From contig NC_088307.1 in the NCBI RefSeq assembly GCF_032854445.1, forward strand, positions 12,846,017 through 12,910,016: DNA of 64,000 bases. The letters run 5' to 3'. The notes under the pieces are model-generated. The model had not been told where the DNA came from and ran no database searches. It saw nothing but the letters and a program-made list of their open reading frames with translations. Shown here piece by piece: positions 1 to 64,000 of this stretch (positions within the stretch are counted from its first letter, which is position 1; every line of letters begins with the position of its first letter). Origin of the DNA: Liolophura sinensis. Taxonomy: Eukaryota; Mollusca; Polyplacophora; Chitonida; Chitonidae. The translations under genes were made by a program, and so were the position numbers.

Positions 1-245
1 TTACTCGCACCACGCCCCGCAGTTCTCTCTCACGTAAAGCAAGTATATCCTCGGTGTTTACTTACTCGCACCACGCCCCGCAGTTCTCTCACACGTAAAG
101 CAAGTATATACTCGGTGTTTACTCCCTCGCCCCTCGCCCCACGCCCCGCAGTTCTCTCTCACGTAAAGCAAGTATATCCTCGGTGTTTACTTACTCGCAG
201 AACGCCCCGCAGTTCTCCTTCATGTAAGGGAAGTACTCGGTCCCA
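1..245 (-). repeat. ~60-bp tandem array seeded on the donor of CRISP exon 8
   Basis: About four copies. Each contains, on the minus strand, the exon end coding ENCGAFC or variants followed by gtaagt and a linker. The true exon 8 end is at 195. The array continues past the left edge of the window. Confidence 0.85.
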
Positions 246-3243
246 GGTTTACAGTACGTGTCATAGTCCCAGGTGTTACAACAGCTGTCCTTGTCTGTCA
301 CACACACTGTGTCGTTAAACACACCTGGATAAAAAAAACGTGTACATTTACTCTCAAAAAATAATTTCTTTTCTTTCTGTTAAATTAAACACAAAATATG
401 TTGTTTGAGTGATGCTAGAGTGGATTTGGTTATTATGGCAGATTATTCCGCTAGATATGAACACCCTTTGTATTAATTCAACATAAAGATTATATCAGAC
501 TAACGGGATCTTATGTATGACAAAGTATTATGTTATTATGGTATTATAACTCAAATAACTTTCTGTTAAAATTAACAGATTCATCATTTTAGGGTAATGA
601 GTAATTGGATAAGTATATATTTATTTATTTATTCATTTGATTTATGGATAAAAGAGGTACAAGGCGACATTAATTTAAGATTCAACGCAGGTATTTAAGA
701 CCGCCATGTGGACGGTTAAATTTAAAATTGGACAAAGGATTTGATTAATTAATTTATTTATTTGATTGGTGTTTTACGCCGTACTCAACAATATTTCACT
801 TTTACGACGGCGGTCAGCATTATGGTGGGAGGAAACCGGGCACAGCCCGGGGGAAACACACGACCATCCGCAGGTTGCTGGCAGACATTCTCACGTACAG
901 CCGGAGAGGAAGACAGCATGAGCTGGACTTGAACTCACAACGACTGAATTGGTGAGAGGCTCCTGGGTAATTACGCTGCGCTAGCGCGCTAACCAACACA
1001 GCCACAGAAGCCCCCGAAGGATGTGAAGATGGACGAATAGATGGGATGGTGAACGGATTCACACAAAGATGGACGATAGGGTTGACAAGTAAAAAATTGG
1101 AAAAATTCAAGTTCGTGTAGGTAGACGAATAGAACAAAGGAATAATAGTTCCATGTAAATTTATGACACTTGACTGCTCACAGAGTGGTTAGATCACTGG
1201 TATATTATATTTATATTTTATTATATTTTTTATATTATATATATTTTTATACAAAAACAAACACTATCACCTACCTTCAAAAAAAAAACCTATCTGTAAA
1301 ATTTAAACGTCTGAGTGATGAACGAATGTACATGTGTGTTCTGTTATTGCAATAGAGTATACTGTCATTACAGCAGATTATTAAGTTAATTATTGCACAC
1401 ATATCCTGTTAACTAAACACAGAGATTGTATTAGAGAGGATATTATGTTGAATATGACACAGTAACATGTTACAATAACAATACATTCTAACATCACTCT
1501 GACAATAACTCTTAAATTTAACAGATTATCACCAAAATATTAAATTAATAAACACGACTTTAATCCTTAATAGACTGAGATGTAATTAAGTTTATCTCCA
1601 TTCTGAAAAGTAGACGAATATTTCTGAAATGACTTACGGCATTGAGCATCAACCGCGGGATCACACACTCCTGAAACAACAATAATATAATCCAATCTTT
1701 AGAAATTATGCAAACAATGGTAGAATCAGAAACCGTGATAAACTGCATTATTTCCCCCTTATTACACATCAGCACAAAATAATATCTATTTTGGTTACCT
1801 GTAGTGCACATCTCTGTGAAAATACGGCATTTTTTTTAAATTTAAATTTAAAAAAAATATTAAGTGTTAATTAAAGGTACACTATAAATTTACTGCACTG
1901 GTTTCGTTCCCATATCGTAGCTGTATCAAGGTTGCAGTAAGAGGATAGCTGGTGCAAGGTACAACACGTACTTATTGTAAGAGTTTCCGTCACATGTTAA
2001 ACTTCAGGTATACTCAACACTTACTGCACCTTTTTTTCTCACCCACATATGATATACCCCTGTTTGAGTCCATTGCTTTCTGGTTCACACATCGTAGCTG
2101 ATCAAGTTTGCAGTAAAAACAAACCTCCTTTACCGGTGCATCATATGATATACGTTTTATGTGATATATTTCTGCGTCATGGTTGCAGTAGAAACACCAT
2201 GTACTTACTGCACTGGTTGCATTCACATATCGAAACTGGATCTAGCTTGCAGTGATAACATAGCTGGTTCACGAGTACACCGTATGCTTACTGCACTGGT
2301 TGCGTTCACATATCGAAGCTGGGTCAAGGTTGCAGTAAGAACACAGCTGGTTCACGAGTACACCGTATGCTTACCGCACTGGTTGCGTTCACTTACCGTA
2401 GCTGGGTCTGGAATGCAGTGGGAACATAGCCGGTTCACGAGTACACCGTATACTTACTGCATTGGTTGCGTTCACATATCGAAGCTGGGTCAAGGTTGCA
2501 GTAAGAACACAGCTGGTTCACGAGTACACCGTATGTTTACCGCACTGGTTGCGTGCACTTACCGTAGCTGGGTCTGGAATGCAGTGGGAACATAGCCGGT
2601 TCATGAGTACACCGTATACTTACTGCATTGGTTGCGTTCACATATGGTAGCTGGATCTAGGTTGCAGTAAGAGCAAGGTTCATCACTGGCTAAGTACGGA
2701 TGTTCGTCCTCAAAACCTCCTCTGTTAAGAAAACCAACATAATTCACCTTAAACACTGATTAGTCACAGTTTTTATTCATATATTTTCTATAGTACTCCT
2801 GCATAAAAGCAACACACATGGCATTTTCACCGTCACAATTTTTGCAACATGGTCAACGTCGTACAATTCCATGACAATGCGAAGCTACGATTTAAATATT
2901 TTCAAGAACACTCACAATGAAATCTCAACTACGTAAGCACATGTAAATACACAGAAGAAATTATAACCAAAATAAACATGACCATGGGGAGATTTTATTA
3001 TCATAGCAAGTAAATCATCAAATTCTCGATGGTATAAATATTTCCAAAGTTAACCTCTTTCTGCCATAATATAGCTTGAGAGTAGCAGAAAAGTAGCAAT
3101 CACTCATTCGTTTATCCATTCAGTCAATCTGCTCTTTAAATGTACTTGACTTTAGCATAACGTGTAAGAGTCAAGTCCAGTGTCAGGATATAGTGCGAGG
3201 GTATACATATACGTCATATACATAGGCGTCATATTTGACGTCA

Positions 3244-3341
<98 letters not shown>

Positions 3342-6300
3342 GTTGGAGTCATGTCTGGTGTCAGGATATTATGAGAGGGTGTACGTAGGTGTCATGTCTG
3401 GTGCCAGGATACTGTGACGGGGTAATATTTATTTATTTGACTATTTGTTTGGTTTCAGCTGAACACCCTACTGAGAAGTCTGACTAATGTAGGCCAACGA
3501 TGGCGTCAGTTTTTTTAGGTGGAGAGAACAGGATTCGACTTCCTGGGCTAAATCAACCATCTTTGGCCTAGATTGCCTCATCAAATTAATGGAAGACAAG
3601 CAGTCCTCAGTGAACGTCAAACTACGTAAATTGTCACACTTACACCTCCATGTAATTGCACACCCACATCCACGAGCTGAAGGCAATCTCATTGTCCGGC
3701 AAAAGTAGAACGCCGCAGAATTTCTTCCCACAACCCACGTAATTAGTATTGTACCAAATGATCTGTATGGAATAGAAAATCGTATTACTTACTTATGTGA
3801 ATAAGTTTTACGTCACGCATAACAATATTTTATTTATGCAGCGGGTATCAGAGTTGTGAATGATAAACTAATTTAAACAAAAAATACAAAGACAAATATT
3901 AATAGCGGCAGTTTCCAACGCGCTGTTGGTGTTAGATTTATGTTCTCCATAACATTTCTTCCTATTTAGATTTTTTTTTAAATTATGGTTTTTTAAATTA
4001 TGGCCAGCATTATGGTGGGAGGAAATCGGGCAGAGCCCGGAGGAAACCCACGGCCGTACGTGGGAAGGTCTGCTGGCAACCTGCGGATGGTCGTGGGTTT
4101 CCTCCGGGAGAGGAAGCCAGCATGAGCGGGTCTTGAACTCACAGCGACCGCGTTGGTGAGAGGCTTCTGGGTCACTACGCTGCGCTAGCGCGCTAACCGA
4201 CTGAGCCACATAGCCCCCCCCCCTCCCCCCCAACTTTTAGAACACGATTGGATCCGTCTGCACACGTGTTTGTAACCATCCTATGGATTAAGTTTCTTCC
4301 TAACACATACCTGTGTAAAACGTCTTCTCTCGTTTGATTCTCTATACACGTGATTCTCCCCACCCTATAAAATCTACTTTCTCCCCTGATATTCAATTTG
4401 TTTTCTTTTTAGAACACGTTTGGTTCCGTCTGCTTGAGTTCCGTCCTGTAGATTTAGTTTCTCCCTGACACTTTATTACCTGTTTGATTCTCAGTTCAGA
4501 TTACTACTGGTCCTTCCCGCACGTATTTATGACATTCTTATCTATCCATTTTCTCCTTAACACTTAATTATCAATTTCAGCTTATATCACATTTGATTCT
4601 CCGCACACGACCTTGTGAGCTTCCTATATGTACAGACTTAGTTTCCCCCTGATATTTACCTGTTTCTACTCAGAATGACGTTTGATTCCCCGCGATTTCT
4701 GGATTTCTCATTGAAACAGTTTCTACTTAGAACTAAAAGGCAAATCACCTTTGTTACCTCCCAAACTCAGCTTGTGTTTAGAACATGCTTGATGACGCGC
4801 ACACGCTTTCATTCGTCTCCTACGAGTAATAAACTCACTGGCTTGTAGTTAGACCATGCTGGATGTTCCGCGCACGTGCTCGTCTCGCACGTGTAGTAAG
4901 CTCACCTGCCTGTAGTAAGAACAATTTCCGCACACGTCTTCGTCGTTCTCGTGTAGTTAGCTGACCTGGTTGTGGTGAGAACATGTTTGATTCTCCGTAC
5001 ACGCGTTCGTCTCACACGTGTACTAAACTCACCTGCTTGTAGTTATAGCATGCTTGATTCCCCGCACACGTTGTCGTTTGGTTCTCCACACACATCTTTG
5101 TCTCGTACGTGTAGTAAACCTAACTGCTTATTAGTCGAACACGTTTCATTCTTCGAATAATGTGTTGGCCACGTACGTGTAATAAACTCACCTGCTTGTA
5201 GTTTGAACAGGTTTTATTCTCAGCACACGTGTTCGTCTCATACGTGTAGGAATTCTTTTCGTCGTTAAATATAGCTAGGAGCGGCTCCGAAGGTAGTGCA
5301 GTTGAGTCGGATCGGAAGATGATTTGACCAACATCGGTGCCGTTGTCAGGACTGAAATATACACATTTTACAACTCACTTGAGTAAACCTATCTCTCATA
5401 AAATACAATTTTAGGAAAAAATAAGGCCGTTTCCATGCTAACCATGCAAAACATTCCATGCCATGCGTTACCACCTTGTTTATCTAAATTTCGTATAAAA
5501 GTCCAGTTATGAATCATGAGTCTCTTTGCAGTTCAGTAATGAGTGACACCGTATTGTGCAACAGACGCACAGCGCCGTGCAGTTAGTTGAGAGACTGTGT
5601 TGCCGATGTAACCTATAACAACGTGTAAACCATTGTGCAGTACTGTGCGGGGATATTTTTGCTTAGTACCATACGGTAATCGTATAGTAGGTCAACAGTC
5701 AGAATGTGTAGAAACTTATCTCTGCATGTTTCCAAAACCTGAAGACCTCCAGCAGGTTACTTTCATCATCGTTCACGGTGTCGCTATTGCTATAAGCCAC
5801 AGAGAATTACGACACATTAATGGATGGGGGCAACCGGGGTGCCCTGAATAAATCAGCACCCTTATCATGCACCTAATAAATACTACCGACTTAAAGCGAC
5901 AATCGGGGCCTCCGTGGCTCATTTGGTTAGCGCGCTAGTGCTGCGTAATGACCCAGGAGCCTCTCACCAATGCGGTAGCTGTGAGTTCGTCCAGCTCATG
6001 TCGGCTTCCTTTCAGGCCGTATCTTGGAAGGTCTCCCAGTACCCTGCGGGTGGTCGTGGGTTTCCCCCGGCCTCTGCCAGATTTCCTCCCACCATAATAC
6101 TGGCCGCCGTCTTATAAGTGAAATATTGTTGAGTACGGCGTAAAACACCAATCAAATAGATAAATAAAGCGACAGTCAAACCAGCCAGAGTTGGATTCGA
6201 ACACCCGATCTCATTGGTCAGGGGCCAATCGTGTCTTTCGAGAGAATATAGCTTTATCCGAAAGGGCCAGTGAATGTTATCATTAGATGCATCATTGCTT

Positions 6301-6958
6301 CAAGGATGGTATCACTAATAACAAAAATATGTTGACCTAGGCCTATTGCAAATTATCTGTTCTTTAATAATATGATGGTTTTATTCACGTTGGTTATCTG
6401 TGTTTTATCCTGTTCTGTAGCATTAACTTACAAGTTCAGGTTGGCGTAGTCAAATTTGCACGTGTCCGCCGTCTTCTGAGCAAGATTAGCCAAGTCTTCA
6501 CCATATTGCTGTTAAGAGAGTTAGGTAAAGTGTGAGATATATTTTTAGATAGATTAACAAATGAGACCATCGGAATCTTAACAAAAAGTAAATAGAAAAT
6601 CTCAATCATTAACCGAGAATATTAACTGCATCGGAAAAAACCATATAATCAGTGGCCAAATACACAAACGAATTTAATTGTACCGGAGAAATTTCACCTC
6701 TCTCTCCAAAACACACAAAAGAAGTTCTTTGGTTCCTCTGACAAATAGAGAAATGGAGTTCATGTCCTATAATGTTTATTCTGCCAAAATAAAACATTGT
6801 CGATGGGGTAATCTGTATAGAAACGTAAAGAATCTAGGAATACTTTTAGTGTCCATGACATGGCCACTCAGCTGGATTTGATACACAGATATACGTTTCA
6901 TTATACAAGTTACTGACTGAATAATTTATTCATCAACTGATGCAGATTCCTGTATTTT

Positions 6959-6989
<31 letters not shown>

Positions 6990-9722
6990 TTTTAAAAAAA
7001 AGTTCGTGAACAAAATCACTTGTGCTATAGTTGCCAAATTTATGGCGAGGAAACCGGAATTACCGACGTATATGAAGTATAGCACCGATTTTGGGCAAGG
7101 CACTGGTAAGTTTTCGCCTATATATATATCCTATAATTGCCTTCGGTAAGTCGTCTCAGTGAAGCAGCACTGGATAAAAGAGCGGTGGAATTCCGTCCTG
7201 CAACAAGAAGGATTCCTTCGTCGTCATATGACTGAAAAAAGAGAACTAGGTTAAACGCTAAGTACTCAGTCATTATATGTACTCCCGGTACATTGGTTGG
7301 AGACATGTGATCTTCGAACTACATGTAAGACCAGACAAGAGAGCGCCATTGATCGATGTTGGTCACCAGTAGCAGTAGGCGGGTATTTAATGTCTCGTTG
7401 CTGTTTGGTGCACAGGAACACTGATCTACGTGAGTACGCGAGAATGTAAGTATGTATATAAGTTTGGGGTTTAACGTCGTACTTTACAATGTTTCAGTCA
7501 TGTGACGACGAGGAGTCATTATACATATATGTGTGTACATATATTGTTTCCTCTTGTAGCAGAAGTATCATGCCGAAGACACCAGACATGACACCCCACC
7601 CAGTCTCATTATACTGAGACCGAGCCAACTATTCCTGTTTTCTTGCTCTAACCTCTCAGTGCTGAGCGCCAAGCGAGACAGCAACAAGTACCATTTTTAA
7701 AGTCTTTGGTATCACATGACCCGGGTTTGATCTCGGGATCTAAAACATTGAAGTGTGTAGAAAAATGTTTTAGTGACGTCGTTGGCATTATACGTTTATA
7801 TAGATGTATTTATGTTAACCCTTTAAGGTGTATTATGTCGTGGGTTTCCCCCAGGCTCTGCTCCGTTTCCTCCCACCATAATGTTGGCCGCCGTCGTATA
7901 AGTGAAATATTCGTGAGTACGGTGTAAAACACCAATCAAATAAATAAATAAATAAATCTCACTATTTTAAGCATGTTTCCCGCGTTTGCTCCGGCCTCCT
8001 CCCTTAACTGCTGATGAAGCTCCAATAGCGTGGTCTTGTCTTGATCGAACAGCACAGATGAGGGTAATGACGTCGTCTCTTGTCTCTTATGACGTAGCTG
8101 ACCCCTCATAGCGTGTAGACGTCTGGCGTCTCCCAGAACCACAGCGGCGTCATTCTCAACCAGCAGGCTATAGGAAAGAAATATAATAATACAGATAAAA
8201 ACGCACAGTACATGACAAAGTATTTATATCCATAGCTATGGAAACATGACAAAGTGTTTATCTCCATAGCTGTAGAAAGATGACAAAGTGTTTATATCCA
8301 TAGCTATAGAAAGATGACAAAGTGTTTATATCCATAGCTATAGAAACATAACGAAGTGTTTATATCCATAACTATAGAATGATGACAAAGTGTTTATATC
8401 CATAGCTGTAGAAAGATGACAAAGTGTTCATATCGCCCAGCGATGGCACGATGATTCGAAGCGATGACACGATGTCACTAAGCGATGGCAGAGAAGAAGC
8501 CAGCACGGGCTCTTGTAATTGTAACTGGGCATAATTAACTGGTGAAATTTGAGATTTTTATTCGAAATTTTGGGACGGCCGGGTTTTCGTACTATACTTG
8601 CTAAGTTCATGATCGACAATGTTTAAGTTGGTTGTAAAGTTTACTAAAGTGTCCAATGACTAGATTACAAGTAACATGACCGCCTTTTTGTCTGCTTAAG
8701 GCAAGGTGCCACGGTGTAATTTGCTACCATTTACTCATGTACGTGACCAGTTAGCAGAAATCCCTAACCAACGTAAATTTACAAGAAATCCGTATTTCAC
8801 CGGTTACGTTTAAATGCTTTACTCTCTACGCTGGAAACCCTTTAATATATTCCAACAGATACGCAATGTATTCGCCATTCTCAGGGGCTTCGTGGTTCAG
8901 TTGGTTAGCGCGCTAGCGCAGCGTAATGATCCAGGAGCCTCTCACCTATGCGGTTGCCGTGAGTTCAAGCCTAGCTCAAGCTGGCTTCCTCTCAGGCCGT
9001 ACGTGGGAAGGTCTGCCAGCCACCTGCAGATGGTCGTGGATTTACCCCGGGCTCTGCCCGGTTCCACCCACCATAATGCTGGCCGCCGTCGTATAAGTGA
9101 ACTATTCTTGTGTACGACGTAAAACACCAATCAAATAAATAAATCAATACACGCCATTCTTCATCAAAGTGGACAAACGGAGATCCTCGCGCACGGCTAG
9201 TCGCGTACAATGAATTTTGTTCAAACACCGGTGACATGTGACCATTTGCCAATAATCACATTGTCGTCACTGATCTGGTTTTAATGTGCAGTAAATTGGG
9301 AAAACAGGTACTAGTGGACATTTCGAGTGGTCTGCAGCAAACTTTACACTGTTAAAACAGCCACAAGTGCGTCGTTGACAGCTTACTTCTCTACTATAAA
9401 CGAAGAGACATCACTCTGCATTTGTGTTCTTTCTTGCAATTGGGATGAATACCATCAATAATTCCGGGATCTGGACTCAGATAAAGACATTTAAATGAAT
9501 GTGTGCTTGGTCCATGGCCAAGCTGTGCACAGAATTTCGTCCAAATAAATTTTGCTGATAATTACGCGCAGATAGACATACAAACGCCGGCATAAACATA
9601 ACCATCTTGGCGGAGGTAATAAATGAATTAATTCTTCAGTTGATTACCTAGAATCTACCGTTATGTTACCTGGCAAGTACTGTGACAATGACGAATCCTG
9701 TGCTGAGAAATGTGCCCTTCAT
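195..9722 (-). CDS. Secreted CAP/CRISP-family cysteine-rich protein (8 exons, possibly 3'-partial)
   Basis: Exons in transcript order: 9722-9670, 8167-7963, 6508-6432, 5351-5192, 3762-3644, 2721-2624, 1670-1638, 324-195. All have AG acceptors and GT donors, and every junction keeps phase (875 nt, about 291 codons). Exon 1 encodes a hydrophobic signal peptide ([17 protein letters not shown]), which fixes the start. Residues about 65-205 form a CAP (SCP/CRISP/Tpx) domain: LLELHQQLR with His69, then [19 protein letters not shown], a FNDE segment, the CAP1 position CSNYKQIIWY, VGCG, and CAP2 WVCNY at about 198-202. A Cys-rich hinge follows ([28 protein letters not shown]), then a ShKT/CRISP-like module from C256 with YM..NC spacing. 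The ShKT module lacks its last Cys. Either exon 8 splices at 194 to an exon outside the window, or translation ends at GAG-TAA just past 195. The usual CAP1 His is Asn162. CAP proteins are extracellular; the function of this one is unknown. Family call is strong, exact orthology is not. Confidence 0.88.
375..580. mobile_element. MITE-like inverted-repeat element B, copy 1
   Basis: Its ends are inverted repeats of tctgttaaattaaac and gttaaaattaacaga type, with inner arms gagtgatgctagag. Sister copies are at 1292-1527 and 11857-12080. Confidence 0.75.
750..1015 (-). mobile_element. SINE1, near full length
   Basis: tRNA-derived SINE. Read from the minus strand it has box A (TGGCTCAGTTGG type), box B (GAGTTCAAGTCC type), a conserved body, and a 3' end of gtgaaatattcttgagtacg type closing in AAAT repeats. 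It lies in CRISP intron 7. Confidence 0.9.
1292..1527. mobile_element. MITE-like element B, copy 2
   Basis: Starts atctgtaaaatttaaacg and ends taaatttaacagat. Inner arms gagtgatgaacgaatgta and tacattctaacatcac are inverted. It lies in CRISP intron 7, downstream of the SINE1 at 750-1015. Confidence 0.75.
1890..2700 (-). repeat. 83-bp tandem array seeded on the donor of CRISP exon 6
   Basis: Copies of the ctta(c/t)(t/c)gc motif lie at 2287, 2370, 2453, 2536 and 2619, exactly 83 bp apart. The copy at 2619 is the real donor region of exon 6 (gtaagt at 2623-2618, minus strand) and the unit contains the end of that exon. Degenerate units extend to about 1890. Confidence 0.92.
3245..3340. repeat. 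(TA)n microsatellite
   Basis: About 48 uninterrupted TA dinucleotides in CRISP intron 5, flanked by imperfect repeats of a tcatgtctggtg(t/c)caggata unit (3345-3420). The YIYI open frames here are artefacts. Confidence 0.97.
4000..4218 (-). mobile_element. SINE1 lacking its 3' tail
   Basis: Head and body are present, ending in gagccacatagcccc. The gtgaaatattcttgag tail is missing. It lies in CRISP intron 4, next to the exon-4 array. Confidence 0.85.
4235..5250 (-). repeat. Degenerate ~55-90-bp array seeded on the donor of CRISP exon 4
   Basis: On the minus strand the exon end (codons for [14 protein letters not shown], then gtgagt at 5191) is echoed many times downstream. The echoes are copies of acgtgtg...gagaat...tgttc...aactacaagcaggtgagt separated by tacacg-rich linkers. 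Identity falls with distance from the exon. Confidence 0.85.
5905..6164 (+). mobile_element. SINE1 inserted in an older SINE3, with target-site duplication
   Basis: Full-length SINE1 flanked by TAAAGCGACA at 5892-5901 and 6165-6174. The split host (about 5790-5904 and 6165-6250) matches the SINE3-like element at 30690-30895, including the box B remnant gttggattcgaac. It lies in CRISP intron 3. Confidence 0.88.
7138..7285 (+). mobile_element. SINE2 fragment, plus orientation
   Basis: Contains the SINE2 body (cttcggtaagtcgtctcag, then gtggaattccgtcctgcaac) and the tcgtcatatgactgaaaaa tail. It shares these blocks with 50882-51242. It lies in CRISP intron 2. Confidence 0.75.
7455..7735 (-). mobile_element. 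SINE2, minus orientation
   Basis: From tail to head: ggggtttaacgtcgtac, cagtcatgtgacgacgag, the ctcagtgctgagcgccaagc block, and a tRNA-like end gacccgggtttgatctcgg. It lies in CRISP intron 2. Confidence 0.75.
7842..7956 (+). mobile_element. 5'-truncated SINE1 abutting a splice donor
   Basis: Only the 3' half of SINE1 is present, ending in AAAT repeats. The last bases of its tail touch the donor of CRISP exon 2 (gtgaga at 7962-7957, minus strand). Confidence 0.85.
8213..8450. repeat. ~34-37-bp minisatellite
   Basis: Six to seven units of catgacaaagtgtttatatc plus catagctatagaaa. It begins about 45 bp upstream of the CRISP exon 2 acceptor (minus strand). The unit contains ctttctatag in minus orientation, which resembles that acceptor (ctttcctatag). 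Confidence 0.85.
8885..9150 (+). mobile_element. SINE1, near full length
   Basis: Boxes A (tggttcagttggttagcg) and B (gagttcaagcc) plus the standard tail. It lies in CRISP intron 1. Confidence 0.9.
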
Positions 9723-10117
9723 GCTGGTGATAATTAACACAAACCTGTTGTGAGACCGAATGATGAACTTCGGCAGATATACCAGATTATCGGCAGACAA
9801 TGCCAGATAACACGTGGGCAGGATCTTTTTTTTAAGAGCAAAACGTGTCACCGACGTGGCTACACGACACCTTTGTTATTTCAGGCCTTCTTGCAGGTTT
9901 ATTCCGCTAACACGTACGACCCTGATGTGCTAAAAGCTGGTATGATTAACTTCGTTTATCGCCGCGTGCGGTTACTGAATATGGGGGGGGGGAGTAGGTC
10001 TACAAGAACATATGTATTATGTTATATATGTATGTATATTATGCATTTTCAAAAACATAAACACTTGTAAGCAGTTTAAACTCTGGGTGGGGCATGAATG
10101 GAAAACTTAACTGTAGA

Positions 10118-10362
10118 GAGGGCCTCCGTGGCTCAGTTGGTTAGCACGTATGACCCCAGGAGCCTCTCACCAATGCGGTCGCTGTGAGTTCAAGTCCAGC
10201 TCATGCTGGCTTCCTTTCCGGCCGTACGTGGGAAGGTCTGCTGGCAACCTGCGGATGGTCATGGACTTTGCCCGGTTTCCACCCGCCATAATGCTGGCCG
10301 CCGTCGTATAAGTGAAATATTCTTGTGTACGGCGTAAAACATCAAATCAAATAAATAAATAT
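10118..10362 (+). mobile_element. SINE1 with a short deletion in the box A region
   Basis: ggcctccgtggctcagttgg at the head and the usual 3' tail. It lies just upstream of the CRISP start (minus strand). Confidence 0.88.
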
Positions 10363-10939
10363 AGCTGTAGAGAAACTTTCTTAATACCAGAATGTTTTAT
10401 GCTTTATAATACCAACATGCTTTATAACATGTTTTACTAGAATCACTCGCGCGAAAAGCAAATATAAAAGGTTTTACTTAGCAGTGTATCTTATGAAAAT
10501 TTCGATTTGAACTGGGAAGAGTATACCTATTCAATCCAATAAATAAATAAATAAATAAGTAAATAAATAAATAGGAATCAAGATTAACTGCTATTCTCTC
10601 AATAAGGACGGCAGATTTGCAAAAAGCTTTTGGTTATATGCGTCGTAGCAGACATTCGTATGCAAGCATTCATCCGACAAGGCCAGCTAAATAATTTCTA
10701 ATTGATGGTGAGAAAGATACAGCTTTCCATTGCTCTTCATGACCAGAGTATTCAAATTTCCAGTGGTCTTGATGGCGAGATGGATTTAAATTCCCAGTAG
10801 CCTTCATGGTCAGTAGGGTTTGTATTTCGATAACGCAAAACAAATTACAAAATCCCACTCATCACGGATGTCAGAAGGTTCAATCTTAAATTGACCAAAC
10901 TGGTTACACGAGATGAAAATCTTATTGATCAAGGTGGTC

Positions 10940-11705
10940 ACAAGGATTCAGATTTCCACTGCATGATGTGGATGGTCAGGAGGGATTTAGATTTCCACTG
11001 CATGATGTGGATGGTCAGGAGGGATTTAGATTTCCACTGCATGATGTGGATGGTCAGGGGGGATTCAGATTTCCACTGCATGATGTGGATGGTCAGGAAG
11101 GATTCAGATTTCCATTGCATGATGTGGATGGTCAGGAAGGATTCGGATTTCCACCGCATGATGTGGATGGTCAGGAGGGATTTAGATTTCCACTGCATGA
11201 TGTGGATGGTCAAGAGGGATTCAGATTTCCACTGCATGATGTGGATGGTCAGAGGGATCCAGATTCCCACTGCATGATGTGGATAGTCAGGAAGGATTCA
11301 GATTTCCACTGCATGATGTGGATGGTCAGGAGGGATTCGGATTTCCACTGCATGATGTGGATGGTCAGGAGGGATTCGGATTTCCACTGCATGGTGTGGA
11401 TGGTCAGAAGGATTCAGATTTCCACTGCATGATGTGGATGGTCAGGAGGGATTCAGATTTCCACTGCATGATGTGGATGGTCAGGAGGGATTCAGATTTC
11501 CACTGCATGATGTGGATGGTCAGGAGGGATTCAGATTTCCACTGCATGATGTGGATGGTCAGGAGGGATTCAGATTTCCATTGCATGATGTGGATGGTCA
11601 GGAGGGATTCAGATTTCCACTGCATGATGTGGATGGTCAGGAGGGATTCAGATTTCCATTGCATGATGTGAGTGGTCAGAAGGATTCAGATTGCATCTGC
11701 GTATA
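10940..11705. repeat. 39-bp minisatellite, about 19 copies
   Basis: The unit is gattcagatttccactgcat followed by gatgtggatggtcaggagg, highly uniform. Degenerate forerunners lie at about 10735-10830. The 39-bp period is 13 codons, so several frames stay open for more than 100 codons on both strands. No start context or homology supports translation. Confidence 0.95.
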
Positions 11706-11856
11706 CTCTTAATGGTTAGAAGGCCTCCAGTTTAGGGTGACATCGTTTTTGATGGCCAGACGGATTCATATTACAATCATATTAAACTGGTCCTATCATT
11801 TCCCATGGCCAGGCGGTGATGGGGCAGTCGGCATGGATCATACACTAAAAAATTTA

Positions 11857-12080
11857 ATCTGTTAATTTTAAGAGAATGTCTGTTATCTGAATGATGCTAG
11901 AATGTAGTTTGTTAGTGCGCCAGATTATTCTGTTTAACATAACACACATATTCTATTAATTTAACATACCCATTGTATTAGACGAACAGGATATTGTGTT
12001 GAATATGTCACAAAAATGTGTTATGATAACAGAGTACATTCTAGCATCACTCAGACAACTTTTTGTTAATTTTAACAGAT
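11857..12080. mobile_element. MITE-like element B, copy 3 (best preserved)
   Basis: atctgttaattttaa at the left and ttaattttaacagat at the right. gatgctagaatgta is mirrored by tacattctagcatc. About 224 bp with no coding capacity. Confidence 0.82.
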
Positions 12081-12171
12081 AAACTTTTTGAGTGTAGCCA
12101 TTGTGGCAAAAACGTATTTATAGACAAGTCAGCCTATATATCCAGTCCATTGTGTTTAACACAACATACAA

Positions 12172-12305
12172 TCAGGGGCTGGTTTCATAAAGCGCACTTA
12201 GTAAATCATGGCCTATCATGACAACCTATGGGCTGCAGAGATATAACGTGCGCTTACGGCTAAGGATTACTTAACACTAAGTACACCTCGTGAAACCGGT
12301 CACAG
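12172..12305. mobile_element. Short hairpin MITE-like element C
   Basis: Left end ggctggtttcataaagcgca then cttagta. The right end, reverse-complemented, reads gaccggtttcacgaggtgta then cttagtg. About 134 bp with imperfect terminal inverted repeats. Confidence 0.65.
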
Positions 12306-13117
12306 GTTCACGATTAATGAGGGAGGAAACTTGACAGATACATGTACTTGAACAAACCATATCACCACAAAACCAAGTTTTTGATAGATTTAAAAGACAT
12401 AGGCTAGGCCCTATATATAAATGGCGCAATTGGATAACGGCCCCTGAATGCCATTTGTGGACTCGCACATAGGCCCGGGCTGTAGCATTCTTCCCCTGCC
12501 TGGACAGGTGTACCGCAAACGAAACGTGTTTTAGCCACTTTTACAAACTTGAGCGGCTATCTAGGATAAACTATAATAATCACGAATATTATGTTGTCTT
12601 TTTTAAGATCTTCATAGAAATAATAACAATGTTTGGAAAACCGAAGAAACACAGATCAATTGCATTGATTTTCGAAGTTTGTAAAATCTGCTTTGACACG
12701 TGTGTATCTACATGCCACACCCACGCCATATGAGTGACAATTAAGGGTAGCCTAAATGGGTAGCTATATGTTGCTGATGACAACAATTTATTAAATTATT
12801 TATTTATATCGTTTTATTTCATTTTATTTTATTTTCCACTGTTGTTTAAAGTCCTGGTTAACAATTTTTCATCGACAGCCTATGAAATAGATCACGTTTA
12901 TATGTGGAGAAAAGGGGCGTGTCCGAATGAAACCGTCGACCTTCACCATGGTAACAAGACAAATCTCCTAACTTAATAAAGTCGCTGCCGAACTAACAGA
13001 AACTTCATTCAGGTCATCTACCTCACTGGTCAGCCAGGTTAATAGCTTATACCAGTCATACAGTATCTATACATGTCGCCAAGGCTACACAATGTATACA
13101 GTATCGCTACACAAGTT

Positions 13118-13290
13118 GGCTCCGGTCGTATACGTTGGAAGGCCTGTCAGCTACCTGCGGCCGGATGGCCGTGCATTTCTAATGGACTCCGCCCGATTTC
13201 GTCTTACAATAATTCTGGCCGCACAAGTTGTATAAGTGAAATATTCTTGAGTACGGCGTAAAACACCAGTCAAATAAACAAATATATACA
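13118..13290 (+). mobile_element. Degenerate 5'-truncated SINE1
   Basis: Body from ggctccggtcgtatacg to the tail gtgaaatattcttgagtacg and caccagtcaaataaac. Confidence 0.75.
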
Positions 13291-13349
13291 CAACTTACTT
13301 TGTCCTTGGATACAGTACACTATATGCCATCTCATTCAAAATCGATCTA

Positions 13350-14480
13350 ATCTTCTCAGATAGGCCAACATATGTAGGCCTATATATTTACAGGCCTAAT
13401 TAACTTATTTAAAAATTAGAATATGGCCTACAGGTACTGATACTTGTGTTAGGCTTATGGTTACAGGTCAAGTTGCATGTGTAAGCCTACATGAATATAG
13501 GTAGCCTATATAAAACTTAACAATTGCGACAAACATCTGGTATAGGCCTCTTATGAATAATTGAATCAGAAATTTCATTCAAAGTTTTTAAAAAGTGCAA
13601 ATAATTACCTCGCACAGAGGACCAGATAGGCCTAGGTGTTACCTATAACATTTCGGTCTCTATTCCAAGTAGCCTGCGGAAGGCTTACATCATAGGCCTG
13701 GGTGCTGGCCTAATATGTAGGCCGACGCGTATCCAGTAAGTCTACATGTAATCAACCACAAAGGCCTACATGCATGTGCACGTATGCTTATAGGCTGCCG
13801 GTACCAGTCAAAGAGATGCGTAGACTTTGTCTGCTAGGCGAAATGACGTACAAGTCGAGAGCTACCGTTGTCTAGTGTTTTACTGGTCAGTGGTATACAC
13901 ACGGCATAAAACCCGAGTTGCGCTGTACTTTCTTTGCCTTGGGGTGAGTCATTTCCAAAAGAGGACTGCATGACTCGATCTACCGTCAAAGAGGGTGCGT
14001 GGATACATAATTTACCGAGCATATGTTCTGTCGTTTAAATCCTGACTGTCAAAAAAGAGACTTCAATTTTGAAGCCTGTGCATTTAATTATTTAGCTCTT
14101 GTCACGCAAGTCTAAAAAAAGCCGGCATCCGATGTACCCTTCCACTTCTCTGATAAATTCACAGCATTATCTTGGGATGTGGGAATGATGAGAGCATGAC
14201 GCGATGGAGAACTCTCTTATTTTGGAGGAAAATTTAGTGATAGCCATGGCCGCCTCCTGTGTTCAGTGACAGATGAAAAGCAGATGTTTGTGACGAGCGT
14301 ATCGAGTGTCTGACTAACTGTGGAGGTGAAACTTTGCGTAAGTGGAACACTAAATAATACTGTTGTCTGACAAGTCCGTGACAGCGATTCCGTGCATGTC
14401 TTCTTTTCCGTACAGTGCAGAAATTTTGAAGATTTCGTTTCGACCGGCCCGCGGTCACCCTAGCTGACAAAAACTAGGCC
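13350..14480. other. AGGCCT-rich intergenic tract between CRISP and METTL13
   Basis: The palindrome AGGCCT and near variants (tagcct, aggctt, ggcctac) recur many times from 13375 to 13800 and again near 14475. No gene was recognised. Part of this DNA may belong to the METTL13 promoter or 5' UTR, but I could not place a first non-coding exon. Confidence 0.5.
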
Positions 14481-14794
14481 TACGGTGAACTAGCGTTGTT
14501 CGGGTTTCACACAGTGCTAGCTGTTATTGTTAATGATATTTACCACCATTTCTTTTAATAATCTACACAGCCTGCATTATGCATACATGAATGCTTTTGA
14601 GGAGTACACATTTTCTTGTTGCCAAAGTCTGTGCCTTTTGTCATCTATTTGAGGTTGACATGCTGTATCGTTGGAACGGTAGGTAGAGATAGTCACACTT
14701 AATTTGAGATTGACGTTAGGTTTGGCAAAATTTTGTTTGGCCAAGGATGGCCCCAAAGCAATATCAGAGCGTGCTTCATTTAAAAACCTGATAC

Positions 14795-15505
14795 AGGTAC
14801 CTGCCCTTGTCAACTCTGTTGACGCCACAGGGGCTCGAAACCAGTCTGCAAACCTTATACAGTGTTAAATATACCATATACCGGCCTCCTGCGTGTATAT
14901 ATAAGAAGTAAAGGTATGAAACGACTTTCGGCCAGCACCACCCATTGTCTCCAAAATTCAAGTAATAAAGCCTTAAATCAACCCCCAGCTTTTCCACTTG
15001 TTTCTCCACCTGTGGCTATTATCTTCTGAAATTCACCATTTAGTATTTCCAAAGCAGTATTTTGTCCCAGTGGCACTCATGTGCTAATTGAGCCCATAAG
15101 ACATCAGTGGTGTCAATGCACCATCTTACTATACTATATATATCCCTATAACCCCAATAGAGACAAATTTCTAGACTAAGCAAGATGGTGCATGGACAAC
15201 ACAGATGTCTTAAGTTAAGCTCAGTTAACACATATAAGTGCCACTAGGACAAAATATAACTGATCTGGAAATGCTAAAGGGGATTTGAGAAGAAAATAGC
15301 TCCAAATGGGGAAACTAGCGGAAAAGTTGAAGGTTAAAGGCTGTATTTCTTGAATTTCAGAGAGATTGGGTGATGTTGGCTGAAAGTTGTTTCATACCTT
15401 TACTTCTTTTATATACATGTAGGAGGCTGGTATATGGCATATGTAAGGTTTATAGACTGGTTTCCAGCGCCTGTGGTCAAGGCTGTCAGTACAGCAGGTC
15501 CATCA
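14795..15505. mobile_element. Foldback element with ~330-bp inverted arms
   Basis: The left arm (about 14795-15120) and the reverse complement of the right arm (about 15180-15505) align throughout. Examples are agaagtaaaggtatgaaac, gaaattcaag/aaaattcaag and tttccaaagcagtattttgt against tttccagatcagttatattt. The spacer is centred near 15150. No open frame of note. Confidence 0.85.
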
Positions 15506-15861
15506 CTTGGAGCACCACCAAGGAATTTTGGACCCATGCGACCTAGGAAATAAGCAACTGATGTTATACTTAAAGATAAAGAACATATAAATGTCAGTAA
15601 ATTTAAGGCCATGGAGATGTATTTGATGGGTAATTTTTGTCTCCAACTTCATGACAACTGCATCAGGGTTGTAAATGGAAATGTTGTTTTGGGTCCTTCT
15701 TTGCTCTAACAAAACTCTAACAAAAGCCAAACCTAAACTGGAATTAATTTAGGACTGGTCATGACCTGAAGTTGATGTTATACATGTAGGCTTAGCAAAA
15801 TTTTTCAAAAGGTCTTTACAGATCACAGCATTTGGGTATAATTGTAATGTCCTCAAAAGCA

Positions 15862-16056
15862 TGTTGTCATTGTGAGTTCAAGCCCAGCTCAGGCTGGTTT
15901 CCTCTCAAGCCATACATGGGAAAGTTTGTCAGCAACCTGTGGATGCTTGTGGGTTTCCACCTGGCTCTGCCTAGTTTCCTCCCTCCGTATTGCTGGCGGT
16001 CATTGTATAAGTGAAATATTCTTAAAGCAGCTTAGAACACCACTCAAATAAATAAA
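15862..16056 (+). mobile_element. Diverged SINE1 lacking box A
   Basis: Starts at box B (gtgagttcaagcccagctca) and keeps the body and the tail gtgaaatattctt, closing in AAAT. Confidence 0.8.
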
Positions 16057-16519
16057 GATATCCCCAGTTTTAAGCTGTTTTTTGTTTTAGTTTGTGTACA
16101 ATGTGTCTCATGTGATGTGAACATGTTCCTGCTGTAACAGTGATTGAGGCTGACGCATTGATATCAGCAATTTTGCTGTAGGCCTAAACACATGTAAAAC
16201 ATTTGAGAGTACATGTATAACATCATCTGTGGCTCTGAGTCTGCAGCTGGGACAGTCAGAAACAGCAGGAAAATGTTCTTCAAGATATGCAAGCACATCA
16301 CAGGCATTAATTTCTTGTTCCTAATTTGTGAAAGAAATCCAGATTTCCATTATTCTTTTTTAACTTTTCTTTCATAATACAAGCTTTGGACCTGATGTAG
16401 CTGTTTATTTAAGTCAGCATGCTTGAAGATGAAAGAGTATTAGAATATACATGGTATAATAAGGGGATTTTTACTCCTAATTACTGTTTTTCTCTCTGAA
16501 TATTTCAGGTACTGTAAGA

Positions 16520-19500
16520 ATGGATTTGCTTCCACGCAGTCATAAAGAGTTTGGCTCAGTAGAATACTGGGACAAATTCTTCAAGAAAAGGGGAAGTAAG
16601 GCTTTTGAGTGGTAAGAAACAAGTCTTCGTGCTCTTTCTTAAGTTTTACGTAATATTTCATTTTCTTTATCAGTGAATGATCTGCTAGTGCTTTCAAATG
16701 GTAGAAATATGGTTTTGCAAATTATTCCTTGTACCCTTACGGATACTAGGTTCTTTGAAACTTTTGGGAATGTGTCAGTGTCATGTGACTTTTTTTGGTG
16801 GTGGTGGTGTTGTCTTTGACTTGCATGATGTTGGAGTCTGACATAGGCACTCAATGAGAATTGATGTTAAGACTTTGGAATTAAGCTCTGGAGTTCATTA
16901 ACAAACATTGTTAATCAAAGCAATAGGGCCTAGGCCACCACAGGCACTTCATACAGCCAAATATGGGAGGTAAGTGTTTTGATGGTAGAGGATCATGGTG
17001 ATGTCAGCCCTTTTGTGCTATGACATTTTGTGACAGGTGATAACTAATCAGTTCATTTCAAAGGGCAGGTATATACAGTAATTAATGTTGCCCATAATCA
17101 ATAACTATCTTCTCTGGAAATATTTACATGTAGTTTGGTGTTGGATTTTGTTGGTAATTTAATATATTTAAGTCATTTTGGGGGGAAAATTTCCAATATT
17201 GTACATTTCTGCCCAAGTTAAAATTGCACTGATTTCCCCTTTACTGTAAATAGAAAGCAATTATGTCATGGCAAAAAGGAATATCACCATCATGTTCTAA
17301 CTTCAAAACTCAAAACTCCTTTATTGAATCTGATTAATCTAACATTAAAAAAAATTGACTGTTTAAAACTGGATTTTAGGCCATACATGTATAAGTTTCG
17401 ATTTTTGGTTCTCTAACCATTACAAAAGAATTTCATTTTCCTGTGCGCATAGTGAAAGCTATGCTCCAGGAAACAGCATGGCATTATTTTTTTTAAAAAT
17501 GGCAAACAGCCTGAAGTGTTTATCCTCTATGTACATTATACACTGCAGCAGAATTTATGTAAGAAATATAACATAGTTTGTCATGCTGAAACAGTGGACA
17601 ACTCCCGTTTGCTGTGCATTATCTTTGCGAAAACAACTGATATCTTTTTTTTTTTTTTGTTAATATGTAACGGTCTAGGTTGTTTTGTTATGATTTTGGA
17701 CAAGTCCATGTCAGTGGAATGAGTGGGAAATAAATGTGCTATTGCAACACAATGACCCAAGATCTTCTCTCCAGGCCTAGAGGTTAGCATGCTATTGCAG
17801 GACAATGACCCAGGATCCTCTCACCAGGCCTAGAGGTTAGCATGCTATTGCAGAACAATGACCCAGGATCCTCTCACCAGGCCTAGAGGTTAGCATGCTA
17901 TTGCAGCACCATGACCCAGGATCCTCTCATCAGGTCTGGAGGTTAGCATGCTATTGCAGCATGACGCAGGATCCTCTCATCAGGTCTGGAGGTTAGCATG
18001 CTATTGCAGCATGACCCAGGATCCTCTCATTAGCTCTAGAGGTTAGCATGCTATTGCAGCACAATGACCCAGGATCTTCTCACCAGGCCTAGAGGTTAGC
18101 ATGCTATTGCAGCACAATGACCTAGGATCCTCTCATCAGGTCTAGAAGTCAATGTGCTATTGCAACACAATTACCCTATATCCTCTCACCGGGTTAGCAT
18201 GCTATTGCAGGACAAAGAGCCAGGATTCTCTCATCAGGACTAAAGGTTAGCATGCTATTGCAGCACAATAACCCAGGATCCTTTGAACAGGCCTAGTGGT
18301 TAGCGTGCTATTGCAGGACAAAGAGCCAGGATTTTCACACCAATGCGATCACAGTGAATTCAAGTCCACCTCATGCTTGCTTCCTCTCTGATCATATCTG
18401 AGAAAGTTTGCCAGATGCATACTTTCTTCCCACTATAATGCTGTCAGCTTTTGTGTAAGTGAAATATTCTTGATTATAGCATAGAACACCAATCAAATAA
18501 ATAAATAAATAAACTAAATTATTTTCATTTCTGACTTTTAATGTTTCAGGTATGGGGAGTATCCTGAACTGTGTGACGTCCTGCACAAGTACATCAAACC
18601 CTCAGACAAGATTCTCATGGTCGGCTGCGGCAATTCTCAGCTTAGCGGGGACATGTATGACGTAGGACACCGCGACATCACCAACATTGATATCAGTGAT
18701 ATCGTCATCAAACAGATGACGGACAAAAACAGAGAAAAACGTCCTGATATGAAGTGGGTGAAAATGGATATGTCTCAGGTAAAGGCTACAGGCAGAAAGA
18801 AAAAGATTTTTTTTTGATTTTTTTTTTTTGATTGGTGTATTACGCCGTACTCAAGAATATTTCACTTATACGACGGCGGCCAGCATTATGGTGGGTGGAA
18901 ACCGGGCACAGCCATCGACCATCCGCAGGTTGCTGGCAGACCTTCCCACTTACGGCCGGAGAGGAAGCCAGCATGAGCTGGACTTGAACTCACATCGACC
19001 GGAAAGAAAAAGACAGGACACTAGTTATTGCAGGAAGATACAGGTACATGTAGGGGTATTTCTGCTCTGGAGAAATTTCAGTGGGTTGTTCTCCTGGAAA
19101 CTCCTGGAAAATTCACTTGCTATTTATGGCCAACACAGAACATTGTTGAACAAAACTTTGTTACCTTTACAGTGTGTTGTTTATTAGCTCCTAAAACTAA
19201 CCTGTTGGACAGTTCATGACCCTCAACTGCACGAATCTGTGTGGTTATCAGTAATTGCATACTCTTGTGATGAAACGGCTCCCATGAAATGAAAGAAAAC
19301 AAACAAAAAGTGAATACCTGTGTAAAGACATTGAAACTTACAAAACTATGGGGTCAGGGCATACCAACGACTTTAAAAATGATACTTGTTGCTGCCTCGT
19401 GTGGTACTCAGCACTGAGAGGCTAGAGCAAGGAGCATGACTGGCTGGCCAGTTGTCAGTAAAATGTGACTTGGTTGGGTGTCTGGTGTCTTCGGCATGAT

Positions 19501-22500
19501 ACTTCAGTAATGGCAATGCGTTGGAGGCATAGCCTCACCCTGCCACAAGAAGTCACATTATTTGTACACGTAACTAATGACCCCTCTTCGTCAAATGACT
19601 GAAAAATTGCTAGGGATGACGTTAAACACTTAGCATACATACATACATACAGAAATATGTTTACCTTTATTTCTTTTTTTCTTTACAAATAAAATGCTGT
19701 GAAATGCTTGAAATCTATGGCAGTTGTATTGACCAGTTCTCTGAATCTGGGTGATGGTGATGAGTTTTTGTGGTGCATGTATGTACAACTATAGTGTGTA
19801 CCTCTGCACATAAAGAGCTAATACAACAATATGGTAGGGTATATGTGGGAATGTTTGTTACATCATTGATACCTAAAATTAAATGTCAAACTACTGTTAC
19901 AAGGAAACAACTGCTTCAAATATGTCTGATGTAGATTTAAGCTACATGTACATTGATAAAAGTGTGAGCTAAATTGATAAAAGTATGAGAGAAAGTGATA
20001 AAAGTGTGAGCGCAATTAATAAAAGTGTGAGCCCAGTTGATAGAAGTGTGAGCGAAATTGATGAAAGTGTGACACCAGCTAAAGTTTTCATTGCTTATTA
20101 CTTTGCAGATGTCTTTTGCTGATGGACAGTTTAGTGCGGTGTTAGATAAAGGGACACTGGATGCTGTGATGACAGACGACAGTGAGGAAGTCTCGTCGAA
20201 AGTTGATCAGATGTTTAAAGAAATCGGGAGGGTTTTACGACAAGGGGGACGATATGTCTGCGTGTCACTTCTACAAGATCATATTCTTAGAAAAGTACTC
20301 AAATATTTTCCAGAAATGTAAGTGGTACTCATTGAATTCTAATTACATGGTATGTACCCCAAATCGTCAACCTTTGCTTATATGAAAGAGCAACTTTCAG
20401 TGCAATTTATGCACATTTCTAATTTGATTTTGGAAACAAAATTTTATCAGTCTACACAGAATAATCCCTTCAGAATATGGTTGAATAAACACTTTACAAA
20501 CATGTGAAATGGTTGAAGAATTACAGTATATACATATCTTGGGCTCATTCCAAGCGGCCATTTTTAACTTAGTCCTCAGCATTTAAAACCCCTGTCAGCA
20601 TTTAAAACTTCAGTCAGCATTTAAAACGCCTTTCAGCATTTAAAACCCCTGTCAGCATTTAAAATTTCAGTCAGCATTTAAAACCTCAGTGTAAAAAGTA
20701 CTTCATTGGTTGAAAAGGTTGAAGGATCACTGTCTATCAGGTGCAGAATTTGTACAAAATGAAAAATTACCAATGTGGTATGTCCCCTGAGCTTTTTTTT
20801 TTGGCTCCAATTATGAACATGATATGTGTACCTAATAGACAGATCTGTACAATCAGTGGAGGAGCCTTTCCAAGGTTAGGTTTTAAATAGCCAGTAATTA
20901 AAGTTTGCAGGGTCAGCAGATTTATTGTCATAAGTTTATCATTTAAGTAAACACATATCTGTTTCAGAGGCTGGCCAGTGAGAATACATCAGATTTCTGA
21001 ACAGACTAATCCTGCTGAAGAAAAAGAATTCCACATGCCAGTGTTTTTATTAGTGTTCACAAAGTTTAGGAAAATACCATCCAGTAGACAAGTAAGTACA
21101 AGTTTGTGCTGTGACTAGTTTTATTACGTTTTGGAAAATACCATGCAGTAGAGAAGTGAGTACAAGTTTGTGTTGTGACTAGTTTTATTACGTTTTGAAA
21201 AATACCATCCAGTAGACAAGTATGTACAAGTTTGTGTTGTGACTAGTTTTATTACCTTTTGAAAAATACCATCCAGTAGACAAGTAAGTACAAGTTTGTG
21301 TTGTGACTAGTTTTATTACCTTTTGAAAAATACCATCCAGTAGACAAGTAAGTACAAGTTTGTGTTGTGACTAGTTTTATTACCTTTTGGAAAATACTGT
21401 CCAGTAGACAAGTGTAAGATGATAACTTGTGATGTTGATTGAAATTGACATAACACAGATTTTCTAACAAATACTACAAGAAAAGATACATGTATCTCCA
21501 TGCCTCAAGGATTCATTCATTCATTCACGAAGTAAGGTGAGGTATTGTGAGTGTGGGGGAAATGTGGTGTTGGTGCCCAGGTAAGCTGTTTTGTTTGGGT
21601 CATTTGAATAAGTTTTTTTGTTTGGGTCTGCTAGTCTCACAGTCTTCACATTATCTTTATGAAACTTGGTGGGAATGATGAACAGGATTTGGGGATTACT
21701 CAGTTTGAATCATGTGGGATATTTGCATTGTTAGCTCACTGTTATGAAATAAGCTTTTTCATGTTCATGAATTTTCTTGGTCTTGATAAACATGCTTTCA
21801 AGATGTTGACATTTTACTTGATTGTTCTGTTTTGGTTAAAACTACCATGTTTTGGACTTGCTGTGCTTACATTCACTTCTCAGATGTGTATGTAGCCCCA
21901 GAGGAAGGAAACCATTACAGGTGAACTGTCGGGTTTCTCATAACCCTTGTTATGGACTTGAATTGAAATGTAATACATGGAGCTTCACCGGTATGATGTA
22001 CATGAAGTTTGAGTTTGGGAGTATTTTTGTTCATGTTTAACAAAATCGTGATCTTTTTCATACATGTACCCTCTGTGGACTTTGACATGTAGCCATTACA
22101 TGTATGCTGATTGCTACATGTCTAGTGAATGTATTTTTGCAGTAATACACATACATCTCCCAAAATGCATGGTATTTGCGTAATTACATGTAGTGCCATT
22201 ATTATCTGTGTTGTCACATGTAATGATGTTTTTCTCTTCGCAGATATTAGAAGTATCAAATGATGATGATAAAATCCAGAGGTTTGACGATGTGGAGAAG
22301 CTATCAGCCTGGGTCAAGGAATCTCAATATTATGCTGTCATTAAACATCAACTGTCACAAAAGTAAGTCCTCCTTTATTCACAAAAGTAAGTCTTCCTTT
22401 ATTCACAAAAGTAAGTCCTCCTTTATTCACAAAAGTAAGTCCTCCTTTATTCACAAAAGCAAGTTCTCCTTTATTCATAAGTTAAGTTCTCCTTTATTCA

Positions 22501-25500
22501 CAAAAGTAAATCCTCCTTTATTCACAAAAGTAAGTTCTCCTTTATTCACAAAAGTAAATCCTCCTTTATTCACAAAAGTAAGTTCTCCTTTATTCACAAA
22601 AGCAAGTTCTCCTTTATTCATAAGGTAAATCCTCCTTTATTCACAAAAGTAAATCCTCCTTTATTCACAAAAGTAAGTCCTCCTTTATTCACAAAAGCAA
22701 GTTCTCCTTTATTCATAAGTTAAGTTCTCCTTTATTCACAAAAGTAAATCCTCCTTTATTCACAAAAGTAAGTTCTCCTTTATTCACAAAAGCAAGTTCT
22801 CCTTTATTCATAAGGTAAGTCCTCCTTTATTCACAAAAGTAAATCCTCCTTTATTCACAAAAGCAAGTTATCCTTTATTCACAAAGTAAGTCCTCCTTTA
22901 TTCATGAAGTAAGTCCTCATTTAATCACATTAGCAAGCCCTCCTTTATTCACAAAAGTAAGTCCTTCTTTATTCACAAAAGTAATTCCTTCCTTATTCAC
23001 AAAAGTAAGTCCTCCTTTAATCACAAAACTAAATCATCCTTTAATCACAGAAGTTTAGCATATTGTGTGAATCTTTAGTTCTGGCCCATGTGGTATTAAA
23101 ACAACATTAACAGCTCCTCAAATTTCACAGTTCCACACCGGTTTTCTTTTTTCTTTTTAAATGTAAATCTACGTGTATTGTATACAAACCCTGTCCCGAT
23201 TGCACCTTAGAAACCCAGTGGGACATAATGGGACATCTGGTGTAAGTATTCATCATGTTGAAATACAGGTAACTAGTCAGGGAATTTAATACTGAGATTG
23301 TCGTTTTGAAAGTAAATGGATCTCAGTGCTGAAACCTGATGACATAATCAGAAGATGTTCAGTGGCCTTTCATTGTACGCTGTGCATCTGAAAGTATGAA
23401 CATGTATTCTGTTTGGGGGCCTCCGTGGCTCAGTCGGTTTGCGCGCTAGCACAGCGTAATGACCCAGGAGTCTTTCACCAATGCGGTCGATGCGAGTTCA
23501 AGTCCAGCTCATGCTGGCTTCCTCTCCGGCCGTACGTGGGAAGGTCTGACAGCAACCTGCAGATGGTCGTGGGTTTCCCCCGGGCTCTGCCCGGTTTCCT
23601 CCCACCATAATGCTGGCCGCCGTCGTCTAAGTGAAATATTCTTGAGTACGGCGTAAAACACCAATCAAATAAATAAAATAAATGTATTCTGTTTGTTTTT
23701 TTAATGTGTCGGTCTAGTGCTTTGTCTCCGATTATACATCTTTTCAGGGGTACAAAATCTTGAAATGAGTATAGAAAAGCTTATCAAACATGCATGTACT
23801 AGGCTATGGTTATGCCTTGACCTTGGTAAGGAAATTTCTAAAGCTCTTATTTTTTGTTGCACCTGAATAATGATAAGCTGTTGACGGTGCTTGTGGGTAT
23901 TTTGTACAGTCTCACATTTCACTTTTCTGCCTCCTTCTGTACATGTATATGCATATGGTGTACAACTCATGTCACAGATGTTAGTTCATCACTAACTTGC
24001 CAAAGGTTGGTGGTTTACCCCAGCTTTCCTGTACCCATGAAATTGACCACAACTGTATAAGCGAAAAATTCTTTTTTTGAAATAAATAACTCTGATTAAC
24101 ATTTCACATTCTCTTCAAGTCTTGGAGAACTTACCTTTACATGTGGTTTGATGAAGTTTGACAAAAATGCATTTATTAAAACTTCTGTATAAAATTTTCT
24201 CTTTACCCAGATCCATATCAGATGAGCAGATTACATTAGAACTGTTTGGGCTGAATTCTGACTCTCCCCGGTACACGCTCTATGTGGTTGACAGCCCAAC
24301 CAAATGTTCCAATAAATTTGCAATATTTATTGTTCCAGAGGGAAGGTGAGTACTTGTAAGGGAGATAACTGCTGTGTGTTTTGATTTTTGGGTTTCTTGT
24401 TGGTGTCCTGATGCATCATGATAAATGTTTTCTGCTTCTTGTTCAAGTTATCCAGAAGTGTTGGTTGTTGAAGGCAATCAGCTCTGAAAGCCCAAATTGG
24501 CATTTCAGGAGTCCTCACAAGTTCATGCTGGTTCTATGAGACACTGTGGAGACGTTTGGTAGACTGAGTTCACGTCTCAAATGGTTGGGCTGTTGGTTCA
24601 GGGGTGTTGCCGTTCACATGATCCACAGTAAATCATGTCTTTTAGCCATGTTAATTTGCTTGAGCCCCGCCCTTATCTTGCCTGAACCTGCTTGGTCTCT
24701 CGCTTGAATCTTGGAAATGCGGGTTCAGCCTAATAGGTTGTAGGTTCAAATCCAGATTCGGTCAGTACAGCAAGGTAAATGGGGATGTTGTACCTGGGAT
24801 TAAAAATTGTGGTGGTTTTCCCGTGGACTGATTTCCTATACCCGTACACCTGGTCACTGTCCTATACAAAAACAGATCAAAAATGTAAATGAATCAATTT
24901 AGACTATTTCATGTGGTAGGAATGCAGGTTCTTTTGTCACCATGATGATGTGCTTTTATCCGTTCGACTTCGTAAATGCAAAGAAAACTTTAACATGAAC
25001 TATATTTCAGGGAAAGACCCATAAACACTGTCCATAAAAATAGTTTGACATATTTTTTTAGATTTTTTTTCTATCTCCCAAAATGCATTGAAAATTTGTA
25101 TTCTGTGATGGCCTTTCCTTCCCATATTGAGGACCAGTGATGTCACATCAGAGTCTTAACTGCCATGTACTGCTGGATTTTATCATTCCAAGTGCATGTA
25201 CAGGTAAAAATGTAAATGCAAATCGCCGAATGACCCTTGGAACTATTTGACAATGAAAACATAGATATGAGGTAGTGGATACTCTTTGGGGCACAACAGA
25301 CCACTGTAGAAAACTGATGTTGTAGAACCATTTACTTGATAGAAAAATTTCTAAAATCATAAATCAAATTATTTTTTCAGTATAGTGTTTGATGGTCTTT
25401 CATGGGGTGTATTCTTCATTTTTATGGGTTTTTTCTTACTTTAATGCCGTGTTTGAAGCAAAAAAAAAAAAACATCTTGAGTTATTAAACAGAAATTAGC

Positions 25501-28500
25501 AATGATCGACCAGATTTTATTTCATTTTGGGTAAAAATCTCAAGAAGTATCACTTTTTTTTGCTGCATGTGTCATGCACCAGCCGCAAGCAGAAGTTGCA
25601 GAATTTCCAAGATAAATCCTCTCGTCAAATATACAAATGAATAAATGGAATGAATTTTATACCCATCTATAATTGCTTGCTGTTGTTCTTGAACCTGTAT
25701 CAGGGAAACGGAATGGCTGTTCTCCAGTACTACGGGAAGGAGTCAGTTGTGTCGCAGTGCAGGGTTTGAAAGACTAGTCATTGTCACGCTCCACAGAATG
25801 CAGAAATATGAAAGTCCTAGAGAAGATTAAAGCTGAGTTATCGACAAAAGTCATGGAGCTGTCACCCCCGTCATTACCCAGGGGGATACAGGTGGGTGGA
25901 CTTTGGTCATGACCTGAAAAATGGTTTTGAAATTTCTTACCTTTTTCTCAGTTTTAGTGTACTATTTCTTATCTGAAAAAAAACAAAAAAAAAAAAAACT
26001 TACACACTCAAGTTTTGTGTATTTAAATTAATGTGATGGACTTTGGCCAAGAATCGGAATCAAAACACAGTTTGAAATTTAAGATTTATGAAACGAAATT
26101 ATTCTTGGACGTCTCCCATTTTAAGAAATCTCTCATGTAAAAAAAAAATGTAAATAATTGTCAATTTATAATCAAACACTCCAATGGATCTGGTTATCTC
26201 TTAAATAAGTCAATCTGATCAAAAAATACAATTCTGCAAATACACATATGTAATATTTGCCAGAGCAGTACTTCAATATTTTTAATCCATGCTCATCAAT
26301 GAATCCAGTTAAATGATCCTTCACTCAAGGATTAATCCTGCATTTCAGTGAATCCGTTCAGCCGCTCCTTAAACCATCCAATTGAGGGTAGCCATATTAC
26401 TCCCCAACAAATGACTCTAGGCCCTACATGATTCAGCTTTCAGTTTTATTTAAATCATTTTCAAGGATGAATCCATATTAGTCTATATCACAACAAAGAC
26501 TGAAAATCATTGTTGTGACTGTTGTGACAACTTTCTCGTATCATGTCTTGTGTATGGCATTTAAGTGATGCAGCACCGAAATGTGTTGCCATCATTGTTT
26601 TTTTTTTTAAGTGCAGGCGTAGCCTCATGTCATACCCTAAGCTTTTAGGCATCCAATAACAGGGAAAGAGATGTTGAACAAAATGTTAGGATGGTATCTT
26701 AAAAAGTACTGCTTGTATTGAGCTCTGGTTTTGCACACATGTAGAGCACAGTAACACAAGCGGGGATGTTCTATCACTGATTTGCTGTGTGCATATTAAG
26801 TACTGTAAATTACAAAATTCAGGACTTAGTGTTTTGTGTATCAGGATTAATGTAATAAAGCTATTGAAAGAAATATTCTTGATTTATTTATTTATTTGAT
26901 CGGTGTTTTATGCCGTACTCAAGAATATTTCACTTATACAACGGCAACCAGCATTATAGTGGGTGGAAACCGGGCAGAGCCCAGGGGAAACCCACAACCA
27001 TCCACAGGTTGCTGGCGGACCTTCCCACGTATGATCGGAGAGGAAGCCAGCATGAGCTGGACTTGAACTCACAGCGACCGCATTGGTGAGAGGCTACTGG
27101 GTCATCACGCTGTGCTAGCGCGCTAACCAACTGAGCCACGGGGGCCGCGAAATATTCTTCAGTACGGGGTAAAACACAAATCAGATAAATAAATAAATAA
27201 ATAAAGAGGCAAGCTGTTTGGTAGTCTTGCTACCAAATCTTTGTTTTTATAATCATGTTCTTCAGTCAATATTCTCGCAAGTCAGGAAATAAAAATCAAA
27301 CTGCTGTTATTTCATCAATCTTTTTTCGTTTTGCAGGTTCCATTCTTGTCTATGGGAGAAGACATAGGTCTGCGGACAATTCAGCATCAAGGTCAAAGTC
27401 CACACAGCGGCGAGTTCGTCGTGGAGGATGTGGAAGGAGACGCAGGAAGTCTCTTCAGACGCCTCATATTCCTTAGCAACCAAAATGCCATCCAATCAGA
27501 AGTTAGGCTTTTGAAAGGTGTGACTGAGAATTTTTTTCTTCCGCAAACATCGTACAATCGTTAACAGTATTAGTAAAGAAAAGAGAAAATCTTAGCCAGC
27601 TTTCTCATATAAAATTTGAGAATTTATTGCACTAGAAAAGAGCTATTGTTTAATGTTCAAGATATATGTCAGATATTTATTTGATATATATTTCCTATAT
27701 TTTTAAAGTCAGACTTTTTTTATTTTGTGCTTTATGGGAAAGCCGACACTAAAAAAAAAATCCACGTCTGGAATAAAAATAAAATTATTCTGTTTGTTTT
27801 CATGAGTTTCATTTTCAATGTTTCCAACCAAATAAACAACTCTTAAGCGAACAAATTGCTGGGACAGTCCACATTTCTCATAAATTCGATCATCAACCAA
27901 AATGGAATAAAAATAAAACTTAAAACTATTCTGTTTGTTTTCATGAGTTTCGTTTTCAATGTTTCCAACCAAATAAACAACTCTTAAGCGAACAAATTGC
28001 TGGGACAGTCCACATTTCTCATAAATTCGATCATCAACCAAAATGGAATAAAAATAAAACTTAAAACTATTCTGTTTGTTTTCATGAGTTTCATTTTCAA
28101 TGTTTCCAACCAAATAAACAACTCTTAAGCGAACAAATTGCTGGGACAGTCCACATTTCTCATAAATTCGATCATCAACCAAATGGAATAAAAATAAAAC
28201 TTAAAACTATTCTGTTTGTTTTCATGAGTTTCATTTTCAATGTTTCCAACCAAATAAACAACTCTTAAGCGAACAAATTGCTGGGACAGTCCACATTTCT
28301 CATAAATTCGATCATCAACCAAAATGGAATAAAAATAAAACTTAAAACTATTCTGTTTGTTTTCATGAGTTTCATTTTCAATGTTTCCAACCAAATAAAC
28401 AACTCTTAAGCAAACAAATTGCTGGGACAGTCCACATTTCTCATAAATTCGATCATCAACCAAAATGGAATAAAAATAAAACTTAAAACTATTCTGTTTG

Positions 28501-31500
28501 TTTTCATGAGTTTCATTTTCAATGTTTCCAACCAAATAAACAACTCTTAAGCGAACAAATTGCTGGGACAGTCCCCATTTCTCATAAATTCGATCATCTA
28601 CCAAAATGGAACAAAAATAAAATTGGAAGCTATTTTGTCCGTTTTTATGATTTTCCAGTTTTTCAAGGTTTTTGATCTAGTAAATATCTCTTTTAGAGGA
28701 AAAATTGCTGGGACAGTCCACATTTTTGTAAGATTTAGTCACCAGTTTTATTTTTTATATACCCTGCTCAATCATTGAGAAAAGATTCATTGTGCCCAGG
28801 AAAACAAAAATATGAATTGGGACCAAAGTGTGAGAATTCTGATAGTGTCAGATACACTTAGCCATTTTTTTGTCTCTCTGATTATACATTCACCCAAAAA
28901 AAATAAAAAGGAAATCGTCCATTGAATTTTGTCTAAGCTTCCAGTGTGTGATTTATGTTTTTCAGATACAGTGAAGAAAAAAGGTGGCAAGAAGACAAAT
29001 CTAGTGAGCATTGACAGTAGCTACCTAGCCTGTCAGAATCACACAGCCATGGTGGCTGGCTTGGCATTGGTGGAGGAGATACAAAATTTCTTAGGTGAGT
29101 TGACCGATTGATTGAGAGTGTTTACAGTGTACCTGGGGTCTGTTTTTTTTTTTCAAAACTTCGTCAAAGTTAACATTGTCTGTTGGCCGGCTAAGGGCCA
29201 TAAAAAAAATTTTACCAGATCATTTCACAGAAATAGAACTGTTTAAATCCTAGCCAGTTTACTACAGCCAGCTGTGTTACTGCTCTCTAGCAATCTGATT
29301 AGTGGAATCTATGATGGTACTATAAATCTTCAACTGTTTCAACAACAAAAGCACTTTTTTGCAGTAGAACTTTTGAATACATTTATTATGGAAATTAAAA
29401 TAAAAACGATTTGTTTGTGTCATTAAAGATACAAGCTTCATAAATCTTTACAAATCATTTCTCTACACTCCATAGTTCTCTCCGAATGTTTCAAAATATT
29501 GTTTGCAGAGGTGGTTAAAGAGCTTGAAATTCTTATTAATTGCATAATTGTAGCTGTTAATTCATCAAACATCATGGTGGCAGGTCTTTTTTTTTTCACA
29601 AACTTGATTCTTTAAATAAATTAAATTTTCACTCTTAATTACCCTAATTCTTCAACCATTTCTTTAGAGCAATTTCAGTGCAGTTTATGCACATTTTTAA
29701 TTTGATTTTGGAGACAAAACTACATTGGATGGATTGACCAGTTTCAGGGCTTCCCAAAAATTATGATTTTATTAGTCAACACAGAAAAATGCTTTATAGT
29801 ATGCTTGAATAAACACCTTGCAAACATGTGAAATGGTTGAAGTATTACGGTACATTTTTTCATTTTTTCTCCAGAAAAAATGTACAGAAACTTAGTGTTT
29901 TAGCAGATTATTTTTAAGCCATCTGCAAGGAGCTTCCCTTTGCCTTGTGACAGCACTTTATCGTCACTGCCACAGTACAATATGGACAGCCACACTATAA
30001 TTTGTACAGACACAGTATAATATGTACAGACACATTATAATATGTACAGCCACATTATATTATGTACAGCTATAGTATAATATGGACAGCCACAGTATAA
30101 TATGGACAGCCACAGAATAGTATGTACAGCCACAGTATATTATGGACAGCCACAGTATAATATGGACAGCCACAGTATAATATGGACAGCCACAGTATAA
30201 TATGTACAGCCACAGTATATTATGGACAGCCACAGTATAATATGGACAGCCACAGTATAATATGGACAGCCAGAGTATAATATGTACAGACACAGTATAA
30301 TATGTACAGGCACCAAATGACCTAAAAATTGTTAAGTACAGCATAAAACCCCAAGCATTCATCCTTCTGCTTGTACTGCGTAGTTTCTCTGCATTTTTGA
30401 AAATATTTAAAGAGCTGACAAGAAAATCTTTATTCCTTGAATTTTTGTCTACCTTTTTAGAAGTGGGCTTCTCAGCTTTAGTGTTGGGTCTGGGTGGTGG
30501 TGGGCTCCCGAAGTTTATACACGACCACTTCACTAAGGTAATTCTAACTATTTATTGTTTTAGTTAGTTATTTATTGATTAATCGATTGATGGTATATAT
30601 TGATTGTTAATCGATTGATGCTATATATTGATTGATTTAGTTTAGCTATTTATTTAGTTATTTACTGATTTATTGCATTGATTGATATGATGTGTTTACC
30701 ACCATTTTTCACTCGTGTGAGGGGGTCAGGTTTAAGAGTGGAGGAAACTGGAGTGCTCTGAGTAAACCATCATCCCTCATCAGGTACCTGACAAACCACC
30801 TGACTTAAAGCTGCAGTCGAACAAGCCAGAGCTGGATTTGAACATGCGACCTCATTGGTGAAGGGCTAGATGATCACAGTGAGGCAGCAAGACCCCTTGT
30901 AGTCAGTCAGTGAACATGCCTCTGTATAGGATGTCTCGGCTGCAAGACGAATAAAGTGCACATGTTCTACACATTTTGATCCTCTACATCAAACATATTG
31001 TTTAATGTGACAATACTTCAAAATAAATCTGATACTGGTATGGGTTTTTTTTGTGCCATTCTCAGGGGTCGTAGATTACTTGTTCTTTGTAAAGTTTCTT
31101 TACCCATTCAAACATGACAGCGCTATGAGTTCAAATCCAGCTCATGCCGGCGTCTTCCCGGGTTATAGCTGGAAAGGTCTGCCAGGAACCTGTGGATGGT
31201 CTTTGGGTTTTCGCGGGCTCTGTCTGGTTTCCTCCCACCATAATGCTGACCGCTGTTGTATAAGTGAAGTATTCTTGAGTATGGCATAAAACTCAAATCA
31301 AATAAATAAACATCACAACCATTGTGTAGGTGAGTAAAGTCCCAATCAAACTGGCAATCTCCCTAAATTCAGACTGGTTATTGTTTTAGGTATCTCTGAC
31401 AGCTGTAGAAATTGACCCGGTTATGCTTACGGTGGCAACCGACTGGTTTGGATTCCAAGAAAGCGATCGCCTCAAGGTTGCCATCGGTGATGCAGAAGAT

Positions 31501-34500
31501 GTGATCAAGCAGATGGCAGATGGAGGTGAGAGATGGAATACATTTGATTGATGTGTATTGCATTTGAAGGGATCTGATGTCGTTTGAAAGCACTGTTCTC
31601 ACACTTTAGCCAAGTTAGGACTAACACATGGAGATCACACTTTAACTGAGTTAGAACTAACACATGGAGATCAGTAATCTTAGTACATGTAGGTGCATTA
31701 TAGTCACTTTAAGTGTACATGTACCTGTATGTACAGGGGCCTTCATGGCTCAGTTGGTTAGCCCGCTAGCACAGCGTAATGACCCCAGAGTTTCTCACAA
31801 GTGCAGCCGCTGTGAGTTCAAGTCCAGGTCATGTTGGCTTCCTCTCCAGCCGTAAGTGGGAAGGTCTGTCATTAACCTGCGGATGGTTGCAGGTTTCCCC
31901 CGGGCTTTGTCGGGTTTCTTCCCACCATAATGATGGCCGCCGTCGTATAAGTGAAATATTCTTGAGTATGGCGTAAAACACCAATGAAATGAATAAATAA
32001 ATAACCTGTATGTACATGAAAGGGGAGCTGTGAAAGACAGGTATCAGTACACTGTATCTGAGGTGGGTTGTCATGTCTCGTGTATGGCATTTAAGTGATG
32101 CAGCACTGAAATGTATGCTTGTGTTTAAACTCAGCTGGTCAGTCAAAGGGTGCTGGACAGTAGGTGTCAATACACAGTAACTCGCCTAGATTGGCATGTC
32201 TGATGTTTTGACATGGCATTTGAGTGATGCAGTGCTTAGGGTACATGTATGTTGGTGTGGAGGAATTGAGCTGGTACATTTACTCCTTACTTGTGTTGTT
32301 GTCAGGTAAAGCAGAGTTGAACAGCAAGGGTCAAAGGTTATGATTCTTCATCTGTGCCTCCCCAGATTACTTCGTTTAGCAATTACTCGTTTACATTGTA
32401 AATCTGACAGTCAGTCTGGTAGAATGATTGAGTGGGACATATTACTTAATTAAGTGATGCTAAACGTTGTATTGTAGCGTTAACAGTGCAACATCATGGT
32501 AAATAGAGCATATATGTTATACAGGGTGATGAAACTGCAGCATAGGACATGTTCAGTATCAGACAACAAAATATACTCAACGCTGTTCGTGATGCTGATG
32601 GTAGACGCACTCAGTACATGAGAGCTGTGAACTATGATTACCAACCAGTGTGTTTTCACACTGCAGTAGCTCCTGGACTTTGTCCTAAAAATGTGAAAAT
32701 CTGGTGGAAATTGAAGCCACAATTGATAATGAATACTTACCCTGCTTGTCGAGTGAACACATTATTTAATACAATATATATTATATTGATTTATATTTGC
32801 ATTTATATTTTTGTTGAGTGTAGATATGATGTGGATGTCTTTCAGCACCGCAGCACCACCTGTTGTGATGAAAATCTGCTGGTACCTGATTTATTTATTC
32901 ATTTATTTGATTGGTGTTTTACGCCGTACTCAAGAATATTTCACTTATATGACGACGGCCAGCATTATGGTGGGAGGAAACCGGGCAGAGCCCGGGGTTA
33001 AACCCACGACCATCCGCAGGCTGCTGGCGGACCCAGCAGCCTCCCACTTACGACCGGAGAGGAAGCCAGCATGAGCTGGACTTGAACTCACAGCGACTGC
33101 ATTGGTGTGAGACCCCTGGGTTATTACACTGTGCTAGCGCGCTAACCAACTGAGCCACAGAGGCCCCCGGTACCTCATTTACAACCCATGTATATCTATA
33201 TGGACTCCAAGGGTGACACATTCTGTCATTTCCTCAGTAGACCACCTTGCTGGCCTACTGGTTAGAGCATCCTCCTCAAAGTCAAGAGACCCGGGATCAA
33301 ACCCAAGGTTTTAAAATTGTTACTTGCAGCTGCCTCACTTGGCACTCAGAACTGAAAGGTTAGAACAAGGAAACAGGACTGTGTGGCCCAGTGTCAGTGT
33401 AATGTGACTGGGTAGGGTGTCATGTGGTGCACTGCATGGACTTGCCCCACCACAAGAAGACGCAGTATATGTACACACACCTAATGACTCCTCGTCGTCA
33501 TATGACTGAAAAATTAAGGGTTAAACCCCAAGCACTCATTCGTTTATTCACTGTCTTAGTATAAGCATTACTGCACCTACATGCATTTGTTTACATTATA
33601 GGAGAGCAACATCTGGTGGTGATGCTGGATATTGACAGCAAGGACAAGACAATGGGAATGAGTAGTCCCCCTTTGGTGTTTGTTCAGCCAGAGTTTCTGA
33701 AGACAATAAAGCAGCTGCTTCATCCTGAAGGTGAGTACATGCATCCTTAAGGTGAGTACATGCATGCGGAAGGTGAGTACATGCATGCTGAAGGTGAGTA
33801 CATGCATGCTGAAGGTGAGTACATGCGTCCTGAAGGTGAGTACATGCATCCTGAAGGTGAGTACATGCATGCTGAACTGTTTGTTCCTTCTGCAGGTGTT
33901 ACATTCAAATCTTACCTGTTACATGTGTGTTTGGCCTGTTGCGTCCCATTGTTTTTCCTTCCACAGGTGTTACATTCAAATCTTACCTGTTACAGGTGTG
34001 CTTGGCCCCGTTGCCTCCCAGTGTTTTTCCCTCTGCAGGTGTTACATTGAGATCTTACCTGTTACAAGTGTGCTTGGCCTGTTGCGTCCCAGTGCTTTTC
34101 CCTCTGCAGGTGTTACATTCAAATATTACCTGTTACAGGTGTGTTTGGCCTGTTGCCTCCCAGTGTTTTTCCTTCTGCAGGTGTTACATTCAAATCTTAC
34201 CTGTTACAGGTGTTTTTGTGCTGAATCTGGCTTGCAGAGACGAGTCCTTAAAGACTCAGGTGATAAGTGACATCCAGGCTGTGTTTCCCAAGCTGTACTG
34301 TGTTAGCGTCTCAGGTGAGGTTAACGACATTCTCTACTGCCTTCCCTGTGAACGCCCAGACCTGCCAGACCTCGCTGATGAGACTTTACCAACGGAACTG
34401 TCCAACGATCTTAGGACTCTCAATAAACTCATCAACAAAGCAGCAATTAATGATGAACTGCCAGATCTTTTGGAAGCCATGGAAGGCTTGAAAGCTCTCT

Positions 34501-34502
34501 AA
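16520..34502 (+). CDS. METTL13: METTL13 / eEF1A lysine and N-terminal methyltransferase (13 coding exons; apparent frameshift in exon 7)
   Basis: Coding exons: 16520-16611, 18550-18778, 20109-20317, 20968-21091, 22244-22362, 24211-24345, 25704-25891, 27337-27517, 28966-29094, 30461-30537, 31390-31525, 33602-33730, 34210-34502 (stop 34500-34502). All introns are GT-AG and phases agree once one extra base in exon 7 is discounted, giving about 679 residues against about 699 in human. The start [20 protein letters not shown] matches the family N terminus, and a 5' UTR exon acceptor lies at 16508. The N-terminal methyltransferase domain has SAM motif I VGCGNS (55-60), acidic D78 in NIDIS, and LDKGTLDAV (119-127). 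The C-terminal spermidine-synthase-like domain has LGLGGGG (477-483), VEID (500-503) and DIDSKD (549-554). In vertebrates the N domain methylates eEF1A Lys55 and the C domain trimethylates the eEF1A N terminus. As assembled, the exon-7 frameshift would truncate the protein at about residue 344. Confidence 0.95.
17755..18515 (+). mobile_element. SINE1 with its box A-B segment expanded into a 53-bp tandem array
   Basis: A 53-bp unit (ggttagcatgctattgcag, acaatgacccaggatcctct, caccaggcctaga) repeats about 10-11 times. It matches the SINE1 segment from ggttagcgcgctagcgcag to gcctctcacca. The last unit runs straight into box B (gtgaattcaagtcc), the SINE body and the tail. It lies in METTL13 intron 1, ending about 35 bp before exon 2. 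Confidence 0.9.
18807..19001 (-). mobile_element. 5'-truncated SINE1 with 12-bp target-site duplication
   Basis: GAAAGAAAAAGA at 18795-18806 and 19002-19013 brackets the element, 16 bp after METTL13 exon 2. Truncation at the 5' end plus a TSD is the signature of LINE-style retrotransposition. Confidence 0.9.
19375..19650 (+). mobile_element. SINE2, head-truncated
   Basis: Has actcagcactgagaggctag, the ccacaagaagtcacatt block and the tail gtcaaatgactgaaaaattg, ending in catacatacatac. It lies in METTL13 intron 2. Confidence 0.75.
19950..20075. repeat. 21-bp minisatellite before METTL13 exon 3
   Basis: Six units of gataaaagtgtgagc(g)aaatt, ending about 35 bp from the acceptor. The unit shows no clear copy of the junction itself. 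Confidence 0.85.
20355..20530. mobile_element. MITE-like element A, copy 1
   Basis: Family with ends taattcttcaaccattt and, inverted, aaatggttgaagaatta. The body includes agagcaactttcagtgcaat and tgcacattt. Other copies are at 29640-29852, 42920-43282 and 54837-55033. It lies in METTL13 intron 3. Confidence 0.75.
20575..20692. repeat. ~19-bp minisatellite in METTL13 intron 3
   Basis: Six units of cagcatttaaaac(c/t)(c/t)c(t/a)gt. Confidence 0.9.
21071..21420 (+). repeat. 64-bp tandem array seeded on the donor of METTL13 coding exon 4
   Basis: Units start at 21071, 21135, 21199, 21263, 21327 and 21391, exactly 64 bp apart. The first unit contains the last 21 bp of exon 4 plus its donor. Later units repeat that exon end and keep donor-like hexamers (gtgagt, gtatgt, gtaagt, gtaagt, gtgtaa). 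Confidence 0.95.
22355..23050 (+). repeat. 24-bp tandem array seeded on the donor of METTL13 coding exon 5
   Basis: The exon ends CACAAAA, followed by gtaagt at 22363. The unit cacaaaagtaagtcctcctt plus tatt repeats about 29 times, degenerating after about 22900. Most units retain gtaagt or gtaaat after the same exonic bases. The period is a multiple of three, which makes long open frames that are not coding. Confidence 0.95.
23416..23683 (+). mobile_element. SINE1, full length
   Basis: Box A tggctcagtcggtttgcgcg, box B cgagttcaagtcc, full body and AAAT tail. The flanks share atgtattctgttt, with copies at 23402-23414 and 23683-23695, a clear TSD. It lies in METTL13 intron 5. Confidence 0.92.
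24650..24900 (+). other. Possible highly diverged tRNA-derived SINE
   Basis: A box B-like gtaggttcaaatccagattc precedes a region resembling the bodies of other SINEs here. A similar decayed end occurs at 24000-24090. Weak evidence. METTL13 intron 6. Confidence 0.35.
25704..25891 (+). other. METTL13: METTL13 coding exon 7 carrying a 1-bp frameshift
   Basis: From 25705 the frame matches the family (ETEWLFS...YES) up to the CC at 25816-25817. It then runs into TAA at 25828-25830. Shifting by one base at that CC restores the family pattern ([15 protein letters not shown]) to the gtgggt donor, and exon 8 continues in the shifted frame with [12 protein letters not shown] single surplus base in the CC explains everything. 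Confidence 0.9.
26881..27148 (-). mobile_element. SINE1 inserted into the tail of another SINE1
   Basis: A full-length minus-strand SINE1 is flanked by GAAATATTCTT at 26870-26880 and 27149-27159. The right copy continues as a plus-strand SINE1 tail (cagtacggggtaaaacacaaa, to 27206). It lies in METTL13 intron 7. Confidence 0.9.
27780..28745. repeat. 141-bp satellite-like array in METTL13 intron 8
   Basis: Six near-identical units (ctgtttgttttcatg at 27790, 27931, 28072, 28212, 28353, 28494) and a diverged seventh to 28745. The unit is 47 codons, so it reads open on the minus strand for more than 150 codons. A single-base deletion between 28072 and 28212 breaks that frame, which argues against coding. 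Confidence 0.95.
29640..29852. mobile_element. MITE-like element A, copy 2 (complete ends)
   Basis: Starts taccctaattcttcaaccat and ends atggttgaagtattacggta, which are near-perfect inverted termini. It lies in METTL13 intron 9. Confidence 0.85.
29985..30312. repeat. 20-bp minisatellite in METTL13 intron 9
   Basis: About 16 units of cacagtataatatggacagc. The minus-strand open frame of [12 protein letters not shown] type is a product of the repeat. Confidence 0.95.
30690..30895 (-). mobile_element. SINE3-like element
   Basis: Shares ggaggaaac-gg-gt, cctgacttaaagctgcagt and a box B remnant ctggatttgaacatgcgacc with the split element around 5790-6250. It lies in METTL13 intron 10. Confidence 0.6.
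31110..31308 (+). mobile_element. Diverged SINE1
   Basis: Box B tgagttcaaatccagctcat, body, and tail gtgaagtattcttgagtatg. METTL13 intron 10, about 80 bp before exon 11. Confidence 0.8.
31736..32003 (+). mobile_element. SINE1, full length, 13-bp target-site duplication
   Basis: ACCTGTATGTACA at 31723-31735 and 32004-32016 brackets the element. METTL13 intron 11. Confidence 0.92.
32035..32260. repeat. Two diverged tandem copies of a ~140-bp repeat
   Basis: Both copies contain (t)ggcatttaagtgatgcag or a variant, and a third partial copy lies at about 26530-26590. Unclassified interspersed repeat in METTL13 intron 11. Confidence 0.6.
32886..33167 (-). mobile_element. SINE1, full length
   Basis: Complete from the AAAT tail to gagccacagaggcccc. 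The flanking ctggtacct/ccggtacct suggests a TSD. METTL13 intron 11. Confidence 0.88.
33240..33540 (+). mobile_element. SINE2, near full length
   Basis: tRNA-like head (ctggcctactggttagagca, then gacccgggatcaaaccc), body with ccacaagaag, and tail gtcatatgactgaaaaatta plus ggttaaaccccaagcactca. METTL13 intron 11. Confidence 0.85.
33720..33880 (+). repeat. 21-bp tandem array seeded on the donor of METTL13 coding exon 12
   Basis: Seven gtgagt donors lie at 33731, 33752, 33773, 33794, 33815, 33836 and 33857. Each is preceded by a copy of the exon end (cctgaag, gctgaag or a variant). The period is exactly 21 bp, so frame is kept between donors, but the first unit contains an in-frame TAA. Confidence 0.95.
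33890..34215 (+). repeat. 71-72-bp tandem array ending in the acceptor of METTL13 coding exon 13
   Basis: The motif caggtgttacattc recurs with GGTGTT starting at 33895, 33966, 34038, 34109 and 34180. Each unit has a pyrimidine tract, an AG-GTGTT and a second site resembling the real acceptor (cctgttacag before gtgt). The true acceptor at 34209 is the last such copy. Confidence 0.93.
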
Positions 34503-36235
34503 TGACAACCGTCCAGGCTACTTGTCATTCAGATCAGATTGTCTGTAAACCATTACACTGTAAGAGTGATCTAAGGTATTGGCAGGCAGTTGTTTTTGTT
34601 TTTTGAGCAGGCGTGGGATTGTGACACCCCTTCCAGGAGACTACCTTCCTTCCTTGCACACCCAGGGTCTTCAATAAGTGCAAGTAGCAGGCTGCAAATA
34701 GCTGCCTACTGCTGTCCCTGTAGCTGCCTACTTTGGTATTCTCACCATTTAAGCCTATAGTAACTGTAACGTAATTGCTTTCAATTCAGCTGCCTACTTT
34801 TGAGCTCTGACTACCTACTCTGAATCTAAATATAAACCCTCCCCAGAGTCTAGATTACATTCACGTAAACAGTGAGTGCATCGACTGTCGATCTAGTGGA
34901 TCGAGTCAGTGCAAGTCTTTTACCACTACGAGTACTACCACTGATGGCAGACTTTTTGTCCCTACCCAAAACATTTGCGCCTACTGGAGAATGGAAATGA
35001 CTGTCTGATACAGGCTGAGACTAACTGTGAGCATTGTCTTCACACTAAACAAGTATATATGTCGCATTATGTTTACAAAAAAGCTTGTTGTGGCTTGCTA
35101 GCCAAAACTCGCTTCGTGTGAGACCCACTTTAGATGTTGTCTGAGGAGTGTGGGCATGTGATAGCATACCTATAAACAAGGCAATGCTGAATTACCTCCC
35201 TTGAGGTCACTCTCCCATTCAAAAGATACATTTTTATGAGTGTGCTGTGGCAAGGTGGGACCTCAGTTAAAATGGTATAAGGTAGTTCAAGACCAAACTT
35301 TGAGACAGATTCAACGTGTAAGCTTATTTGGATAGCCCAGAATAAACATCATGTATTATTTTAATCCATTCAGAGATAGTTTTAAAATCCCGACCCAAAC
35401 TAAATATAATGGACAGCGTTGTTGAACTCTTAGGCAGAAAAACATCAACTTTGGTTAAAGGACAAAAACATATTTCATTCGAAAGCAGGATACTCAAGCT
35501 TTCTAAAAAGTACCATACTTCATTATTTTCATGAGATTTCTCTGGATAACAAGAAGAACAATACTACAGTATGGCACAAATGGCTGATGTGAGTTGAGGT
35601 AGGCATCTTGAGAATTTTATCCAATCAAACACCTTGCTATCAGATTAGGTGGCTGAAGCTGTGAAGGTGCCTTTACCCATTCACTCCAGATAGATAACTG
35701 TTCTCTTTGTATTGCACGAGTGATGTATAACAAGCCACAAAACTTTAGGGTAAAGGCAAGAATGAACAGTGGACTTTTCCTACGGAAGGCCAGCTTCCCT
35801 CTTTCCAAATAACCTCCAACCACCTTTTTTTTTCTTTTTTTTTCTCCCTTTTGACTGACCTTGAACAGAAAGGGTGTAACTGATTTCATTGCCTTACATG
35901 AAGCTTACAAATGTTCAGGTCATGGATGGGCACTGTAAAGGCTGGGTGTCTGTTGTATACTAGATCAATTACAAGTGTGGAGGTTTGCATTCCTGTCTGA
36001 TCTAATTGGATTGGCCATTCTCTGTATACTAAATCGTCATTGTCAGCTTCAAGTGCTTCAGCCCTTTTCATGCCACTGTTGTTGTGAACTTCTGATCATC
36101 CAAAGAACAGTCATTGCACGTTTACGAAAAAATATTTTAGTTATTTTACCTTTGGCTACTTTTTAACCTTGAGATTAACATGTTGTTAAGGTTTGGTTTG
36201 TATTTTAGAAATAAAATCTTGAGGATTTTGTTTTA
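34503..36235 (+). other. Probable METTL13 3' UTR
   Basis: No gene recognised after the METTL13 stop. The first strong AATAAA downstream is at 36210-36215. Open frames here on the minus strand show no family features. Confidence 0.5.
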
Positions 36236-36309
36236 ATGTCATTTATGCAGATTTCTTGTACTTTTAGTACATATAAAGTCCTTTAATTTGAAAATCACAG
36301 TATTTTCAT

Positions 36310-36530
36310 TTTGTACAAGTAGTAAGTGAAGGACAGGTAGTAAGTGAAAGTGAAGGACAAGTAGTCAGTGAAAGACAAGTAGTAAGTGTAGTAACTAAAG
36401 GCCAAGTAGTAAGTGAAGGACAAGTAGTAAGTGAAGGACAAGTAGTAAGTGTAGTAAAGGAAAGACAAGTAGTAAGTGAACAACAAGTGTTAAGTGAAGG
36501 ACAAGCACATGTAGTAAGTGAACGATATTA
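36310..36530. repeat. ~18-bp minisatellite
   Basis: Units of gtagtaagtgaaggacaa with variants, downstream of the METTL13 poly(A) candidate. The unit contains gtaagt, but no exon was recognised at its start. Confidence 0.85.
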
Positions 36531-36544
36531 TATGAATACTATGA

Positions 36545-39500
36545 ATGTTGCACTTCATTCAAGCTTCACAATCTCAGGCCTTGTACATGAAGTTGCTACC
36601 TGTACTGATATGTTGTGTAATAGATCTGAAGTATCACCTCCTCAGCCATTCTGTTGAACTGTCTTGGAATACAGAGACCAAAACTCTGCACCAATCAGAA
36701 TCATCACTTCACTGTCCAAAAAAATGGAAGCAAGAATTTGATTGGACAACCATCATGTACGCTGGCAATGGGTTATATTTTAAATCTGTAGTAATCAACG
36801 ACAAGAAGTCAGTTTTAGTCAGTAGCGATGTCAAGATCTGACCTCAATTTCAGATAGCAATTTTATATTAGTAAATGAAAGCTGTAGCCAAAAATGAACA
36901 ATGGCTGGACATTTATGACATACTGTACTTCAGTACTGTTAAGATGTTTATGTTAAATGAGTATAAAGTATGCAAATAAGAGAAGAGTGTAAAATGTCCA
37001 AATTCTCCTGCTTCCTATACAGTGGTCTGGTTGTGTATTGGACACAAGGGTTGCAGTAATATCTTATCAGTGATCATGCAGTCTGACATGAAGTTCACAG
37101 AACACTTGCCTTGATTCCCCCAATATGACTGGTGTGACAGATAGAAAAATTTGCCATTGAACACATACATGAAACTCTGTGGCTTACAGAAGACATTTGC
37201 GTTCCCTCCACTGTCAATTTTACTCGCTGCCTTCATATAAGTGAAGAATTCTTGACTATGGCATTAAACAACAATCAAAAGAAGAAATCAGTCAAAATTT
37301 GATTGGTTGGTTGATTGATTGATTTAATTTTATGCCATACTCAAGAACATTTCACTTATATGATTACCAACATTATGGTGAGAGGATTGATTGATTGGTG
37401 TTTAACTCAAGAATACATGGATTTCGTTTTAACATATGACGGTGGATTTCATGAGTGGAGGTATGTGGATGGTCAGGTCAGTAAACCACTGGGGTCCACT
37501 GACATATTTTCCCATGTTTGATGCACCCTCACATTTACACCCGTAGAGTGATTAAACTTAATACAAATTAATTTGTATGCCATCTCGGTCAAAGGCAGGT
37601 TTCTCCAAAGAACTTCTTGTAAGGCAACATGAAAAGTTTGCTGTCAGCCATTTATTATCGCCTGAAGGCCCCCAGATCAATGGAGGTATGGGAGACTTGG
37701 ATTCCCTCTTCATAATCCTCGTGATTATAATTTAACGAGACAATTTTAGACTAAAAAAAAAGTCTTCTGACCTTGGAGCATCTCTCTAAATGTACCCCAG
37801 TGTACATGGTATAAACCATCAAATATACCTGTGAATGTGAAATTTTTTTTCAGTGCCTCTTATTTATAGAATGTGATTTTATGTAAGGTTGTTCATGTAT
37901 AGATATGATTATAATTTTAACCACATGTATTGCCTGTGTATTATAACCACTTAGTAACAACACATACCGGTATATCCTTCTTAGCGTCTGATGTTTTGAA
38001 GTCGACTGAGTTGGCTCTTGAAATACATTTATAGCCTTAGAAAAGGTGGGGTTTTTTTTTTGGGTTTTTTTTGATATGGCATAAGGTTAATTGTATGCAT
38101 GTTAAACACATCTATTTGCATATTTTCAAATATGATGGTTTGTATGGTTTTTTAACTGAATTCTTGTCTATCTCATTTCAGTCACATTTGTTTTGCTTAT
38201 GAGATGTGTTAAGAATGGGTTGTAACAGTATTTCTACACACACATGAAATCTTGTATAAATACAGCAGCTGCTTTTGTTTCCAAATCCTTAAGGAACTTT
38301 CAGGTAATCATAAATCAAAAACAAAAAATTGACAGACTATAGATATAAGCCTGCAGTAGAACACTTAGTAAAATGTGGTTTTAAAGGCCAGTCTATATAT
38401 ACCACTGAAGCAATTGTGTCATTTATGGATCGGAAATACTGCACAATTTACTCATGGTATCAGTTTAAATAAAGTGTTGCTCAATAAACATGGGTTAAGT
38501 CCCTTGACAGGCTCATTATAGCCAGCTGCCATGAAGTACATCAGTTACACGTAGGTTGATTTTTGCAGGTGCCCTCATGTGTTATATGTGTAATGTTTAG
38601 TATAGTTGCTCGGGCTTGATGCAGTTATTTTGGGCATAACTTTGTAAATTTTTGACAGTCTTTACGATTAATTAAATTTGCTTTGTTTAATTAAAGTGTT
38701 AGATGCTGTACACAAGCAAAGACTTCAAATTTTTTTTAAAATTAGCTTGCATTAATGGTGCTGTTTTTGTGGAAAAAAATTAACGTTTTGGCTTCCTTCT
38801 AAACATCATTTGCTTTTTTAACTCATGATTTAACATTCCATAACATTTTTCTTTACAATCTTACAACAAAATTTATTTATTTTAGCATTTTATTGATCAA
38901 ATCGAAAATCATAAAATTGCATATTATATAAGCTTGTTTTCTTACTTAAAATTCTTTTGGTAAAATATGTGATGTCAGAGAGGAAATCAATGCCAAAGTT
39001 TTGTGTGAAGTGAGGTGGAAGTGTACCTGTAAAATGTGACATCAGACAAATGTTCTTGTAATGGTGTCACATCAGACATAAATGTTCTTGTAATGGTGTC
39101 ACCTCAGACATAAATGTTCTTGTAATGGTGTCACATCAGACATAAATGTTTTTGTAATGGTGTCACATCAGACATAAATGTTCTCGTAATGGTGTCACAT
39201 CAGACCTAAATGTTCTTGTAACAGTGTGAAATCAGACAAATGCCCTTGTAACAGTGTGACATCAGACATGAATGTTCTTGTAACGGCGTGACACCAGATG
39301 GAATGTTGCAGTCATTATGTGACATCTGCAAAGGAAAATGGTCTCGGTCATTAAAACATTCTCAAGTCTTCTGATACATCATACATACAACTATGTATTG
39401 ATTGTCTAATATTTCTCTTATGTAGTCTTGAATATGCAAATTGAACCTGTTCCCAAGCACTTTGTTACCATGGTAACTTCTGGTCATTGGTGGATAGAGA

Positions 39501-42500
39501 TAAACTTGGAATAGAGCTGAAGTATTATTATCAACTTTGTATCCACCTCATACAGTGAAATATTTAATTCTGAAATATGGGTGACATGACAGTCGTTGAT
39601 TCCTGGTCGCCGAAAGTCATTTTGGTTTCAAGATTTTGAAGAATCAACCGGCTGATTAACTTGGTTAATAACACATGTATGTCCAACACCTCTGTCAGAC
39701 TAATGTTCTTCAATTCTTAGTACCAAGAAAGTAAATGTGTGTACAGAAGTCTGCTAAAGGCAATTATAACGGAATGTTTTGTTCTTGCATTCTGATTTAG
39801 TTTGTTGGTTGTTATGTCCAGGGTAACATGTAGCCTCCCCATAGTGTAGGATCACGAATGTTTCAACTACTCATTCATGTTAAGTGAATAACACTGGGTG
39901 TTGCATCGCATTGCGCTACTTGCCTTTAATATCTCTTTGTATATATACATGTATATTAAGCACTGTGATAATTCAAGCTGGGGTGTGTGTGGCTGTTAGG
40001 CAGACTCAGTATAGGTATACATAGACTAGTAAGCAATGGTATATTTGTGAATTAACGTGTGATTAAAAAGCTTTTCTTATGATGTAAGCAGGTGAAATTT
40101 CGTCAAGCTATGGCGTTAAACAGTAATGAAATAAAGGGTTAAGCATGCATAAAATAAACGAGGCTGAAAGTTCTGACTGTCGAGACTCTACATGTGTGTA
40201 GCCTTTCGTGAAGCGAGTGCATTGTACTTTAATGTGGCATGATGAGGCAGTGTAGCTAGGGCATAGTAACTAGATTAGGGCTACACTTCTTTGGGCCAAA
40301 GAATTAGACCGGAACTGTGACGAGGAAGATTTATCTTGTTGGCATGGTTAACTATTGTCCAAACGTTACCAATCGGCCATTAAATCTTTTAGCCCTGGTA
40401 GCCGCCTCTACCATTGTTCTGGGACGTTTCCCACAACTGGCTGAGTGGTATAAATTGCCCACACTCAACACCACTAATTAACGTTTTGCTAGCTTAAATC
40501 ATGTTAGAGAGCCAGTGAACTGGCTGCGACTCTGAGGGGAAAATAAAACTAGCATAAGCGTACATTATGGCAAGCTATTGTGTAACTGCTTTTTCTTTAC
40601 ACCCATAGAGTAGTGATTAGAATGATAAAAGATATCATGCATCCTTTAATAGTTTGGTTTTAGGCAATTTAATCAGCTCGCTCAGTCCATTGCCACTTCA
40701 TTGGTGAAATAGCTGTGTTAAAAACAATGTAACGTAAAGTAATGATGCGGCAAATGTGGGTGTGAAGTGGTTGGCATGTAAAAGTTGTATTAGAAAATGT
40801 TAACTTCACAGAATATTGATTGTCAGGAACCTAGCTGCTTTGTGAGAAAATAATGTTATGCAATTGTAGAAACACACATTGTTGTACAAGACTGTATGGT
40901 ATGAGACTTTGCATTGTGGGACCCTTTGGGAGGAACTCTGGCGAAGTGGTCCCAAGGTGAGACGTTCTAGTGCTGTGATAGGATTGACATGTACTCGGAT
41001 ATTGCCACATCACAGCAGAGAATGATGACACGACTTTTATCCAGTTTGGGACTGATTTGTGTTGGGCATCAGCATTCCCTGTGTACTGGAGATTTTTGGC
41101 AAAACATGGATCAACGCAAATCCAGTTGCACTTTTACTATTACTATTACTTTAGAATGGCCCAAATACTAGTGATTAGCTTTCACAAAATACCAGCTTTT
41201 TCTGTAAACTTGTAACTATTCAAAAAGTTCCTGAAATTTATAAAGTGGATCGCAAACTTTAGAATCATTTTAACACTATAGTGTATAAGTACCAGTTATT
41301 GAATGAAAGGCATTAACTTGAGCTGACCCTGATGAAATAAATGAAGAAAATTTGATTTGGCTAGTGAATGCAGATTTAAGCTTCAATATTAATTTACAGG
41401 TAAGAGAGTGTGATCATGCATTCATGCAGTGTCTGGACCTACCTGTAGGACTGGGAGCTTTGTATATAAATGCTGATAATACAAAAACTATGTACAGTTC
41501 CTGTATTTAGAAAAGATTAGCTGAAATCCAAATGTGCTTATTGCCCAGTATTCAAAACACTTTTGTCAGTCTCAATTAGAAACTGAATAGTTTGAGTTAT
41601 TTAAATGGTTTTTATGAAGTTATACATTGTTACATAGCTGCCAACCTACCAACCAAACTGATGCTGGCAAAGGTTTCCAGTGTATGTGTCGTCAGTTTTG
41701 GCAGACTGCAGAATTTCACGTGGCCGATTCAAAAGTCAAGTTTGGAATGGATTCCTTGTAACAATCATGAGATCAGAACTGCCCTTCCCACCCTTGCACA
41801 TTGTTGCCCCTGTATTATAATTAACCCAAAGGTAATGTATCAGCTTATGGTAGATGACGTAAAATTTCCCTCTTGAGTAAGCTGCACATTTTACAGCATT
41901 CAGAGTGTTCTTATAATCTTACAAAGATTTCTGAGGTTTGTTTCGAAGATTTGATGACTGGAATGATGTAAGTCTCCACATGAGAAGTAACATTTTATAT
42001 CATAAACATAATTAAAAATGCCCTTTTTTGTGTGGGGGAGTGGGCGAAATTTTACGTCATTTGCCACTGGTCTTTAATAATTACCCTCTAGGGTGAATTT
42101 GTCTGGACGAGGGTATTAGTCCCTTATCAAGGTATCACTGCCAACAGGGAATGAATCATCAACCAACTCATCACTGGCCATGCGTATTATTTCATGACTG
42201 TTTAATTAATAATGGCTGTTAATGTAATGATTCCAATAATCACATTGTCCAATAAACGTTTTTGTACAAAACCCATTTACGATGTTAGTGTCGATTCCTT
42301 TAAGGTATAAATTCAAGTTCTGTTTTGTACAACTGTTGCCACGCAGTAACTGAAGAATCTGAAGTGCTGTGTTATATGGTGATGTGTACTGGACAGCCAG
42401 TGCGTTGAGCTTACACGGCATTCACCCAAAGTTCACCCTTTTTGTGCTAAGAGCATTGCAAGTCATCTAAAGTTTGGTATGCAAAAATCCACTTTCAGAA

Positions 42501-42900
42501 GCACAAAAAGACCGTAAAATTATACTTTTGATGCCAATACTTAAGTTTTCTCTGGTAAAAAATTACTCTTAACTTTTTCTTATTAACTTCACAAAAATCT
42601 CTCGAGTGAGCCGGTGAGGTGGATGAATGTCAGAATCAAGCAAAATGTGTACTGATTACCTCCCTTTTTATTCTTATTGAGTAATCCACCTTATACTGGC
42701 ATATTGCCACTTAGGAGATTTTTGTGAAGCCTGAATTATTTCGTGTTGGCATCAAAAGTATAATTTTACAGTCTTTATGTGCTTCTGAAAGTTCATTTTA
42801 CATACCAAACTTTTGATGAAATATAGTACTCTTAGTTCTGAAAAAAATGCTAAAATTTGGATGATATACAATGCTCTTTAAGCTACTGCTTGCAAGTTAC
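36545..42900. other. Intergenic DNA without a recognised gene
   Basis: AT-rich and largely unique. It holds SINE1 tail fragments at 37205-37285 and 37300-37400 and a 32-bp minisatellite at 39030-39300 (unit catcagacataaatgttctt plus gtaatggtgtca). Open frames at 36545-36841 and 41592-41876 have no recognisable domain or splice context. Confidence 0.6.
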
Positions 42901-42919
42901 AGTGTGGCCTATCACAAAG

Positions 42920-43282
42920 TAATTCCCTAATTCCTCAACCTTTTCACATATGAAAGAGAAACTTTCAGTGCGATTCATGCACATTTTGAAGTTGATTTTG
43001 GAGACAAAGCTACATTGGCTGAATTGGCCAATTTCAGGCCTGTACAAAAATGTAACTTTATGTCTACACTTAATAGACAAAGCTACATTGGCTGAATTGG
43101 CCAATTTCAGGCCTGTACAAATGTAACTCTGTCTACACTTAATAATTCATTCAGAATATGGTTGAATGAACACCTTCCAAACATGTAAAAAGGTTGATTT
43201 ATTTACTTGAATGGTGTTTTATGATGTATTCAAGAATATTTCTCTTATATGACAACAGTGTAAAAACATTGAAGAATTACAA
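42920..43282. mobile_element. MITE-like element A, copy 3, interrupted by a SINE1 fragment
   Basis: Left end ccctaattcctcaaccttt, right end attgaagaattacaatata. A ~60-bp internal block (gacaaagctacattggctga...) is duplicated. A minus-strand SINE1 tail fragment (43194-43256) sits between two gtaaaaa copies. A second SINE1 body fragment follows at 43385-43510. Confidence 0.7.
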
Positions 43283-43667
43283 TATAAAGGCTACTGCTGA
43301 ATACCGCAAGGTTTGTGACTGCGCTGTATGCTCATTACTGTGTTGCCATTTAGCAAATTGCGATTAGTGGGTCATGCCTTACAGCGCCCAGCACTGTTGT
43401 GAGAGGAACCCAGGGGAAAGCCACGACCATCTGCAGGTTGCTGGCTAATTTTCCCCTTGTACGACAGGAGAGGAGGCCAACAAGAGCTGGGCTTGAACTC
43501 ACTGCTGCACTACATGTATATGGTAGTTTATAAATTCTAACAAAGATCTTTTTTTTTTTTACATAAATTTACTGACCCCAACTACATGTATTTGACAACT
43601 CTGTACCACGGGCTAAGAGGGAAAGCTTGGCACATTACATTCTCGACGTTGACTGGAGACTTGCTGT

Positions 43668-43885
43668 TACCCTAATTTTTCAACCTTTTCAGCCGCCTCG
43701 GCAATCAATATTTTGAAGCATTTCGGGAGAACCATAGGGTGCAGAGAAATAATATTTATAGTTTTATGAAGCTTGTATCTTGAATGACACAAAGAAATCA
43801 TTTTAGCATCATTTTAATTATAATTAATTGCATAAATTCCACTGGGAAAAAAGTGCCTAAGTGGTTGAAAAGGTTGAAGATTTCC
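43668..43885. mobile_element. Inverted-repeat element related to 29390-29530
   Basis: Ends ccctaatttttcaacctttt and, inverted, aaaaggttgaa resemble element A. The interior, reverse-complemented, matches the DNA at 29390-29530 (gatacaagcttcataaa, cttcaaaatattg), so it is a second, separate interspersed copy pair. Confidence 0.6.
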
Positions 43886-44593
43886 AGTAAGTCCATTCCA
43901 ACATCATTATGCTTCACAAGTCACATATCAGGGAAAATATCAGGGAAGCATGGGGACAGTCCTCTGCCATGAAACAGGCTACATTCTTAAAATCCTTCTT
44001 CCCCAAAAGCAAGATGTTGCAAGCATGTCCTTCTGACAGCTGTTTGTTTGCCGACTCCATCCCAGGACTTGACAGCTGTGATGTGTTCTTGTAGTTCATC
44101 CTTGACTATGACACATGCACACTAGCAAATTAATAGCTCGTCATGAAGGTTTTATGTCCAAATAATCAGCATAATTGTACTTCTTAAATGGCACAGCCGT
44201 TTCTATTAAACCTGGAAAATAAAATTTAAAAAAAAACCCCAAAACATGTTATTAAAATATTTCTTATCAGAATAGGTGTAAAAATATGATAAATGGCTTT
44301 TTAGTCTGTCCTAGACCAATTAAACAGACTGACATTGCATAAATAAAAAAAATTTTAGCACGCCATTAATCACTATTCAAGGAAATAAAATTTTATTTAA
44401 ACTACCAAACCACTGAAAGCAGTGCTCAAAATTTTTCTCTGTTCTTGGCCCTGACTACTGATAGAGATATATTGTTGGCTTCCACTTAAAATCAAGTGCA
44501 GACCAAAGAGTGCAAAAAGTTACATGCAGTTGTAATTGTGGCTTTTATTATTTTTTTTTCTTGACCTTTCTTCAAAATAGAAGAAGACGCTTG

Positions 44594-44776
44594 AAAATAA
44601 TTTTTGTATGGTGGGTAATTGCATCTATATATATATTGGCTTTGCATAATAATGTTATAAATGAAGATAAAACATGTTTAATAAATATATTTGCACATCC
44701 TTATTTAGAATAACATTATGCAACAACCACATATACCAGGAGGTGGTCCCTAATACCCACCATACAAAAATGTTTT
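44594..44776. mobile_element. MITE-like element D
   Basis: aaaataatttttgtatggtg and ggta at the left are mirrored by tacccaccatacaaaaatgt and ttt at the right. Inner tgcataataatgttat is mirrored by ataacattatgca. Confidence 0.75.
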
Positions 44777-44919
44777 CTGAACCCTTATCTCCTGAAAGAA
44801 ACATTCTTTAAAAAATATTAATCACCATATTTGTAAATGAGTTTTAACACTCCTTTATCATATTCTGGCATCCTTTTTATGTTCTCTTCTCTTTTAAACA
44901 GTAAAGTGGCCAGTTTCTA

Positions 44920-45530
44920 CGGTGTTCCACCTACATCTACATTACACTGACACCGGGGTTGCTTTAACCTCTCAGTGCTGAACACCATGCGAGGCAGAAA
45001 TATGTATTTATTTATTTATTTGATTGGTGTTTACGCCGTACTCAAGAATATCTCACTTATACGACGGTGGCCAGCATTATGGTGGGAGGAAACTGGGCAG
45101 AGCCCGGAGGAAACCCACGGCCACCTGCAGGTTGCTCGCAGACCTTCCCACCTACGGCGCAAGGCAGAAATATTTATTTATTTATTTGATTGGTATTTTA
45201 CGCCGTACTCAAGAATATTTCACTTATACGACGGCAGCCAGCATTATGGTGGGTGGAAACCGGAAAACCCACGACCATCCGCAGGTTCCTGGCAGACCTT
45301 CCCACGCACGGCTGGAGAGGAAGCCAGCATGAGCTGGGCTTGAACTCACAGCGACCGCATTCGTGAGAGACTCCTGGGTCATTATGCTGCCCTAGCGCGC
45401 TAACCAACTGAGCCACGGAGGCCCCCAAGGCAGAAATAAGCACCACTTTTAAAGTCTTTGGTATGACCCGTCCCAGGTTTGATCCTGGGTCTGCCGACTT
45501 CAAGGTAGACCTGTTAACCACCCGGCCGCA
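44920..45530 (-). mobile_element. SINE2 split by two SINE1 insertions
   Basis: SINE2 body (ctctcagtgctgaacaccatg) at 44970-45002 resumes at 45428 and runs to a tRNA-like head with ggtttgatcctgggtctgcc. Two minus-strand SINE1 copies sit inside: 45003-45161 (5'-truncated) and 45173-45427 (full). AGGCAGAAATA occurs three times, at 44992-45002, 45162-45172 and 45428-45438, bracketing both. Confidence 0.9.
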
Positions 45531-45771
45531 GAAGCAGTTGACTGGTGTTTTCACCGGTACTCAAGTGGTATTCATTTGTATTATGGTAGTCATGGTTACG
45601 GCTGGAGGAAACCATCGCTTTTCACCTTCTGTATGTACTTGACAAACTCACTGACAAAAATGAGGAAAAGCGCAACGGACTCTAGCTATGTCACAAGCCG
45701 TGAATCCCAATGGCCAGTCAATAATCAGCTGTTACTAATATGCACTGTGTGAGAGGAAGATCAAAACTCAC

Positions 45772-48700
45772 CATGATCTTGGGCCATCTGTACTGCAACT
45801 CTTAGCCCCTTTAACTGTTTTTGGCAGATCCCAGTTATTTTAGACGGCAAGATCTCCCCCGTGTATGGAGAAATGAACTGATTCAAAAGCTTCACATTCT
45901 GCAAAAACAACATTTTGAAAAACAATCTTTTCATCAGTTTGAATGTGGTTAACTGAAAACATGTATATTCCAGGATTTCAGGCAATGGTGTGACAACAAC
46001 ACACAGAATCTGATATTAATATGCAGACATATTTATAATAATATTAATAATAAAAATAATAAAATAGAAATTTGTACAAGATTATTTCACAAATGCATAG
46101 ACTCTTAAGTAAATACTATAACATTTATAGGAATCTCAATGCAATAATCCATCCAAATTCTTAATACAAAAAGCACATTGCTTCAGTTCTGTATCTCGCC
46201 TTATATGCCTGCTGGTGAGGAGAAGGGGAGGTAACTCAGTAATACCACACTTCTGCATGGTGTTGTCTGGGTTACAGTGCCATAAGGCGGTGTCATTTAC
46301 ATGAAAAGTTATGAAATATTGCATAAGTTACGAAATTTTGTGAAAGTGGCCCCAAAACCGCTAAAATTTATTACCTATTAGAAGCCTCCATGCTCTGTAT
46401 TACCAGGTTCTTACTGAACCTTCTCACATAATGCACTATGCAACCCAACCATAACTTGGGTATATCTCCTTTATGAAGATGGTTTGGTTTTCCGTTGTGA
46501 ATCACCTTAAATTTATTTATTTTTTGGATTATTGTTTTACGCCATACTCAAGAATATTTCACTTATACAACGGTGGCCAGCATTATGGTGGGTGGAAACC
46601 AGGCAGAGCCCAGGGCTAAACCCACAACCATCCGCAGGTTAGAATCACCTACTAAGAGCTACTCCAGTGTACATCTTTAAAGTAGGGTTAACTGGCAAGG
46701 ATCAAACTATTACAAACGGCTGTCCCATCCAGTAAAAAGACTGCATTGTGTTAAAACAGCTGACCGTATGTGGGAAGGTCTTCCAGCAACCTGCGGATGG
46801 TCGTGGGTTTCCCCAGGGCTCTGCCCGGGTTCCTCCAACCATAATGCTGGCTGCCGTCGTATAAGTGAAATATTCTTGAGTACGGCGTAAAACACCAATC
46901 AAATAAATGAATGAATAAAACAGCTGAGGACCTGAGGTTTCAGATGACAGTACAGAAACTGTTGCTTAAAATTTTGCTTGGTGTACCATCATCGAAGAAC
47001 ACACAAGGCGTCACCCATTGCCGACATATGACTCTCCAGCATAACTGCCTCACTTGACATCACACACTGTATCTGTACACAACTCAATATTATAAAATCT
47101 CAGCAGGAAAATTTTTACCGTAATGGCCGAAGATTTTGTCTTTTAGAATCCTTCACTTATAAGGGTTAAATAGTGTTATTCTTTGTTAATCCTTTTGAAC
47201 TATGGTGTGAGCTATGGTGTTGCCTGGGGTATCCTTCATATCATTTTAATATTTCCACCTGGTTTATCTTGGAAATGAAGTACCACTTTAAACCATTTAC
47301 AAGGCAATATCTAGAGCCATTTTAGTCCTGGAAAACATTTGGGCTCCCAAACTGTTGGGTGCCAAATCTACATGTAATCAAACCGGATGAAAACTAACAT
47401 GATGTTTTCATAAAATCTCCCATAAAAGTTCCCAAAAAGCATCATTTTGTTGCGTTTCATAAAATTTCTGTATGCACGCTGTCAGAATGTCACTTTTAAA
47501 GTTTGGGATCAGATCCTTCCATTTTTTTTTTCTATATATGGCCCTGACTGAACACCTGTTCAAAACAAAAACGTCCATTACTACGTAGATCTTTGTGAGA
47601 GCTGTGTGGGTAAAGAAAAAAGGTGAGAAATGATGCTGGGACTTACTGTGTAATGAATGACCAAGTACTCGTCTCTACAGATTGGACATGGGTTGCCCGC
47701 AGATACCACACCTCCTCTCTGTGGATGAAAGAAAGAAAGAAAGAGAGTTCAGGTCAAGCACATCCTCTTCTTCTCTGGTCATAAGGGAGCAGGTCCACCA
47801 GCAACCTGCGGGTCATCGTACAGTTCCCCTGCCCTCTGCCCTGTTTCCTCCCATCATAATGCCGGGTTCCGTCATATAAGCGAAATATTCTTGTTATGCG
47901 TAAACCAATATTCAAAATAAAGAAAGAAATAGGATGATTCTATCAATATTTAAAAATGTGAAGACCAATCAAACATTCGATTGATTGATTGTGGTATTCA
48001 GCAAATCTTACAATACACGTCTTTCTGGTTTCTGGTTTATAATGCCCCTTGAAATTCCGCCTGTAGTGTCTCCATACTACGTCATCTCCATAGGCTGTTC
48101 GATACGCTGTGAAATATAAACAAATAATTCGTGAGAACAGGGAAGACCTGAGTTCAAACTCCTTTATTGCTAAACACATAAGAAGTCCTACTGTATACTG
48201 TGACCAGTCAAAAACGTTAGGTAACTTTTTCTTTACACCAAATTTACAATAAAATATGCATTCGAAAGAACATTTTCATAGGAAGTAGTTTAGAGTAGAT
48301 GAACGATGCAGAAATCTGAGGAGCTGAACGTTTGTGGACTTAAATAAAAATAAATAACTCCTAAATGAAACAGATGTTACTTGTGCATTTGGAACAAACC
48401 GGGAGACCGATGACTGGCGAAACATTTTTCACAAGTCATATGATACAGTAGGACTGGTTGAACGACAAAACTGTTCAATCTCCAAACTCCTCTGTTCATT
48501 TTAAAAGGTATAGAGTGGAAACTGACTGACTTCTCCAGTGTTTGAGGAAATTTCTTCAGACTGAACACAAATTATTTTGAATGAGATACATGTATATATC
48601 ATGGATACCTCTTTTCAAAATTCCAAGCCTTTTTAAAAGTTTCTGGCATATTTCAAGTTTTTTAAGGCTTACTGAAATGCTTTTCAGCTTGCGTCAAAAT

Positions 48701-51700
48701 GAAAATGCATTGACTTTTCTTTTACTGGGAGTCATGTATTGAATTTATTTAAATCATGGAACACTTTATTCTTTAATATCTTTATTCCACTCTAGGGGCC
48801 TCAGTGGCGCACATTGGTTATCTCGCTAGCACAGCGTAATGACCCAGGAGTCTCTCACCAATGCGGTCGCTGTGAGTTCAAGTCCAGCTCATGCTGGTTT
48901 CCTCTCTGGCCGTAAGTGGGAAGGTCTGTCAGTAACCTGCGGATGGTCGTGGGTTTCCCCCGGGCTGTGCCTGGTTTCCTCCCACCATAATGCTGGCCAC
49001 CGTCATATAAGTGAAATATTCTTGAGTACGGCGTAAAACACCAATCAAATAAATAAATAAATTATTCCACTCTATGATTTGGCCATGGCCCAGGGCCTAA
49101 AATATCTGCCTCTCTTTTATTTGTATGATGACGCAGTAGTCACCTTAACGAAAAACAATTTTTAATAAACTTTAGACTTTATGAAGAGCCCCACAAACAT
49201 CGATGTCAATTTCTTGTTACTGATTTAAGACTCAATAAACTGTAAGTGTGGGGAAGTCTACCATTTTCTTACAATTTTACTAATATATTTGATTAGTGTT
49301 TATGTCGTAATATTTCTATTATACAACGGAAACCGGTCAGAGCCCATGAAAACCCACCACCATCCGCAGGTTGTTGACTGCGGAGCAAGCCATCAGGAGC
49401 TTGACTTGAACTCACAATGATCACAATGGTACGAGTCTCCTGGGTCATCCTGTTGCATTAGCATACTAACCATGAAATACCCATTCTTTTTACCTTCACT
49501 GTCCATGTACTGTAGACTGGTTTGATAGCCAATATCAGGGTAGAGGTCTCCCTTCCTTAATACTTCACCCTCCTTTGGCACCCTGCCCTTTGGTTCAGTT
49601 GTCTCGGAATCAGTCCCTGCTGCATTCTCACAGAGCAATGCCACACCCACACGGGCTTTAGGCTGTAGGCAAAAAAATGAGTAAATATATATATACTAAG
49701 CAGTCCTTTATTAAGAACACAATCTGATTAATCCAAACTGGGATGAGCAATGGTAGAAGTATACATACCTGTATACTGTATTTCATATTTAATAAGTTTA
49801 GTATTCTTCAGGTGATATGTTATTCTCAATTCTGATTGATTCATTCATCTTTCAGGGTTTTTCTTTTTTTTTTTTTGTCTTTTTGTGCAGTTTGATTAAT
49901 TTTTATCAGAAAAATGTAAGCGTCAGCATCGAATGAACATCATCCTTATGTATCATTTCAAGGCCTTTATTTTAGCATATCAAACATTAGGTGAAATGTA
50001 GCATCTGTAAATTGTATTGTGCATTTTGTCAACCCATGGCTTTTATTTATTTATTTATTTGATTGGTGTGATTGGTATCATACTCAAGAATATTTCACCT
50101 ATACGACTGTGGCAGCCAGCATTAAGGTGGGAGGAAACCGGGCTTTAGGATCCCATGACCATCCGCATTCTGCTTGGAGACCTTCCCACGTAAGGCCAGA
50201 GAGGAAGCTGACATGAACTGGACTGGAACGCACAGAGACCACAGTGGTGAGAGGCTCCTGGTTGTCCTGGGTCATTGCACCCTGCTGGCGTGCTAACCCT
50301 TTCGGCCACAGAGGCCCCTCCCATAGCTTTTAGGCCAGTTTAACCTGACCATAACCAAATGTTGCAACGCCAGAGAAACTTGGCTAGGTAAGGGTATGTA
50401 ACAAAATCAGACTGACAGACTGCATCTGAATGACTGTGATCAGGAAATTGACATTTCACTGCCAGGTGTATATCACTACTTCTCCAATCCACCTAATTCT
50501 ATAAGCATTCCTACACATAAACATACACAAGGACTATCTATCTTTTAACTGGCCAATAAAAACAAGAAATGCATCAAAAAGCCAAATTTTCGGCCCAGTA
50601 TTGAGCAGCACACAAGGACCAAGTTATCAACTTAAAATGCATCTCTTTGCACTGAGAGTAACACATCATAACATCAAGTGAAGTTTATGTTACTGCTTAC
50701 TGTCTGTGGTTGTCATCGCTCAAGCCTAGATGGATACACTAGATGGATTTTTTCGCTCGTACATGTGTATTTTGTGAATTTCTAAAAATCCGCCTAATGT
50801 GTCCGCACCAGCAATGGTGTATTTGCAGGCAATCTTGTCCGTCCAGAAATCCACTTCCATGAAACATGTCAGATGCTATTGAGTGAGTGAGTGCTTGGGG
50901 TTAAACGTCGTACTCAACAATTTTTCAGTCATATGACGACGACGGAATCATTAGGGTGCATGTACGTGTAATGTGCCTCCTTGTTGCAGGACGGATTTCC
51001 ACCGCTCTTTTATTTAGTGCTGCTTCACTGAGACGACTTACCGAAGGCAAGTAAGCCGCTCCGCCCAAGCCATTATACTGATGCAGGTCAACCAGTCCTT
51101 GCACTATCCCCTTCATGCTGAACGCCAAGCGAGGAAGTTATAACTTCCTCTTTTAAAGTCTTAGGTGTGACTCGATCAAGGATTGATCCTGGATCTACCG
51201 GTCCCGAACCGGACGCTCTACCAACTGTGCTATCTGGGCCGGTCAGATGCTATTGAAGAGATACCCTAGCGATTTCACTTTGTCTGCATACTGTGTCCAC
51301 CCAAGCTAATTTCAGCGATCGAGACGATCGAGCTGACCAATAAAACAACATGGAATTGTGTTGAACTGCAAAATTTGGCCTGTCTCACATGGTTTACTAG
51401 GTCACATGACATAACCTACTGACCATGATCAACAAGAAAAATCCCAATAGTGTGTCTGCAACTATACTGCGAATAGTGTCAACATATTCCTCAGGCGATT
51501 AAGTTCGTCAATACAAGCGAAAAAATCTGCCTGACGTGTCTCCGCCTTATGACGTCTTGATCTGAGATCAGTTTCATTCTCATCTTAGCTTAGCTTTCAG
51601 AAATAGGGTTTATGTGGACGATAAGCTGGCAACATTGCCAACCGATCAGAGCTACCCTTTGTCATATTTTCAATCTTCAATCAATAACAACATACAGTGA

Positions 51701-51967
51701 ATATCGTCTGACATCATATCATCTATCACATGATATACACTGCAATATAAATTTCACAATTCCCTCGTCCATTCCTGAAGATAATGTTCCAAGTCTACAC
51801 ACGATAACTGGACACCCTGTGCCACTGTACACGCTGGAGTTTGTCAGGGAAAAGTTTAATTTTATCAACTTAGCAACTTGGCAATATGGTTAACTTACAG
51901 ACGCGCTCAGCAACGGACGGACGCCAATAGTCCTGAAAGTGGCGAAGCCACGGCGCAGGGCATTCAT
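45772..51967 (-). CDS. MRPS18B: Mitochondrial ribosomal protein S18B (mS40), five exons found, C terminus not located
   Basis: Exons in transcript order: 51967-51899, 49662-49494, 48106-48012, 47718-47647, 45898-45772, all GT-AG and phase-consistent. Exon 1 encodes an Arg-rich, acid-free leader (MNALRRGFATFRTIGVRPLL) typical of a mitochondrial targeting peptide. Exon 3 encodes VVWRHYRRNFKGHY followed by ETRKTCI, and exon 4 encodes NPCPICRDEYLVIHYT with the CPxC pair. Exon 5 encodes NVKLLNQFISPYTGEILPSK and ITGICQKQLKGLRVAVQMAQ, the S18 core. The NPCPICRD block and RRN.KG...TRKTCI are diagnostic of the MRPS18B paralogue rather than S18A or S18C. mS40 is a component of the mitoribosomal small subunit. 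Exon 5 ends in phase 1 at DH-G with a gtgagt donor, so at least one C-terminal exon must lie below 45772; I could not identify it. A degraded SINE ends about 20 bp from the exon 2 donor. Confidence 0.92.
46507..46642 (-). mobile_element. 5'-truncated SINE1 with TSD
   Basis: Tail and body end at cgcaggtt. GAATCACCT flanks both sides. It lies in MRPS18B intron 4. Confidence 0.85.
46764..46916 (+). mobile_element. 5'-truncated SINE1 with 11-bp TSD
   Basis: AAAACAGCTGA at 46753-46763 and 46917-46927 brackets a SINE1 3' half. MRPS18B intron 4. Confidence 0.9.
47788..47925 (+). mobile_element. Diverged 5'-truncated SINE1
   Basis: Body ccaccagcaacctgcgggtc and tail gcgaaatattcttg. AAAG repeats occur on both sides. 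MRPS18B intron 3, about 70 bp upstream of exon 4. Confidence 0.75.
48795..49061 (+). mobile_element. SINE1, full length, 13-bp TSD
   Basis: TTATTCCACTCTA at 48782-48794 and 49062-49074. MRPS18B intron 2. Confidence 0.93.
49285..49472 (-). mobile_element. Decayed SINE1 beside the MRPS18B exon 2 donor
   Basis: Tail tgattagtgtttatgtcg, internal deletions, head ending gcatactaaccatg. About 20 bp separates it from the exon 2 boundary at 49494. Confidence 0.8.
50040..50318 (-). mobile_element. SINE1, near full length with small insertions
   Basis: AAAT tail, diverged tail region with a duplicated gattggtgtgattggt, head ending ggccacagaggcccc. MRPS18B intron 1. Confidence 0.85.
50882..51242 (-). 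mobile_element. SINE2, full length (type copy for the window)
   Basis: tRNA-like head on the minus strand (gatagcacagttggtagagc, then ggtagatccaggatcaatcc). Body with cttcggtaagtcgtctcag and gtggaaatccgtcctgcaac, and tail gtcatatgactgaaaaattg, gagtacgacgtttaacccc. MRPS18B intron 1. Confidence 0.92.
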
Positions 51968-51989
51968 ATTATTTATCTTTTCACAAACA

Positions 51990-53670
51990 CATGTGAGCAG
52001 CCTCCACCCCTTGCAATGCAGAAATGGTATGGTCCAAATGATTTTGGTAAAGAATGCAGTAGTTATTCATTCAGTTATTTCCGGATGTACCGTTAGGATA
52101 TGCTCAATGAAACCGATAAAAAAGAATATTTAAGAATAAATATGGTGCTGAAGTATGTGTCAACGTATTTGCATAACCGGTGCCCCCCACTCCCCCCACA
52201 CACGCAGATAAAATCGTCCCCTGGTTGAATTCCGAACAGAGGGGGTATAGGACCTTTCAATCAAAATAATCGGCGTTTCCTGGTTTCATTTCTTGAGATA
52301 GTTATTCATCTAGTGGGTTTTTTTTGTCTTTCTTAGTTTTCTTTAAATTTAGTTTCAAAGATATGGCGAAATGGTTGCTTTGGACTTCTGAAAGTACATA
52401 CCCTTGAACCCCCTCCTGCGAAAGTGGACACATCCATCATATTGCCTTCACCGAACAATCTTTTTTGCAAAACCTAGTCAAAATAGCAATGTTTTATGTT
52501 TGGAAATCAGTGTTTTATAAAACAAGACTCAGTTTTGTAGATTAGTTTATCTGAAACTGAATTTTGAAATTAATTTCCTACTATACACGTTCGTGTGTTT
52601 ACGCATATTTCCGGAGGAAAATACGGACATTAATCGTGACAGAGCTCCGAAAGGTACTAGTGATAAATTCCGAAAATTCTTTTTCATTAGTTTGCTTTGT
52701 TATTTCATTACACATCCACAGCATCTGTTAGTCAATAATTTATTTAAGAAAACGTTGCAGGTAGATGACTTCTAGTCTTCTCTAAACTGGCTAATTGACA
52801 AAAATGTAGAGCTATTATTTCCAGCTTGCCAGACGCTCCACAGATAACCAGGGGGTAGCTGGTGACGTCACCAAACTGGTTCTGTCGGGAAGATATCGCC
52901 AGAACGCCATTTAGCTTGGGAGTTACAGGGATAGCACTGTATCAGCGTGTAGATTGATTTAGGACTGATTTACTGAAATTTTTATCATGACATTCATGAT
53001 CTATGAATTCGTATTGTTTATCTAGCAGAATATGTGGTCTTGGTGCAGCATGAGCGATATTATCGAGTATAAACTTCGGTCTTCGATAGTCCTACCTGCA
53101 TCACATTTTGCTTAACATACGGGATTTCTTTCGGCTGTTCCGCTTCTAAAGCGGCAAAAATTGAGATATACGTACATAAAAATCCCGATATTTCTGAATG
53201 ATATAATGAAGAAAGTATCATATATTGCTAACTGCGAGTAATTAGTCAGAAATTGGAGTCCACGGATAACACGTCTAATGTGTAAGTGAAACAACTTGAA
53301 TCTATAACAAAGATGGCGTGATCATGATGGAAATTTCGGAGCACATTCCAACTGGCGACCTACATATGTGGTGAAAGGAGACCTGTTTATACTTGCAGAA
53401 ATTTTCTCGAATTATTTCAGAAAAGATAGTTCATCTCTACGGTGGATTGGAACTCCAGGCGATGCACTGATGGCCCACAAGTAGTTATTTCAGAATATTA
53501 GCTGTTTGAGGGGAAAAGGGTGTTCGCGAAGAATCAAAATGGCTACCGTGGTCGGTTTCTCGTGTTGAGAGTGTTTCAGTGAAACTATTTCCCTGTCTTC
53601 TTTGTGTTTAGTTGGAGCTTCCTCTCTTGCTATTTCTTATGGTTGTGAATTTTATAATTTCATAGAAAAA
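51990..53670. promoter_or_regulatory. Non-repetitive interval upstream of MRPS18B; possible bidirectional promoter region
   Basis: No SINE or array was found in about 1.6 kb, the longest clean stretch next to a gene start in the window. It lies between the MRPS18B ATG (51967, minus) and the weak plus-strand candidate at 53671. No TATA box or specific site is claimed. Confidence 0.35.
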
Positions 53671-53675
53671 ATGGG
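53671..53675 (+). CDS. Possible minimal first coding exon (ATGGG followed by gtaagt)
   Basis: After about 350 bp of non-repetitive sequence an ATG in an A-rich context is followed at once by a consensus donor (gtaagt at 53676). This would give a first exon coding only Met-Gly plus part of a codon. It lies about 1.7 kb from the divergent MRPS18B start. No second exon was recognised, so this is a weak call. Confidence 0.25.
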
Positions 53676-54836
53676 GTAAGTCTTTTCATTAGAATTGTAT
53701 TGATGTCGAACACCATAGTGACTTTTGTGCTGGTTTTAGCCTGGGACGCCATGTCTGGCTTCCCCATGTCTTCACAGTAGGAGGTGTGGCCAACGCACCT
53801 TATATGGTCATGAATAACACTTAGGCATGCATGCCGTGAGCTGTCAATCAGTTCGTCCATGTAATGTTAACAGCTGTGTTAGCCAGTATATTAATATTAT
53901 TCGTTGTTCATGCAAATATAAACTGGCAAGTGAAAGAAAGTGATCATTTGATATTTGATGTGCATATGTTGGAAGTTGTCCTTTTATTTCACATGATGCT
54001 TTGAATGTGTGGTATGATGTAAATATACATAATTTTCAATTGCTTACATCTTTAACACATGACCATTCTTATTATGGAAACACGAGATGTGTTTATCATT
54101 GTTGTCCAAAAAACTTTATGATACCATAACCAACATTGGTCATTCTTGTTTATTGACCTAGTTAATGCTAAATGCTGCTAAGTTTCACAAAAGTGAGTTT
54201 TATTTATATGGATCATAGATTAGTATGAGGGTGAAGATAAACTGGAAGGCTAAATACAAGATTATAGATTAGTGTATGGTAGGTGTTTCCAGACATTTGT
54301 TATAGTGGAGATTCACAAAAAATATTTTTACCAAGCCGAGGTTGCCGTCCACCTCGTGTGCCAGAGGGTATGGCATCCATTCAATCTGGGGGTTGAAGAA
54401 TCTGCTTTTCATAATGAGCGTTTGAGAAGTCGAGACAACTAACAGTAGACAGCTACCTCTGTTTCACAACGTTTCATTTGTTTTATTTAAAGGTAAATGA
54501 CTTTGATGCACTCTGATGTCTTTCACAATGATGTGTTGACCTGTCTGTGGAGGTGTTTATGAGCATATTGCGGGCAATTTGACATTATGATGAGGGTTAG
54601 CATAAAACATGAAATGCAGCAACCCAAACACTTAGTCTGCTTTTTCTTCTGTTTTTATCACCTGGCACATTACTAGAAGGTAAAAGTGCTGAAAGAAAAA
54701 GTACTATTTCAGCCTTTACCCGATAGGACTGGTAGCTGCTTTGTACAAAGCAGTGATATTTACATTGCACTTTCCTGCATACTGGTTAGCTCCCACTGCC
54801 TGAAGTCTGACAAGGAATTGGTGATAGAACCTTAAT

Positions 54837-55033
54837 TTCTCACCGTTTTCGTTTATAAAAGAGCAACTTTCAGTACAATTTTTGCACATTTTAAATTTGA
54901 TTTTGGAGACAAGACTAGATTGATTGGATTTGCAAAATTCAGGGCTTCACAAAAACTATAATTTTATCAATTTACGCTGAAAAATGTCTTCAGAAGATGC
55001 TTGTATGAATCGTGAATGGTTGAATTACAGTAC
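54837..55033. mobile_element. MITE-like element A, copy 4
   Basis: agagcaactttcagtacaat, tgcacatttt and tgattttggagacaagacta match the family. Right end ggttgaattacagta. Confidence 0.75.
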
Positions 55034-55777
55034 ATGTAAGTACTTAAGCATGGACATTGCGCTCTTTTAACATTATTTGAAAATCAGTGATCTTCCACCA
55101 TTATATTGTGCATATCTGTACTTTTCATAGGAGAATTAGTAACTTCCCAAAGCTGGTTTACGCTGGATACGGACTGGTTTCTTCCACTCATAAAACGGGC
55201 ACGGTTGTAAAAGTGAAAAATTCCTGAATATATCCTTAAACAAAAATCACACGAGGAAATATTTGACTGTACACCTTGTTCAGACCAAGACTGACATTAT
55301 TATAGATCATAAGAACAAATTCAGGGGCATTTTATTGAGTTTGGATATAGACCTTTCCTATCACAGTAGACATGCATGTAGACAAATCAACAAAAATTAA
55401 TGGAAGTTTGCTTGTTGAAATCTTCATATTGACTACAAGGAAGTCTGTGCAAGTATGTTTCACACAGGATATTCATGTAACGTACATGCATGAAAAATGG
55501 CCTTGTGCAACAAAGATGGTGCCTGAACTATGGAACATATTGTGTAAGGCATTGTTTTGCGAAAGTGTGGGCGAGACCCCAGTGCCCTTATTTAGCAGTA
55601 AACCGATGGTTAGGAAGTCTGAATGTACCAATACTCTACAAAGCTGTGAACGCCTGAAGCAATTCTATTTTGTTTGCTCTCCCTATTGAATAACTTATTG
55701 TCACAACAATTAGGGTAAGCGTATGTATTAATTATCAATTTTGCCTTCGATTTCCACCAGGTTTTTACATTTTAGGG

Positions 55778-55940
55778 CAATAATCCAGGAGCTATGGCTG
55801 CGTGAAACAGTGTGGTCGGTAATCACAGTTCACAGCAATCAGTACCAAATGTGTTCACGGTTAACTTCACAAAGAGTATAAACAGCGATTACCGACCACT
55901 TTGTTTTCACGCTGGCGTAGCTCCTGGATTATTGAAATGT
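55778..55940. mobile_element. Foldback element with ~43-bp arms, second copy near 32630
   Basis: taatccaggagctatggctg...gtggtcggtaatc is mirrored by gattaccgaccac...gtagctcctggatta. The 3' arm and the following aatgtgaaaatctggtggaa block recur at about 32630-32730 in METTL13 intron 11. Confidence 0.75.
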
Positions 55941-58900
55941 GAAAATCTGGTGGAAATTAAAGTCACAAATGATAATGAAGACTTAACCCTAAATGTGGCA
56001 TTGACATGTTATTTAATAATGAGAGAAAACAAAATATAATTGCTTCACATGTTTATATTTTTGCTAAGTATATATCCAGTTCATCCTGGTGTAGAAGACT
56101 GTGCTATCAAAGAGTTTCACATTTAGTGTCCCTGCCACCACCCTACACTTTCGATTGGGTTAGTATTGCATCACTGCTTAACTGCAACAGATGAAGACGG
56201 AAATAGATCTTGTCCCACACCACCGATGGAGCCTGTTAGGGCAGTACGTGAAAGAAGATGTCCTTGGCCCACTGATGACTGAAATAACACCATTCCTTTA
56301 TTGGAATGGAACATGTTCTCAAGCAATGTGATATTGCAATGGATTTTCTCATGTCCAGACATACAGGTGACCTATCCTATGACGGAGACACAATTTTGCA
56401 TCCTTAACTTCTGTTCTGGACGACAGCAGGAGATGTCCAGTTCCTCTGAATTTGTGGCCTTCACATGAAAGGAAACCTCTAGCTGCATATGAAACGTCAA
56501 GATGACCTGATGATGAATAACACAAGCGGAGCACTGTGCACTTGATTTGGAGCGGGAACCTGTCAAGATTGTGGTGACTAGTGATGAGACCTAACAGTAT
56601 GGCATAACATTTCGTGTGGGTGAATGCGTTTTCTTCAATGCTCATCTAGCAGCAAGTGTCCATTGACGATTTTTTGTGTAGTATGTTGGCCTTGAACATG
56701 TTTCCCAAGATTTTAAAATGATAGTGTTACATCAGAAGAAGCTTATTGGGAGGTGTTTCCAGGATTTCTTGCGATTGTCAGCTTTGAAAAATCTGTTTCC
56801 ACACCAGACATCATCAACTTCCACTTGGCGTAGTGACATTCAAGTTTTACAACCTAAATTCTGAGTTGTGGACATAATTTGCTTAGTCACCAAACCCTAA
56901 AGCCAGGAAAATTCACATGAAAAATGTGGAGTGATGCAAATCTTCAGGCAAAAAGTGCTGCATGTTGGCAGCCTACTAGCCTTTCCAGGACGCTGTGTAG
57001 TACACTGTACCCAGGGGAAATAACATTGATGCTGCTTATGAGCCAACAAAGTAACTCCTCTGTTCTTTTAAGAGTGAAACAGGAGTAATTAGAAGTCCAC
57101 AGGATCAAAGCAGGGGAGATGTCCACACCCATTCAGGACTGCCTATACTGTTGGTGTATTATTCAAGTTTAGAGAACTCAATGTCTTCCAGTATGAATTT
57201 GCTCTATTATGTATTACTTTCTTTCCTTGTTGCTCCATTGTGCTAGGGGAATTGAATTTGCTACCATTTACATGAGCAGTTTTAAGTCCTATCTGAGGTA
57301 AATTGGCTGGACTGAATTTCACACAGTTGGTGTTGCTTTGGTTTTGCTCTCTATGCAGTAGAATCTAAACTATATATGTTTGTGAACTGTGTCAATATGT
57401 TAGGATTGTTGCATTGACAATATCTTGGTTTGATGACAAAGTGCATGAAAAAATGAGATTAGCATACAAATACATCTGTTTGATAACTTGGCACCTAAAA
57501 ATGACAATCCATCCATCAGTCATGATGAATGTTAACCAGTTAAATTGCAGTCACCTGATTCTTTTTGATCTAATTTTGGCATTTTTAGAGAGTGGTATTA
57601 AAATAATGAATGTTTATTTCTACGAGTTATATGTAATATGGTGAGATTAATACTGTTAACATATATGCTAAATCAGGTCGACTAGTAGAATTGTTAACTG
57701 CATTATATGTAGACAAAAAAAAATGTCTTTCACAAATGACAAATAGTAATTTTTAGTGCATGTGTTAAGAAGCCTTGTTTTAATTTTTTTTTTTACAAAA
57801 GACTCCTCTTTGAAGTCAGTATAGTTAAAACCAGGTGGGAGAAACCTCATTGATCCATAGCCAACAAAAAAAAAGTGAGAGTTGTTAACCATGGGCAGAT
57901 GGAAGAAAGGTTTCAAAACTGTGCTAGGGTACAATCTACTAAAGTGAAATACACATTCAGATTTGATCTCCTTAGTGGGTGTCATAATTCACATATATCG
58001 TAGAACCACATTTTATTTGCCCAAGGCGAGTGGGTGGTAGAAAAAGCATTTTTATTCCTCTCTGTCATCCTGTTTGCTCATGTAAGAATGAACAATTATG
58101 ACTTTGCCACTTTTGTAAGAAAAAATTAAAACATCTAGCAGGGATCGAAAAGCGTGAGAAATTGTGTGCACTTTAAAACATCAAACAAGATGCTATGTTA
58201 TATAACAGGTTTTGAAAGAAAAAAATGAGACTTAATAACTGTGACAATCCTAATTATAAGTTAGTTACCACATGGCAGATTACTCTTTTGGTCATTGTAA
58301 TTAAAGCATTGTCTGTCAATTATGGCCGTGAACTGAAACCTAAGCTAGGTGTAGTAAGTGGCCAAAGTACATGTGGTAGATTATTTACCAATTAAGTCCC
58401 CATCTTAAAAGTAAAACCTATGAAATCAAAGAAAAATGGACTAATAACTGTGTAGTCATGCTGCGGTGTTGAGTACTGACAAAAACGAAAAATAAGCACA
58501 GTTTTTGATATAGGCAAAAGGGTTTCTAATTGGTTTATTTTGGCCAGTTTTTCCATTCTATTGGATGCATGTTCATGTACATACGTTACATTTACCAATT
58601 GAAACATAACTGGGCTTGTTCCAAAGCTTTTTTGTGGAAGGACCATTAACAGATCCTTATCCAGTCTGTGTTAGTAACTATAGTTACATGTGTATAATGG
58701 GCATTTTGAACATTATGGTGTTTTTATTTGGTGGAATTTAGTTATCTTGAGGGTAGAACTAATCTTGCTGGTTTTCACTCATTGCCCCATGGTATGGCCT
58801 CCTTTTTGTGCTGTAGTTTTTGACAGTGAAAGTGTTTGTACTAATGGATCAGTGTTTCTGGTGCAGGGAATCTGGTTGTGGTATTGCAGTACAGTTGTTC

Positions 58901-61173
58901 GTTGGGTGTAGATCTTCCAAGGTTTGATTATGCTAACTCTTCGAGTGGATGTGTTCTTGTTTCTGGTATATCTGGATTTAGATAATCCAGTGGGTACTGT
59001 TCTTGTGGCCATGCATCATTTTGGAGCTCCAATCCTTGTCAACCAAAACAGAAGAACCAACTTGACACAAAAGCGTAAATGGAAACCGGTTTGATTACTG
59101 GTGGACGCAAGTATAACCTGATCTTCTGCTCCACATCTCAATATTCGTATCTCTCCATTGGTTAATAATGAACAAAATAAAGTATATGTCCATAAATATA
59201 TTTATATCCGATCTATCAGAAGATAAACCTATATTTGCATATCACAGGCTGCCAAATGCTTAAAACCATAACTGGAGAGATAATCCAGATTAACTCATTA
59301 TATGGCAAAATAAGTACCAGATGGTGCGCCATAACCGCTGTATAAGGCCTGCTAAAATATCCAGTTTATTCGGCACCAGGCTACACACTACTGCAGTGAA
59401 TTTTTTTTTTTTTGTAAAAACTTGGTAGTTACACTTAACAGATTGTTGGTTGATATCAGAAAGCCTGTGCGCAAGTTACCTGCTTGGCCTGTGAAGATTT
59501 TGCATTCTATAACACTTCAATTCATAAGGAAACCTGCTGAATATGAAGACAATTTTTATCTAAAATACTTGAAACATTACAGTGGTATGCTCGGAGAAAG
59601 GAGGATGGGTGTTCAGCAACACGTACTGCACAAACGCTTCGTATTGTTTGAGATTCTGAAGATAAATATTTTCATCACTTATGAATAAACAAGTACACAG
59701 AATATACCATCCAGAATTCAATTAACTATGCATGTAGTTTAAATTGCTTTTTTTCTGGAATTAGCAAGACACTTGATGTTCGAAAGACATCAATTTATTT
59801 ACCAGTGTCTGGGAACATACTAAAAGTTTGTGTGATTTTGTACTACTTCACCTCTTTATCGAGATCGAACGAAAGGTCAAAGTGCTTGTTATGCAGTTCT
59901 TAAAATAAAAATTGCTTAGGAAGTTAACAGATTTCTCTATCCCATGATTTTAGATTAGTTCCAAATTGCAACTGTCAACTTTGACCAAACTGAAGCTGTA
60001 ACCTTGCACAAGATTTGGAGTGGACATCATGCTGGCATCCAAACACAGCCTCCGCATCGAATCTTCACCAACCCCCATCCTTCTCTCTGCCAATTAATGC
60101 ATGATTTTATGAGCATTGCAGTAATTTCTGTAATCGGATGAATCCTTCAATTCTAATTTATTCTTTCCTATATTTTCAGGTTTCCCCCACGTTGACGGCG
60201 GCATTACCAATATTTGGCATTTGAGTGTAACACAATGAAGTTGATAGGTTGAATCTTAGCCCAAATGGTAATTAATAAAGGCTTATCTTCAAAATAAAAC
60301 TGATTATATTTGATGTAGAACATTGCTTTGGTGTGCAAGAAAAGTAATGAAACATAAAAATTATTTTTGGCATAATGGAGCACTTTTAGTTCTGGATGAT
60401 ACTAGGATTCTAATAGTTGTCGTTGAACTATACAAATCCTTGATGAATCTTTGAGAAAATGCATATAAAGGCATATTGATTCAAATGACCTATATCAATA
60501 AATACATATGCCTATAAAGAATTGCAGACAAAATAAAGGTTTCTACTAATTAAGCCTGTAAATCTGGTCATAATGCATGATATTAGTAAATGCAAGATTC
60601 AGAGTCTATAAATTTATTGAAAAAATAGGACTACAAATAGTCCAAAGTGAGGTCTTGTCTGTGGAAATATTTCATGGTTGCTGTTGCTTCATTTCAATAA
60701 GATTCAAACTCATGCTCATTTTGCACCTGCTTTTGTTTCATTCTTTGCACATATATTCTTCTCAGATCTTCGTTTCATTCTGAGCTATATACGTCATCTC
60801 TTTATAGTGAAAGTAATGAATTCAAAAAATTGGTGTCGAAATTTAATCGAAAGTCCTTTCTGCAGGTGTCCTCAATGTCTACTGCTCATGCTGTTTACGC
60901 TTACCGTTATATCTACAATCTGCAAGAGCTTTTTTTAATTGGTTGTGGAAACACTTTCAAAATGCTGCCCAAAACTAAGTGGTAGTTACAACATCTGGCA
61001 AGAAATTGACTGCATATGTACAAACATGCAAAGAACAAAGAAGATGTTGCATGTTATCCAAGTGAATTTCAAACTGGGTTCTATACCTAGCGGTTTATTT
61101 GTTATACCCCATTTACACATTTAGCGACTAAATTTCAGTTTCGCCGACTGTCGTTTTGACGGAGTAAAGTACG

Positions 61174-61230
61174 ATGGCGGAGGCTATGATACATGGTTCT
61201 CTTGGTGCCATAACTATGGCATTAAATGAG
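61174..61230 (+). CDS. Candidate first coding exon of an unrecognised plus-strand gene
   Basis: An ATG at 61174 opens 19 codons (MAEAMIHGSLGAITMALNE) that end exactly at a gtaatt donor, phase 0. The upstream 40 bp are relatively GC-rich with CG dinucleotides in an AT-rich neighbourhood, as at many promoters. I do not recognise the family and found no second exon before the satellite block at 61.7 kb. It could be chance. Confidence 0.4.
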
Positions 61231-61689
61231 GTAATTGGGCAAATTTTGTGACTCTCTCTTCTTAAGAATTGGCTACAGATTTTTACACTCTTTCCTCTGT
61301 TTTATTTGCATACTCTTTGTCTTCTAGCTCTTGTCGATTTTCTCTCATTTCATGTAATCATGAGGCATTCAGTACAATCAACTGATGAAAGCAAAGAATT
61401 ATGTACATAGTGATGTGAGGGATATATAAGAAATCACTAATAGATTAGTAGTAAATAAGACACCACAATGTAATAAATTTGTTGTTCTTGGTGATGGATT
61501 AAGCTTTTAGTCAAATTTAGGTCAGCAAATTTTGGTTTGGGTTTCATAAAGATTTTGTGGTACATTCATTATACGTCTGTTCCCTGGCACTGTTGGGATT
61601 TTGTAGTTAAAGGGGACGTCAGGTGACTTATTCATCTCTGTATTGTCAGGGGTTTTGGTCAGTGTAGTAATATAATGGTCATGCTGATA

Positions 61690-63495
61690 TTTTAGTGTGT
61701 ATTTGTATGGACTGGTTGTGTATTTATTGTGAGAAGTGTAGTAGGAAGGATTGTGAATAATGAGGTAGCGCATATTAAGCAGCAGATGCTGTACTGTGTT
61801 TCGTGTGGGAGGGAAGCCCCCGATCTGTATAGAGTGGTATTGCTGTAGTGTGTGGCAAGTGGAATGGATTTTGTAGTGTGTACCGAGCGGAACTGATGTT
61901 GTAGCCTGTAGCAGACAGGTGGGGCTGATGCTGTGATGTGTGTCGGGCGGAATGGATTATGTAGTGTGCACATGATGAGACTGATACTGTAGTATGTAGC
62001 GGGTGGGTGGGACTGATGCTATGATGTGTGTCAAGTGGAATGGATTGTGTTGTGTGTACCTGATGAGACTGATACTGTAGTATGTAGCAGACAGGTGGGA
62101 CTGATGCTGTGATCTGTGACAAGCGGAAAGGATTATGTAGTGTGTACCTGATGAGACTGATACTGTAGTATGTAGCGGGTGGGTGGGACTGATGCTGTAA
62201 TGTGTGTCAAGTGGAATGGATTGTGTAGTGTGTACCAGGTGGGACTGATGTAGCGAATGGGTGGGATTGATGAGGTTCTGTGTATCGGGTGATTGGGACT
62301 GATGCTGTGATGCATATTGTGTGAGACTTATGCTGTTATGTATATTGTGGGGGATTGATGCTGTGATATGTGTCAAGTGGAATAGATTGTGTAGCTTGTA
62401 GCAGATGAGACTGATGTTGTAACCTGTAGCAGATGGGTGGGACTGATACTGTTGTATGTAGTGGGTGAGTGGGACTGATGCTGTACTGTGCAGTGAGTGT
62501 GACTGATGATGTAGTGTATGGTGGTCTGTGGGACTGATGCTGTACTGTGCAGTGAGTGGCACTGATACTGTTGCGGTTTGTGGGACTGATGCTGTAGTGT
62601 GCAGTGAGTGGGACTAATGCTGTAGTGTGTAACAGACGGGTGGAACTGGTGCTAAAGTGTGTAGCAGATGGTAAGGACTGATGCTATAGTGTGTAGCAGG
62701 TTACACTGAGGTTGTAGTGTCTGCTAGATGGGACTAGCAAGTATTGGGGGCCTCTGTGGTCGAGGTGGTTAGCATACCAGCATAGAGCATTGACCCAGGA
62801 GACTCTCAACAATGCGGTCGCTGTGAGTTAAATTCGAGCTCATGCTGGTTTCCTCTCCAGCAGTACATGGGAAGGTCTAGCAGCAACCTGCGGATAGTCC
62901 TCTCATCATAATGCTGGCAGCCATCGTCTTATAAATGAAATATTCTTGAGTACGGCATAAAACACAAATTAAAATAAATAAGTACCAAGTACTTGGTGGG
63001 ACAGTTGCTGTAGCAATTATTGGGTGGGACTCATGAAGTAGTGTGCGCAGCCAGTGGGTGGGACTGATGCTGTAGGGTGTATCTGATGAGTGGCACTGAT
63101 GCTGTAGGGTGTATCCGATGGGTGGGACTGATGCTGTAGGGTGTATCCGATGGGTGGGACTGATGCTGTAGGGTGTATCCAATGGGTGGGACTGATGCTG
63201 TAGGGTGTATCCGATGAGTGGGACTGATGCTGTAGGATGTATCAGATGGGTGGGACATGCTGTAGGATGTATCAAATGGGTGGGACTGATGCTGTAGGGT
63301 GTATCAGATGGGTGGGACTGATGCTGTAGGGTTTATCAAATGGGTGGGACTGATGCTGTAGGGTGTATCAAATGGGTGGGACTGATGATGTAGAATGTAT
63401 CAAATGGGTGGTACTGATGCTGTAGGGTGTATCAAATGAGTGGGACTGATGCTGTAGGGTGTATCAAATGGGTGGAACTGATAATAGATGTATTA
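61690..63495. repeat. GT-rich satellite block: irregular units, then a 32-bp array
   Basis: 61800-62740 holds irregular units built on gggactgatgctgtagtgtg and related steps. 63040-63495 is a regular 32-bp array (ggtgggactgatgctgtagg plus gtgtatcaaat). The minus-strand His/Ser/Pro/Thr-rich open frames come from the repeat. Confidence 0.92.
62750..62985 (+). mobile_element. SINE1 inserted in the satellite block
   Basis: Diverged SINE1 (gtggtcgaggtggttagcat, box B gtgagttaaattcg, standard tail). caagtatt/caagtact at the flanks may be the TSD. Confidence 0.85.
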
Positions 63496-64000
63496 AATGG
63501 ATAATGTTGTGTTTGCAGTAAACCTGCATTGAAGGTGGACTGATTGTGCGTGTGAAAGGCTGTAATAAGGATGTTCTGTGCTGATGATCAATACATAACT
63601 GTAGTGTGTACTCAATGTGATTGAAGGGGACCAAATGATTTGAGATTTCTCATCATTGTATAGTACTGGTACTACTTTTGACCCGCAAGGTATGACCGGT
63701 TGAAAGCTTCTTTGTTTAACATACACTGAACCAAACCCATGTTCGTGAAGAATTAGGAATCAACAGAGTGTCTAAAGAAGATAGTCTGTGTAAGGGTGAA
63801 ATTCATTTTGCAACCTAATTACTCTGAATTGAAGGGAAAATTTGAGTACTCAAAAAGATTCTGACCCCAGTGAACAGACAGTTTGAAGCCTGCGATCATG
63901 ATTATGCAGCATTATGTACCAATCAAAAAAGTTACTGCAATAGTGTTACATCTTCAAGTGAACAGAATTCATTATAAGTTTAGAAGAACATCATAATGCG

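Follow-up and report, generated by a model that had tools for sequence, protein, structure and literature searches.

The window analysed here (the whole 64,000-nucleotide stretch of DNA) contains two neighbouring genes, both of which have tandem repeats straddling exon-intron junctions. One encodes METTL13 (eEF1A lysine and N-terminal methyltransferase) and the other a CRISP2-like protein. METTL13 is 100% identical to a deposited protein of the same species (Liolophura sinensis, Mollusca; 679 aa, one X aside), and CRISP is a 100% match (273/273 aa) to the deposited L. sinensis CRISP2-like protein. Because of these matches, the exon chains of both genes are supported. The reading frame of METTL13 is broken by 1 nt in exon 7, and its deposited protein carries a LOW QUALITY flag. 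An amphioxus origin of the DNA, where similar repeats are known, was rejected, as METTL13 shows 100% identity to L. sinensis as opposed to 48-49% to Branchiostoma. A search for a second copy of METTL13 or CRISP found none in the one haplotype available. A six-frame Pfam search of 34.5-49.5 kb had a ribosomal S18 exon as its single find. The gene models are as follows.

16520..34503, + strand: METTL13, 13 coding exons
195..8167, - strand: CRISP2-like gene (CAP domain), exons 2-8; last exon outside the window
8167-7963, 6508-6432, 5351-5192, 3762-3644, - strand: CRISP exons 2, 3, 4 and 5
2721-2624, 1670-1638, 324-195, - strand: CRISP exons 6, 7 and 8

Seven junctions, six donors and one acceptor, were reported in a preliminary description of this DNA to lie inside minisatellites, and this observation is confirmed. 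The arrays are listed below.

21071..21413, + strand: METTL13 exon 4 donor array; 64-bp unit (21 nt of exon edge plus donor GTAAGTAC), 5.4 copies; junction at 21091/21092
22355..23054, + strand: METTL13 exon 5 donor array; 24-bp unit (8 nt of exon plus GTAAGTCC), ~29 copies; junction at 22362/22363
33721..33876, + strand: METTL13 exon 12 donor array; 21-bp unit (10 nt of exon plus GTGAGTACATG), 7.4 copies; junction at 33730/33731
33878..34218, + strand: METTL13 exon 13 acceptor array; unit of 71 bp that closes with CTGTTACAG and 9 exonic nt, 4.8 copies; junction at 34209/34210
4769..5239, - strand: CRISP exon 4 donor array; ~66-bp unit (48 nt of exon plus GTGAGT), 7 copies, more diverged; junction at 5192/5191
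2204..2672, - strand: CRISP exon 6 donor array; 83-bp unit (49 nt of exon plus GTAAGT/C), 5.7 copies; junction at 2624/2623
1..235, - strand: CRISP exon 8 donor array; 61-bp unit (41 nt of exon plus GTAAGT); junction at 195/194

TRF alone places 6/38 junctions within an array. Wraparound alignment adds the donor of CRISP exon 4 as the seventh: TRF reports this array as 4812-5071, and about two diverged copies join it to the exon. In a 60-mer self-similarity test, 7/39 junctions score 55-105 and the remaining 32 score 26 or less (the 39 are the junctions between METTL13 coding exons and those of CRISP from the exon 2 acceptor onward). The acceptor of CRISP exon 2 was considered as a further case and rejected, as the TRF array at 8212-8434 stops 45 nt short of it and the self-score is 19. 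The unit alignments of all seven arrays bear out that each unit carries the exon edge and the splice site, and the exon copy is at one end of the array in 7/7 cases. Unit lengths by alignment (64, 24, 21, 71, about 66, 83 and 61 bp; range 21-83 bp) differ and the units are unlike by eye, in agreement with the claim that the arrays are not one repeat family. METTL13 intron 12 is array for 478 of its 479 nt, with the donor array at one end and the acceptor array at the other; the other five array-bearing introns are 21-44% array. Worn copies of the CRISP exon 6 array reach ~1865, and the CRISP exon 8 array runs past base 1 of the window, with decayed copies to about position -539.

Substitutions distinguish the copies within the arrays and form ordered higher-order patterns. 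Similarity had been described as decaying from the exon into the intron. No such trend was found in the six donor arrays (Spearman P of at least 0.055 in all six, the lowest in the opposite direction), and a monotone gradient was rejected as not significant. The exonic copy is 90-100% identical to the unit consensus, and worn outlying copies are present in the CRISP arrays. Among intronic copies, cells off consensus number 44/469 in splice-site columns, 85/891 in exon-derived columns and 37/691 in other intron columns, such that these counts indicate no extra conservation of the splice-site copies. GT is retained in 41/53 intronic donor copies of the six donor arrays, a count that omits copies under half length, and is missing from 9/28 intronic copies of the METTL13 exon 5 array. 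By the column counts, the decoy splice sites in the introns show no sign of being kept. In-frame read-through from METTL13 exons 4, 5 and 12 meets stops at 21116, 22364 and 33748, respectively. For exons 4 and 5 the stop precedes the second donor, and for exon 12 it falls within the second copy. Because of these stops, splicing at a distal donor would yield a truncated METTL13. The deposited METTL13 and CRISP proteins, which are gene models, agree with splicing at the first copy and contain no repeat copies. Judged from these models, splicing of the mRNA is probably undisturbed.

The claim that the process is recurrent is borne out elsewhere in the genome. Among 80 junctions of 41 kinase exons (41 of 128 kinase matches, in 20 stretches), three lie in arrays whose full copies each carry the exon edge. 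These three cases are independent and come from unrelated kinase genes.

Locus L048, CDK-like: donor array, 47-bp unit
Locus L053, Aurora: donor array, 76-bp unit
Locus L050, PASK: acceptor array, 80-bp unit

In total, ten junction arrays (8 donors and 2 acceptors) were found in five genes, at four separate places in the genome. The ten units are unlike by eye in alignments, and do not look like the single shared family that introner or transposon insertion would leave. A search for exon edges beside random arrays was unproductive; in it, an array starts near a GALNT exon of L013 without clearly containing the donor. As an exon control, 37 predicted exons from other stretches were reduced to 28 (56 junctions) by dropping 8 judged unlikely or repeat-like and joining two actin pieces; 19 of these (38 junctions) were recognised by eye, three with a question mark. 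Arrays contain 0/38 junctions of the recognised exons and 0/56 when unrecognised predictions are included. Seven of 20 submitted control peptides were above Pfam cut-offs, and these exons alone (0/14 junctions) do not differ from the window (P = 0.17). The window, which was chosen for its striking look, is a dense patch of junction arrays (7/39 compared to 3/80 in the kinase exons, P = 0.014).

Whether junctions are enriched for arrays depends on the null model chosen. By simple coverage, 7/38 window junctions (18%) lie in arrays versus 20% of random intron bases; at the kinase loci the values are 3/80 junctions versus 2.4% of random points. The preliminary description had named a lack of enrichment over random intronic positions as grounds for its own refutation, and the window falls on that side because its junction coverage is not above that of random intron bases; the kinase loci show little enrichment. 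The outcome is different when the founder unit alone is dropped at random. Under this null, 0.67 junction arrays are expected in the window versus 7 of 15 observed (0/20,000 trials reach the observed number), and 0.56 versus 3 of 8 at the kinase loci (P = 0.013). The 15 window arrays are those in the introns separating coding exons 1-13 of METTL13 and exons 2-9 of CRISP, with the CRISP exon 4 array extended to the junction according to the wraparound alignment; TRF arrays 18807-18833, 3202-3234 and 3974-4003 (scores 54, 52 and 60) and the CRISP intron 1 arrays 8212-8434 and 8439-8490 were left out. At score cut-offs of 6, 7 and 9, the units of 46 random arrays contain strong donor motifs no more often than their shuffled versions do; at a cut-off of 8 such motifs are somewhat commoner (10/46 versus 12.9% of shuffled). 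There is support, short of proof, for a founding bias towards junctions, perhaps stronger at donors than at acceptors.

The arrays are probably "mirage" minisatellites founded by tandem duplication across a splice site. The proposed model is as follows. A tandem duplication spanning a splice site likely founds the array. All of the extra copies are intronic and are likely spliced out, as the spliceosome would use the copy adjoining the coding exon; the array halts at the exon, and the deposited proteins fit use of this proximal copy. The array would then gain and lose copies via slippage or unequal exchange. Because the exon is held by selection, growth would be limited to the intron side, and the coding copy would persist as a permanent seed. 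The net outcome would be a longer intron. The preliminary interpretation is partly supported: recurrence holds and the founder null gives an excess, coverage enrichment and the gradient are not borne out, and intron gain by AGGT duplication (discussed below) is not shown.

Coincidence in a minisatellite-rich genome is a possible, though not a favoured, explanation: arrays would land anywhere in introns, some would meet junctions, and selection on the exon would impose the one-sided geometry. In 20 random 10-kb stretches, arrays account for 14.7% of the sequence, a figure that counts satellite blocks, and they cover 20% of the introns of both genes, with junction coverage no higher at 18%; the window was also picked for its look, and the 38 recognised junctions elsewhere are free of arrays. 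However, a junction lies within the unit only if the founder spanned it, and the seven and three such arrays seen exceed the founder expectation. It is very improbable that the arrays are assembly artefacts. The frame break in METTL13 exon 7 and the LOW QUALITY flag suggest that small errors may exist, but the ordered substitution patterns and the recurrence at four places argue against an artefactual origin.

Two further explanations concern intron gain and splice-site function. The arrays may mark recent intron gain by AGGT tandem duplication, an idea put forward from amphioxus globin mirages (PMC3087553, as far as its available text goes) and to which the nearly all-array METTL13 intron 12 would be suited. 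This is unlikely, as in the six introns with a donor array the 60-base surroundings of the acceptor resemble the donor unit no more than shuffled sequence does (146 to 497 of the 500 shuffles reach at least that score) and the unit copies stop well short of the acceptor. Because of both observations, no single duplicated AGGT unit is still visible behind the two splice sites of these introns. Of the earlier suggestion of intron growth or gain, growth fits the anatomy and gain is not shown. It is also unlikely that the arrays are selected as backup or regulatory splice sites with an effect on how the gene is spliced. Retention of GT in 41 copies is in its favour, and a C. elegans minisatellite has been tied to alternative splicing (in the portion of PMC4039745 available). 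In contrast, splice-site columns are off consensus as often as others and nearly a third of exon 5 copies lack GT. As distal donors of METTL13 exons 4, 5 and 12 bring in-frame stops, they could act only through truncation of the product.

Mirage arrays are traps for gene prediction, because each holds many plausible splice sites. The chromosome-scale, minisatellite-rich genome (609 Mb) makes the junction bias testable genome-wide: do tandem duplications start at splice junctions above chance, and what share of intron length have they built? A more speculative and rather doubtful proposal is that, in some animal lineages, tandem duplications have birth hot spots at splice junctions, and most of all at 5' splice sites. 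Intron-lengthening arrays would be founded there by a co-transcriptional process (e.g. R-loops or paired nicks where U1 binds) in chitons and lancelets alike, as a general engine of intron growth.

Several known systems resemble these arrays. Intron gain by tandem genomic duplication is reported for potato RdRp in PMC4974935, and Zhuo et al. in 2007 are said to have described human introns that stem from tandem arrays, a likeness in that introns are built of arrays. The AGGT tandem genomic duplication model, in the part of PMC3443670 available, similarly involves tandem duplication of a splice-site motif, but there one duplication creates both sites of a new intron, whereas in the chiton an existing site is multiplied. 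In the dual-specific splice sites of human UBC and VCX3A (available part of PMC10809524), tandem units carry splice sites and are tolerated since splicing can remove them, as in the chiton. Those units are coding, with AGGT used as both sites (UBC unit 228 nt). By contrast, the chiton copies are intronic by gene models, and four of the seven units (64, 71, 83 and 61 bp) are not multiples of 3 and break the frame; units of 24, 21 and about 66 bp keep it, yet a stop follows METTL13 exons 4, 5 and 12.

The closest system is that of amphioxus, where the phenomenon is already described and named, a precedent overlooked when the mechanism was called unknown. "Mirages" are reported there in Adh3 (Canestro 2002, via citing papers), the globins BflGb6 and BflGb9 (PMC3087553), and TnC and PGBD5 (PMC3902484). 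According to the available parts of these two papers, amphioxus repeats span 5' or 3' exon-intron boundaries with a locus-specific unit length, many but not all copies keep AG/GT, and normal mRNA is expected. The chiton arrays likewise have units spanning the boundary, both boundary types, varying unit length and partial AG/GT retention. In the literature searched, reported cases come from lancelets and no mollusc mirages were found. The chiton arrays differ in their mollusc host, in that two arrays meet and fill one intron, and in being known from genome sequence alone. By this analogy, the five chiton genes would take amphioxus-type mirages to a second phylum and extend the phenomenon to protostomes.

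Liolophura sinensis is a chiton (Mollusca: Polyplacophora), and the window lies at G000:C13:12846017-12910016 of its 609-Mb genome. The 13 joined exons of METTL13 are 100% identical to the L. sinensis protein (679 aa, one X apart), and the seven joined CRISP exons match the CRISP2-like protein of this species at 273/273 residues. Because all 14 METTL13 matches in the genome fall at the window locus and CRISP has only one distant extra (31%; the other six of its seven matches are in the window), both genes appear to be single-copy. The conserved METTL13 exon 7 has a 1-nt frame break (25816-25819) that is read through in the deposited protein, which is flagged LOW QUALITY. This break is either an assembly slip or a true frameshift.

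TRF gives 54 rows in the window, and 6/38 junctions fall within an array of period at least 10. By 60-mer self-similarity, seven of 39 junctions score 55-105 and the other 32 score at most 26, the junction gained over TRF being the CRISP exon 4 donor (exon 1 of CRISP and possible 5'UTR introns of METTL13 lie outside the junction set). Wraparound alignments place both the splice site and the adjoining exon edge within the units, 8 to 49 nt of which are exonic. The junction arrays of the preliminary description are thus real and, as it also held, do not look like one repeat family: units compared by eye have no sequence in common.

The L. sinensis genome is rich in minisatellites. Twenty random 10-kb stretches from five chromosomes contain 46 arrays (14.7% of bases), and two of these stretches are mostly satellite. 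In the window, 23.6% of intron bases in METTL13 and 13.2% in CRISP fall in arrays. If the arrays are held as fixed blocks (coverage null), the 7/38 junctions in arrays (18%) do not exceed the 20% expected for any intron base, and the enrichment over random intronic positions that the preliminary description proposed as its own check is not seen in the window. Since copy gain within an array cannot reach sequence outside it, a founder null was also used in which the founder unit alone is placed at random. Here 0.67 of 15 arrays are expected at a junction and seven are observed; none of 20,000 trials reaches six. CRISP intron 1, outside this test, has one sizeable array away from junctions. The founder null is, in our opinion, the better model of array origin, although both are worth showing.

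Two samples were taken beyond the window. Among predicted exons of the adjoining stretch (L009) and 20 random stretches, for which Pfam backs 7/20 submitted peptides, 0/38 junctions of recognised exons (0/56 with the remaining predictions) and 5.8% of random points lie in arrays. The second sample comprises exons matching a human CDK1 sequence (41 of 128 matches, 20 stretches), selected, before any sequence was viewed, on the criteria of a short open frame and clustering. Three of its 80 junctions are in arrays, compared with 2.4% of random points in the kinase loci:

L048, donor array of a CDK-like exon: 47 bp unit, 8 copies reaching the end of the stretch
L053, donor array of an Aurora kinase: 76 bp unit, 2.2 copies
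L050, acceptor array of a PAS kinase: 80 bp unit, 5 copies beginning at the stretch start

The L048 exon is under the Pfam cut-off and matches CDK1 at E = 1.1e-11. Of the eight arrays in the kinase loci, three contain a junction, against 0.56 under the founder null (P = 0.013). The structure therefore recurs outside the window, in line with the recurrent process suggested in the preliminary description; the 3/80 count puts its frequency there at ~1 to 11% of junctions (95% interval). The window is denser in junction arrays than the kinase sample (7/39 vs 3/80, P = 0.014). Pooled junctions have arrays at 8/60 donors vs 2/59 acceptors (P = 0.09), which only suggests a donor bias. From these small samples, a genome-wide junction bias of arrays is likely.

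Other repeats were observed, some of them near exons. A minus-strand mitochondrial ribosomal S18 protein exon (45767-45925; Pfam 37.4 bits), which matches human MRPS18A, has a 15-bp, 2.1-copy repeat (45894-45925) straddling its acceptor, possibly a newborn mirage (an array whose unit spans an exon-intron junction) or a chance repeat within the pyrimidine tract. In a GALNT-like intron (L013, 5399-6490), a 62-bp array with worn copies starts, by eye, no more than tens of bases from the donor and may be an old mirage that has lost its exon edge. At an actin gene adjoining the window (L009, 5404-6018), a 19-bp array stops 9 nt ahead of a predicted exon boundary. The right-hand end of the window has large arrays (61841-63482; periods 28-32 and 88 bp), tied to no found gene, and a strong GC skew (0.42 over 62001-64000). 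A SINE-like element of ~250-300 bp is seen by eye to be repeated on both strands of the window (e.g. 18820-19000, 23417-23670, 26883-27150 and 32889-33170). Another interspersed repeat (376-599) has ~40 further genome sites at identities of 71-78%. Beside several of these copies, its terminal part (376-436) has a match on the opposite strand as well, a pattern expected of terminal inverted repeats.

METTL13 intron 12 carries an array at each end:

33721-33876, plus strand: exon 12 donor array, 21 bp unit
33878-34218, plus strand: exon 13 acceptor array, 71 bp unit

As one base separates them, 478/479 bases of this intron are array, and this anatomy points to growth from both ends. The array share of the other five array-bearing introns is 21 to 44%. 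Intron gain through AG|GT duplication, also raised in the preliminary description, is not evident: around the acceptors of all six donor-array introns, the sequence resembles the donor unit no better than shuffled sequence does, and unit copies stop short of the acceptor. The arrays thus seem to multiply a pre-existing splice site, with no visible creation of an intron.

The deposited proteins, which are gene models, agree with the exon-proximal copy at 7/7 window junctions. GT is present in 41/53 intronic copies. Mismatches of intronic copies to the consensus (44/469 cells in the nine splice-site columns, 85/891 in exon-derived and 37/691 in other intron columns) give no sign of constraint on the splice-site columns. 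Past METTL13 exons 4, 5 and 12, the continued reading frame runs into stops at 21116, 22364 and 33748, respectively, so splicing at a distal donor would give a truncated protein.

The name mirages was given to tandem repeats over exon-intron boundaries in amphioxus, where they are described in Adh3, in globins (PMC3087553) and in TnC and PGBD5 (PMC3902484). The globin mirages have variable unit lengths, occur at both boundaries and carry AG/GT in many but not all copies; their splicing is regular, their length is unstable and intron gain was proposed (PMC3087553). No mollusc mirage was found in a literature search that reached few subscription papers. The observation in the preliminary description is real, and the evidence favours the recurring junction-linked duplication guessed at there. 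The chiton arrays share structural features of the amphioxus mirages and are a known kind of array in a new phylum.
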